64,000 nucleotides of DNA, taken from the NCBI GenBank assembly GCA_001972305.1, contig BDDD01001368.1, forward strand, positions 124,001 through 188,000, read 5' to 3'. Both the position numbers and the translations under genes were made by a program. How positions within the stretch are numbered: position 1 is the stretch's first letter; each line of letters begins with the position of its first letter. Below the pieces are notes generated by a model. That model made no database searches. It was given only the letters and a program-made list of their open reading frames with translations, and was not told the DNA's origin. Of the stretch, positions 1-64,000 are shown piece by piece. This stretch comes from Cephalotus follicularis. Its lineage: Eukaryota; Streptophyta; Magnoliopsida; Oxalidales; Cephalotaceae.

Positions 1-760
1 CAATTGAACTTTCAACTCCTTCAGTTCGGCAGGAGCCATTCGGTACAGTGCTCTGGATATTGGAGCAGTTCTAGGCAATAATTCAATGCTGAACTCTATG
101 TCCCTCTCCGGTGGCAATGAAGTGAGTTCATCTGGAAACACATCAGGAAAATCACATACAACAGGCACTTGTTCAATACTGGGCATACCTTTCGTATGAT
201 CAATCACATACGCCAAATAGCCCTCGCATCCTTGCTTGAGATATTTCTGTGCTCGTGTATATGAAATGATCAGAGTAGTAACATTCTTCTCTCCGATAAA
301 TTTGCACTCCGTCCCATCTTGTAGGTAAAATGTCATCATCTTGTTGTAACAATCAACACAAGCATGATGTACATACAGCCAATCCATCCCCAAGATTACA
401 TCAAAATCCCGGATAGGTAACACTATCAGGTCAGCAGACAATTCACTTCTAGATACTATGATCTCACAGTCCTTCATAACAGTATCAGATAAAAGACAAG
501 TACCCGCAGGAGTACTCACTTCCAAAACATATGGTAGTCTAGAAGTAACACCATGCAACTTGCGAGCAAAACTAGATGCAATAAATGAATGTGTCGCACC
601 AGGATCAATCAACACATGAGCTAATATGCCAGATATGTAAATAGTACCTCCCACAACAGTAGTAGATTCTGGCACATCATCTTTAGATAAGGTGTAGACC
701 CTACCTTTTACAATCCCCTTTCAGGTGTCTCTCCGTGGTTGAGCCGCTGCAACACTACCA
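1..760 (-). pseudogene. pol: Protease and start of reverse transcriptase (C0 pol, cut by window edge)
   Basis: The minus-strand frame is open from about 718 to the window edge. It contains a retropepsin-type aspartic protease with the active-site stretch LIDPGATHSF near 590-620; the catalytic Asp is kept and the usual Ser is Pro. It continues through IRDFDVILGMDWL near 390-420, a strongly conserved gypsy motif. It then reaches DVFPDELTSLPPER and YRMAPAELKELK near 1-120, which mark the entry to reverse transcriptase. Upstream, a TGA near 718 interrupts the gag-protease join where relatives read GKGIVKGR. In the living family the protease cuts the Gag-Pol polyprotein. The RT core is outside the window. 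Confidence 0.88.
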
Positions 761-1868
761 CTAGCACCAGCACTCCCCTGTTGGCCGCGTGCTTGATCCC
801 TCATCATCGGGCAGTTAATCACCATGTGATCTTGTGAACCATATCTCAAACACTTCCCCATCTTCTTCCAGCATTCGGTCTCATCATGATTCTGACGACC
901 GCAAAAAGCACATCCACTTGCATTCTGCTGGCTGTTTCGGCCAGGTGTCCTTGATCATGTGCGTCGAGAACCACCTTGCCCTCTGTTATTAGATCTGGTG
1001 GACTTAGCAGGATTATTACTTCCCTGCCCCTGTGACTGTACGGCCCTCAATTGATTAGTACGAGTCCGTTCTGCCCTTCTCTCATTCGTGTCAGCCTCTA
1101 AGATCATGGCTCTCTCAGCAACATCAACAAAAGTGGTCAACTGCAACAACAACAATTTAGACCCGATGTCTGGTCGAAGGCCTTTCAGGAACCTTCGATC
1201 ATCTGTACTTCACCCTCCACAATATAAGATGTTTGTCTTGCCAGCTCCACAAATCTGGTCTGGTACTGAGCTACCGTCATATCTCCTTAGCGTAACTCCA
1301 TCAACTCTGTCTCCAATCGATCACGCTCAATCTGCGGCACACAAGCATCAAGAAACTCGGACTGGAATCTGTCCCAAGTCCTGTCAAGTCCACGGGCTTC
1401 CCATTTTGCTTCAGTTCTCTCCCACCAGTAAGTTGCCTCGCCCCATAGGCGGTACATAGCAAAACTGAATTTCTGATCATCGGTGCATTCCAGAACATCA
1501 AATATTTTCTCCAAGTCTCTTATCCACCGTTCGGCAACCGTAGCATTCAGTTCCCCATTGAAAGTCGGAGGATTCTGTCTCATGAACTGCTTCAAATCTC
1601 TGCCAAAACCACCGCCATGGCAAGCGTCAGGTGCTTGCTGATATGCCCGGTTAGTCTCATACATTTGCCGGATCTGTTCCATGTTCGCTGCATTTGCTTG
1701 CATCTGCAGTGGGAAAAAATCAGCCGGGTTATCAAAATTACTCCGTTCGTCATGTGCTGGAGGGACATTCACTCCTTCATTCTTTTGCGGAACATTTTTA
1801 GGTACTGGCAGAGCATTGATCCCCTCGTCGGCTCTACGCCTTCCCCTCCTCCCTCTTCGGAGATCCAT
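760..1868 (-). pseudogene. gag: Gag with zinc knuckles (C0), one stop and one frameshift
   Basis: The minus-strand frame begins MDLRRGRRGRRRADEG at 1868, shortly after the primer binding site. It carries the retrotransposon Gag core with FMRQNPPTFNGE, AERWIRDLEKIFDVLEC and ATYWWER, and runs to a TAA at 1287-1289, probably an old CAA. The frame continues after the stop (GDMTVAQYQTRF), and a one-base shift near 1190 moves it to RFLKGLRPDIGS. A CCHC knuckle of spacing CX2CX4HX4C lies near 870-905. A second knuckle follows in which the second Cys is Tyr (CLRYGSQDHMVINC). Gag forms the virus-like particle shell and binds RNA. The same Tyr occurs in C1, so it is a family trait rather than a fresh lesion. 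Confidence 0.88.
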
Positions 1869-1958
1869 TCAGTTTCCTATATGGAATGACATAATCATTA
1901 GGAAACAATTAAGTCAAATTTCCGAGAAACTTATCCCAGCTTAGCATATATGGAATAT

Positions 1959-1970
1959 GCTCTGATACCA
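1959..1970 (-). other. Primer binding site, initiator-Met tRNA (C0)
   Basis: The minus strand reads TGGTATCAGAGC three bases after the LTR end. It is complementary to the 3' end of initiator Met tRNA, the usual primer of chromoviruses and copia elements. It marks 1974 as the inner edge of the 5' LTR. Confidence 0.93.
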
Positions 1971-3168
1971 TGCTGTCACACCCTGTTATTTCCCAATCAC
2001 GTTACGTTAAGACAAGCATATGTGGTGATATCAGTAACAAGCATAAGAATAATAATCCAGCATTCTCATAACAAATCAAATACATAAGCGAAAGCAGTTA
2101 AAACTGGATTATAGCATAAGTCATCTGCACGCATCCCATACTACGTACGGGTACAATTTAACAATATCCTTAACATAAGGAGAATACAAAAGTACACGGA
2201 GTGTGATCCGTTCGATACAATACAAATTACAGTACATCATAACAAAATAACAACCTTAAATCGAAAGTAGAAGCTCTCCAAGCTTCAGCAGTAACTCCGG
2301 TCTCTTTGCTTAATCTGAAATTGCAGGGGGGTTAGCCGTTGTCCTCACTTGTCTAACTAGGAAGATAATGCATGCTAAGGAATATATGAATGCAACATGT
2401 ATGACAGTTTATATTAAAAATAACATTTCAATGCCAATATATAAGCAAACATGCCAAGTGTCCATAGACAATCCATATGCAAGAATACCGCACAAAGGGT
2501 ACAATCAATCAGTCCAGTGGTTTGTCCAAAGACCAGTATTGGGCTCAAGACGTCGCTAACCCCTAGCCTACGTCGAGCCACCTAGCTATCACCCCAATTT
2601 GGCTGATTATAGGAGGTAAACAGTGCTTCCGACATTTAGCGGGCAGATAACAGTGCACGGTCTGCGATGCAGATCAGTATGGTGAATAAGCACTAGCCAA
2701 CTCCTGGCACGTAGGCTCACCGCCCTAATCAGTGATATCTTCCCATCACTCGACCACGGTATGCATAGACAATCAATCAGTCAATTCAGTTCAATGATAT
2801 TACATATATATATGATATGCAATATAAGATGTTTTCTTTGGAAACATATAACATTTCAGTGATCGTACATCTCATATGAGGAAACGAGATCAGTACAGTA
2901 GGGGTTTCCAGTTGGAAACAAAACAGTAGGTGATAAAACAGTAGGTGATAAATCAGTAGTTTCTTGTAAATAATAGTGTTCATTTGGAAGTGATGGTTAA
3001 ACCATAAATTGTGCATATAGCACATAGTTCGTTCGATCGTTGCAATATAAGTAGTTGCAATGTTAAATAACATCAACACAGTATATACTATACAATGGTT
3101 GCATATACAATTCAATAACAGTACAAGACAGTAGCAATTCAATCAATATTATGCAATTTAACCCAGGA

Positions 3169-3283
3169 CAGTCGACTACCCTCAAGAATAGTCGATTGCA
3201 TTGGTTGAGTAGTCGACTGCTTTGCCTTAGCAGTCGACTGGATTGGGTTGAGTAGTCGACTGCCATGAAGAGCAGTCGACTGC
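3169..3283. repeat. Cluster of CAGTCGACTG palindromes in the C0 LTR (first cluster)
   Basis: About six copies of the ten-base palindrome CAGTCGACTG, or versions with one change, occur in about 115 bases, spaced roughly 15-25 bases apart. The spacer text differs, so only the motif is repeated. Confidence 0.85.
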
Positions 3284-4308
3284 TTCTGCCCAGAAAATGT
3301 AGGCAGTAGCAGTTTGTATGCAATGCAATGTCCAATTTGACACATGCAATCATACAGAAAATAATATACATGATATGCATAAAATATCTCCCATAACATA
3401 TCACTACCCCTACCTCAAAAGCTTATCCCAAGATCAATTGGAATGATCTATCTCTTTGAGTTTCCAAAGTCCTTCTCCAACAATCTTTTAATTCCAGCAA
3501 GATTACTCTATACAGTACATGCATTAAGGTTCAGTCATTAACCAGGAGATTAACTAGTTATCCAGATGCAATGCTACTTCAACAGTAGCTTATAACTAGT
3601 TCCTTAAGTCTTAAACTTCCATTATCAATACTTTACTATTATTCACTTCTACTTCTAGTAACCACCACGTTTCATGTTACAGAAGTGTATATGTGTTTAG
3701 CCAGTATACACATGCTTAGAGACAATTATAGCAGCAACCCTAATTGAATCATAGGCCTATTAACAATTCTCTAAGCTTCATTTCCATATTTCCTACTCCT
3801 TTTCAATATCAATTCTAATCCCATTTAAAGATTGTTAACTTTAAACATTAACAGAAGATATTGAACATCCTCCCAGTTTACACTATCATTACAATAACAG
3901 TAAGTTCGAATTTAGAAACTTACCAAGAGTCCAAAGCTCCAATCCACCTTCTTTGAGCTCTCTAACCTTCTAATGCAAGCTCTCAATAATCCCAGCAACT
4001 CTCCTCAATATACAGTGTTTCTAACACTCATCTCACAACTCAACAGTTGATATAAGCCTTGAATTCACCAGAGTTCATTTACTCAACTTTCTCACATTTC
4101 CCTCTCTCTCACATGCACCTCTTTCTCACCTTTCTTTCTTTTGATTCTTGCAGGTTGCAGGTCTGCAAGTTGCAGAGGGAATAGAGGACATGCAAGCATG
4201 GCTTTTTGCATGCTCTGGCAGCTCCTGTCTCGTGTGACACCTGCCCACCATGCAATCTCCTCTTTGTTCAGTTTAACAGGCATGCACAGACACCTGTTTT
4301 GTACCGAT

Positions 4309-4438
4309 CCAGTCGACTGGATGGATTGGCCAGTCGACTGTCCACAACACTCATCAGGCAGTCGACTGCTCCCCTGTGACAGTTGGCTGCCCCTTCATAC
4401 ACCAGGCAGTCGACTTCCCCCCTGTGGTAATCGGCTGC
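4309..4438. repeat. Cluster of CAGTCGACTG palindromes in the C0 LTR (second cluster)
   Basis: Four good copies of the AGTCGACT motif and two decayed ones (AGTTGGCTG, AATCGGCTG) lie in 130 bases. They are about 1 kb from the first cluster in the same LTR. Confidence 0.8.
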
Positions 4439-4607
4439 CAAGGGCTGTTTTAGGGTTTCTTAGCTTGTTACTTCACCAATTGTACATCCATTCATCCCAA
4501 GCAATTACCAAACACAATTTGTTAATAAGTGGACATTAAATTCAAATGAGTGCACATTTTAATAATCAATATTATAATGTACACGAATTGAATTTGCAGT
4601 TATTACA

Positions 4608-4667
4608 ATCCTCATCTGTTTTGACCTTAGAGAATCTCGGGACGAGATTTCCTTAAGGAGGGGAGGA
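4608..4667 (+). pseudogene. Last codons of pol and polypurine tract of element A2
   Basis: The stretch matches the end of pol seen in H at 34436-34492 and, on the other strand, in A1 at 14496-14560. The marker is TCTCGGGACGAGATT followed by a purine-rich AAGGAGGGGAGGA that abuts the LTR. Such a polypurine tract primes plus-strand DNA synthesis. Everything upstream in A2 is separated from it by the C0 insertion. Confidence 0.82.
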
Positions 4668-5304
4668 TGTAAGCCCCGAAAAAAAACAATTATAATTTTT
4701 TACTAAGAATAATATTGTGGAAATAGTGCATTTGAGGTTTATTTTAATCGCAGATGATATTGTGATACATAGTATAATTCTTTTATGAATTAATGTAGCC
4801 AAGTAACATTAAATAAGTGAGGGAACAATAATATACATGGTATCATATGGGCCCAAGCTTAAATAATCATTGCAAAACGCCAAAGTCGGCTATGCTTTTT
4901 GCCTTATTAAAACGCTGAGCTCGTGCAAATGCAGAGAAAGAGAGGGCACGTGATATCGAAGAGTGAGATATTGGGAGAGAAAAGAAAAGGGGAAGAGAGA
5001 GAGAGAGAGAGAGAAGAGGAGTTTGGCGTCTTCACCTCTCGGACTCGCCTCCTACAATTGAAGAAACGGCGGAAGAACTAGCAAGGCAGGAGAGGGAACG
5101 ATGCAGGCAGAGGCAGCAAGCACGCCTTAATGACGGTGATTCCTCTTTCCCCTCCTCTTTATCGTCTTTTTCTTCCCCCTGAATGCCGAAGCTTAGAGCT
5201 TCCATTCGGTGACACCCATTTCTATCGCCGAAATTGATACAGGAGAGGAGCTTGGAATTGATGCCACTGGAGCTTTGAGAAGCTGACTGTCGACGATTCG
5301 ATAG
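4668..5304 (+). mobile_element. 3' LTR of element A2, first part
   Basis: The LTR starts TGTAAGCCCCGAA directly after the polypurine tract. Only about 640 bases remain before the copia LTR D1 interrupts it. A tail with the usual end of this LTR group (GGGGCGTGACA) is at 10315-10966. I infer that the two pieces are one LTR with an internal deletion, because both are in the same orientation and no other start or end is available. The piece contains an AG microsatellite and no gene. Confidence 0.72.
4994..5014 (+). repeat. (AG)n microsatellite
   Basis: About ten AG units lie in a purine-rich stretch of the A2 LTR. Confidence 0.9.
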
Positions 5305-5420
5305 TGTTGACGGTTTAGTCTCAATCCTAGTTTTGATGATAACATGTTTGCATCTAAAAAAGTTCACTTAATGTGCAAGATGTTAGAAAGATTCACAAAA
5401 GGCAAAAGACAGTTGTAAAG

Positions 5421-5702
5421 AAAAGACATCGACGTCTTTGAGCTGCCAAAGTTACAGGCCACCTTTGAAGAAAGACATCGATCCCTTTCGAAAAAGACAT
5501 CGACGTCTTTGAGCTACCAAAGTTACAGGCCACTTTTGAAGAAAGACATCGATCCCTTTCGAAAAAGACATCGACGTCTTTGAGCTACCAAAGTTACACG
5601 CCATTTTTGAAGAAAGACATCGATCCCTTTTCAAGAAGACATCGACGTCTTTAGTGCAAAAAAATTACAGGTCGATTTTGAATAAAGACATCGATCCTTG
5701 TA
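5421..5702 (+). repeat. Four tandem 71-base units, each with ACATCGACGT and ACATCGAT motifs
   Basis: The motif GACATCGACGTC recurs at 5425, 5496, 5567 and 5638, exactly 71 bases apart. Each unit has one full palindrome, a linker containing AAAGTTACAGGCC, and a GACATCGATCC half. The fourth unit is more diverged. Further single motifs follow to about 6000. Confidence 0.93.
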
Positions 5703-6093
5703 TGTGAAGACATCGATGTCCAACAAAAGACATCGATCCCTTTCCTTCGACATCGATGTGTTTGAAGACTCAACTGCAAAATCCAGAAAAGACATCGATC
5801 CTTCAAGAAGACATCCATGTGATTCTCATAACCTCAAATGCTTGGATACATTCCCAGAAAAGACATCGACGCCTATAAAAGACATCGATGTCTTTTCAAA
5901 TTGTTTGACCTGGGAATTAAGGAATGGCTAGTTAACCCACTTGCAATGGGTAGTAACAGACAAAGACATCGACTCCTTTCAAAAGACATCGATGTCTTTA
6001 TCTCAGCAGGCAGAAAAACAGAGTTGCATCAACACATCATTTTTATATCTTAAATTCCCAAGATTTATGCAACGGCTACAAAGACTTTTTTGT

Positions 6094-6104
6094 CTATATA
6101 AAGG
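6094..6104 (+). promoter_or_regulatory. Probable TATA box of the D1 LTR
   Basis: CTATATAAAGG lies about 340 bases before the LTR end. D2 has CTATAAAAGG at the matching place (16055-16064). The conserved position supports a promoter role; no transcript evidence is available. Confidence 0.6.
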
Positions 6105-6432
6105 AAGATCCAAAACCTTCAAAAATATAAGAGAGACAACAATCAAGAAACAAAGAATTCAAGCATTCTAGTAAATCTCATTCCACAAAGCTCAAGTGGT
6201 CTAAAGTGTTCTCAAAAAATCTTCACAGCTCTATCCTTTGAGTTCTTCCTTGTGATTCCAATTGTGTTCTGTATTATAAGCTAGATAAAACCTATTGAGA
6301 GGTTATTTTGTAAACACATTTACAAACACTTGAAAAAAAGGTGAATCCTCTAAGGTCTTGAGGTCAAGGTCTTGTGATTGAGTTCAATCACTAAAGTTGT
6401 CTCTTGTATATTGCAAGAGTTGCTTTTTCAAT

Positions 6433-6444
6433 TGGTATAAGAGC
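6433..6444 (+). other. Primer binding site of D1 (one mismatch)
   Basis: TGGTATAAGAGC differs by one base from the initiator-Met primer site TGGTATCAGAGC and follows the LTR end by two bases. Only the stub to 6481 remains of the D1 interior. Confidence 0.8.
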
Positions 6445-6627
6445 GCTTAACCTTATTTCTTAATTGTTAGAGGTTGCAAAGTGTAATGCCCGGGGTTTTC
6501 GTTAACGTGTAATGTTGCATTTCTAATGTAATTTTATACGTTGAGTGAATGAGAATTGTGTTTTGCACCTTTGGTGTGTTGGAAGTTGCAAGAAAAAGTG
6601 TGTTGGTGTGTTTTTCTACAGGGGGCA

Positions 6628-7743
6628 GCCGACTGCCACAGGGAGGCAGCCGACTGGACTCCCCTGATGAAGGCGACAGCCAGCAGTTGTGAGGAAGTAG
6701 CCGGCTGGTGGGAGTGTTGGCAGAAACAGTCGACTGCCAAGTCATGGCAGCCGACTGCCAGGCGCCAGACTGCCCACGTGCTGTCAGCCTTAAAGTGATA
6801 AAAGTGGGAGTTTTGGCTTATTTGGGCAGATGGTAGAGAGAGGGGCCGGGTTCCACTCTTAAAAACACAACTCTCCTTCTCCAAATCTCCATCTTCCTCA
6901 GCGATTAAAGAGTGTTTGGGAGAAGAGAAAGTGGAGTGAAAGTGTGAGTGTTGTGGGTATACGGAGCTTGGTGTTGAACCGTGGACTTGGAGGCTTAGGC
7001 AGTGGAGGAACCGGACCTGTGGAGGCTGCCGGACGAGCTTGGGAGTGCAAGGACCTCGGATCCGGGACTTAAAGAGGTGGATTGCAACTCCTAACTTGGA
7101 GTTCTAAGGTAGGTGAAAGCTATGATTGTGATTTAAAGTCATTTATAATGATGTTCATGAGTGAAACGCATGTGTTATACTGTGATAAAGCATGAATATG
7201 TATTGTGGTGATAGTGCTTTGTGGTTTGAGTGGTTTAATGTGGATTGGAGTGTGTGATTTCTGCTATTTTTGGGTACTGCCCGCAAGGGTAGTCGACTGT
7301 CCAGGGAGGACAGCCGACTGTCCGAGGACAGCAGTCGACTGTTCATGAGGAACAACCGACTACCCATGGAAAGCAGCCGATTATGCATTGGAGCCAGTCG
7401 ACTGCTCGTGCCTAGAATTGCAGGTTGCTTCCTATTGATTGAGTAGCCGACTGCCAAAGGAAGGCAGCCGACTGTGGGTGGGACAGCCGACTGTTCTGGG
7501 TAACAGCTGACTGTCCACGTGTCACTCTACCTGGACTTGCTGAGGTGGAATGCTGGGACAAGTGGCGACAAAGGAATGTGTATGGACCAGCCGACTGCCT
7601 GGAGAGGGTAGCCGATTGCTAAGTGAGGGACCAGTCGACTGCAAAAGAGGGAAGCCGACTGTTGGTCAAGGACAGCCGACTGCCAAGGAGGGCAGCCGAC
7701 TGTTGGTTAAGGGCAGCCGACTGCCAAGTGAGAAACAGCCGAC
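6628..7743 (+). repeat. One-strand array of CAGCCGACTG motifs (GCCGAC cores) in E1
   Basis: By eye there are 13 GCCGAC hexamers, at 6628, 6649, 6750, 7313, 7446, 7467, 7486, 7590, 7654, 7675, 7695, 7716 and 7738, plus ACCGAC at 7355. All are on the plus strand and most sit in the frame CAGCCGACTG. About five interleaved copies are the palindromic CAGTCGACTG form. RCCGAC is the core of the CRT/DRE element bound by DREB/CBF factors in plants. Whether these copies act as such is inference. Confidence 0.88.
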
Positions 7744-7964
7744 TGGTTGGGACTGTTTTGCATTGTGAGCATATGTGTGCATCTTGTGCCGTGATAAACT
7801 GTATTTCAAATTGGTTATTGATGATTGTGAAACATTTTACCCCTTTTGGAGGTGCAAACATGATTTCTATAAATCATTACTTTATGTGAAATGTACGTTT
7901 TGAGAGATATATATATTTTCGAAAGATTGTGAAAATGACTTCCACAACCTTGTGAAAACGCGCC

Positions 7965-8100
7965 CCGAATATGTGATCCCCGACCTCCAACGCTTCAGAT
8001 CTGCCCTTTCCAGCGTCTGACCGACGACCGCGCCTGACAGACACGCGCCGGCCAGCGGCGGCGCGTGAGCCCACGCGCGACAGTCTGTGACAACACGTTT
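7965..8100. other. CpG-rich island inside E1
   Basis: About 135 bases are strongly GC-rich with many undecayed CpG and GCGCG steps (for example GACACGCGCCGGCC), in contrast to AT-rich sequence on both sides. E2 has no equivalent. It could be a captured fragment or an LTR-internal regulatory segment. No motif identifies a source. Confidence 0.55.
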
Positions 8101-9539
8101 CAGACAGTTTTTCCGACTCCGTTCTCCGCATAGGTGTGATCCATTCCAGTTCTGCGATGTGATTATGGCTCTGTGCTCCGTTTCGACTGCTTTCGGTAAA
8201 ATTTGAATTCTACTTCGTTAAATTCCTTTGAATTATGTATTTCTGTAAATGTTTCTACGATTTTATGAGCTGAACTGGTTTTATGATTCGAAATTGAATG
8301 ACCTAGATTACTGCTTGAATTTGGTGAATTCAAAATTATGTTTAGATATGGTTTCTGCAAATTGGACTTAGCAAACCTATTATTATCTTATATGGTCATG
8401 ATCAGTGTACAATGACCCATAAGTTGAGGTCTGATTTTATTTTAAGTCCTTATGAGAACGATTTTATTTCTGTTAGATATTTGCAACAACCGAGGAGTGG
8501 TCTAGAGAAGTCTCGATACATATTCTTGAGGTTGTTTTGGTGATTGCATGAGGTACAGATGTCCTTCTTTCTGATTTTATTTGAGATAATTTCAGATTCT
8601 GTATTTGGTATGGATCTCCTTTCTTGGTTATCATCGATCGGTTTTTGATTGAATAAAACCTGTTTTATTGCCTAATGGATATGTACGAACACTATCACTC
8701 TTTGGCTATCTGATTTTATCGAACGAAAATCAGCTTTGTTTTTATGCTATGTTCTTTCGGTTTATGAACTCGGTTATGTTTTATATTTTGATACGTCCCG
8801 AAAAAAAAAGTCAGTTTTGGCATTTTGCTAAATTGAATGTTCCTGACTTTAATCTTTTGTTATGATACGTTATGATATGTTATATGTTATGATCATCTCG
8901 CTTATGGTGGGAAATAAATGAGTTGATACTCCGATTATGAAATGTATGTTACGTATATGGTATCGTTTGATGATGATTTTTGAATATGTCTTGAAAAAGC
9001 ATATTTTATGTGTTTTTAAATTGATTTTGATAAATCAATGTTTTGGAAATGATTAAAATATTGACTATTTGTACCCACCTATGGGGCATACCATAGGCAT
9101 GTCGTAGGCCTGGCACGGGGACATGACACTTCCGTAGCAGTGTGATTAGTCTACGGCCCCTCTGAATGTTATGAATAAATCCCATGAGGTGGATTTATGG
9201 ATCCGTTATGTATGATAGAGGCCTATGAATCGATTATAGTATATGGCATACGTGATGAGTTATGCAATATGTGATATGATATGTTATGAGAATTGATATG
9301 TGTAGTGCCGTACACTTCAATTCTACTTGGCATGTGGAATTAGCTACTCCCTTGCCTATATGTGTTTCGATATGTGATATGTTATGTGGCTCAGTATGGA
9401 ACTTATATTTTGAAAGGTTTTGTGTATGTTTTGAAAGTTATGGATTTGATTTTTATGAAAGTTCATATGTGACTTCAAAGAATGTTTAAACTAATTTATT
9501 GCTTAAGATTTCTTTTTGGAGCTAACTTTTGAAATCTTA

Positions 9540-9900
9540 CTGCTTTCAAATTATCGTTTATCGTTTATCGTTTACTATTTTGTTTTGTTCCGTAGTCTAT
9601 TTGTTTCATACTATTTAGAAATTGTTTTCTTTTGTTCCATAAATTGTTCTATTCTGTTTCGGAAAGTGTTTCGTTTCGTAAAATGTTTGTATCGTATAGT
9701 GTTTGTTTCAGATACTGTATTGTGCATGATATTGTTTTGTTTCGGATAGTGTTTCATTTTGTAAACTGTCTTGTTTCGGATACGATTTTGATTACGTATT
9801 GTTTTGTTCGTAAACCGTTCTGTTTCGATTCGTATATGTTTTGATTCGTAATTATGTTGTTTCATAATTGATTTGTTTCATAAACTGTTCGTAAACTATT
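9540..9900 (+). repeat. Degenerate TTTCG-type low-complexity repeats in E1
   Basis: The stretch is built from loosely repeated pieces such as TTTGTTTCG, TATCGTTTA and GTTTCGGATA in varying order. No unit is strictly periodic. Open frames here on both strands (for example 9516-9749 and 9611-9865) are products of this bias and not genes. Confidence 0.7.
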
Positions 9901-10314
9901 TTATGATTATATATCCGTACTGAGGTTTGCTCAGGCGCGTTTTGTTTTTTTACCATGCTGTAGGTTTTCAGGGGCAGCATGGGCATGTGTGATTAGAGGA
10001 ACACCTTTGACTTGAGCATTTCTTAGGAGATGATTCTTTTAGTAATGTAATTATATGATTTTCAGACTATGATTTTTGGACTATGTTATGTTATCAGATT
10101 GTGTTTAGACCATCACGTGTTAACTTGGAGATTTAAATTTCTTATAGGCAGCCATTGATTTTGAACTCAAGATTTTCAATTGTTAGTATATTTGAAGGAG
10201 TATTATGTTAATTTGGATTAAGATTAAGATTTTTGACATGTTTTTAGCTCTGTTTTGTGTGACACACCGATCCTGAATCGGGAGTGATCTCGGTTCCGAA
10301 TCGGAGGTGTTACA

Positions 10315-10966
10315 GTCAGGCTCAGGCCATGTGATGGATCACAGTAAAAGGGATTGAGATGTACGGACACTTAAGATTGATCTTGGAAGGTAGATATGTT
10401 GATTGTGCTCTTATTAAATATGGCCTTGTTGTTGTTGCCACGTTAAGAATTTATCTATGTGAATTATACTGATATATAAGACTTGTTATGAATAAGAGAC
10501 AAATCTAAAGATGTATAAGAGATATTTTGTTTCAGCTATCGACCTGCCGACATGTGGCAGTGCTTATGATATGTGTGTTGATGTATTAGACAGGGACAGG
10601 TCCATCATTTGAGATATTAGAATGATGTAATAATGAGTTAAGTTGTGATTGCTGAGTGCTGAGCCCCATATATCTATAAACTGTTGATTCCTCCTTCGGG
10701 CATGTGGATATATAAATTGTCTTTTTCTTTACAAGGGGTTATAGTCCGATAAACGAATATTTCATGCCCGGTTTTCAGAAGATTTTAAGAGTTAGTTTTT
10801 ATATGGATTGATTATTCCGCTGTTGTATTATGACTCTGAATTAAAGTTATATATATATATATATATATAGCACTTTGGAGTATGATTATGATATGAATAA
10901 ATTGAAAGGAATGTATATCACGCATCGGATCGTGGGGGGTTTACTCTAACGGTTTGGGGCGTGACA
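10315..10966 (+). mobile_element. 3' LTR of element A2, last part
   Basis: The segment resembles the tail of the A-type LTRs. It shares ACCTGCCGACATGTGGCAG and the end GGTTTGGGGCGTGACA with A4 (near 40700-40911) and, on the other strand, with A1 near 23483. It contains a TA microsatellite near 10849-10869. Athila sequence B1 resumes at 10967 with AATTA, the expected target duplication of A2; the partner copy is beyond the left edge. Confidence 0.75.
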
Positions 10967-11694
10967 AATTAACCTTAGGGGTGTTCTACACCTAGTTCCT
11001 TAAAACTAACTGGTTTGAGAGTAACTGGTCGAAAGCTCGCTGCATGGGTCTTTGAGAAAGCGTAACAGGCTAAGACATTGCACGAATTTAATTTGGTAAA
11101 GTTTTCATTGTTGCATGTGCGAATTGCAAATTTTTAAGCTACTTATACTTTGTGTGTTTGGTGTTTGCTCCATCCATGACAATTCAGATGGAAAGGTAGT
11201 GGAGGAATGAATTTGAATAAAGCAAAAGAAAAGGAGAACGAAACAAAATATGTGTAAGTGCTAGAGTTATGTTACTACGAATGCATATCTTGATCGGTCA
11301 TTAATGGTGAAATAATAGAAATATTTGTTAAAAATTCCTTAATTGAGATGTGTTTTCATTCTAGAACTTGAAACGACATAATAAAATTCAAGTATGAGGG
11401 TTGCCTATGAATTTTTAAGTAGAGAGACATTTCACCTATTGTCAAAGTTTTGATGAACTGGATTTTGTGTGTTTATTCATTGGAAAACACTCACGAGACA
11501 AAACTCGTCCACTCGGGCCACCTAGGGGTTTAACGGCTTGTTGCATATGCTAAATGCAATTGTGATTCCTATGAAAGTCAGTTAGTATAAATTGTTGATG
11601 AACTGAATTTTGTGTGTTTAAATTTTGTGTTTATTTTCTTGTTTTAGCTTTCCATTTTGTTTGCTTGAGGACAAGCAACGTTTAAGTATGGGGG
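10967..11694 (+). mobile_element. Athila element B1: 3' non-coding interior and polypurine tract
   Basis: No coding capacity remains. The last 40 bases carry the Athila/Tat hallmark TGCTTGAGGACAAGCAA followed by TTTAAGTATGGGGG, the polypurine tract that abuts the LTR. The rest is AT-rich 3' untranslated sequence. The 5' half of B1 lies beyond the left edge because A2, C0, D1 and E1 are inserted into it. Confidence 0.82.
11684..11694 (+). other. Polypurine tract of B1
   Basis: AAGTATGGGGG immediately precedes the LTR start and fits the Athila pattern AAGTTTGGGGG. Confidence 0.8.
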
Positions 11695-12132
11695 TATTTA
11701 TTTAGTATAAAAATGTGTTATTTTTTAAGATTTATTTATGATATTTTTATGCTTAGAATAGATTACTGTGGTTGTGTTTATTTGATTTTCAGGTATTATG
11801 TTTATTATTGTGGAATAAGAGAAAAAGATCTAAAATGCTACTTTTCAAGTTAAAACGGTTTGAAGTCAAAAATCGATTCAAGAGTACACCCACTTAAGCG
11901 AGAGAAGTCAAATTTTAAGGCTCAGAATATATCGAATATTGGACTCATTTTTGTTCATAAAATTATTTAGAGCACTTTTCGTTTTTGGGCTGACTTATTT
12001 TGAAGCCCCGATAAAGAGATATTACAAGAAAACAAATGTTGAAACACGTGGAGCCCACTACTTACATCATCATGACGTCACGCTATTATACCCAATTTGT
12101 GATGCCACATGCATACATTCCTCAAGTCGGAA

Positions 12133-12252
12133 ACATGCAACGCCAAAAGCAGTGCGCCACGAGTCCATGCCGCATGCATGCATCATACATCAACATGCAA
12201 CGCCAAAAGCAGTGCGCTACGATCCCATGCGTTGTATGCATTCCTCCTCCCG
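12133..12252 (+). repeat. Two tandem 60-base units in the B1 LTR
   Basis: ACATGCAACGCCAAAAGCAG starts at 12133 and again at 12193. The stretch is also rich in CATGCA. Confidence 0.85.
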
Positions 12253-12730
12253 TGCGTCTTCAGCAATCCATATGCCAAAGCCATGCAGCCATCATCTGTA
12301 CCATACATCAACCCATGCGCCAAGCAACCTATGCAATCCATTTCCACGTGTGCCAAAGAAAGGGAAAAAATTGCCGGCCTTTGATTCGATTTTAATAGAT
12401 TGCTTTAGGTTTGTTTTCATCATATATATATATATTGAAGCAGAGAGAGACGCACAAGAAGCAGCAGCCACCTTCAAGCGTTTTCTCCCTTCTTTTCATT
12501 GTCAATTTTTATTTAATGTTTTCTAGCTAACTTTTCAAGGTTTTTAGGGTTAGAACAAAGCCTAGATTGTATTGATTCAACTCCATCAATAAAATCCTTA
12601 AAGTTTTGATTTGTTCTTCAATTATCTTCCTTCACACACACTTTGTCTGACTGATTAAAATCCACAAACATCTTGTCAGTGAATAAGAACGTTGTTGAAT
12701 GAATAGTTTTTAATGCGATCAATGGAGTCT

Positions 12731-12883
12731 ACTCATACGGTTTGTCACGTCGAACACACTCCGTATACACATAGCATATTTACTCATACGATTTGTCGCC
12801 ACTGCCACACTCCGTATAGACCTAGCATGACTACTCATACGATTTTTCATCATAATCGCACTCCGTATCGACCTAGCTACCAT
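12731..12883 (+). repeat. Three tandem 51-base units with an ATACG...CGTAT inverted repeat (B1)
   Basis: ACTCATACG recurs at 12731, 12782 and 12833, exactly 51 bases apart. Each unit closes with ACTCCGTAT, so the ends of the unit could pair over a loop of about 20 bases. B3 has the same triplet at 60789, 60840 and 60891. B2 lacks it. Confidence 0.9.
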
Positions 12884-13454
12884 TGGTTATCAAGGTTTGA
12901 TGAATTAAGTAAGTGAGTTATTCAATATAATCTATGGTGAGTTTCTATTCCCTAAAACCTCTTTTATTTTGTGTATTTTATTCACCGTTATTTATTGATT
13001 TTGTTAGTTGATAGATTGCATGCTTTAATTTTGGTTAGATTTCAATTCATAGTGCCTTTGTTATTTCTGTCGACGCTTAGTGACAAAGCCTCGACGCCTT
13101 TCTTTTCCGTTTTAATAATTAAATTATTTCTTGCATACTTAGGGGTAGAAATTAATAATTCCTCCAATTTTGCATACTTCGCCCAAGTTGATAGATTAAA
13201 ATTAATTTAGCTTGTTTCCTAGCGTTCGACCCGTTACTGCACAATCGTGCACTTGCGTTTAAAACATTCTAAACACGTGAACAATTCGCATAGGCTACAC
13301 GGCCTTAGAGAGGCTTCATATTGAACCCATTTGAAGATAAAAATGTTTAAGGTTGAAAAGGATTGAAAACAAAGTGTTCTGTAGAAAACAGGGCCCTAAG
13401 CGCCAACCCTTTTTCCACAAAGCGCCAATGGTTTACAAGTTTAGAGTGGAAACA

Positions 13455-13735
13455 TTTTGGCGAGGCGGCGACAGTTAGCTACACCTATAGCGTCGACGTT
13501 TTCATGCTAGGCTTCGACAGTTAAGGCGTTACACCTTAACCATCGACCATTGCGCAAAGTGTTGACCGTTTAATCAACACATAAAGCGTCGACTGTTGCC
13601 TTAAGCATCGACAGTCGTCGTATTAGGTGAAGCGTCGTCGGTTTGAGCAAAGCGTTGATAGTTTTGGATCGCATCCAAAATAGTCGACAGATTGCTCGAA
13701 AGCATCAACAATTTGCTCACAAAGCGTCGACGGTC
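13455..13735. repeat. Cluster of GCGTCGACG-type motifs in the A1 3' LTR
   Basis: About twelve variants of CGTCGACG (GTCGACG, CATCGACA, CGTCGACT and others) occur every 20-30 bases between unrelated spacers. The matching cluster in the A1 5' LTR is at 41520-41855. Confidence 0.82.
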
Positions 13736-14298
13736 TGACAGTGACAGTGGGTTAGTCAAACAGTCTGAAAATCTACTAATATTAGCTTTAAGTTCGTTTA
13801 AACCGTTTAAAACCAGATCGGAAGGAAGCTAGAAGCCCCTTATGGTCGATTACAACTTTAAAAACCTTTAAAACACAATTATCCGTGGTCGTAACCCATA
13901 ATCGGGAAAGGGAAGAGAATATTCCGATAAAGCTATAACTCTCAATTCTCTCACTGATTTCCATTTCAATCCATTGTAAACCATAACAAACACCCAAGTC
14001 CATTCATCTAGCATAGATACAACTATCCATAACCATAAAATCCATTCAATTCAATTAAAATGCATGGATTCAAAGCATATACGTAGAACCTATCTCAAAA
14101 CTTTTGAGAATGAAGAAGAAGCTGAATGGCTGCTTAAATCCTTGTTCTGCTTCTTCCTTCAAGTTCTACACTTTGCCACGAACCCAAAGACTCCTTGCTT
14201 GCTCAATTTTGAGCTCTATCTCTCTAAAACTCTTTCTCACTTCCTCTCTCTAGAAATGGAGACGAGAATGAAGAGGAAAAGGAAAGAGTGTTGCTCAC

Positions 14299-14308
14299 CT
14301 ATATATAG
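14299..14308 (-). promoter_or_regulatory. Probable TATA box of the A1 3' LTR
   Basis: CTATATATAG is preserved at the same place in the 5' LTR (42415-42424), about 190 bases from the LTR start. Position in a conserved LTR is the only support. Confidence 0.5.
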
Positions 14309-14495
14309 AGTCCTTTAGGACAAAACCTCAAAGATGCGCCTTAGGTTCTATAGAATCCCTACTACTCATAAACATTCATAAAAGAGAAAATAGGATAATA
14401 TTATATACATGTCATGCCATTCATCAATACAATACAGTACAATGCCATATATATAAATACATACAATTCCATACATTTAAAACTTGAGGCTTACA

Positions 14496-14735
14496 TCCTC
14501 CCATCCTTAAAGAAATCTCGTCCCGAGATTCCCTAAGATCGAAGCAAGTGAGGATATAACGCTCTTACGTCATCCTCACGTTCCCATGTTGCTTCTTCGA
14601 GCCCTTGATACAGCCATAACACTTTAACCAATACAATGCTCTTGTTCCTTAACTGTTTAACTTGGAGACCTAGGATCTGTACAGGCATCTCTTCAAAACT
14701 CATATATGCCCTAAACTCCAACGGCTCATACTCCA
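14496..14735 (-). pseudogene. pol: C-terminal end of A1 pol (chromodomain-like) and polypurine tract
   Basis: The minus strand encodes THVLEYEPLEF, then PVQILGLQVKQLRNKSI and EEATWEREDDVRALYPHLL, the chromodomain-like tail of chromovirus integrases; it ends near TCTCGGGACGAGATT. A purine-rich tract (AAGGATGGGAGGA, 14496-14508) touches the LTR. In chromoviruses this tail guides integration to particular chromatin. The upstream codons are cut off by the copia fragment D2. Confidence 0.85.
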
Positions 14736-15318
14736 ATACATGCGTTGAGTTCATTTTCTTGTTTTGTTTTTGTAATGAACTAAGTTTGTTTTTAATGATA
14801 TTAATGAAATGTTTATGCAAATTGTGTTTATAATTGTGTTTTATGAATGATGTTTACATTTACATTTTCTGATTAAATTGCATTGAATGATTATATCTTC
14901 TCATTTTTTTCTCATTGCCGATATTATAAGCTTTTATGCATTTTGCATTATTCATACTCTTTTAACCCTTGCTATTAGTAAGGGGGAGCTAATATTCTTT
15001 CTGCCTTTGTAGGATCTTTTTGATGATATACAAAAAAGGGGGAGAATGGTATATATGTTAAATGGCCCAAAGGAATTTTTTTTGTTAGAATTCATGTTTG
15101 CGGAGAAAAATGCAAATTTATGCATTATGGGGAGAATTGCATTGCAAATGGGAAATATGTTACTTATGCAGGCTCAACTATTTGCTTCTGCATTGTTATG
15201 TTTATTGCAACTTATTTACAATGCTTCTTTTGACATTCACTTATAATCCTTTCAATTGACATTACTTATTATTCATGCCTTTTGAGCAAATTTTTGTCAT
15301 CATCAAAAAGGGGGAGAT
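14736..15318 (+). mobile_element. 3' interior of copia element D2
   Basis: The segment is non-coding and AT-rich, with two purine tracts (GTAAGGGGGAGCTAAT near 14980 and AAAAAAGGGGGAGAATGG near 15030). A third, CAAAAAGGGGGAGAT, abuts the LTR. This layout is typical of Sirevirus-like copia elements. The 5' part of D2 is missing: the join to A1 pol at about 14735 is abrupt. Confidence 0.78.
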
Positions 15319-16599
15319 TGTTGACGATTAAGTCTCAATCCTTGTTTTAATGATAACATATTTGCATCTAACTAATTTACTTGATGTGCAAGGAATTACA
15401 AGTTGAATATCAAAGTCTAAAACCTATCTGCAGAAAAAGAAGTCGACTCTTTCCAAAATAGCATTGACATCTTTTGTACAGAATTAATTGCAAAGATAAC
15501 ATCGTCCTCTAAGTAATTGGCATCGACGTCCGCACCAAAAGAAGTCGACTACTTCAAAAAGACGTCAACTACTTTCAAGATGACATCGACTACTTCAGTG
15601 ATAACATAGACGCATCCAGTCATTTTTTGGACCAGAAGCTACTGTATGAATTTGCACTCAAAGACATCGAACCTTAAATAAAAGACATCGACGTCCAAGT
15701 GAAAGACATCGACGCCTTAATATAGAGATCGACGCCGTTTTCATAATTCCAAGAAAAAGCATCGACTCCAAGGAAGAGATCGACGTGACACTCAAAGCCT
15801 CAAGACCTGGTGATTTCCCAGAAAAGACATCGACGCCTTTGAAAAAGAAGTCGACGCCTTTTCAAGTGAACAAGACCCGGGAAACATGGAACGGCTAGTT
15901 TAACCACTTATAACGGCTACCAACTGAAAGACATCGACACCTTTCTTAAAGAAGTCGACGTCTTTGTACCAACAGAGATAAAATCAATAATTGCAACTCA
16001 CATTATTAAATCAAAAGCTTCCACAAATCAAGCAAAGGCTATAAATCTTTTCTGGCTATAAAAGGAAGCATGAAACCTCAGAAGAAATACCAAGAACTAC
16101 AACAATTCAGAATTATCTACATCAATCACACAACATCAAGAGAAATCCAATTCAAGCTTTCTAGTGTGCAAAAACCTCAAAGTGCTCTACATTGTTCAAC
16201 AAGGCTTCTAAGCTTAATCCTTTGAGTGTATCTGAGTGTTTCATTTTGTGAGCTATATTTATCCACATCAACCTATTTAAGAGGTTCTTGTATACACTTT
16301 CATATTACTTGTAAAAGAGGAGATTCCTCTAAGGCTTTGAGGTCAAAGTCTTGTGATTGAGGTCAATCACGAACTTGTGAGGTGTAACGATTTGCTGCCT
16401 TAATCAAATCGAGTTAGTGGAAACTCAAGGAGCTCCCTTGGGAAAAGTGGACGTAGGCAAGAGTTAGCCGAACCACTCTAAAAATCGGAGAAGTTTTTCT
16501 TTCCTTGTCTATTTACTTTCAAAGTTTTTTAAATTTCCGCATTTACTTCAATATTCAATTCACCCCCCCTCTTGTATATTGCAAGAGTGTTTTATTTCA
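15319..16599 (+). mobile_element. 3' LTR of copia element D2
   Basis: The LTR starts TGTTGACGATTAAG right after the polypurine tract and ends GTTTTATTTCA, collinear with D1. It has a TATA box (16055-16064), ATCGACG motifs and no 71-base tandem array, so the array is specific to D1. After 16599 the sequence returns to A1 pol. About ten codons of A1 between FHV and THVLEY are missing at the site. Confidence 0.83.
15440..15965. repeat. Scattered ACATCGACGT / AGTCGAC motifs in the D2 LTR
   Basis: About fifteen variants such as ACATCGACG, AAGTCGACT and GATCGACG lie in about 525 bases with irregular spacing. Confidence 0.8.
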
Positions 16600-17533
16600 C
16601 TCCCTACATGGAAAAGGTTATGTACCTCTGACAAATCTGACGGTAAGGGGAGCCTGTAGGCGACTGCACCTACTCTTTTAATGATCTCAAGAGGTCCTCT
16701 ATACCACGGAGCCAACTTTCATTTCTTGCCAAACCTCATAATTCCTTTCGGTGGAGAAACTTTGAGGAACACATGATCTCCCACCGAGAACTCTAAATCT
16801 CTCCTTCGATGATATGCAAAACTCTTTTGTCGACTTTGAGTTGTTGGAAGCTTTTCCCTGATAACCTTGGCCTTCACTGTTGTCTCTTGCACAAGTTTTG
16901 GTCCTTGAAGGCTCTACTCACCTACCTCAAACCAATAAATTGGAGTCCTACACTTCCGTCCATAAAGGGCCTTGAATGGTGCCATATCGATGCTAGCATG
17001 ATAGTTGTTGTTATATGAGAACTCCACTAAAGGCAGATGCTCATCCCAGCTGCCACCCCAGTCCATTAGACATGCTCCGAGCATATCCTCAAGAGTCTGG
17101 ATTGTCCGCTCAGACTGACCATCCGATTTGGGATGAATGGCCGTGCTGAAACTCAACTGAGTACCAAAAGTTGTCTGTAGTTTCTTCCAAAATGGGGAAG
17201 TGAACCTCGGGTCCCCATCAGAAAGAACGCTAACTTGTACTCCGAGAAGCCTTGCACTCTCCCCAACATACACGGATGCCAACCGTTCAAGAGAATAAGG
17301 CATCTTGATCGCTAGAAAATGTGCAGATTTCATGAAGCAGTCAATAATATCCCATATGGCATCACGATTAGTCCTCGTCCTTGGCAACTTGTTACAAAAT
17401 CCATTGTGATATGCTCCCATTTCCACTGTGCCATTGGCAACGGCTGAAGCAATCCAACTGGCCTATGGTGTTCTGACTTAATTTGATGACATGTTAGGTA
17501 GGAAGAAGCGTACTCTACTATCTCCTTTTTCAT
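16600..17533 (-). pseudogene. pol: Integrase of A1 (core kept, broken by stops and frameshifts)
   Basis: The core frame is open at 16914-17426. Integrase joins the DNA copy to the chromosome with a D,D-35-E acid triad. All three acids are visible: Asp in IIDCFMKSAHF, Asp in SDGDPRFTSPFW and Glu in [12 protein letters not shown]. It continues to WDEHLPLVEFSYNNNYH and ALYGRKCRTPI. Downstream, 16600-16913 encodes the C-terminal domain ([28 protein letters not shown]) and stops at the D2 join. Upstream, 17330-17533 has EYASSYLTCHQIKSEH of the zinc-binding end and GLLQPLP. Several shifts separate these parts. Confidence 0.85.
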
Positions 17534-18588
17534 GTTATTCCATCAATAACTGAGCTTCAGGTCTCGGTACATTTTGGTATTCCCTGGATACACTGAGAAA
17601 CTAGAGCGATGAGCTTGTGACAACAGCTTATCCTTGAACTACTTACTGTTAGGAATACAAACTCTGCCTTCAATCGACCACCATGAATCAAGAACTCGAG
17701 TTTCAACCCTCCTTGATCATCTAATGTAAACTTCAACAAACTTCCATCAATACCCCGCACCTCTCTGATTCTATCCAATAACCATGGGCTTGCCTGGATC
17801 TGAGATATGGTTTTGCATGCTAACCGGCGACTTAAGGCATCTGCAACCACATTAGCCTTGGTTGGGTGATACTGTATCAAACAGTTGTAGTCATTGAGCA
17901 GCTCCATCCATCTCCTTTGTCTCATATTCAGGTCTTTTGGGAGAAAATGTGCCTTAGACTATTGTGATTCGTGTACGCATCAAACTTGGTACCATACAAG
18001 TAATGCCTCCATTTGCATAGTGCAAAGACTATCGCCACCAACTCTAGGCCATGAGTTGGATAACTCTCCTCATGACCCTTCAACTTCCTTGAGGCATAGG
18101 TGATCACCTTCCCATATTGCATCAAAACACAACCCAAACCATTCCCTGATGCATCATTGTACACCACGAACCCTTCATTGGCCTTTGATAAAGCCAAGAT
18201 CAGTGCAGAAATCAGGCGATGTTTCAACTCCTAAAAACTCTATTCACAACTATCATCCCAAACAAACACTATCTTTTTCCGTGTCAGTCTGGTCAGAGGT
18301 GTAGCTATCAGTGAGAATCCTTCGACAAAGCAATGGTAGTAGCCCACTAAGCCCAAGAAACTACGGACTTCTGTCATGTTTGTCGTCCGTCTCCAATCCT
18401 TCACTGCTTCTATCTTTGTTGGGTCCAGTGATAAACCGACACTGGAGATAACGTTACAAAGGAAAGCTACCTTCGACAACCAAAACTCACATTTGTTGAA
18501 CTTGGTATACAGCTTGTAGTCTCTCAGAACCTGCAATGCAAAGTGTAAATGTTCTTCATGCTCCTCCATAGACTTGGAATACACCAAT
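17534..18588 (-). pseudogene. pol: Zinc-binding start of integrase, RNase H and second half of RT (A1)
   Basis: In reading order from 18588 down, the RT thumb and connection region (KFNKCEFWLSKVAFL, SFLGLVGYYHCFV) leads into RNase H with [33 protein letters not shown] and [16 protein letters not shown]. The third RNase H acid is lost: the usual TDHKSL reads TNHNSL. The zinc-binding integrase start follows near 17560-17760. Reading is interrupted by stops near 17926, 18228 and 18238. The first half of RT is on the other side of the E2 insertion at 18589. Confidence 0.86.
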
Positions 18589-20817
18589 TGTAATACCTTG
18601 TCTGTTCGTAAATATATTTTACGAATTTTTTTATGTGTGTTTCGGGCTTTTTAAATTTTGTTGATTTTAGAAGTCCGGTTGTCCTTTGTTTTGGGCTTAT
18701 GTGATTTGGGCTGACTGATACCAGTCCGAATTTTGGATATGTTATGCTATGTTGGATTTGGATTTAATTTATCAAAATTTTTATTTCGTTAAAACAATTT
18801 ATCTTTTATATTAAAATCCCTAAAATCCTTTTTAATTCATTATTTTAGTTATATCTTTATTTTCCTTTTATTTTTCTTTTCCTTTTCCCTTATTACCTAT
18901 TTTGTCTAATTCTTCCTATTCTTCTTCCTCTACTCACCCGAAGTCACTCTCTCCTTCATCAATATCACACGGCAAATCTCCTTCTTCCTTTTTCAATTCC
19001 TGAAAATCCTCCTTTGTTTCCTTTATAGCATATTTTTGTCTCCTCTTTTCCCTTTGAAGAATGACATTGTCGTTTATATGTTACCTCCTCTTTTCTGCAA
19101 AATGTCAATGCTGAATTCTTCTTGTGGTGTCTGTGTAGCTGCTGTGTAAACATTTCCTCAAGTCTGAAGAGGTAAAATAGATCCTTTAGTTGTTCTTTTG
19201 AGTTGAATTCATTGGGTTTGCTAAGCTTCTCTTTGTTTTGGTTTCCCTTGGTTTCCTTTGGTCTCTGTTTTGTCACAGCCGATTGTGAGTGTGTGCTAGT
19301 GTTCCTTCTACTGTTTTCTGTGTCCTTTATACCACCGCAGGTCAGTAATTCGTTCCTTTCTGTAATGGTTTTGTTGCAATGTTGTGAAATTTAAGTTTTA
19401 TGTTCCCATGTCCATTGGTTTTAATCTCCTGTTTAGTTATATGTTCTGTTATGGTATTAGTAAGTTGTCAGCATGTTGTGTGCACCATAACTTATTACAA
19501 ACTGGTTTTATAACATCTGTAAATGATAATGGACAGAATCCGGACATATAAGTATGCATGTTCTCTTGTCCTCCTTTGAAGTTAAGCGATTGATTATCTT
19601 GTTCAGTGTCAATTTTGTGTTTCCATGTCACCTAGAGGTCATATATGGTCGTATATTTGTGTCCATATGTCTCTGGTTTAACGTAGTACTCGTTTGAATT
19701 AGTTTCTATATTGAATTGTCTAGTTTCCTACTGTTTTGTGGTCCAGAACAGTCGGCTGTTCCTGTGGACAGTCGGCTGGATTGGATTAACAGTCTACTGC
19801 CATATGAACACAGTCGACTGCTTCGTGTTGTGTAGTCGACTGCCTTATGAACAAGTCAACTGTCTTGGGTTGAGTAGTCGACTGGATCCAAGTGATAGTC
19901 GACTGCCTGCCTTCTGATTTGAGTAGTCGACTGGACCTTGTGATTAGTCGACTGTCAAGCTTCCCCAGTCGGCTGGTGCTCTGTAATAGTCGACTGTTTT
20001 GCCCATAAATGTACTGTTTTCAACTGTTTTGCCCCGTTTGACCCTCGAATCGATCCGAGTCTTTTCCAAACACTGTTAAGAGTCTGTTTAATACTTCTAA
20101 TATGTTTTAGACTCTTATACGTATGATTTTGAATGTCTTTTTAGATTGATTGTGATTCAAGTGAAGTTTTGTTTAAGTCATCTATTCGTAAGTACTTTGT
20201 GAGCGCACGCCTCCCTTGCCAAATTTATGATATGTAATATGTATGTGACTCAGTATGATTTGTGATTTAAGATTTGTGAATCAAAAATAATGTTTTGAAA
20301 TGTTCCGTAATTGCTTCGAAAGATATGCAATTGTTATTTGAATATGATTAAACTGTTTAACTGTTTAAGATTTCTGTTACGAAGTTTATTTAAATATTAC
20401 TGTTTCTAAATTATCATTTACTGTTTTATTTCCCTTATCCGTACTGAGGTTTGCTCAGCCGCGTTTTGTTTTCCATGCGGCAGGTTTACAGGAGCAGCGG
20501 GGGAAAGTGTGATTGAGTGATGACCACCCTATGTATTGGATCCCTAGGAGTGAGATCGTTGTGTTTCATGTTTAGTGGTCATAAACAATGATACTTATGG
20601 TTATGTTATTATGTTTTAAATTTGGAATTTAATTATGTTTTAAGTTATTTCACGAAATATTTAATTGTTAAGTTTTTTTTTAATGTTTCAGATATGATAA
20701 GACCGCCACGTTTTTTGATAATAAAGTTATGTTATGATTAGTAATGTTTATTCTCAGATAAGTAATGTTATGTATGATATGACCTTGTGACGACTCCCGC
20801 CGTCCGGGGGTGTTACA
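18589..20817 (+). mobile_element. E2: solo LTR of the E family with TSD CCAAT
   Basis: The segment starts TGTAATACC and ends GGGGGTGTTACA, flanked on both sides by CCAAT (18584-18588 and 20818-20822), a perfect five-base target duplication. No internal region is present, so it is a solo LTR left by LTR-LTR recombination. It interrupts A1 reverse transcriptase a few bases after the catalytic FIDD codons. It carries a cluster of AGTCGACT motifs and shares the CCGTACTGAGGTTTGCTCAG block with E1. Frames at 18965-19917 have no family features. Confidence 0.94.
19747..19998. repeat. Cluster of CAGTCGACTG motifs in E2
   Basis: About twelve motifs occur in 250 bases: mostly AGTCGACTG, three of the form CAGTCGGCTG (which contains GCCGAC on the minus strand), and single variants AGTCTACTG and AGTCAACTG. 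Confidence 0.85.
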
Positions 20818-21660
20818 CCAATATATCATCGATGAAGACTACGATGAACTGGTCAAGATATGGGCTAAACACCATGTTCAAAAGACTCATGAATGCAACA
20901 GGGGCATTGGTCACCCCAAACTATATTACAACAAACTCATAGTGTCCATACCATGACCTGAAGGCTGTTTTAGGTACATCTTCTGCTCTAACCCTTAGTT
21001 GATGGTACCCTGATCTCAAATCCATCTTTGAAAACACTGAAGAACCTCTCATCTGATCAACTAACTCATCAATATGTTGCAATGGGTACTTGTTATTAAT
21101 AATAACCCTGTTTAGCTGCTGATGATCGATGCCTATTTAGAGGGATCCATCCTTTTTCTTGACAAACAAAACCGGTGCTCCCCACGGGGAAAGACTCGGC
21201 CTGATAAAACCTCAATCGAGAAACTCCAATAACTAAAGTTTCAACTCTTTCAGCATCGGGGGTGCCATACGATAAGAAGCTCTCAATATCGACGCTATTC
21301 CTGGAAGAAGATCAATAACAAACTCTGTATGCCTCTCTAGAGGTAAGGATGTCAACTCATCTGGGAACACATCCAGATATTTGTAAACAATTGGAACATC
21401 CTTTAACTTTAGAACCCATCTCCTACTGTCCATCACATGTGCCAGGTAACCGCTACAACCCTGTCTCATAAGCCTGCCAGTATGAATTGTCGATATCATC
21501 TGAACTGGCTGGTGCTCTAAAGTCCCAATAAACTGGAACTGAGACTGTCCCGGCATGCCAATGGTCACGAACTTCCCGTAACAATCCACTTGAGCATAGT
21601 GTGCCGCTAACCAATCCATCCATAGGATTACATCCAACTCATCCATTGGCAACACTATAA
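20818..21660 (-). pseudogene. pol: First half of reverse transcriptase and protease-RT linker (A1)
   Basis: From 21655 down the frame reads DVILWMDWLAAHYAQVDCYG, then DVFPDELTSLPLER and SYRMAPPMLKEL, and passes into the RT fingers and palm. The palm ends in VVFIDDIL with both catalytic Asp codons next to the E2 target site. A stop and frame changes near 21230 and in the palm make it non-functional. RT copies the element RNA into DNA inside the particle. The protease lies directly upstream. Confidence 0.85.
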
Positions 21661-21960
21661 GATCTGCTAGAAAGTACAGTCAGTGATCTCTATAGCACAA
21701 CACTTACACACCTATTCCGAATACACGGGTTCTCCTACTGGGGTGCTAACCTCTATTACAAAAGTCAAAGGTTTGGGTTCCACGTCAACATAACACAGGA
21801 AATGACATGGAAAGTATGAATGAGATGAACCCGGATCTATAAGAGTCCGTGCTATATGCTGAGAGATACAAATAGTACCTCCTATCACTGAAGCAGATCC
21901 CGCTGCAGCTCTCTGATCATAGCATGCACCCTACCCTGCACCATCGATGTCGATCCCATA
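21661..21960 (-). pseudogene. pol: Protease of A1
   Basis: A minus-strand frame near 21780-21870 reads ARTLIDPGSSHSYFPCHF, a retropepsin active site with the catalytic Asp kept and DPGSS in place of DSGAT. The flanking codons need frame changes. The product would have processed the Gag-Pol precursor. Confidence 0.75.
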
Positions 21961-23326
21961 GGCTATTTTCCACGATCTCCCTTTACTGTAGAGGGCTAAC
22001 TGGTACTAGGACGACCCTGATATTGCTATCCATAACCACGGCCTTGCTGATAACCAATACTCAGGTTCTGTTGAGAACCTCTCTAAGATTGACCCATATT
22101 CTGGCCTTGCTGACTCCCTGAAGCATACCGGCCATAAGGACACTCTCTAGCTATGTGATCCATTGCTCCACAACTCATACACTTACCAGCCCTCCGCCAA
22201 CAAGCATCAGAGGTGTGATTAGTGTGCTAACAATGCACGCACGGATCAAAGGTAGCCTGACTACTACCATTGGAAACTCTGGAATGGCCTTCTTGTGTCC
22301 CCTGGTTCCTCTACCAAGAGCCATGCCCCATATGCCTCTGCTCTGAGCCTCTAAACTGCCCCCTCTGCCCTAAAAAACTAGGTGTACTGCCGATACTCTT
22401 AGGTGAACCACCCTGACTCGAACTACTGTTCCCTGATCTCTGGGACTTATTGCTCTAAGAACTTCTCCCTGACTGCCAATCTTAAGAAGCAGATCTCCTA
22501 CTACCTATCAGAATCTTGAAATTGCGTATTTCTTCAGCTATAGACTCAAGCTCTCTGGCTCTGCTAGCCAACTTGTATAAGGATCTCAGTCGAAGCAATA
22601 CTAACTTCTGTCGAATATCTGGTCTAAGCCCTCAAAGAAACTTCTTGGCCTTTCGTGCCGACCATGTGAGGAGCTATCCTTACCAACTCAATAAACTTGG
22701 CCTCGTACTGGGACACAATCATGCGGCCTTTCTCTAGACCAAGGAATTTAGCTTCCTTTCTATCAATCTCAGCCTCGGAAAAGTATTTTTCATTGAACTA
22801 TGTTACAAACATATCCCAAGACTTGTCTATCCCTGATTCCACCCATGAAGATTCAACCATCCTCCACCAATGCTCTGCCTCACCTTACAGCATATAAGTG
22901 GCAAAAGCAATCTTCTATGAGTCTAAACATTCCAAAAGCCTAAAGATTTTATCTATCTACATAAACCATCTCTCAGAGGCCTTAGCATCGGAATCTCCCA
23001 TAAAAGCTGGAGGATTCAGCTTCAAGAACCTGATCAAAGAATCCTCCCTGCGTGCAGTACGACCAATCGATCGCTCTGCTGCCTCTAAACGTTCAGTTGT
23101 TCTAGCAGTTATGGCTTGACTTGATGCAGCTACTTGCTACTGTAATAGTTCGTTCATCCTGTGCATACATTTCTCTTAAATAATCTACTGGCTCCTCTTA
23201 AGCTGGTGCAACATCTGGTGCCACATTACTATCTTTTGGTTCTTCAGCACCTCTACTAGCTCTGGTTCGTCTGGTTGACTGTCTACCTTTTACCCTTCTA
23301 GTAGTTCCTCCACGTCGTCCTTCCAT
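21961..23326 (-). pseudogene. gag: Gag of A1 with one CCHC knuckle
   Basis: The frame starts MEGRRGGTTRRVKGRQ at 23326, about 140 bases inside the primer site. The Gag core is recognisable near 22700-22900 by SWVESGIDKSWDMF, FLGLEKGRMIVSQYEAKF and RIAPHMVG. The zinc knuckle CMSCGAMDHIAREC lies near 22140-22185. Many stops, several at positions where relatives have Gln or Arg, and frame changes show long decay. Confidence 0.82.
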
Positions 23327-23464
23327 ATCTACCTTATATAAGAGAAAAGGATTAGATATCCATTTATCTTAACCATAACTCCAAAATAAATTGATCAATA
23401 ATAATCTTATCCATAACTCTTAATTCCAATAGCAAATGATCCTATCCTGGCATAGCCAACTTAG

Positions 23465-23476
23465 GCTCTGATACCA
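23465..23476 (-). other. Primer binding site, initiator-Met tRNA (A1)
   Basis: The minus strand reads TGGTATCAGAGC six bases inside the 5' LTR end at 23483. Confidence 0.92.
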
Positions 23477-25393
23477 CTCAATTGTCACGCACCGAACCAT
23501 ACGGAAAACCCCACAGTCCAATATATGGTAACCATCCATACAATTCATCCATAACATCATAGCATACAACCCAAAATACGCTATAAATTAAAACTTTAAT
23601 ACACCCATATGCATGCGGAAAAATATAACCATTAAATTCCTTCGTAGGTAAAACCAATAATACATCACATCACATATATGCGTGAAGCACTGCCACAAGC
23701 TGACAGGTCAAAACAACTTAATCATAACTTATACAAAAAAAATCTTATTCATCAGTCTTATACACCAACATTCTACATCAAGAGTCTTATATAAGGTAGA
23801 CAACCACTAAAGGAACTGCATCTAGAAAACCTGACTGGCAGGCCGATCCGATAACTTCATGGTGTCCTCCGCACTTGACCCTAGTTGTTGTGCCATGTCA
23901 AGAATGGGTCAACCAAACACAACCATGTCAGTAATACTATATGTAATAAAGTGAACAGGTATATACAGATATATGCATGCAATGTGAAATGCATGAATGC
24001 CAATTGTGGACAACGTTAGTATGAAAATTGTCCTTAAGCGGTCACATACCTAACGAGCCATAACCATACAATTTACCAACCATACACCCTAGGTCTATAG
24101 ACACTCCGTAATTCAATTAAAACAAACAAGGGCACAAACAATCCATAAGGTCTAGGTACCTGTCATGCCCCGAACCGCGAGAGTAAACTCCCACGATCTG
24201 ACGCATGAGATACCTTCCATTAAGTCATTTCATCATGTATGATACTCCAGTAAGTGCTATTAATATATAAAGCTTTAAATCAAAGTCAACCGACATCAGC
24301 GGAATAATCGATTAAAAAAAACTAACTCTTAAAATCTCCCAAAAATCGGGCATGATGTATTCGTTTATCTGACTTAGCCCCCTGTAAAGAAAAACACATT
24401 TTTATATATTCACACTCCCGGAGGAGGAATCAACAGGTTATATACATATGGGGCTCAGCCCTCAGCAATCACAACTTAACTCATTATTACATCATTCTAA
24501 TGCCCCAAATGATGGGTTGTCCCTGTTTAATACATCAACACATATATCATAAGCACTGCCACATGTCGGCAGGTCGATAGCTGAAATAAAACATCTCTTA
24601 TACATCGTTAGATTTGTCTCTTTACATAACAAGTCTTATATATTAGTACAATTCAACTATAAACATAAAGCCCCTTTTTTGATTATATATAAGTAAACCC
24701 ATATCCATTACCATAAGTAAGATCATATACAAAATGGCAATTCAAAACATGCTATAGAGAATCCATCCATCCCAGCCTATCTCATTTAATACAATTCATA
24801 TAAGTAAATCCATAATACGATCATAACGAAGCCATATACAATAACAATAGAATCCCAACACCACTACTATCCAAGATCCAGCTTAAGTATCCATCCATCT
24901 CGATCCATTTCATTGTGAACCATCACTTGGGCCTGAGCCTGACCCATTCCGCACACAGGGGAAATGGGTCAGTGATATAATGTCGTGTAGGTATACTATG
25001 TGCTATGTATGCAACAGTTATAACAATATGCAATGTATGCATCAATACGGCAGTGTGACAGTGTAACAGTATGCCATGTAACGATACAGTGACAGTACAG
25101 TGAACAGTAATGGTGTACAGTAATAGTGGTCGTGGTAGTAACAGTAACAGTGCAGTGCAGTTTATCAGTGAAAGTTGCGGACAGCTTCGATATACCAACC
25201 GTCCCTAAGCGGGGTATATCTAGCTAGTCCTAATCACATCAAGGCTATAAGCCTGCAGACACTCCATAAGCAATCAGTAATCATACATAGGGACAAACAA
25301 TCCATAGGTCCATCCCACTATCTACGCACTCTCTGACTCGTAGATGAGTGGGGTGAGATAACACTGACCACACAGTGCTTACAGTAGGGCTTG

Positions 25394-25560
25394 TTCACAA
25401 TGGTCCAAACCCATATCGTCTCGACTGTTCACAACGGTCCATACTATGTTATCTCGACTGTTCACAACTGTCTAGCCTATATTGTTTCGACTATTCACAA
25501 TTGTCCAGCCTATATTGTCTCGACTGTTCACAACTGTCCAGCCTATATTATGTGGTCTAA
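25394..25560 (+). repeat. Five tandem units of about 33 bases in A3
   Basis: TTCACAA recurs at 25394, 25428, 25461, 25494 and 25527. The unit contains TCGACTGTTCACAAC and GTCCAGCCTATAT. The first unit is the most diverged. Confidence 0.88.
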
Positions 25561-26097
25561 CATTCATAACCTTCATGACGGAAACGAAGGGTATGAATGG
25601 GTTATCTCGTTTGGTCTCAAACAGTATCAGTCATAACAGTAATCATACAGTACCCGTACCCGTAACAGTATTACAATAAATAGTAGAAATGATAGGGACC
25701 TAAAGGATCAATGTAAGATCCACATCCGTCAAAATAGATTTCAGTAACAGTATCAGTAATAGTTTTCAGTAACAGTATCAGTAACAGTTCAGTAACAGTT
25801 GGTTGGTCCCTATCGCGTTTGTAAAAAAATGGAGAGGAAGTCCAATGAGATCATCCGCGTCTAGAGGTCCCAAAGGGGCTATCCTAACCATTCTTGAAAA
25901 CCGTTTGTATAAAACTGTTTTGTTGTACTTTCTTCAAGAATCACTTTGAAAACTTGATTTAAGATTCAACAGTGTTAAAAGATGATTCGCATAGGATACA
26001 AGGCCTTAGGGAGGCTTTCTATGGAATCAATTTAAAGATGAAACAGTTTGGATTTGAAGACAGCTAGAAACAGTGCCATTTCACAAAACAGGGCACT

Positions 26098-26252
26098 AAG
26101 TGTCGACTAGTTTAGTTTAAAAGTTTAAAGTGTCGACTATTCAGTTTACACACAAAAGAGTCAACGGTTTTGGAAGCACAAGTATAAAACATCAACTACC
26201 AGTTTAAAGGCATGAAAGCGTCGACGGATCAGTTTTGAAAGCAGTAAAGTGT
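26098..26252. repeat. GTGTCGACTA / GCGTCGACGG motifs in A3
   Basis: Four motifs with an intact TCGAC core and two decayed ones (GTCAACGG, CATCAACT) lie within 155 bases, between TTTAAAG-type spacers. Confidence 0.7.
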
Positions 26253-26772
26253 CGACGGTTTTATCAGAAACAACAGTTCTCAAATCAGTGGAACTATGTC
26301 AAAAATCCATGAAATCCGTTTCAATTTCAGTAAAAACAGTTTATAGATCCACACCCAGTTCCCAGTCGGTGCGATAACTAGTAAACAGTAGCAGTTTCAA
26401 TAACATTATAACAGTCAATCAACACGCGGTAACAGTAACACAGTAACAATTCACACAATTCATCGAAATGCATGAATGCAAGGGATTCTGTAACAGAACC
26501 GATGAACCGTCAACTCCTCTAAGCTTGAACCGGATATCGAACTGCCATCACTTGGGAACCTCCTATCCTTGATCACTTCATTCACACTGCATAAACAACA
26601 TGTTTCCGTTACACTCTACGTACAGAAATCAAGCACAGCCACTATCAAAGCTTCGGCTAGTTTTCAGCCAACTCACTTAGCTCCAGCGACACCCATAAAC
26701 AGACTCCACATTGGTCTATCAATTCATATCTGCCAAGGAACCCCCGTGAAACGTGCTGTCACGGCCGGCTGT

Positions 26773-27090
26773 GAGTTCGACTCACTGAGTCAACTAGCCA
26801 GACATCAACAGTTCGGGTCAACACTCAAAAACGCCATAACCGACATCAAAATCCTTCAATCAGTCCATTGGCGACTGAGACTCGCCACGACTCACCGCAG
26901 AACGCGCTACCATGGCCGGTAGTGAGTTCGACTCACTGAGTCAACTCGCCGGTCGTCCACAACTTCGGTCACCGCCGGAAATTGTCACACAATCATCATA
27001 TCAACACATCTATGCCCTTAACTCACTGAGACTCAGCGCCAAAAGTGCGGTCAAAGGCGACAGCGAGTTGGATCCACTGAGTCAACTCGT
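26773..27090 (+). repeat. Three copies of a GACTCA-C-TGAGTC palindrome block in A3
   Basis: The 13-base palindrome is perfect at 26779-26791 and 26930-26942 and has mismatches at 27071-27083. Each is followed by AACTAG or AACTCG and preceded by GAGTT. TGAGTCA is a GCN4/AP-1-like bZIP half-site arrangement. Function is inference. Confidence 0.78.
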
Positions 27091-28409
27091 CAGTTCGAAT
27101 CTGGCAGTTTCTGACCGAATGGCGCCAAATCAGTCACTGAAATAGGTGTAGCCGGCCTCCGAGGTGAAGACCGACCCTTCCCGCGACACTAACCGACGAT
27201 GGAACCCATGACAGTGATGGCGACAGTGACGGGGAGAAGAAGGAAAAGAAAAGAGAAGAAAGGGGAAGGAGGTTACCAGCCATGGAGAAGTAGCAGGGGA
27301 GCTCGCCGTCACTTTTCCCGATCGCCGGCATCTCTCCCTTCCTATGGTGCCATCTCTCTCCCGCTCTCTCTCGGTTTCCCTCTGGTGCGTCTCCTATGTC
27401 TCTCTCCCTTCTTTTGACACACCAGGCATTTTAACGCCTGGTGTCTCTTTTTTTACATATATATATTTATATAAATGCATATATATTATATATATATTCA
27501 GAGCATTACAGTACCCGTCAGTTCCTCCAACCTGTACTAGTACCTCCACTGTCTACAGACCCTCCATGTCATAGCTGTGAGGAGCCAAGATAACACTGGT
27601 CACATTTACCGTACCCTACCATAATGCTAGTCCTCGTAGATTTTAACCCGTAATACTGGTCCCCATGGGTTCCAACACGTAATATATGTGTAAGCCCCAG
27701 ATCTTTTACTTGTATGGAATTGCATGTATTTATATATTATATTGTATAATATTCTATTGATGGATGGCATGGATTGTATATCATATATACTATTTTCTAC
27801 TTCTATGTCTGTTTGTAGGCAGTGGAGGTTCAGTAGAACCTGATCGTAGGTTATATGATTTTTGCCTAAATGGAGCCTATTTCTATATATTGGTAGCTTA
27901 GCTCATTTCATTATTATTTCAATTTAGAGAGAGTGCATGTGTGAGCTAGAGAGAGAAGTAGGCGAAATCGAGCAAGGAAGATGTCTCTGGGATTGTGGCA
28001 GTGTGTAGAACCTGAAGGGAGAAACCGTTTGAGGATTCAAGCTGCATATTCTCCATTCTCAGCTAATTTGAGGTAGGTTCTACATATGCTTTGATCTCCA
28101 TATCTTGATGGATTTACATGATATTATGGTTATGGATAGTTGTACGCATGCTAGATGGATGGACTAGGGTATCTGTTATGGTTTAAAATGGATTAAAATG
28201 GGAATCAAAGAGAGAATTGAGAGTTTAGGTTTATAGGCCTAATTCGTTTTCTCTGTAGATTCATGTATTATGGGTACATATCTGAAGGGATAAAGATGTT
28301 TTTTACTTGCTATCGACCTTAGGGGCTTATAGCTACCTTTGAATCGGGTTTTAAACGGATTTAAAGGATTTTAAAATGGATTTTTTAGCTGTTTGGCCAA
28401 CTGTCGCTG

Positions 28410-28625
28410 CCATAAACCATCGAGTCTTTTGAGCAAAGCGTCGATGAATTATGTGTTAGTCGTAGATGCCTAAGGCATAAGTCGAAGCTTTACAATTTTT
28501 TTAAACGGTCAACGCTTCATGCAAGAGTCGACGCTTAAGGTCTTAATCGTCGATGCTTTGCATGAATTCGTTGACACTTAGGTGTTAACTGTTGATGCTT
28601 TGGGTGACGCAGTCGATGCTTAGTG
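28410..28625. repeat. GTCGACGC / GTCGATGC motifs in A4
   Basis: About eight degenerate copies (CGTCGATG, AGTCGACG, CGTCGATG, AGTCGATG and similar) occur in 215 bases, mirroring the clusters in A1. Confidence 0.75.
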
Positions 28626-29544
28626 CCCTATTTCAACTGAACCATACCATTTTCACCCCTTTTTAATCCCAAATGGTTTTAACTTAAAACGAATTCCATA
28701 GGAAGCCTCCCTAAGGCTTTGTAGCCTATGAAAACCCTCTTTTAACACCTTTGATTGCCAAATCAACTTTTTAAAGTGGAATTTTAAAAAAAGTCAATAA
28801 AAAGGGTTTTATACAAAATGGTTTTGAAAAATGGTTAGAAGAACTCAATTGGGATGTCTGGACGCAGATATCCTAGTTGGACCTCTTCCCCATTGTTTTA
28901 CAACTTCGATGCGGACCAACAATTGGAAAATGGTTTTGGAAATGGTTATGGAAATGGAATTATGGTTATGGAAAATGGTTTTACATGGCTTTGACGGATG
29001 GATCCTATGTGACCCTTTATGGTAGGTCCCTATCTTTTAAATGGCAATATGGTTATGGGCTATAGGTGTGGTATGGCTATTATTGATGGATTTATATGAA
29101 TGATACCTTACGGGATAACCCATTCATAATCTTCATTTTATCATGAAGAATGTAACACCCAAAATTTTATAATATAAAATAATGACTTTTGGGCTGGCGA
29201 TGGTTACTTTGGACTAGGCTGAATGTGGGCTGAAGTTCTTTAAAGGAGAAAAGAATGGAAATCGGGCTTAAAATGTGATATTGTTATTGGGCTGGAGATT
29301 GGATTAATGAAGAAAATGACATTTGGACTTGAAATGTTCATTATTGGTAGTGGGCCGAATTATGATGTTGGGCCAATTATGATAAATAAAGAAGAGAAAG
29401 TGATGTTGGGCTTGGAGATATTAATTAATGGCCTGAAATTGAATTAAAGGGAAAAGAGAGTATTGGACCAACCTTAGTCCTCAGCCCACAATGTGAGGGA
29501 ATTGCTGGATTTGTGTGGTGAATTCTAGAGACTTCTTGGATTGT

Positions 29545-29555
29545 CTATAAAAAGG
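29545..29555 (+). promoter_or_regulatory. Probable TATA box of the H 5' LTR
   Basis: CTATAAAAAGG lies 395 bases into the LTR and is repeated at 34888-34898 in the 3' LTR. The motif array lies downstream of it, in what would be the transcribed part of the LTR. Confidence 0.6.
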
Positions 29556-29858
29556 AAATGAGAAGAGTGGGAGAAGGCTGCTGCTATTTTGGAAAAGAAT
29601 AAGAATCAGAGGAGGAAGGAGCTGTTGAAGAAGGGGAGCTGAGCAAAGGGGATTGTACAACAACCTCGTCGGATTCAAGGTAGGATCCACTTCCTACTCA
29701 GTGTTTCCATTATTTATGTATATTGTTTTGAATGATATGGAAATATATTTGCTCAAACTAGAGTTGGGCATTGGGAGGGTAGAACGAATGAAATGTGAGT
29801 TAGAATGTAAAGTACGCTTGTGCTCTGTGAATGATAGTTGTGAGTGATGGCATCCAGC

Positions 29859-30907
29859 GCATGCCACCATGCTCCGAGCATGGGAACATGCATTCAGAGC
29901 ATGCTATATAGTGCAATGCCATCATGCGCATTAGATCTTGCCCTTGTGTGCATCCAGTGCGTGTTGCCGAGTGCGCCATGAAATGCAACCGAGCTCTCCA
30001 TCGTGCATCCCGAGCAGGTACGATGCTGACCACTGTCCTGTATGCTTCCCGAGCATGTACGATGCCGACCCCTATGCTGCACGCATGCCGAGCTCTCCGA
30101 TGTCATGCCTGCCAAGCCCTTCATTGTTTGTGCATGTCACACCAAGCAGTATGCCAAGCACTCTATCGTCATACGTCCTAGCATGTAGGGTGATGCGTCC
30201 GAGCACACCATGCACCGAGCATGCCGAGAACGCAATGTGATGCAACCATGGTGCCGAGCATTGCCCAGCGTGCTATCCCGAGCATGCATGGTACCCAGCG
30301 CCCATTACCACATACCCGAGCAAGCGACCATGGTTATGAGCTTTCTCCACGTATGCATCTTGTAGCATGCAATAGTGAACACCCGAGCTTGCCAGAACGT
30401 GCACGTTCCAGGTATCCATCCCTAGCATGGCACGATGCTAACCACTGCTATGCATCCATCCGAGCATGCATGTGTCCGAGCTGTGCATCTAGCACGTTGT
30501 GGCACACATCTAAGCATGCCGTACAGTGTATCCCAGCATGCAATGATATAAACCTATGCATGTCGGGCCAGGCACTTATATACGTCAGAGCATACGCTCG
30601 ATGAAGTACACCCTCTCTATCCCGAGCATGCATGGCCTGTGTCCGAGCATGCAGCGTATAGTGTAGAGCGCCCTTCCCTGCATGCATCCTCAGCATGCAG
30701 TGTCAATTGCTAGAGCTCTCCTCCATGCACGAGTCCTCAGCATGCCATGAACCGAGTTTTTCATTGCAAGCATCCGAGCATGCCCAATGTTGTGACCGAG
30801 TACACCATTGTGTGCATCAGAGCACAACATGACATGTTGTATGCCTTAGCATGATGTAGCAGGCATTCTAGTATGCTGAGCAGTGCATTCTTGAGTGTTA
30901 CGCATGC
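29859..30907. repeat. Array of about 16 GCATGC motifs in the H 5' LTR
   Basis: By eye GCATGC occurs at 29859, 29899, 30083, 30219, 30282, 30365, 30463, 30513, 30536, 30626, 30647, 30680, 30693, 30740, 30778 and 30902, often as CCGAGCATGC. Three or four copies extend to the full CATGCATG form. Chance would give well under one copy in this length. Decayed relatives (GAGCACAC, GAGCATGT) fill the gaps. Confidence 0.92.
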
Positions 30908-31142
30908 CACTGAATAGTGCATTATAGCACTTAAAATGCCTGGCCATGAATGTACCTGGAATAGACTAGTGTTATAATTAGAGAAGGGATAGATAAATAT
31001 ACTATAGATTGAAAGTACTAAAATGATGGCAGACTAAGTGAAATAATTGCCAAACCTCTTAAGGACCCGAACTCCCAACTCTAGTCCAACTATTGGTAGT
31101 GTACTATAATGTAGTATTGTAGTGTAATGGAATGTAATGTAA

Positions 31143-31430
31143 TGTACTGGGTCATCGACTAAGCTGATCTAGAATTGGCTCACTGACCGAGCTAATCCAG
31201 GAATGTAATGTAATGTACTGGGTCACGACTGAGCTGATCTAGAATTGGGTCACCGACCGAGCTGATCCAGGAATGTAATGTAATGTACTAGGTCACCGAC
31301 TGAGCTGATCCAGAATTGGGTCACTGACCAAGCTGATTTAGGAATGTAATGTAATGTACTGGGTAACCAACTAAACTGATCCAGAATTGGGTCACCGACT
31401 GAGCTGATCTAGGAATGTAATGCAATGTAC
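31143..31430 (+). repeat. Four tandem units of about 71 bases (H 5' LTR)
   Basis: TGTACTG or its variant recurs at 31143, 31214, 31284, 31355 and 31426. Units contain GGTCACCGAC and GAGCTGATCCAG. The 3' LTR has only two units (36472, 36543, end 36614). Confidence 0.92.
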
Positions 31431-32212
31431 TGAATGAATGAATGTTACTGCATAGTGTAATGAATAAGTGTAAATGCTAAGGTCTGACTAAGGGCAATGT
31501 AATTGTGAATGTTCCTCTCCTCTGCCTTTAACGCCTAGTGCGTATATTGCTCTTCCTCAAGCCGAGCAGTCCGAGGAACCAAGTCTGCCTAAGGAATTTT
31601 TATTGTCCCATCTCGGCTTGCTAGCCTATAACGTCTGGAGCGCGTTCTCTACTCCTCCCTAAGCGAGGCAAGCCGAGGAGTGATACAAGTAACTGAAATG
31701 AATGAACAAAATGTATGGACTATTGCTCATGGTTTTGTAATGATATGGATGCTAGTTTTATACTATTGAGATGTTTTTCATCTCTTATTTGCATTGCATA
31801 TGCTTGCTGTATCTGCATTTCATAAATTCATTGTGGTAGTTCCTACACGACCAGTGGTCGCTGACCCATTGCATTGTAATGTAATGGGTCAGGTATAGGT
31901 GGAGCTTCGCAACAAGCTGAGGAGTCAAGCCCTGGGTGAGTCTCCTCCTTATTATTGCAGTTCGATGACCCAAGAGTATAAAGATGATATTGTATATTGT
32001 TTTATGACCTACCAGCTTGTGGCAGAGCTTTATTGTAATATGTATTGTATAACTGGGTATTATCCACTCAAGTGATATTTTATTAGATTATTCCGCATGC
32101 ATTATTATATTGTTAAATGTTTTTAATTTATTCCACTGAATATCAGAAATTAACGGTACTGTTGTAGCGCGTCTAACCTTGGGGGTTGACCCTTGGGGTT
32201 TGGGGGGTTACA

Positions 32213-33500
32213 ATTTTGGTATCAGAGGCACGGTTCTCCTACCCTGGGTATTCCAGTAAGGAGTCCTTGGCTGATAAAGTTAATTGCATGCGGATAAGAT
32301 AAGTGGATATTAACCCTTGTTGTTATACAAAAGTGAAATGGACGGTCATCGAAGTAAAACTGTACGAGGAGCAAGAGCCGAGTCGTCGACTAGAGGTACT
32401 TGATGCAAGTAGAGTTGTAGAAAAAGTGATGGTAGCCCAAGAGGCTGAAGTGGACCATGACATGGGGCATGGACAAGTGACTAATAGAATGAACTGAAAT
32501 GGAGAAGTGACCGACTATATGGATCGTATTGAATGAGTGATTGATCAAATGGACCAAAAGGCATAAGTGTGTGACGAAGTGGATTTCGTATCGGATGACA
32601 ATCGACTGATCGATTGATTGATTGAGTGGATGGTTTAATGGATCCTAAGCTAGAACCTTCGGGGACTGGCTAGTGAGTAATTGAGTGAATGATTGATTTC
32701 ATAATGGATTGACTGAATGAATAATCGAATGTATGACCGAGTGAATGATTGAATGATTGATTGGACGACTAAGTGAATGAACGACTGATTAGAAAGGGGA
32801 AGCAGTCAACTACTTACATATGCTGGTATGGGACAACATATATATTTAGTCAACCAATAGATGTTAACTATTTATATATATATTGGTATGGGAGAACATA
32901 TATATACTTAGTCAGCTTGTAGATTCCTCGTGGAGTGCTAAGTGGATAAGGATCGTATGTTATCGGATCGTATAATAATGATACCGAATCATATGGATCA
33001 TTATTAAACCAGGATCTTCGAGAGACTGGGATTGAACAGAATGCGATCGAATGGATCGTTAATGAATGGATTGATATATAATGGATTGCTAATGAATGGA
33101 TGGTGATTAACTGGATGGTTATTGAATGAACGGACAGATTGAACGGTTACGGATTATACGGTTCAGATTAAATGGTTATCGATCTTATGGTTATGGAATT
33201 GTTATTGTATGAATAATGGATTGATTATAGGCACACTGTACCTGTGTGGATTGAAACATGAAGGTGTGACTTTCAATGTGTTAGGACAGTCTCTGTTTTA
33301 GTTTATTCGAAGATCAGAATGTCAACCGATTCAAAAGGTATCTGTCTTACAGGCTGAAAAACTGCTAAAACAAAGTTATGATACTTACCTAGCACACGGT
33401 AGAAGACGGAATGCTGCTTAAGGCTGCGTTGCATGAACTTTCAAGGTGGATGGAAATTCAGATTCTTGATTCATGGGGATGGATTGATAAGATCCCAAGG
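32213..33500 (+). other. Non-coding interior of H with primer binding site
   Basis: TGGTATCAGAGG at 32217-32228 is the initiator-Met primer site with a last-base change. The rest up to about 33500 shows no gag or protease motif in any frame. It is rich in GATTGATTGA and AATGAATGA steps, and near 32820-32920 has two copies of a TATGGGA(C/G)AACATATATAT segment. Confidence 0.7.
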
Positions 33501-34473
33501 CTGAGTCTGTATCCTTTACAATAAATGGCTGAAGGATGAGCTGTGGTCACAAGCCTATAGCTCAAGTTTCTCTGTACGTCTGGAGATTAGTGAAATGTAC
33601 CGGGATCTAAAGCTTATTTTGACAAAATGATATAAAGAAAGCGTAGGCACAGTTGCCACAAGCTTGCTTTACCACTCAATTTATGGGATCGAAATCTACC
33701 GTGAGGGGTAGAGTATACACCATGAATTAGAATAGCGTAGCGAAAGTGTGATGGATTAGGGTGGCAGATGGGACACACACATACCGTTAGTGGAATTCTC
33801 ACAAAATAGCAGCTTCCATGCCAGCGTTGGAACGACATTTTTGAAACTTTGTATGGACAAAAGCATAGAACCCCAATATGTTGGTCTGAAGACCGTGAAC
33901 AAAGTCTTTTGGGACCAGAGTTGGTGCCAGAAACAATGGAAAAAAGACTTAACTGATTAGAGAAAGGTTGTTAATAGCATAAAATAGACGAAAAAGTTAT
34001 GCAGATCACCGCATAAGAGAACTGGATAATGTAGTGGGAGACCCTATTTCTCTTAAGGTCTCACCTTTTTAAAGGTATTATGAGGTTCGGCAAGGAAGGA
34101 AAGCTATCTCCTCGCTTCATAGGACCTTTTAAGATCCATGAAAGAGTAGGTATGGCGGCCTACCTACTTTCCATGCCTTCCAGTTATCGAATGTACATAA
34201 TGTCTTCCACGTTTTAATGTTAAGGAAGTACCAGCCCAACCTTTCTCATGTGCTTTAATGGAAATCATTACAGTTGGAGCCATACATGAGCTTGTTGAGA
34301 CTCTTGTCCCAATCCTAGATCGACAAGTTAAATAGTTGAGGAGCAAAATGTTCCGATAGTGGAAGTATTGTGGTAATGTCATGGAATTGGAAAAGCTACA
34401 TGGGAACGGAAGAATGATATGAATGTGACATATCCTCACCTGTTTTGACCCTAGAATCTCGGGACCAGATTCT
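33500..34473 (+). pseudogene. Decayed integrase end and chromodomain-like tail in H
   Basis: Scattered plus-strand pieces match the family: TKMYRD-like text near 33590, HIPLVEFSQNSSFHASV near 33776-33830, GIMRFGKEGKLSPRFIGPF near 34078-34130 and ATWERKNDMNVTYPHLF near 34395-34446. The catalytic core between the zinc-binding part and the LVEFS block is missing, and stops are frequent. It shows that H derives from a chromovirus-like element. Confidence 0.75.
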
Positions 34474-34492
34474 TCTGGGGGGGGGGGAGGAT
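34474..34492 (+). other. Polypurine tract of H with 11 consecutive G
   Basis: The tract is a G run followed by AGGAT and abuts the 3' LTR start TGTAACACC at 34493. Confidence 0.85.
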
Positions 34493-37364
34493 TGTAACAC
34501 CTGAAATTTTATAATATAAAAGAATGACTTTTGGCCTGGCGATGGTTACTTTGGACTAGATCGAATATGGGCCGAAATTGTTTAAAGGAGAAAAGAATGG
34601 AAATCGGGCTTCAAATGTGATATTGTTATTGGGCTGGAAATGGGATTAATGAAGAAAATGACATTTGGACTTGAAATGTTTATTATTGGTATTGGGCTGA
34701 ATTATGATGCTGGGCCAACTATGAGAAATAAAGAAGAGAAAGTGCTATTGGGCTTGGAGGTATTTATTAATGGCCCGAAATTGAATTAAAGGGGAAAAGA
34801 GAGTGTTGGGCCTACCTTAGTCCTCAGCCCCCAATGTGAGGGAATTGCTGGATTTGTGTGGTGAATTCTAGAGACTTCTTGGATTGGCTATAAAAAGGAA
34901 AGGAGAAGAGTGGGAGAACGCTGCTACTATTTTGGAAAAGAAGAAGAATCAGAGGAGGAAGGAGCATTTGAAGAAGGGGAGCTGAGCAAAGGGGACTGTA
35001 CAATAACCTCGTCGGATTCAAGGTAGGATCTACTTCCTACTCAGTGTTTCCATTCTTTATGTATATTGTTTTGAATGATATGGAAATATATTTGCTCAGA
35101 CTAGAGTTGGGCATTGGAAGGGTAGAACGAATGAAATGTGAGTTAGAATGTAAAGTACGCTTGTGCTCTGTGAATGATAGTTGTGAGTGATGGCGTCCAA
35201 CGCGTGCCACCATGCGCCGAGCATGGGAACATGCATCCAAAGCATGCTATATCATGCAACGCCATCATGCGCATCAGAGCTCACCCTTTTGTGCATCCAG
35301 TGCGTTGCCGAGCACACCATGAAATGCACTTAAGCTCTCCATCATGCGTCCTGAGCAGGTACGGGACCCACCACCATCCTGCATGCTTCCCAAGGATGTA
35401 CGGCGTTGACCCCTATCCTGCACGCACACCAAGCTCTCCAATTTTGTGCCTGCCGAGCTCTCCATTGTATGTACATGTCACGCCGAGCAGTGCGCCAAGC
35501 ACTGGATCATCATACGTACAAGCATGTAGGGTGATGCATCCTAGCACACCATCCACCGAGAAAGCCGAGCATCCAATGTTATGCAACCATGGTGCCGAGC
35601 ACTGCTCAACGTGCTATCCCGAGCGTGACTGGTATCGAGTGCCCATTACCATAGACCTGCGCATGCAACCATGGTTCTGAGCTCTCTCCATGCATGCGTC
35701 CTGTAGCATGCAATAGTGAACACCCAAGCATGCCATAATGTGCACGTTCCAGGCATCCGTCCCGAGCATGCCACCGCGCCAACAACTGCTATGCATGCGC
35801 CCGAGCATGCATGTGTCCAAGCTGTGCATCTAGCACGTTGTAGCACACATCTAAGCATGTCGTAAAGTGTATCCCAGCGTGCCATGATATGAACTTGTGC
35901 ATGCCGAGCCATGCACTTATATACATCAGAGCATGCGCTCGATGAAGTACACCCTATCTATCCCAAGCTTGCATGGCCTGTGTACAAGCATGCAACGTAC
36001 AGTGTAGAGCTCCCAACCCTACACGCATCCTTAGCATGCAGTGTCAATTCCCAGTGCTTTCATCCATGCACGCGTCCTCGGCGTGCCACGAACCGATCTT
36101 GTCATTGCAAGCATCCGACCATGCCCAGTGTTGTGACCGAGTACACCATTGTGTATGTCAGAGCACAACATGAGGTGCTGTATGCCTTAGCATGCTGTAG
36201 CAGGCGTTATAGCATGCTAAGCAGTGCATTCTGGAATGTTACGCATAACACCGAACAGTGCGTTATAGCACTTACAATGCCTGGCCATGAATATACCTGC
36301 AATAGACTAGTGTTATAATTAGATAAGGGATAGATAAATATACTGTAGATTGAACGTACTAAAATGAAGGCAGACTAAGCGAAATAATTCTTAGACCTCT
36401 CCCAACTCTAGTCCAACTATTGGTAGTGTACTGCAATGTAATGTAGTGTAGTGTAATGGAATGTAATGTAATGTACTGGGTCACCGACTAAGCTAATCCA
36501 GAATTGGGTCCCCGACCGAGCTGATCCAGCAATGTAATGTAATGTACTGGGTCAGCAACTGAGCTGATCCAGTATTGGGTCACCGACCGAGCTGGTCCAG
36601 GAATGTATTGTAATGTACTGAATGAATGAATGTTACTGTATAGTGTAATGATTAAGTGTAAATGCTAAGGTCTGACTAAGGGCAAAGTAATTGTGAATGT
36701 TCCTCTCCTATGCCTTTAACGTCTAGAGCGTGTATATTGCTCTTCCTTAAGTCGAGGAGTCCGAGGAACCAAGTCTGCCTAAGGAATGTAATATTGTCCC
36801 ATCTTGGCTTGCTAGCCTATAACGTCTGGAGCACGTTCTCTGCTCCTCCCTAAGCAAGGCAAGCCGAGTAGTGATACAAGTGACTAAAATGAATGAACAA
36901 AATGTATCGATTATTGCTCATGGTTTTGTAATAATATGGATGCTAGTATTATACTGTTGAGCTGTTTTGCATCTCTTATTGCATTGCATATGCTTGATGC
37001 ATCTGAATTTCGTAACTGCATGGTGGTAGTTCCTACACAACCAATGGTCGCTGACCCATTGCATTGTATTGTAATAGGTCAGGTATAGGTGGAGCTTCGC
37101 AGCAAGCTGAGGACTGAAGCCCCAAGAGTATAAAGATGATATTTTATATTGTTTTATGACATGTCGGCCTATGGCAGAGCTTTATTCTAATATGTATTGT
37201 ATAACTGGGTTTTATCCACTCAAGTGATATTTTATTGGATTATTCCGCATGCATTATTATATTGTTAAATGTTTTTAATTTATTCCGCTGAATATCAAAA
37301 ATTAATGGTACTATTGTAGCGCGTCAAACGTTCGGGGTTGACCCTTGGGGTTTGGGGCATTACA
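34493..37364 (+). mobile_element. 3' LTR of H
   Basis: The LTR is collinear with the 5' LTR and ends GGGGCATTACA before AAGAA. It has a TATA box at 34888-34898, a GCATGC array, and two rather than four 71-base units, which explains most of its shorter length. Open frames at 35174-36318 reflect the motif array. Confidence 0.92.
35242..36217. repeat. Array of about 15 GCATGC motifs in the H 3' LTR
   Basis: By eye GCATGC occurs at 35242, 35381, 35661, 35692, 35706, 35728, 35766, 35793, 35805, 35899, 35931, 35988, 36034, 36190 and 36212. Several positions correspond to the 5' LTR, while others were gained or lost in one copy only. Confidence 0.9.
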
Positions 37365-37844
37365 AAGAATTATGGATGTAGGCCACATATTATGGTTATG
37401 GAATTCTCCCTTTTTTGGTGACTTGAGCAATCACCAAATTGTGGATGGATATGGTATGCTTACAAACATGTCTTAGCTCCCAGAGATCTCTATTATGGTA
37501 TGAGCTAGTACCCTTTATAGGGGACTAGCATTATGGATTATGTGGCCGGTGTTATCCTATGCTTCATATGGCTATGGCACGGACAGAGTATAGACGATGG
37601 AGGTACTATCTCGAGCCGATGTTGTAGAGAAGTACTTGACCTTATGGATTGATTGTCCCCATGGATGGTTATGGATTGTTTATAGGGTGTCTGCAGGCCT
37701 AAGGCCTTTGATGTGTTTAGGACTAGCTAAGTGTACCTGCGCTTAGGGACGATTGATATACTGAAGATGTCCACAAATGGCATTCATGAATGTATATATA
37801 TTTGTTATATTTGTGACATGCATAGCATATAATGTATCCTACAC

Positions 37845-40507
37845 AGTAACAACCAGAGTCTTTTTTTTGTTAAAGTTATTGTTTATGGAAATATGCTTAC
37901 CCTAAAGAAAATTCAGGGTAAAGAGCTTATTTATGAGATGTTAATGCAAGAGATTCCATGTTATTCTTTTGATGTATAGAAGAAAACTTATGTTGTTCTT
38001 GCTGTTGGCAGAGAAAGCAGTGTATGTCTTTAGTCAGAGGATTAGCATGTTTTGTAATAGTACTTTGAAGAAAGAAATGGATGTTTCTAGTCTGTGGACT
38101 AGTTTTACCTAGTCCTGTGATGAATGTTTGGTGTTATGAGTATATACGGCTCAAGGTGGAGTCCTCGGATTAAAGTCAGAGGAGACAAGAGTGAGAGGTC
38201 AGAGGACTAGCTTTATGATGTGACACGTTAATAGTTTAATGTTCTAAGTTTTACCCGAGGAGCCAAGGAGTCCTCGGATAGTTAGCTATTTGATGTTTTA
38301 AGGTTGAGAGATCTTAGTCTGAGGTGAGGAGGTGTCCTCGGATGGCTAAGAAGTTAGGCGTGTGAGGCTCAATGTTGAGTCCTCAGATGCAAGGTCAGAG
38401 GAAAATAAAAGAGTGAGGTCTGTGGCCAACCTCAAGGTTTCATGCGGCAGGATAGAATAATGTTTTCTAGTGCTACAGTGCTTAAGTTAGTGAAGCTGTG
38501 CATTTTGATGCTTGACAAGTGTATGTTAAGAAATTCTCCTTAAGTAAGAGCAGAGGAGAAATGCCTGTGGAGGAGCTGTGTCCTCGGGCGTGATGCATAC
38601 CTGGGTGTTTGGTGTGCACATGCAAAGAACATGTGGGTATACCGGGCTTAAGTGAAACGGTGAGTTTAGTTCCTCAGTAGTTCTTTTGAGTCCTCTGCCC
38701 TCGCATTCAGGCCGGGCGTATGCAGACCTTGGTGTTTTTAAGTGAGCATGTGAGGGGCACATGGGTGTTCTCCTCTGGCGTTTAGTTATGCGGTGCGTTT
38801 TGGGCGAAGGCTGTGTTGGTGATTTAATGAAACGAGGAGTTTGAGTCATCCGATCCTTTGTCCCCTACCTTTTTTTTTTACCCCACCTCAGGTTTGTTTT
38901 GCCCAGGCTTTCTCCTCGAAAGTTTTGTGATGCAGTAGCGCTTAACCTGTGTATCAGTCGAGGAACCTTTGACAAGTCTGTAAGCGGTGCTTTGGACTGC
39001 AGACCAGTTACCATATCTAGTTTTTGTTGTTTTGTGGGTTAATTATACTAATTGAGGGACACATGTCAAGCTAGGGAGTGAAGACTGCAGATATTTAGCT
39101 TAATGACAAGACTAAAATAATAACAAGTGACAGATGTCATCAAATGGAAGGAAAGAAATTAGGCACATGGGAGACTACCATGGTAAATCGTGAGAGAGAA
39201 AAGCTTGCATCCCAAGTTCACTCTTTTATATATATAAGTATAGTGTTGGCCTGTGGATAGATTGATTTTCTGCTGATCCTTGCTAGGATAGTTCAACTAA
39301 GTGAAGGGGAGAAAAGAAGAGGAAGAGGTTTCTGCTGAGAATAGTTCAGTGTCAAGAAGGAGAGAAGGAAATTAAAGCAAAGTAAGGAAAATTTCTACCC
39401 TTTATGTTAAAGTTTTCCTCTGATATTTTTTGAAATTTTACAACAGATTGTTTTATTCATATCTTTTACATTTATTGATTAAATTTTGAATGGTTGAATG
39501 TTTTGGAAATATTAAGATGTACTCTAAAACTGCTATGCTTGGTACACTTCGGAATTCTATTAATTTCTTGACAAAAATCTATGTTTAAAATTACTGCTCA
39601 TGTTCTGCCATTATATGGAACTTGAATTTTTAAAAATTCATTATAGTTTTGTTTCTCAACCAAAATTTATGAATTTCATATTCCCGAATTCGTTGAGAAG
39701 TCTAATTTAACTTTGATGTTTTAAGATTTCCATGAAAATGAATGATACTATATGAAATACCCGTTTTAGAAATGATGTACAATGTTGTTTTTATGAGTTC
39801 TTTGAGCGGGTCACTCAAGGTACTAAGAAATGATTTATGAAATGTGAAAATGTAATGAATGACTCTTGGATTGGGATCCAAAGAGGGATAATGGAGCGAC
39901 ATGCTCATGGACATGCATGTGATGTAAGGATAGTAATCGGGGAGTGCACAATGCCCCGGGGAAGCGTGGTCCAAAATGAGTTCTTTACGTTTTTATGATC
40001 CTCAGTTTTTATGAAATGTTTCTGATTCATGAGATATGATCGGAATAAGGAACGTGTTGAAGTATGTTATTTTGAAAACCTTACTGGTCTATTTATGATC
40101 ATTCCTTTCAATGTTTTTAATTTTCAAATAAATTTTTAGGAAACGATTGAACGTGGAAAGTCGAGCCTCAGCGGGAGGTCATAAAAGATGTTTTGGAAAG
40201 AATTTATGTTATGCAATAATGTTTTGTATAAACTGTTTATGACGCAATAAGCTAATGTTTTCCACTGTGTAATGTTTTATGACAGATCATGTATAGATGT
40301 TAGATGTTGACAATGATCATTATGGAATACAATGTTAAGAATTAGTATTGAATGTGAGGAGACATAATTGAGATTATGAGCATTTAGTGATAAACGTTAG
40401 CAATAAGTTATATTGTTAAAACGGTTAATGGTTACACCCCCAGGTAACGCACTGGATCCTCGAGGCTCACTTTGAGCGTAAAGTGAACTCGGATCGGTGG
40501 CGTTACA
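37845..40507 (+). mobile_element. F: solo LTR with TSD TACAC
   Basis: The segment is flanked by TACAC at 37840-37844 and 40508-40512. It starts AGTAACAACC, best read as a TG start with one change, and ends GGTGGCGTTACA, like the E family ends. It is 2.66 kb with no interior. A TATA-like stretch lies near 39227-39238. TCCTCGG and TCCTCAG repeats occur between 38160 and 38600. The frame at 38526-38849 has no family features. Confidence 0.82.
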
Positions 40508-41519
40508 TACACAACCTTTGGTTGCTGACCTATTCTCGCAATGGGTCAGGTTCAGGTCCAGGTACAGGTGGTGCACCGCAGTGAAACAGCTCATGGCGGA
40601 CCGGGCTTTTCGACAGATCTTGGTCAATGGTTTGAATTTCGTTTTCTACCTTGTTTATAAGAGTGGATGTATAGGAGATATTTGTATTTTAGCTTTTGAC
40701 CTGCCGGCTTGTGGCAGCGCTTACGATGTGTATATGGATGTTATGGATATGGTTGGGCTTGTCCTTGTATATTGATGTTATCTTCCGTATGCATATGGTA
40801 TTTAAAGTTTTAAATTTATAGCACCCTTTTGGAGTATGATATGTATGGATTGAATTGATGGAATCTCACATGTCGGACCTTGGGGGTTTCCCCGTGGTTC
40901 GGGGCGTGACAATATGTTTCCCGTTGTCCGTTCCGTAGCGTATCCATCCACAATGCGGGTACCCCATAGGTGCACCCCTAAAGGGATGGATTATTTACTT
41001 CCGTACTATGTAACCTAACACCTATAACCTTCATGACGGAAATGAAGATTATGAATGGGTTATCTCATCAAGTCTTAATCATAACAAATCATACAAAGCC
41101 ATAACCCGTGACCGTATAACCGTTTAAATGATAGGGACCTAATATAAAGGATCGCGTAGAATCCATCCGTCAAAACCGTTTTCCGTAACCTTTTTCCGTA
41201 ACCGTTTTCCATAATCATTTCCAAAACCGTTTCTGTTTTCTTGGTCCGTATCGAAGTTAATGAAACTAATGGAAAGGAGGTCTAATCAGGATATTCGTGT
41301 CAAACATCCCAATTGAACTAACCCAACCATTTATTGAAAACTTCTTTTAAAATCCATTTTGAAGGTTTATTTGAAGGTTATTTGTTTAAAAAAGGATTCG
41401 CATAGGCTACAAGGTCTTAGGGAGGCTTCATATTGAACCCATTTGAATATAAAAACGTTTGGGCTTGAAAAGGATTGAAAACAGTGTGTTCCGTAGAAAA
41501 CAGGGCGCTAAGCGCTGAC

Positions 41520-41855
41520 CCTTTTGCCACAACGTGTCGACAGTTTACAGGGTTAAAGCGGCGACATTTGGGCGAGGCATCAACAGTTAGCTGCACCTAA
41601 AGCATCCACAGTTTGATGCTAAGTGTCGATGGTTAAGGCGTGATACCTTAAGCATCGACCATTGCGTGAAGCATCAACCGTTTAATCAACACATAAAGCA
41701 TCGACTGCTGCTTTAAGCATCGATAGTCTACATTTTAGGTTAAGAGTCGTTGGTTTCAGTAATGCGTCGATAGTTTTGTATCGCATCCAAAAGCATTGAC
41801 ATATTTCTCGAAAGTGTCGACAATTTGCTCACAAAGCGTCGATGGTTTGACAGTG
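41520..41855. repeat. Cluster of GCGTCGACG-type motifs in the A1 5' LTR
   Basis: About fourteen variants (TGTCGACA, CATCGACC, CATCGACT, CGTCGATA, GTGTCGACA, CGTCGATGG and others) occur between 41520 and 41855. Most keep the TCGA core while the outer bases change. Confidence 0.82.
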
Positions 41856-42414
41856 ATAGTGGGATCGTCAAACAGTCTAAAAATTGACTTAAACCAGCTT
41901 TAAATCCATTTAAACCATTTGAAACCCGATCCAAAGGAATCTAGAAGCCCCCTATTGTCAATTAAAACTTTAAACACCTTTAAAACACAATTATCCGTGG
42001 CCGTAACCCATAATCGGGAAAGAGAAGAGAATAGGTCTATAAACCTATAATTCTCAATTCTCTCTCTAATTTCCGTTTTAAACCGTTTTAAACCATAACA
42101 AACACCCTAGTCCATTCATCTAGCATATATAAAGCTATCCATAACCATAAAATCCATTCAATTCAATTAAAATTCATGGATTCAAATCATATACGTAGAA
42201 CCTACCTCAAAACTGTTGAGAATGAAGAACAAGCTTATTGGCTGTTTGAATCCTTGTTATGTTTCTCCCTTCAAGTTCTACACTCGGCCACAAACCTAAA
42301 GACTCCTTCCTTGCTCAATTTTGAGCTCTATCTCTCTAAGTCTCTCTCTCTCACACTTCCTCTCTCTAGAAATAGAGACGAGAATGAAAAGGAAAAGGAA
42401 AGATAGTTGCTCGC

Positions 42415-42424
42415 CTATATATAG
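42415..42424 (-). promoter_or_regulatory. Probable TATA box of the A1 5' LTR
   Basis: CTATATATAG is conserved with 14299-14308 in the 3' LTR, at the same distance from the LTR start. Confidence 0.5.
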
Positions 42425-42611
42425 ACTCCTTTAGGCAAAAATCTCCAAGATACAGCTTAGGTTGTATAGAACCCTTACTACCCATAAACATTCAGAAAAG
42501 AGAAAATAGGATAATATTATATACATACCATGCCATTCATCAATTCAATAAAATACAATGCCATATATATAAATACATACAATTATGTACATTTAAAACT
42601 CGGGGCTTACA

Positions 42612-43299
42612 CTCTTTTTAGAAGGACTACCTTCTCATGATGTATACTATTGATATTTACATTGACATTGTAATGAAAGTCCATGAACTCTATAGGATTA
42701 TTGATTGATTGATTGTTTGATAGATGGTTGATTGGTTACATCCCATTCCTATAAACCGGTTTGGGACGATTGTATAGGAATGGTTGATCACAATTTACAT
42801 TCAAGCAGCCACACACTCTTCACAGATACTATACACACTGTTATTGTATGCATTGATACTGTACACCAATATTGCATACTGTTTACATAGCATAATCTCC
42901 GCATAGGGATATACCTGCTTAGTGTTGTGGCTAACCCATCATTTGGGATGGGGCATCTACTTTGTTTATGGTTGCTTAGCGGGGAGGAGAGATCGTGAAG
43001 ATTGTTCATGATAGCTGCATGCTTAATGATGGAATATTGAAGATTGAAGTGTTTAAGCTTTATTGCTTTTCTTTCTAGCATGTATTGAGTAATGTATTGA
43101 CTTGGATCAAGAGTGTATTGGATTTTAGACTTGTAATACTTAGTAAGAATTCTATTATTACTTTTGGAGACATTGATACATGTTATGTATGAAAGTTTTA
43201 ATTTATCTCGCTTTTTAATACACTACCTAGGACCAACCATTGATTGTATTGTACTGAAAGTAACGCCTCGGGTTTGTTACACAGACGTGGGGTGTTACA
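42612..43299 (+). mobile_element. G: 3' portion of a 5' LTR
   Basis: The segment ends GACGTGGGGTGTTACA at 43299, followed by a decayed primer site (TTGATATTAAAC) and a gag start, so it is the end of a plus-strand 5' LTR. Its first part is beyond the A1 insertion and outside the window. It has no motif array in the part seen and no gene. Confidence 0.72.
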
Positions 43300-43967
43300 A
43301 TTGATATTAAACAGAATTGTCAGCCTCCTAGGTTAACGTAATGAATCATGATAAGAATTACTGCATGATCTATATTCCTACATATATCTATGCTATTGAT
43401 AATCTTTCAGTTTTTGAATCAAATCTTTCCATTGCCTTTTCTCATATGTAGGACATGGATAGACGACGAAGATGTGGGAGTTAGAAGGGATGCTCCAGGC
43501 CCCGTCGTTGATTACGAACCAGTCTTCAGAATGCGTTCCTTGGAGCTAATCTTGAGACATGGAGACAGATGTGTACTACCGTGAAACAAATAGAGAACCT
43601 CGTGGAACGCGGAGGTTCTAGAGTAGGACAGGGACCTCAAAGGGATATTCCCTTGAATCAGTTCCTGAAGTTTCAACCATCAGCTTTCTGGCGATTACAA
43701 AACATCCCTATGGCCGAATCTTGGTTGCTTCAGTTAGAAAGTATCTTTCAAGTGATGGTATGTGAAGCTTATCAGAAGCTAGTCTTGGAAGTATACATGC
43801 TTCAAGGTGAAGCCGAACATTGGCGGGCTATGGTTAATGCTAATTGAATGAGGAATGGGATGGTTCGTTCTTGGATTGCTTTCTAAATAGAGTTTAATGC
43901 TCGAGTCCGCCCTACTATTGAAAATAGACTAATGAATAAATGAGGTTAACACCCGTCCAACACTCCC
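43300..43967 (+). pseudogene. gag: Gag start of element G
   Basis: A gag frame begins MDRRRRCG at 43455 but soon meets a stop and shifts. The frame at 43569-43847 carries LNQFLKFQPSAFW, AESWLLQLESIFQVMVCE and VYMLQGEAEHWRAM, the Gag core of chromovirus-like elements. It ends at TGA, and Athila B2 inserts at 43968. G is the most decayed and outermost element visible. Confidence 0.78.
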
Positions 43968-45426
43968 TGTTGAGCATAAAAATGTATTCTTTTTAAAGAG
44001 TTAATTATTGTATTTTTATTCTTGGAACATATTACTTTGGTTGTGTTTGATTGACTTTCAAGTAAGAGGCCAAAAAGATCAAAATGTAGAAACACGAGTC
44101 AAATTGGCGCAAATTGAGAGCAAGGAGATCAGAGATTGAACAGTTGACAAAATTCTGCAGAAAACAGAGCAAAGCGTTGACGCCTAGACTTTAAGCGTCG
44201 ATTCCTAACTCTTAAGCACTCACTATTTCAAAGAAGCCGTCGACGCTTTACACTTCAGCTGCAACAAGTTTGCAGTCTTATGATTTTCTTCAACACCAAT
44301 ACATTTGGCGTCAACGTGCTGGGAATTTAATGTTTAGGCGTCAACGCCAAAAGTGCACAGATTGGATTGTAGCTTAAATTTTAATGCACAATGAGGAAGA
44401 TGTCAACGCCAATTTAAGCGTCGACGCCTTGATTGTAAGCATCGACGCTTAACACCTTAGTCAGCTAAAGAACGCAACATACAAGTCGACGCTTAGCGCA
44501 TTCAACATATCAAAGAGTCAATACAAAATGCCAAACCGTCGAAGCCCAGGACTTAAGCGTTGAGGTTTTGACATATCAGACAACAGAATTTGAAAGTTTT
44601 TACAGTTTGATTCAGATAGTAATAGGTTAGATTTTTTCCCTTTTTTGGGGGGCAATTGGAGTATAAAAAGAAAATGACGAAAAAGAGAAAGGTAAAAAAA
44701 ATGTCAAGGGAGCAGCTACTGGATGAAAAATTATCTGAAGAAGATTATTTCTACCATCATCATGATCAGCTAAGTATCTTAATCCCTGGATGTAGATGAA
44801 CCCATGTATTTTATATATCTCATGGTCTGGTTTTTAGGTTTAATGGCATGTATGTAAGACAGTCTTTTCTTGTTAATGTATGTAGAACACTGCTAAGAAG
44901 GAATTTTAATGATATAAAATATGTTGATGTTTTAGTGTTGGCTGCTCTATTTCATTTACATCATGCAATGATTCTTAATTTTTCTATGTGATTGCACCAA
45001 AGACATTCTTTAACCAATCAACCTTTTAAGAGTATCACGGTTTAGCAATATAGGATGTATCTAGGCTAAATCATTATTTTCTGTGATGTTATATTAAACC
45101 TGAATTTATGCCATGAACTTCAGCATATATACATATGGGGGATTCTCACATCTAAGGGACTGTTTTCTCATATCAATTTCTTATTTATATTGTCATATTG
45201 CATTAGATATTTAATCTGAAATGTTCAGTTCATCCTTATCGTAGTTTAATTTAGATCAATTCTCTTTTAAAGTTATTTCATTTAGTGTTCGTTATTTCTG
45301 TTTAAGTGCATACTGAGTTCATTTATATTGCATATCATCACAACTCTTCGTGAGAATGATCCCTACTTTTCATTGTCCTAATTGTTAGATTAGGGTAATT
45401 TTGAATCGGTTCAACGACATCGAACA
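43968..45426 (+). mobile_element. 5' LTR of Athila element B2
   Basis: The LTR starts TGTTGAGCATAAAAATG and ends ACATCGAACA before an Athila primer site. Its length is 1.46 kb. It carries a GCGTCGACGC cluster but lacks the 51-base triplet found in B1 and B3, so it is a different subfamily. Confidence 0.87.
44170..44575. repeat. Cluster of AAGCGTCGACGCC motifs in the B2 LTR
   Basis: About twelve motifs are seen. Intact ones are CGTCGACGC and GTCGACGC. Decayed ones include GCGTTGACGCC, GCGTCAACGCC and GTCAACGCC, which differ by C-to-T or G-to-A at CpG. Confidence 0.82.
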
Positions 45427-45432
45427 AAATTT

Positions 45433-45450
45433 TGGCGTCATTGCAGGGGA
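45433..45450 (+). other. Primer binding site of B2, Asp-tRNA type
   Basis: TGGCGTCATTGCAGGGGA is close to the Athila/Tat primer site TGGCGCCGTTGCCGGGGA. It supports the lineage call independently of the proteins. Confidence 0.88.
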
Positions 45451-45459
45451 GCCAAATGA

Positions 45460-46270
45460 ATGTCACAAAAGCTCAGGTGCATGCTAGGTCATCCATGTTT
45501 AGATTCCGAAGTAGTTACCTGTGACTTAGAGATTGAAAGAACCCTGGCTGGCATTAGAGCGAATACCAAAATGGGTGAGAATAATGACGTGCCCCCAAGA
45601 CGGACTTTAAGTGAACACTTTACCCCAGGTGCATATACAACTGCCTCATATATTAGGGTGCCTGTAGTCCAAGCAGCTCAATAAGAGATCAAGTCTAGAA
45701 TTATACAGATGTTACCATCCTTTTATGGACTTGCTGCAGAGGAACCGTATAAGCATTTGGATGAAATCATTGAGATCTGTTCCACATTTAAAATTCAGAA
45801 CTTGTCTGACGATGCCCTTAAGCTGATTTTATTTCCATTCTCATTAAAGGACAGAGCTAAACAATGGCTCCATTCCTTGGACTCTGTGATTATCACCACA
45901 TGGGCACATTTACAACATGAGTTCCTTAAGAAATATTTTCAAATAGGTCGGACCAACCAGATAAGGCGAGCTCTCACTAGCTTCTTGCAGCAAGATGGTG
46001 AGTAGTTCCATGAGTCATGGGAAAGATTAAAGGACCTCATCAGAAAATACCCCAATCATGCCTTACCTAAATGGCAGTTAGTCCAATGCTTCTAGATGGA
46101 CTGACCGCTCAAAATAGATAGATAGTGGATGCTTCTTATGGTGGCACATTTATGCACAAAAGTGAGGACGAGGCCTTGCAATTGTTTGAGTCCCTCAGCG
46201 AAAACTCTCTACATAATTTATCATCCAGAGTGGAGTCCTCTGCAATGAGTACTCAAGAGGAATGGGGTAA
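45460..46270 (+). pseudogene. gag: Gag of B2, first part (before C1 insertion)
   Basis: The frame includes MGENNDVPPRRTLSEHFTPG at 45571 and continues, after a stop at 45682, with FYGLAAEEPYKHLDEIIEIC, DALKLILFPFSLKDRAKQWL and FLKKYFQIGRTNQIR, the Athila Gag core. Further stops follow near 46003 and 46095. The sequence is interrupted at 46271 by C1 and resumes at 56406. Confidence 0.88.
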
Positions 46271-47582
46271 TGTCACACCCCGTTTTTCAAGGAGACAACA
46301 TTAAAGCGGTAAAGGCAATTAACATATAAATTCAGCTCATATAAAAACCATAAAATTTAAACTTTTAAACAAGATATCAATTGCGGAAGAATTAAACTCA
46401 TAAGCTGAAACTCGTAACGTGCATCCCATACTGCATGCTATTCAAACAAATCTGTCATTTTTATTAGCCCTCAAAATGGAGCGTGATCACAGTACAATAT
46501 TAAATCCCATCATTAAACAAAACCATAAGTACGGCACATTAGTAGTCCTTAAACAAAACCAGGCTTATTACAAAATAGGAGAATAAGTAAAACCAAGAAT
46601 AAAACAACATAACAACTTGTTCTTCGTCCATGCCAATCCAACCGGACCACAGCATCAATCTGTAAAGTAGGGGGTTAGCCTTTGTCCTCACTCGGCTAAG
46701 TCATAAAAGCATCTCGGGATCAATATTAAATGCATGTCATGTGATGTATGCATAAATGATGCAGTGCAGGAAATACCAGTTTATATATATATATATATGA
46801 AAAATATATATATTTTAGCGGTACAGTAAAAATAACAGTGGGTACATACATACGAAAATATATGTATGCAAGAACAGTACAATTGTAACCTGGCCAGGGC
46901 TACATCAACAGGCACAGTAATGTCCGAAAAGGACCAACAAGCAATACAGTATGTCCACAAAGGACCACAACAGACAGGCAGTATGTGTAACGCCGCCAAC
47001 TCCTGGCCCCACGCTACACTCCCACTTCAGTCCCTACTCCAGGCATCCAAGCGAGGCAACAGTACAGTACAGTGAGTCGCCCAACCAACTCCTACCCCCT
47101 AGGTCAACCCTACCACTAGCCGGCGCTGGCAGTCTCCACCATGCAAACAGTGGCTCAAGCACAACCACAATAAATTCATAGAGCAAGCAGTGAATCAAAA
47201 CACTAAACAGTGCAGTAAACACTACAGTATTGATCGTTTAGATCCACAACAGGAAGTTCATTTTTAAATATTTTGAATAACATTTGAAATATGTATTTTC
47301 AGTAGTAGGAATACTTTTGAACAAATCAGTAGTGTACATCGCTTTCCAGTTTGTTCGAAAATGCGTTATTAACCAACACATATTTTCATACTCAAAATAG
47401 CGCATTCCGAGTTCACATATGCATTTCTAAATATCATAACTTTAGAAATCATAAACGATTTACAAACAGTAAACAAACAGGCAGTAAACAGTGTATATGC
47501 AATGCATACAAATGCTCAAAAGCACCCAAATAGGAATCGGGATCGTTTTGCATCGTTCGATAAGGAAACCTCTAAACAGTTC

Positions 47583-47912
47583 CAAAAGACGCGATGTCTA
47601 TTAAAAGGCGTCGATGTCTTTGTCCATCAACGTCGATGTCCAAGTCCTTAGTGTCACCGCGTTCTACTGTTTAAAGACATCGATGTCCATTTTATACGCA
47701 TCGGCGCTCAAGGTCTGGAACCTTTAAACGTCAGCATATTGCTTACGGCGTCGACGCATTAAGGTGGAAAACTTAGGCGTCGACGTGTAATATGTCAAAA
47801 CCCGAGCAGATAGCCTAAGGCGTCGATGTTTTTCCAAAGACAACGACCTGTTTCACATCAGTAACCAAGCAAATAACCCAAAGGCGTCGATGTTCTTAAA
47901 AGGCGTCGACGT
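47583..47912. repeat. GCGTCGATG / ACATCGATG motif cluster, C1 3' LTR (first)
   Basis: About a dozen variants (GCGTCGATGTC, CGTCGATGTC, ACATCGATGTC, GCGTCGACGC, GCGTCGACGTG) occur in 330 bases. Matching cluster in the 5' LTR: 54966-55298. Confidence 0.87.
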
Positions 47913-48667
47913 GTGTCGAGTAGCAGTCGTCTTCTTCCTCACGACACGACAAACAGTAACCATTACTAACCACACACATGCAAGATAACATGTAATCAAG
48001 GTAGGAAACCAACATGCAGATACATATAACATATCTAGCATAACATGGCATTAATCCAGTGAGAAAAAACAATTCAGTAATCATGCAATTTATACACCAA
48101 AACCATAGTTCATGCATGAACATTAATCTCAAGATTACAGTTATGGCTTCCCCTACCTTTTGTTCCAAGTTAGGAACTAGAAAGTCCATCTCTTTGCGTT
48201 CCAAACCATTCACAACAGCCTCTAGGTCCGTCCCGTTGCTGCAAGCCACGATCTTCAAGCTCCAAGCTCCAAAATTCTCAACAATGGTGGTTTGGGTTTT
48301 CTCTCCTTTCTCTCTTCACAAGTGTTTATCCAAGAAGGAGGATGAAGAGGGAGGCGTTTTACGCTGGTCACACATCTCTCTTCCTTCTCTGGCCCGTTGC
48401 ATGCATCTCACAGGCTCCATTTTCCCATTCTTCCCTCTTTCCCAGTTCTGCCACATTTCCTTTGCAGAAGCATGCAATGAAGGCTATCTCTTAGCCTGCA
48501 TGCACACCCAAGTGTCAAGCCATCCCTTCACTTCTAGCACCTGCATGCCTGGTAACATGCCAGCATGGTCAACACGTATTGTCCGTGTACCAAGGCGTCA
48601 GCAAAAGGCCGTAAATAGTCCCCCTTTGCACGTTGTTTTGTCAGTAGAGTAACGTGCCCGACATTCG

Positions 48668-48826
48668 ACGTTACGCATCGATGTCTTCTTCAAAGACGTC
48701 GACGTCTTTCCCCTTTTCATAGGAGGGCATCGATGTTCATGCCTGCATCGACGTGCATCTGTATGCAGTTACGTGCGTCTCTCAGTTCCAAAGGCGTCGA
48801 TGCATTCCGAAAGGTGTCGACGCGTT
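48668..48826. repeat. GCATCGATG / GACGTCGACGTC motif cluster, C1 3' LTR (second)
   Basis: Six or seven motifs occur in 160 bases, among them the 12-base perfect palindrome GACGTCGACGTC. Matching cluster in the 5' LTR: 56050-56212. Confidence 0.85.
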
Positions 48827-49017
48827 TCCTTCAAAACAACATCGTTTCTCATTGATTTGCCTTTTTTAACATTTCTTTGACATTTTTACTCTAAAATTAA
48901 CATTATTAGAGTTTGGAAAACATCATCAAAGCCTTGGAAATCCATCACTTTATTAATTCCACAATAAAAACACATTACATTGTGAAATTACAACATAGGA
49001 AAATCTCGGGCATTACA

Positions 49018-49690
49018 TCCACCCCTCCTTCAAGGAATTTCGTCCTCAAAATTTAAAACAAAACTCGAACAAGTGTGGGTAACGCTCTCGGATATCTTCC
49101 TCACGTTCCCAAGTTGCTTCATCAGTTCTGTGAAATTGCCACTGAACCTTCACCATAGAGATGGTTCGGTTCCTCAAAAATTGTGTCTTCCAGTCTAGAA
49201 TCCGTACAGGCAACTCCTCACAAGATAGGTCATCTCGTACCGGAACAGTATCATAATCCAGGACATGTGACGGGTCCGGGATATATCTCCTCAGCATAGA
49301 TACATGAAAGACGTCATGCACGTTTGACAGTGCAGGGGGTAAGGTAAGCTGGTAGGCTACCTCCCTAACTCTCTCCAAAATCTCAAAAGGATCAATGTAG
49401 CGTGGAGCTAATTTGCCCTTTTTACCAAACCTTTGCACGCCCTTCCATGGTGAGTCCTTTAAGAACACATGATCACCCACACTGAAGGTCAAAGGCCTCC
49501 TCTTGACACTGTCCACATAGCTCTTCTGCCGGCTTTGAGCAGCAAGTAGCTTCTTTTTGATCATCTTGATCTTTTTTGAAATTTTCTTCACTAACTCTGT
49601 CCCAAGCAAAAGGCCGCTCCCCGACCTCATCCCAACAAATAGGAGATCTGCACTTCCTCCGATACAGTGCTTCAAGCGGTGCCATGTCAA
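49018..49690 (-). pseudogene. pol: Integrase C-terminus and chromodomain-like tail (C1), with polypurine tract
   Basis: The frame encodes [55 protein letters not shown] and a tail with ISMVKVQWQFHRTDEATW and RERYPHLFEF. The tail is the chromodomain-like part that directs integration. It overlaps the integrase core frame by more than 200 bases in another phase, which marks a frameshift near 49500-49690. The tract TTGAAGGAGGGGTGGA lies at 49018-49033 against the LTR. Confidence 0.9.
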
Positions 49691-50486
49691 TACTGGAATG
49701 ATAGCTGTTATTATAAGAGAACTCTATCAAAGAAATGTGATCCTCCCAAGTACCAGTAAAGTCAATAACGCAAGCCCGTAGCGTATCCTCCAAGGTCTGG
49801 ATGGTACGCTCAGACTGACCATCGGTCTGAGGGTGGAAGGCAGTACTCAGGTTCAGCTTTGTCCCGAAAGCTGTCTGAAACCTCTTCCAAAAGTTGGAAG
49901 TGAAAATAGCATCTCTATCACATACGATGCTGACTAGAACACCGTGTAGCCTCACTATCTCCTTCACATACAAACGAGCTAGCTTGCTCGCAGAATCCGT
50001 AATGTGTGTAGGCAGAAAGTGCGCTGATTTGGTGAGTCTATCCACGATAACCCACACGGCATTGTGACGGTTCCGAGTTAGAGGAAAACCCGAAACGAAA
50101 TCCATCGTAACATGTTCCCACTTTCACTCTGGATTTGGTAAAGGTTGTAGCAAACCTTTCGGTCTCTAGTGTTCGGCCTTAACTGTCTGGCAAGTCAAAC
50201 ACCTTGCCACATACTCGGCGATCTCTCGTTTCATGCCAGGCCACCAGTAATCCCTCTTCATGTCTTGGTACATTTTTCTTCTACCAGGGTGAATGCTGTA
50301 CTGAGATCTATGAGCCCCGTGAAGTAACTCATTCTTACACCCTGGTTCATTCGGAAGACACAAACATCCCAAAAATTTTAAAACACCATCGGCATGTACC
50401 CAAAAATCAGACTCCGAGTCCAGATTCTCTCGAATGTTCCTCAATTCAGGATCGTGTGCTTGAGCATTCTTTATTTCGTCAAGCAA
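49473..50486 (-). pseudogene. pol: Integrase zinc-binding domain and catalytic core (C1)
   Basis: The zinc-binding part is at 50166-50486, with His in ELLHGAHRSQYSIHPG and Cys in EYVARCLTCQTVKAEH. After an in-frame stop near 50164 the core frame runs 50105-49473. The catalytic triad is complete: Asp in [12 protein letters not shown], Asp in [13 protein letters not shown] and Glu in [14 protein letters not shown]. It then reads [18 protein letters not shown] and [13 protein letters not shown] and leaves the frame near 49640. Confidence 0.92.
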
Positions 50487-51690
50487 ACCGGCTGTGCACT
50501 CATACTAGCCATAAAGACTCCAGGTGACTGATTAAACGAAGACCACTCCTGGAAGTCTTCTAACATCTTCCATTGTGACACCATCGCACTAGCAACCATA
50601 GCCTTAAGGCTCAAGGCATCAGCGACCACGTTCGCTTTCCCCGGGTGGTACAGAACACTGCAATCATAATCATTAAAGAATTCTACCCACCTACGTTGCC
50701 TCATGTTCAATGTGTTCTGACAAAACAGGTACCTCAAGCTCTTATGATCGGTAAAGATCCCAAACTGCGCCCCATAAAGATAGTGCCTCCACTTCTGAAG
50801 GGAGAAGATAATAGCTGCTAGTTCAAGGTCATGAGTCGGGTAGTTTTCTTCATATGGCTTTAGCTTCCTTGAGGCATGTGCAATCACTCTGCCTCGCTGC
50901 ATCAATACACAGCCCAAACCCTTATCTGATGCATCACTGTAGACTGCAAAGCCCTCATTACCATTAGGTAATGCCAAGACAGGAGCGGAAACTAACCGAT
51001 CCTTCAATTCATGGAAACTAGCTTCACAGTCTTCGTCCCAGACAAAAGGGGTCTTCTTATGGGTCAGTCTACTCAAGGGCTCGGCTATCCTTGAAAAGTT
51101 CTGGATAAACCACCCGTAATACCCCGCCAATCCAACGAAACTGCGCACCTCCGTCACGTTCTTCGGTTGTGGCCAGTCTCGCACTACTTCAGTATTTGAC
51201 AGATCCACCGTCAAGCCTTGCCAAGATACGATGTGACCGAGAAAGATCACATGATCAAGCCAGAATTCACACTTACCGAACTTGGCGTACAACCGATTTT
51301 CTCTGAGGACTTGCAATACTAGCCTCAGATGATGAGTGTGCTCCTCCTCACTCCTTGAATATACCAGTATGTCATCAATGAATACCACAACAAACTGGTC
51401 CAGGTATGGCCGGAATATGTCATTCATCAATGACATGAAAGCTGCCGGTGCATTGGTAACACCAAACGGCATCACCAAGAACTCGAAATGACCATACCGT
51501 GTCCGGAAGGCAGTTTTCTCAATGTCTCCTTCCTTACACTCAGTTGATGAAAACCCGATCTCAAATTGAGCTTGGAAAACACTCTTGATCCTTCCGAATG
51601 GTCAAACAAATCCTCAATGTGGGGTAAAGGATACTTGTTCTTGATAGTTTCCTTGTTCATCATTATGTAGTCGATGCAGAGCCTCATCGA
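50471..51690 (-). pseudogene. pol: Reverse transcriptase and RNase H (C1)
   Basis: A 335-codon frame at 50471-51478 starts in the RT palm ([18 protein letters not shown]). It has the catalytic [13 protein letters not shown], the thumb (KFGKCEFWL), the connection ([13 protein letters not shown]) and RNase H with [26 protein letters not shown] and [11 protein letters not shown], so all main acids are kept. It ends with [14 protein letters not shown]. The RT fingers are in a separate frame at 51472-51687 ([20 protein letters not shown]). The two frames overlap by seven bases, so one frameshift near 51478 splits RT. Confidence 0.94.
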
Positions 51691-52420
51691 CCCATCCTTC
51701 TTCTTGACAAATAGTACAGGTGCACCCCACGGAGAAACACTGGGTCTTACAAACCCTTATCAATCAGGTCTTGTAACTGTAGCTTCAGCTCTCGCAACTC
51801 GGATGGAGCCATCCCAAGTCATCAGGAAACACATCCGGGAACTCACACACCATTGGGATTTCCTCCAAGATCAAACCTTTCTCCTTCCTTCGATCAATCA
51901 CATAAGCCAGGTTTCCTTCGCATCCCTTCTCTAGGTATCTCGATGCTCAAATAAAGGATATGATCGGTGTCGAGAACCCTTTGTCTCCCTTGAACTGAAA
52001 ATTCGTTCCGTCGGGCAGAAAAAAATCCACAGTTTTATTATAGCAATCCATACAAGCATGGTGTGCTGACAGCCAATCCATCCCCAATATAACATCGAAG
52101 TCACGGATAGGTAGCACTATCAAATCTGCATACAAAGAAATTCCTGCCATAGACATCTCACAACCTCTATATACCGAGTCAGTGTACATAGAAGTCCCGG
52201 TCGGTGCACTCACATCAAGTATGTATGACATGCAGTCAGGGGTGACATCTAAGCAAGATGCAAAATGTCCAGATATAAAAGAATGCGATGCTCCATAATC
52301 CATCAATAATCTAGCAGAAAAACCATATATACAGAGTACCTCCAACAACAGAAGTCAACTCTGGAACCTCTGTCTGAGCAAGTACAAAAACTCTACCTTT
52401 TGCGATGCCCTTGCCGGTGT
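51691..52420 (-). pseudogene. pol: Protease and protease-RT linker (C1)
   Basis: The frame at 51947-52348 carries the active site RLLMDYGASHSFISGHF. The catalytic Asp is kept but the usual Ser or Pro next to it is Tyr, which is unusual. IRDFDVILGMDWLSAHHAC follows. The linker toward RT, 51691-51946, needs frame changes. Confidence 0.88.
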
Positions 52421-53553
52421 CCTTCCTCTGTGACGGTCCCACCACCGCACCACTACTACTTCCCTGTCCAATAGGCGCTGTAGCAGAACTCTTCGGACAG
52501 TTCTTCACCGAATGACCCGGTGCCCCGTACCTTAAACACCAACCATTGAACCTCCAGCAATCTTTCTGTTGGTGTCCTGTACAACCACAATAATAGCAAC
52601 CCCTGGATCTAGCATTACTCCCTTGGCTGGGAGTACCCTATGAAGCTGTCTGCTGAGACTTGTTCTTAGACTACTTCGTTGGAGAACCACCATCTTGCCA
52701 TTTTGACAATGCCGGTCGGACTGTGTAGAACCCTGTATATTCTGCTGTGTGCGAGCTTTCTCAGCTCGATCTTCACTGGATATTGTCTCCAACAGTCTTG
52801 CTTTCTGAGCAACCTCCACAAAAGTCCCCAGTTCCATAGCTCTAATTCTTGATCGAAGATACGGTTGCAGACCTCTCAGGAATCTCCGTATCTTCTTCAC
52901 TTCATCAACTACCAGATAAGGTGAATGTCTAGCCAGCTCCTTGAACCTTGCTTGATACTCAGCCACAGTCATCTCTCCCTGTCGCAACTCCAAGAGCTCC
53001 GTCCCTCGTCGCTCTTGCTCAATACGTGGAACATAAGTCTCCAAGAACTTCGTTTGGAATTTGTCCCAAATGTTGTCCAGTCTCTGTGATTTGCATTTTG
53101 CTTTGACCATCTCCCACCAATGAGTGGCCTCAGCCCATAGACTGTACACAGCAAACTTCAGCTTTGGGTGTCAGTACAGTCCATCACTTCAAAGATTTTC
53201 TCCAAGTCCTGCAGCCATCTCTCAGCAACAGTAGCATCAAGTTCCCCTTGGAAACTGGGTGGATTCAGCCTCATGAACTTTTCAATGTCCCTCCCAAACT
53301 GGTTATTATCCTCTCCCGGGCAGTGGTCGGGAGCTCTATGTTGCGACCGAGCTTGCGCGTAGTACTAGCGCATCTCCTCCGCATTAGCCCTATTAAAGCC
53401 CATCTATTGCTGAAAATAGTCCACAATTTGGGCCATCGGATATCTGTCATCTTGCGAGATATTCATTCCTTGCGGAACGTTCGCTTCCTCAGGGGCATTA
53501 GCTCCAACAGCTCTAGCCCTAGCGCGTGTCCTCCTTCGGTCCTTTGGTTCCTA
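52421..53553 (-). pseudogene. gag: Gag of C1 with two knuckles
   Basis: The expected start is ATA at 53551-53553, followed by codons reading GTKGP or KDRRRTRARAVG depending on phase, so the start codon appears mutated. The Gag core shows RDIEKFMRLNPPSFQGE, AERWLQDLEKIFEVMDC and, after a frameshift near 53155, EATHWWEMVKAK and RFLRGLQPYLRSR. Knuckles near 52500-52615 are CYYCGCTGHQQKDC, a full CCHC, and CLRYGAPGHSVKNC with Tyr at the second Cys. Frame changes occur on both sides of the knuckles. Confidence 0.88.
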
Positions 53554-53640
53554 TAAGAATGATGACGGTTAGTCACAACTTTAGGAAAGCAATTCATTAA
53601 TTTCCAAGGAAAGTATCCTAGCTAAGCATATATGGAATAT

Positions 53641-53652
53641 GCTCTGATACCA
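53641..53652 (-). other. Primer binding site, initiator-Met tRNA (C1)
   Basis: The minus strand reads TGGTATCAGAGC four bases inside the 5' LTR end. The next bases, ATATTCCATATATGCT, are shared with C0 at 1944-1958, so C0 and C1 are one lineage. Confidence 0.94.
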
Positions 53653-54965
53653 CTCTCATCACACCCCGTTTTTTGAGAAGACAACATTAAAGCGGTAAAG
53701 ACAATTAACATATTAATTCAGCTCATGTAAAAACCATAAAATTTAAACTTTTAACCAAGATATCAATTGCGGAAGCATTAAACTCATAAGTTGAAACTCG
53801 TAACGTGCATCTCATACTGCACGCTAGTCAAACAAATCTGTCATTGTTAATAGCCCTCAAAACGGAGCGTGATCACAGTACAATATTAAATCCCATCATT
53901 AAACAAAACCATAAGTACGGTACATTAGTAGTCCTTAAACAAAACCAGGCTTATTACAAAATAGGAGAATAAGTAAAACCAAGAATAAAAAAACATAACA
54001 ACTTGTTTTTCGTCCATGCCAGTCCAACCGATCAACTGCATCAATCTATAAAGTAGGGGGTTAGCCTTTGTCCTCACTCGGCTAAGTCATAAAAGCAGCT
54101 CGGGATCAATATTAAATGCATGTCATGTGATGTATGCATAAATGATGCAGTGCAGGAAATACCAATTTATATATATATATGAAAGATATATATATTTTAG
54201 CGGTACAGTAAAAATAGCAGTGGATACATATATACGAAAATATACGTATGCAAGAACAATACAGTTGTAACCCGGCCAGGGCTACATCAACAGGCACAGT
54301 AATGTCCGAAAAGGACCAACAGGCAGTACAGTATGTCCACAAAGGACCACAACAGGCAGGCAGTATGTGTAACGCCGCCAACTCCTAGCCCCACGCTACA
54401 CTCCCACTTTGGTCCCTACTCCAGGGAACCAAGTGAGGCAACAATACAGTACAGTGAGTCACCCAACCAACTCCTGGCCCCTAGGTCAACCCTACCACTA
54501 GTAGGCGCTGGCAGTCTCCGCCATGCAACCAGTGGCTCAAGCACAACCACAATAAATTCATCGAGCAAGCAGTGAATCAAAACAGTAAACGGTGCAGTAA
54601 ACAGTACAGTATTGATCGTTTAGATCGACAACAGGCAGTTCATTTTCAAATATTTTGAATAACATTTGAAATATGTTTTTTCAGTAGTAGGAATACTTTT
54701 GAACAAATCAGTAGTGTAAATCGCCTTCCAGATTGTTCAAAAATGCGTTCTTAACCAATACATATTTTCATACTCAAAATAGGGCATTCCGAGTTCACAT
54801 ATGCATTTCTAAATATCATAACTTTAGAAATCACAAATGATTTACAAATAGTAAACAAACAGGCAGTAAACAGTGTATATGCAATGCATACAAGTGCTCA
54901 AAAGCACCCAAACAGGAATCGGGATCGTTTCGCATCGTTAGATAAGGAAACCTCTAAACAGTACC

Positions 54966-55298
54966 AAAAGACATCGATGTCTATTAAAAGGCCTCGATGT
55001 CTTTGTCCATCAACGTCGATGTCCAAGTCCTAAGTGTTAGCGCGTTCTACTGTTTAAAGACATCGATGTCCATTTTATACGCATCGATGCTCAAGGTCTG
55101 GAACCTTTAAACGTCAGTGTATTGCTTACGGCGTCAACGCGTTAAGGTGGAAACCTTAGGCGTCGACATGTAATATGTCAAAACCCAAGAAGATAGCCTA
55201 AGGCGTCGATGTTTTTCCAAAGGTGTTGACCTATTTCACGTCAGTAACCAAGCAAATAACCCAAAGGCGTCGATGTTCTTAAAAGGCGTCGACGTGTT
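54966..55298. repeat. TCGATG / TCGACG motif cluster, C1 5' LTR (first)
   Basis: The cluster is collinear with 47583-47912. Some motifs differ by single C-to-T or G-to-A steps between the two LTRs, for example GCGTCGACGC against GCGTCAACGC near 47750 and 55130. Confidence 0.85.
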
Positions 55299-56049
55299 TC
55301 GAGTAGCAGTCGTCTTCTTCCTCACGACCTGACAAACAGTAACCATTACTGACCACATACATGCAAGATAACATGTAATCAAGGCACGAAACCAACATGC
55401 AGATACATATCACATATCTAGCATAACATGGCAGTAATCTAGTGAGCAAAAACAATTCAGTAATCATGCAATTTATACACCAAAACCATAGTCCATGCAT
55501 GAACATTAATCTCAAGATTACAGTTATGGCTTCCCCTACCTTTTGTTCCAAGTTAGGAACTAGAAAGTCCACCTCTTTGTGTTCCAAACCGGTCACAACA
55601 GCCTCTAGGTCCGTCCCGTTGCTGCAAGCCACGATCTTCAAGCTCCAAGCTCCAAAATGCTCAACAATGGTGGTTTGGGTTTTCTCTCCTTTCTCTCTTC
55701 ACAAGTGTTTAGCCGAGAAGGAGGATGAAGATGGAGGCATTTTATACTGGTCACACTTCTCTCTTCCTTCTCTGGCCCGTTGCATGTATCTCACAGGCTC
55801 CATTTTCCCATTCTTCCCTCTTTCCCAGTTCTGCCACATTTCCTTTGCAGGAGCAGGCGATGAAGGCTATCTCTCAGCCTTCATGCACACCCAAGTGTCA
55901 TGCCATCCCTTCCCTTCTAGCACCTGCATGCCTAGTAACATGCCAGCATGCTCAACACGTATTGTTCATGTTCCAAGGCGTCTGCAAAAGGCCCCAAATA
56001 GTCCCCCTTTGCACGTTATTTTATCAGCAGAGTAACGTGCCTGACATTC

Positions 56050-56212
56050 GATGTTACGCATCGATGTATTCTTCAAAGACGTCGACGTCTTTCCCCTATT
56101 CATACAAGGGCGTCGATGTTCATGCCTACATCGACGTGCACGTGCATGCAGTTACGTGCGTCTCTTAGTTCCAAAGGCGTCGATGCGTTCCTAAAGGCGT
56201 CGACGCGTTTCC
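56050..56212. repeat. TCGATG / TCGACG motif cluster, C1 5' LTR (second)
   Basis: The cluster is collinear with 48668-48826 and keeps GACGTCGACGTC and GCGTCGACGCG. Confidence 0.85.
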
Positions 56213-56405
56213 TCCAAAACAACGTCATTTCTCATTGATTTGCCTTTTTTAACATTTCTTTAACATTTTTACTCTAAAATTAACATTATTAGAGTTTGGA
56301 AAACATCATCAAAGCCTTGGAAATCTATCACTTTATTAATTCCACAATAAAAACACATTACATTGTGAAATTACAACATAGGAAAATCTCGGGCGTTACA
56401 GGTAA

Positions 56406-57354
56406 ATATATGGTTAGCCAATTTAAGACCATCAAGGCCAAGGTGGACATCCTATCCTAGAAATCAGATAAAGTGCTAACTATAGGGAAGCTTCCTGCGC
56501 AATCTACTCATACTTCTATTTCCCACGAGTCTTGCGCCTTATGTGCTAGCCATACACATTATATGAGTGATTTCCCACTTATTGTGCAATATCTAGAATT
56601 TATTCAAGAACAAGAACAAGCAGTGCAAGGATTCCCTAGACTGGGGAATGATCCGTTCTCCAACACGTATAACCCAGGATGGAGGAATCACCCCAACTTC
56701 GGATGGAAGAAGTCCAATACCAGCCACAACCCCCCTTATATGCAAAATAATTCTCTTCCCTATCAGAATGCCTATAGGGATGTGCAACAATCTAATCTTC
56801 CACCACCCCAAGCGCCTACTGCAACTGAGGATAAAATGGATAAGGTACTATTTGTTTTGGATGGGATCAACAAGAATTGGCAGAAATATGATCAGATCCT
56901 TCACTCCCATACCCAATCCATCTTCAAATTGGAAACTCAAATAGGACAGCTAGATGATATCATCAGGAATAAAGAAGAAGGCCACCTACCCAGCCAAGTG
57001 GTAGGCAATCCTAAAAATCAGTATGGACATTGTTCACACCTAGAACAAGTCCAAGCAATTACTACTTTAAGAAGTGGTCGGGTAATCGGAGAATCGCAAG
57101 TAAGTGTTTCAAATCCTGATCTGATTTATGATGAGAGTCCTGAGGAGAGAGTGTCTCCCGAGAGTGGTGAGAAAGAGACCGTTAGCAAATCTAACTCAGA
57201 AGTCACAAAAGCCTCCATGTGTAAAGAGAGTGAACATAAGGGGAAGGAAAAGGACGTTACTCTCATTTCACCTAAAGTACATTTTCCTGAGTGTTTGCGA
57301 TCTCCGTCTTTTGTTCCTACGTTTGGCCAAAAGGTGGGAAGAACGGAATAGATG
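56406..57354 (+). pseudogene. gag: Gag of B2, second part (after C1 insertion)
   Basis: A 292-codon frame continues Athila Gag with CALCASHTHYMSDFP, a decayed knuckle in which the last Cys is Phe, and FSNTYNPGWRNHPNFGW, a typical Athila block. It then has a Gln/Pro-rich stretch, a helical segment (QSIFKLETQIGQLDDII) and AITTLRSGRVI, the motif that precedes the acidic linker. It ends at TAG after GQKVGRTE. Confidence 0.88.
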
Positions 57355-57880
57355 ATGGAACTGTTGAAGCAGGTCCAGATCAACCTTCCTCTCCTGGATG
57401 CAATACGGCAAGTGTCAGCATATACCAAGTTCTTAAAGGACTTATGCACCACGAAGCGTAAGCTGAAAACTCACATTCGAAAAACTGTCCATCTAACATA
57501 GCATGTGAGCACAGTGATTTCTAACAAGATACAACCTAAACTAAAAAACCCTAGAGCTCCTCTGATATCTTGTAAGATTATAAATTTACAAATAGAGAGA
57601 GCACTCCTGGATTTAGGGGCCAGCGTTAACATCCTCCCTAGCTCAGTTTATGACCATTTTGGGTATGGTGAATTAAAACCCACTAAGGTGACTCTTAAAC
57701 TTGCTGATAGATCTCTAAAAATTCCTAAGGGATTCATTGAGGACATTTCAGTGAAAGTAGACAAGCTCTATTTTCCAGTGGATTTCCCTGTGCTCGATAT
57801 GGAAACCCCTGCTAATGGGAAGCCGCAATCGATTATCTTAGGTTGTACTTTCTGAGCCACAGTAAATGCTTGCACAAACT
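57355..57880 (+). pseudogene. pol: Protease region of B2
   Basis: The text MELLKQVQINLPLLDAI at the start is the usual Athila lead-in. The aspartic protease follows at 57505-57855 with ALLDLGASVNILPSSVY (catalytic Asp kept) and KLYFPVDFPVLDME. The end motif ILGCTF replaces the usual ILGRPF and is followed by a stop. A stop near 57499 separates the lead-in from the protease. Confidence 0.88.
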
Positions 57881-57894
57881 GTCGATCTGAAGCC

Positions 57895-59824
57895 ATGGAC
57901 ATATCCTTTGGTAATAAGAAGTTGAGACTAAACATCTTCAATGCAGCACTAGGACCTCAGGGTGAGGAGGATTGTTTTGCAATAGATATGATAGATGAGG
58001 TGGTATCCGAGTGTGCACCTGAGACCCTTGCAAATAATTCCTTGCAACAATATTTGAGCATCTTTGGTGATAGTTGCTATACATACATTATTGAGATTAA
58101 TGCCCTGTTGGATTTTCCCACCTTTTCAAATCTCCCTCCGTGGACATATAAATTTGAGCCATTACCTCCTCTGGCAAAGTCACCCATGCTGAATTCGATA
58201 GAATCTCCGCCTGTTTTAGATAGAAAGTCCTTACCTGACACTTCGAAGTATCTTTACTTGGGGCCGAATGAGGCACTCCCTATCATTATTGCATCCAGTT
58301 TGACTACTGATCAAGAAGACAAGGTATTGGCAGTTCTAAAGGATCACAAAGAGGCCATTGGGTGGTCAGTGACAGATCTGAAAGGCATAAGCCCATCTAT
58401 CTGTATGCATCGGATTTTCTTTGAAGATGGTGCTAAACCTTTTAGGGACGCACATTGAAGATTAAATCCAAATATGTGAGAAGTTTTCAAGAATGAGATT
58501 GTGAAGTGGTTAGATGCTGGCATTATTTACCCCATATCTGACAACAAATGGGTTAGTCCCAATCAGGTCATACCAAAGAAGTCACGCATTACTGGTTGGC
58601 GAGTATGTATTGACCATAGAAAACTTAACTCTGTCACTCGCAAGGATCACTTTCTAGTTTCCTTCATTAATAAAATCCTTGAGAGGCTGTCCGGAAATAG
58701 CTACTTTAGCTTTTTAGATGGCTACTCTGTATATAACAAAGTGAGTGTGTGTCCAGTGGACCAAGAGAAAACCATATTTACATGCCCTTATGGCACATTT
58801 GCTTTCCGCATGATGCCCTTTGGATTATGTAACGCTCCTACCACTTTCTAGCATTGCATGCTCGCTATATTCTCTGATATGGTAGGGGAGTTCCTCGAGG
58901 TTTTTATGGATGATTTCACTGTCTGTGGAGCATCCTTTGATGATGGCCTCCTTAAGCTGGAAAAGGTTCTTAAGCATTGTAAGGAGACAAATCTGGTGTT
59001 GAGTTGGGAGAATAGTCATTTTATGGTTCAAGAAGGCATTGTGCTTGGACACATTGTCTCCTCACGTGGGATTGAGGTTTATAGGGCAAAAGTTGAATTA
59101 ATCTAGAAACTCCTTCCACCCACTTTTGTTCCCAAGTAAGATCTTTTCTTGGCCATGCCGGATTTTACAGGCGATTCATTAAGGACTTTAGTACCATCTC
59201 TAGACCCTTATGCAACCTACTTGTCGAGAAGACACCATTTGTCTTTAATGATGCATGCCTCCAGTCTTTTCAGTCCTTGAAAGATCTATCGTCTACTGCA
59301 CCTATTATCCAGCCACCGGATTGGTCGCTGCCTTTTGAAATTATGTACGATGCATTAGATTATGCAGTTGGTGCTATTTTGGGACATAAGGTAGACAAGA
59401 AACCAGTTGTCATTTACTATGCTAGTAAGACGTTTTCAGAGGCTCAATAAAATTACACCACAACTGAAAAAGAATTGTTAGCAGTAGTGTTTGCTCTGGA
59501 AAAGTTTCGTTCATACCTCCTAGGATCCAAGGTTGTGGTGTATACGGATCATTATGCTCTCAAGCACCTCCTTTCCAAAAAGGACACAACACCATGACAT
59601 TTTCGATGGATTCTGCTATTACAAGAATTTGACTCAGAAATTCGTGATAAGAAAGGTTCTGAGAATGTCATAGCTGACCAACAGTCTAGAATCCTAGTTG
59701 AGTCTCCCCTATGCATGGAATTAGTTAGAGATTCATTCCCTGATGAACATCTTTTTGCAGTCTCCCATACGCCTTCTCCGTGGTATACACATATATTGAA
59801 TTACTTGGGTATTGGGAAGCTTCC
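57895..59824 (+). pseudogene. pol: Reverse transcriptase and RNase H of B2
   Basis: Three open stretches follow one another. The first, 57895-58458, is the pre-RT region with LDFPTFSNLPPWTYKFEPLP and KDHKEAIGWSVTDLKGI. The second, 58501-58851, has the RT fingers (WVSPNQVIPKKSRITGW, CIDHRKLNSVTRKDHF) and palm (RMMPFGLCNAP). The third, 58858-59106, has the catalytic VFMDDFTVCG. After a stop at 59103 a frame change leads to RNase H near 59340-59700 (YDALDYAVGAILG, YTTTEKELLAVVFALEKF, VYTDHYALKHLL). It ends in the usual text PSPWYTHILNYLGIG, then B3 begins. Confidence 0.9.
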
Positions 59825-59989
59825 TGTTTAGCATAAAAATGTATTGTTTTTAATGATTTATTTGTGATATTATTATTCTTGGAATAGACTACTTTGGTTG
59901 TGTTATGTTGATTTTCAGGTACAAGGCCAAAAAGACCAAAGTGCATGAAGAATGAGCTAAATTGGTGAAAAATCTGCAGAAAACAGAGT

Positions 59990-60400
59990 TAAGCGTCGAC
60001 ACCTAGGCCTTAAGCGTCGACGCCTATCTCTTAAGCGCTGACGGGTATGATATAAGCGTCGACGATGCACACTTGTGATGAACAATTCTGCAGATTTATG
60101 ATTTTCGTCAACACCAATCCATTTGGCGTCAACGTGCTGGGAATCCAATGTTTAGGCCTCAACGCTGTGATCAAGATGTCAACGCCAAAACTGTACAAAT
60201 CAAACTATAACTAAAATGTTAACGTGTAATGATCAAGTCATCAACGCATCCTGCCTTCATGAGTTAAGCATAGATGCCTTGATTTTAAGCGTCGACGCTT
60301 AACACTCTAATCAGCCAAACAATGCAAAATAAGAGTCAACTCCTAACGCATTTAACAGATTAAAGCGTCAACGCAAAACACCAAAGCATCGACGCCCCTG
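59990..60400. repeat. Cluster of AAGCGTCGACGCC motifs in the B3 LTR (first)
   Basis: About twelve motifs are seen. Intact GCGTCGACGCC or GCGTCGACG copies are mixed with CpG-decayed forms such as GCGTCAACGTG, GTCAACGCC and GCATCGACGCC. Confidence 0.82.
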
Positions 60401-60788
60401 CCAACCAAAATTGGAAAGTTTTAAAGTTTTTCCCAGTTTTGTAACTAGGTTATTTTACTTCCGTTTTAATCAGTTTGTAAGTACATATATGTGTAGAGGC
60501 CGGCCATAAACAGTGTGTGTAGGCTGTGTAGCCGCCCTCTTGCTCTCTTTTCTTCTTTAATTCAGCTTTTATTTTGCAATGTTTACTAGCTAAAACATTA
60601 AAGGCAAGAACAAGCAATTAGATTGTACTGTTTCAATTCCATCAATAAAAATCCTTGAAGTTTTGATTCATTCTTCAATTTTTTTCCGTGACACACACTT
60701 TGTTTGTCTGATTAAAATCCACAAACATCTTGTCGGTGAATATGAATGTTGGCGAATGAATGGTTTTTTAACGAAATCAATGGAGTCT

Positions 60789-60941
60789 ACTCATACGGCT
60801 TGTCACGGCGAACACACTCCGTATAGACCTAGCATGACTACTCATACTATTTGCAGCCGCTGCCGTACTCCGTATAGACCTAGAATCACTACTCATACGA
60901 TTTGTCATCACAGTCGTACTCTGTATCGACCTAGCTGTCGT
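60789..60941 (+). repeat. Three tandem 51-base units in the B3 LTR
   Basis: ACTCATAC recurs at 60789, 60840 and 60891, each unit ending ACTCCGTAT or ACTCTGTAT, as in B1 at 12731-12883. Confidence 0.9.
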
Positions 60942-61135
60942 TGGTTATTAGGGTTTGATCGTTCAAGTAAGTGAATTGTTAAATATAATCTATGGTGAGT
61001 TTCTATACCCTAAAACCAACTTTTTCTTGCATGTTTTCCTTCACCGTTATTTAGTATTTTGTTGGTTTTTAATTTGCATGCTTTAATCCCTGTTCGTTTA
61101 CAATTCAGCATCATTAACCATTAACGCCTTGCTAT

Positions 61136-61252
61136 AGAGCGTCGATGCTTTCAGTGGATTAGCTTAACCGTCGATGCCTTGATATAAAGCATCGACGCTT
61201 TCAGTGCAATTGTTATTTCTATCGACGCCTTGTGACAAGCGTCGACGCCTTT
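61136..61252. repeat. Cluster of GCGTCGATGC / GCATCGACGC motifs in the B3 LTR (second)
   Basis: Six motifs lie between 61136 and 61252, each near GCCTTG or CGCTTTC. B1 keeps only two of them, near 13070-13095. Confidence 0.82.
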
Positions 61253-61447
61253 ATTTCCCGTTTTAATTAATTCGTTTATTTTCTCATGTTAGGAGTAGTT
61301 TTCATAATTGGACTTCAATTTTTCATACTTCGCCTACGTTAAATAGCTTAAAAGTAATTTAACTTGATGTCCTATTGTTTGACCCATTATTGCACAACCA
61401 TGCACTTGTGGTATAAATTTAAAACATTCAAAACACGTGAACAAGTT

Positions 61448-61465
61448 TGGCGTCGTTGTTGGGGA
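61448..61465 (+). other. Primer binding site of B3, Asp-tRNA type
   Basis: TGGCGTCGTTGTTGGGGA follows the LTR end by four bases and matches the Athila/Tat pattern with C-to-T changes. Confidence 0.88.
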
Positions 61466-61678
61466 AATAAGTTTTAAATTTGTTTTAATTTATTCAACTG
61501 ATTCATAGTATTTAGTTTAAATTTAATTTTAAAAAAACTGTATTCTGTGTTTTAATTTTCTGTTATATTATTTAATTTAGAATTTTATGTTTTCCTGTGT
61601 GTTTTGCATTAGTACGATTCCCCATTTGTGTTTTCCGTTAGTGTTTTGTTCATTTTTCGTTTTTGTTTTTGTTAATGT

Positions 61679-63540
61679 ATGACTGAGTGGGTTCGTGGTC
61701 CAAATCAATGTTTAGAAAGAATTAATCAACCAGCAGCAATGGCGGATGAATGACCCATACAAACTTTGCACGATATATTCTATCCTGCAAGGATAGCGCA
61801 ACCATGCTGTATCCTGTTGCCTGCCCCTCAAGGGAACAATTTTGAGTTAAAATCTCAGTTCATTAGCATGCTCCTGTACTTTCACGGATTAACCAATGAG
61901 GATGCATATCTCTTCCTTCGCGAGTTCGAGGAGGTGGGTGCCCTCATGAAACTTCAGCAACTCTCGGATGATGCAATCAAATTGCATTTTATCAAATTTT
62001 CTCTGAAAGATGGAGCTAAAAAGTGGCTCTACAGTCTTCCAAATGGTTCCATCTCTACATGGGACCATTTCACTGTTTCGTTCCTTAAGAAGTTCTTTCC
62101 ACTTCATAAAACCAATAAACTTAGGAACGACATTCTCCAATTTTGCCAGCGACCCAATGAATCATTCTCTCGATGTATGGAGCATTTAAAAGACCTTCTC
62201 TTAGAGTGTCCTAATCATGGTTTGAACATATGGCATTTGTGCCAAATCTTCTATGAAGGGATCGACTACAAAACCAAGCAATTTGTTGAGTCGATGTGTC
62301 TTGATGGGTTCACCTAGTACACCAATGAAAATGAGGCTTGGAAATTCCTGTTTGATTTGGGCGAGTGAACTAGGGAGTGGGAGTCCACTCAAGTTTCTGA
62401 GAGAGCGTTGCTAAATAAAGGGTATGTTATAGAAGGAGCAGTTGCTAAGGAGGCACAGTTAGAGAGCCACCTCACGAGATTGGAGTCAATGATTAGGGGT
62501 TCCGCGCAAGTAAATCATATCGATCAAAGTGGCCCTATGTGTTCTTGGTGCCAGTCACCGAATCATGTTGTTGAAGAATGCCAAAGTTACATTGAAAATA
62601 AATACTCTCCAGCGAACGTTTCCACAATGAATAAAGACAACCCGTATAGTAACACCTATAATCCATGTTGGTGAAACCATCCAAACTTCTCATGGAGTCA
62701 AGGGAAAAATACAATAGGACCTTCAAACTTTTCAGGTCCAACCTCGAATTTTTTGCGGCAAGATTCAAGCTTTACCAGCCAATTTGCACCACAGCAGACC
62801 TTTCAAAGGTTTCCCCCATCTTTTAATAATGTCCGACCATCCTTCCCACCACAAAATCAATTCCAAAATCAACAGTCAGTTGGATTGCTGAACCAAAGCG
62901 AACACACGTCTAGAATGTCCTCATTAGAAAAGAGCATAGAGCTTCTCATCAGCACCGTGATGACTAGTTAGCACAACATGGAGAAGCAAATTTCACAGAT
63001 TGCTCTACATGAAAGAGAGAAAGGCAAGATGCCTTCTCAGCCAGACCCGAATTCGAGGAACACAATGAACCAGCCCACTCACATCCAATCATCTTCGAAT
63101 TCGCAAGTCTCCGCTTCCTCCTCGGGCCCATCAAAACAAGTTTTTTTCCTAAGGAGTGGAACTGAATACCAACCAGCGGATCAAATAGATAATGAGAGCG
63201 AACAGTAGGAAGAGTCCTCGACACAAGAAAAAGAACAGTTGGTTGACTCCTCTGTGCAACCAATGAATGTAAGCGCACAAGATGAATTGAGGAAGGATCA
63301 AGAGGATGAGAAAAATCAACAACCAGTCGTAGTGCCCGAGCGTTCATACGATCCACCAGCTCCTTTTCCAAAGAGATTGCAAAATAAGAAAGCCCTAGCA
63401 ATGGAGAAGATCATGGAAATATTTAAGCAAGTCCAAATCAATATTCCATTGCTAGAAGCCATTGAGCAGGTGCCCTCTCACGCAAAACTCCTAAAAAAAC
63501 TTATGCACAAAAAAGAGGATCCCTCAGACTCTGAAGAAAG
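61679..63540 (+). pseudogene. gag: Gag of B3, long and lightly damaged
   Basis: The frame starts MTEWVRGPNQCLERIN at 61679, with a second Met at 61739 and a TGA at 61751, probably from CGA. The Gag core follows at 61766-62317 (FHGLTNEDAYLFLREFEEV, HFIKFSLKDGAKKWLYSLP, FLKKFFPLHKTNKLR). After stops at 62315 and 62366 come a CCHC-type knuckle (CSWCQSPNHVVEEC) and NPYSNTYNPCW near 62540-62672. A Gln/Phe-rich stretch, a VFFLRSGTEY block and an acidic linker with PAPFPKRLQNKK and IFKQVQINIPLLEAI then follow. The single reading frame is broken by about six stops, mostly TGA or TAG at former Arg, Gln or Trp codons. Confidence 0.9.
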
Positions 63541-64000
63541 CTTTATTGGCAACCAATATTAGTGCGATGTTTTCACAACCCATGGTGCAAAAGTATAAAG
63601 ACTCTGGCTACCCGACAATCTCTTCTGTCATCGGCAACACTAAAATCGAACAGGCTTTGCTCGATTTAGGAGCAAGTGTGAATCTATTGCCATCATCGGT
63701 TTATGAAAAGCTTGGTTTAGAAGAGTTGCGCCTGACTACGATGACAATATAATTAGTGGATAGGTCTGTTAAAGTACTGCGAGGGAAAATTGAGGATGTT
63801 TTGATAAATGTTGGTGAGTTTTTCTTTCCTGTTGACTTTGGTGTTTTAGATACCCAGCCTGTTGCGAATCTCAAAGATCAAATCCCAGTTATCCTCGGTA
63901 GACCATTCGTTACGACAAGTAATGCGTTAATCAATTTTCGTACTGGTCTAATGAAGTTGAGTTTCGAAAATACGTCCGTGGAATTCAATGTCTTCCGCTT
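63541..64000 (+). pseudogene. pol: Protease of B3, cut by window edge
   Basis: After a one-base shift at 63546-63560 the frame carries ALLDLGASVNLLPSSVYEKL with the catalytic Asp, a TAA near 63750 where relatives have Gln, FFFPVDFGVLDTQP and the flap-end VILGRPFVTTSNALINFRTG. It runs open to the window edge. RT and integrase would lie further right. Confidence 0.9.

Follow-up and report, generated by a model that had tools for sequence, protein, structure and literature searches.

The window analysed here, a 64,000-nucleotide stretch of the Cephalotus follicularis genome, holds 17 arrays of TCGA-centred palindromes, counting as an array at least three RTCGAY sites. The arrays have 3 to 17 sites each, not the 6 to 20 palindromes per cluster given in the initial annotation, and some have decayed to one or two perfect cores. 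The long terminal repeats (LTRs) of three lineages, Sirevirus-like copia, chromovirus-like gypsy and Athila-like gypsy, carry such arrays; families were examined by coordinates determined here. The spread over unrelated LTR lineages proposed in that annotation is borne out and is larger than first noted.

Palindrome arrays in copia and gypsy LTRs

An array of 17 RTCGAY of the AAAGACATCGAYGTCTTT type (5428..5993, + strand) lies in a Sirevirus-like LTR, D1, and consists partly of a 71-bp tandem repeat. A TATA box, TATATAAA, follows at 6095..6102 (+), 107 bp past the last site; among 17 rows this distance is 106-108 bp in 13 and 125-127 bp in three, and in the remaining one the TATA was not found. 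The LTR end and primer-binding region at 6429..6441 (+) reads CA, ATTGG and then a primer-binding site (PBS) with one base changed, while a sister copy, L075, has the exact succession CA/ATTGG/TATCAGAGC with a C-rich stretch just before it. The D1 assignment also draws on RVT_2 and gag_pre-integrs domains in locus L074. A CA/ATTGG junction followed by the PBS TATCAGAGC is given as the Sirevirus signature in the passages of PMC2829016 that we draw on, and of the carriers only D1 has it. A second, diverged Sirevirus-like LTR, D2, is 68-71% similar to D1 and holds 13 RTCGAY (15442..15959, +), with TATAAA downstream at 16056. These two agree with the annotated placement of copia arrays in LTRs; outside the window, however, a copia array (locus L020) sits within the 5' leader, directly after the primer-binding site and outside the LTR.

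Chromovirus-like LTRs carry several arrays. Six RTCGAY, five of them AGTCGACT, occupy 3171..3280 (-) with gaps of 20, 21, 21, 22 and 20 in an LTR that starts near 1985 and belongs to a minus-strand element; the assignment draws on a minus-strand PBS at 1970, an adjacent gag domain and coding similarity to the chromovirus at 46-56 kb. Farther along the same LTR-like sequence, which is continuous with L013 across 2000-4389, lie four AGTCGACT (4312..4414, -; gaps 21, 28 and 48). An A1-family LTR-like unit (18588..20817, +), inserted within chromovirus coding sequence, has eight RTCGAY (seven AGTCGACT) at 19813-20054, and its sister element has gypsy domains. The chromovirus LTR at 46273..49017 (-) bears arrays at 47610-47910 (eight sites) and 48677-48821 (six sites), and its 94% identical partner at 53659..56400 (-) bears them at 54973-55293 (eight) and 56060-56204 (six). 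Because these carriers have gypsy reverse transcriptase, RNase H and gag domains and LTR ends unlike the Sirevirus CA/ATTGG and PBS signature, we did not file their arrays as Sirevirus palindrome boxes. Although TATA words were listed in the chromovirus LTRs, no fixed relation between TATA and array was established there.

The Athila-like LTR, the weakest lineage assignment among the carriers, spans 59820..61444 (+) with approximate boundaries; it has clusters of the motif AAAGCRTCGAYGCTTT at 59995-60063 (three sites) and 61141-61246 (five), a gag domain at 61754-62317 and, at 61448, the PBS-like TGGCGTCGTTG. Elsewhere, an array at 7286..7742 holds four AGTCGACT and many AGCCGACTG-type variants, and a decayed array at 13492..13850 (seven RTCGAY, two cores) has related decayed arrays at 26102-26256, 28440-28617 and 41536-41843, beside which we list a cluster of three RTCGAY at 44420-44490. 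Not every LTR family carries sites: the LTR pair 29145-32213 / 34487-37365 (+) has no core and one RTCGAY per LTR.

Over-representation and variants of the motif

The palindromes are far commoner than in shuffled sequence. Between 3170 and 61247 of the window there are 58 CRTCGAYG against a mean of 1.60 in 100 dinucleotide-preserving shuffles, and 23 AGTCGACT against 0.51; neither count was matched by any of the 100. TCGA-centred 8-bp palindromes number 66 in the window, and other CG-centred ones are scarce (ACGT 7, CCGG 4, GCGC 4, CGCG 1). Across the 1.58-Gb genome AGTCGACT occurs 339,984 times and its reversed word 23,357 times, and CGTCGACG 223,473 times against 8,375. In 19 arbitrary 10-kb genome stretches (190 kb with 5,907 N; a 20th stretch of 93 bases was dropped), CGTCGACG (39 against 0.3 expected), AGTCGACT (31 against 1.4) and CATCGATG (24 against 2.2) are, AT runs aside, the most over-represented 8-bp palindromes, the remaining CG-centred ones standing at 0.87-1.67 of expectation. 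At least one array of at least four RTCGAY was present in 13 of the 19 stretches, and 113 of their 140 cores had a second core no more than 100 bp away.

The arms described initially, AG/CT (23), CG/CG (16) and CA/TG (13), account for 52 of the 66 window palindromes, but the two arms of a site need not match: the mixed-arm words CGTCGATG and CATCGACG total 75, and the perfect CGTCGACG and CATCGATG total 92. The outer dinucleotides are unequal, with CA:TG at 149:31. A single motif plan is likewise too simple, since the lineages share a TCGA-centred theme in three related motifs whose conserved arms are longer: AAAGRCRTCGAYGYCTTT in Sirevirus-like and chromovirus-like LTRs, AAAGCRTCGAYGCTTT in the Athila-like LTR and YAGTCGACTR in chromovirus-like LTRs. 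When the literature was searched with the motif sequences, none of the titles listed proved pertinent.

Spacing and conservation of the sites

The centres of array sites follow a helical lattice, mostly two turns apart, a feature that the initial annotation did not contain. Strict RTCGAY pairs number 205,984 genome-wide at 21 bp, 9,346 at 16 bp and 1,872 at 26 bp. The period estimated from 23 array groups is 10.20 bp (bootstrap 10.12-10.28), with a strength equalled by none of 500 jittered sets; when distances are limited to 26-100 bp, the best period is 10.40 bp. Separately, 31,181 pairs 31 bp apart fit a looser pattern, against 2,720 for its control; they were kept out of the lattice evidence.

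In pooled data, the CpG at the centre of the sites is better retained than others. A first pairwise comparison of diverged copies, in which CG was kept at 0.88 in cores and 0.53 elsewhere (35 pairs), is biased because the arrays had been chosen by the motif. When copies were retrieved instead through LTR segments lying off the arrays, the pairwise values were 0.889 against 0.708, 0.848 against 0.714 and 0.892 against 0.711. Counted per site and pooled over three families, the gap is smaller, 0.879 at cores (41 sites) against 0.799 at others (74; p=8e-5), and is significant on its own in one family of the three. Conservation of the columns beside the cores is raised in A1 alone (0.976 vs 0.917); the chromovirus (0.913 vs 0.935) and D1 (0.956 vs 0.961) show no such excess. 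Among relatives fetched by LTR parts outside the arrays, L017 had no core nearby and L019 had one. The regular spacing, the CA:TG asymmetry and, more weakly, the core CpG retention support selection on the motif, one half of the proposal that selection or exchange had acted; the other half fares worse on motif masking, as discussed below.

Candidate readers of the arrays

We lean slightly towards interpreting the arrays as putative enhancer-like clusters of sites for one or more dimeric host DNA-binding proteins, gained or kept convergently. The excess of the palindromes, their dyad symmetry with extended arms, the sharing of the motif alone, the lattice, the preference for CA over TG, the pooled CpG retention and the largely constant distance to the D1 TATA all favour binding sites. 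The reader would be a sequence-specific dimeric host protein, or else a small set of paralogues that overlap in specificity, with one dimer on each 14-18 bp palindrome; the three motif variants may call for more than one protein. As sites mostly two helical turns apart would share one face of the DNA, neighbouring dimers could bind cooperatively, and such a row, lying upstream of the LTR promoter, might work as its enhancer. The lineages would have gained or retained the motif convergently and multiplied it in part through local duplication. This interpretation is weakened by CpG retention that reaches significance by itself in just one family of the three, by flanks better conserved in A1 alone, by the few or absent cores near L017 and L019, by the lack of an established TATA relation in the chromovirus LTRs, by the L020 array downstream of its PBS and by the LTR family without core sites. 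DNA wrapped on a nucleosome has a period of 10.2 rather than 10.5 bp, and because the lattice shows the former, the arrays might be read in chromatin: in an unlikely extension, the putative site of one host factor was arrived at convergently by copia and two gypsy lineages, on a 10.2-bp lattice reaching to about 190 bp, where a pioneer-type row of dimers would open LTR nucleosomes.

The palindromes might instead act as RNA, either by folding LTR transcripts into hairpins from which small RNAs are made and silencing follows, as has been proposed for maize Sireviruses, or through RNA dimerisation. Palindromes of maize Sireviruses are described as small-RNA hotspots (Bousios 2016, as cited in passages of PMC5311732 and PMC10760457), and five of seven sense segments here form more stable folds than their shuffled versions (z -2.9 to -7.9). 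We nevertheless judge this account rather improbable, as any palindrome array would fold, the other two segments, Sirevirus D1 among them (z +0.47), fold no better than shuffles, the sites tolerate mixed arms and it is hard to see what a helical lattice would do in RNA. The maize palindromes resemble ours in clustering in the LTR control region, and one of them, found in both Copia and Helitrons (passage of PMC10760457), is a precedent for sharing across superfamilies; they differ in sequence (CACCGGACNNNGTCCGGTG), and their interpretation in those passages is built on RNA structure and small RNAs.

Another proposal, quite improbable in our estimation, is that the arrays are landing sites for a host or element-encoded anti-silencing protein that keeps LTRs unmethylated, in the manner of VANC. 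Local hypomethylation would also yield better CpG retention at cores, and according to the passages of PMC5735166 used here the Arabidopsis DNA-transposon family VANDAL21 carries dense, non-coding arrays of a short motif, YAGTATTAY, that are read by the DNA-binding protein VANC21 and whose density matters. Those arrays, however, belong to one family, have one orientation and have an element-encoded reader, whereas ours are palindromic and occur in several lineages.

That the arrays passed between the LTRs of different lineages by recombination or template switching and later diverged seems very doubtful. An 18-bp motif is common to Sirevirus-like and chromovirus LTRs, and unmasked D1 and L022 LTRs match over up to 119 bp at 73-75% identity. 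Masking the motif abolishes the D1-L022 matches and, in blastn of all pairs of 21 regions, removes nearly all similarity between families, leaving one 18-bp remnant, while pairs from the same family retain matches; array positions and gaps also differ between families. The initial statement that sharing is confined to the motif and does not extend to the sequence around it is supported, and neither a recently shared segment nor a common captured one is supported at the sensitivity of this masked comparison, although an old exchange could be hidden because masking leaves only short spacers.

It is highly improbable that the sites merely reflect the rotational positioning of nucleosomal DNA, with no enhancer involved: 10.20 bp (10.12-10.28) is closer to the nucleosomal value than to 10.5, but distances of 26-100 bp alone give 10.40 bp, and nucleosome preference requires no palindrome of 14-18 bp. 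Chance, CpG content or CpG decay can be rejected as the origin even though LTRs vary in CpG content, given counts far above dinucleotide shuffles, near-expected frequencies of other CG-centred palindromes in the genome sample, a core-free LTR pair of comparable CpG, unequal CA and TG and the helical spacing.

Relation to Sirevirus boxes and significance

Among the closest known systems are the repeated motifs (RM boxes) of Sirevirus LTRs, described in passages of PMC2829016 as clustered copies of a short palindrome upstream of the TATA box. The D1 palindromes are likewise clustered shortly upstream of TATA, and because the copia LTRs of the window are Sirevirus-like, its copia part is a known phenomenon; what is new is that chromovirus-like and Athila-like LTRs have such arrays too. 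The same passages term the motif Sirevirus-specific and give TCGA-centred boxes for Vitis (CGGTCGACCG) and tobacco Tnd-1 (ACAATCGATTGT), with a CGG-CCG core in all but Tnd-1. Here, by contrast, the palindromes are TCGA-centred, either with AAAG arms or of the form YAGTCGACTR, the arrays occur also in chromovirus-like and Athila-like LTRs and in a copia leader, and the sites have a helical spacing of which those passages describe no equivalent.

If the favoured interpretation of the arrays as host-protein sites is true, it would speak against palindrome boxes being private to Sireviruses and would define precisely which motif and which spacing to seek in other plants. Hundreds of thousands of sites in this genome, in retrotransposons of different superfamilies, would then obey one regulatory grammar. 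The expansion of several families could be due in part to a single protein, and the contest of elements and host over that protein would become directly testable. If, further, the arrays are read in chromatin, one host protein would be a common switch for much of the genome's retrotransposons.

Results

TCGA-centred palindromes are in excess within and beyond the window

The window, part of an assembly with 9,746 contigs totalling 1.577 Gb, is plant-like DNA crowded with LTR retrotransposons. It holds 66 TCGA-centred 8-bp palindromes, against 7, 4, 4 and 1 centred on ACGT, CCGG, GCGC and CGCG, with overall CpG at 0.67 of expectation. CRTCGAYG occurs 58 times versus 1.60 in shuffles and AGTCGACT 23 times versus 0.51, bearing out the excess over shuffled sequence expected from the initial annotation. 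Its three words are also the top palindromes, AT runs aside, in 19 arbitrary 10-kb stretches of the same genome (154, 22 and 11 times first-order expectation; other CG centres, 0.87 to 1.67). Genome-wide, AGTCGACT and CGTCGACG number 339,984 and 223,473; their reversals, a conservative control because they lack CpG, number 23,357 and 8,375. Palindromes centred on CATG or TGCA are fairly common in the window too (30 and 29; CATGCATG, 9), and no 10.2-bp spacing was found for them.

Carriers span copia and gypsy lineages

The end of the Sirevirus-like D1 copia LTR reads CA, then ATTGG, then TATCAGAGC with one base changed. In one sister copy a C-rich stretch leads into the unaltered CA|ATTGG|TATCAGAGC junction, the Sirevirus signature (PMC2829016), and another copy encodes RVT_2 and gag_pre-integrs domains in its internal part. 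In 13 of 17 rows a TATA box lies 106-108 bp beyond the last D1 site, and in three it lies 125-127 bp beyond; none was found in the remaining row. Tandem repeats of 71 bp, about seven turns at 10.2 bp, form part of the D1 array (5421-5720), so local duplication helps to build it. In a copia element outside the window (locus L020), five core sites lie outside the LTR, between the primer-binding site (PBS) and the integrase/RT region; this array (L020:3850-4028) is part of the 5' leader, some 150 bp past the PBS.

Among gypsy carriers, gag, RT, RNase H and a Tf2-1-type SH3 domain, all above Pfam cut-offs, lie between two LTRs that are 94% identical (46273-49017 and 53659-56400); the integrase core and chromodomain score under the cut-offs. 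We call this element a chromovirus on its predicted domains. Next to an LTR at about 1985 lie a gag domain and coding sequence resembling that of the 46-56 kb chromovirus. The A1-family unit (18588-20817), with a row of eight sites at gaps of 21, 22, 21, 28, 21, 21 and 21 bp, is placed through a sister element with protease, RNase H and zinc-binding integrase domains and gypsy RT motifs. The weakest assignment is an Athila-like LTR, suggested by a gag domain downstream and a decayed PBS at 61448, presumably of Athila type. An LTR pair at 29145 and 34487 (about 3 kb each) has zero core palindromes; the element (29145-37365), with only about 2.3 kb between its LTRs, is probably non-autonomous. 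Several further arrays in the window are decayed.

Families share the motif and not its surroundings

Forty arrays from the window and fetched loci, each with at least four RTCGAY, fell into 11 blastn components. We compared all pairs of 21 array regions before and after masking the sites plus 6 bp around each. Between-family matches, initially 14 to 185 bp, disappeared except for 18 bp shared by the L022 LTR and the L020 leader, whereas same-family matches survived (D1-D2, three L022/L011 regions, two A1 copies and L012-L020a). The proposal that families have the motif in common, without the surrounding text, is thus supported, that 18-bp match aside. Because masking leaves short spacers, only recent exchange of arrays between LTR families is excluded; old exchange may be hidden.

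Conservation was assessed in copies fetched with LTR segments outside the arrays: 12, 16 and 16 from the best ~40 of 5,859, 6,222 and 1,785 candidates in three families, aligned with 2, 1 and 1 copies from the window or sample. In pairwise comparisons, CpG was kept more often in cores than elsewhere (0.889 versus 0.708, 0.848 versus 0.714, 0.892 versus 0.711). With each majority CpG counted once, retention was 0.879 in cores (41 sites) and 0.799 elsewhere (74; pooled p=8e-5; chromovirus 0.0005, A1 0.19, D1 0.15), and columns flanking cores were better conserved in A1 only. Core conservation is therefore present in the pool yet modest at short distance, and protection from methylation could equally account for it. 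When parts of the LTRs beyond the arrays were used to find more distant relatives, most regions had several cores, but some (L017, L019) had none or one.

Sites follow a helical lattice

Gaps between neighbouring sites are mostly 19-22, 28-32, 42-43, 46-52, 59-64 and 71 bp. We let every array group contribute a given distance only once (504 distances of 200 bp or less in 23 groups, partly hand-split from the 11 components with two arrays added and one locus omitted, some groups being related). The period was 10.20 bp, unchanged with distances of at least 26 bp (n=452); it was 10.40 bp for 26-100 bp and 10.15 bp for 60-200 bp. None of 500 jittered sets matched the observed strength in any of these four ranges. 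Bootstrapping over groups gave 10.12-10.28 bp, and about 2% of replicates reached 10.4 or higher. Controls were weak at 10.2 bp for RTGCAY (R=0.03, 229 distances), RCATGY (0.05, 363) and RGATCY (0.12, 49); RACGTY reached 0.22 (83 distances; best period 10.18) and is not independent, because GACGTC belongs to some motif arms (GACGTCGACGTC). RCATGY gave an 8.5-bp peak in another test, reached by 9 of 1000 jitters.

Strict RTCGAY pairs number 205,984 at 21 bp, 9,346 at 16 bp and 1,872 at 26 bp genome-wide, against 4,231, 445 and 367 for reversed-pattern controls. The grouped test matters because large families inflate such totals. Most of the listed 16-bp pairs are copies of a single word, GTCGATGAGGCTCTGCATCGAC in form (for example G000:C1:500232-500253), and perhaps belong to one separate repeat family.

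The arrays might instead act by RNA folding, and five of seven segments do fold beyond shuffles. The D1 segment does not, however; folding follows from any palindrome array, and it leaves the lattice unexplained.

Sites resemble paired half-sites

In pooled sites, conserved arms extend past eight bases. The CRTCGAYG class has the consensus AAAGRCRTCGAYGYCTTT (168 sites), with the form AAAGACATCGATGTCTTT in the Sirevirus-like LTR and aaagaCgTCGAcGtcttt in chromovirus copies; the Athila-like form, from only 11 TCGA sites, is AAAGCRTCGAYGCTTT, one base shorter in each arm. For the AGTCGACT class the consensus is YAGTCGACTR (64 sites), and AGYCGRCT variants are likewise kept. Core words of the first class in the sample and window are CGTCGACG (55), CGTCGATG (48), CATCGATG (37) and CATCGACG (27). 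The two R/Y positions look nearly independent, and the site therefore looks like two tolerant half-sites, not an exact palindrome. Plain CpG decay would give similar CA and TG at the outer dinucleotide, contrary to the observed 149 and 31 (CG, 185; both strands counted). In the array at 7286-7742, most sites read AGCCGACTG in place of AGTCGACTG and thus hold GCCGAC, which we take to be the CRT/DRE core; their specificity is perhaps altered.

Discussion

Palindrome boxes are described upstream of TATA in Sirevirus LTRs, with TCGA-centred boxes listed for Vitis and tobacco, and as absent from classic copia retrotransposons (PMC2829016). A single maize palindrome is common to Copia and Helitron (PMC10760457), and motif density has a precedent (PMC5735166); Retand elements carry tandem arrays (PMC11963269), unlike the palindrome arrays here. 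Searches of an open-licence library turned up no description of helical spacing, and none of this motif in both copia and gypsy LTRs.

We propose that a putative dimeric DNA-binding protein would occupy sites along one helix face. Such a protein would explain their symmetry, tolerated positions, lattice and multiplicity, and the place of the D1 array before the TATA box. Should a family-collapsed genome-wide test uphold the 10.2-bp period, we speculate that the arrays may be read on wrapped DNA.
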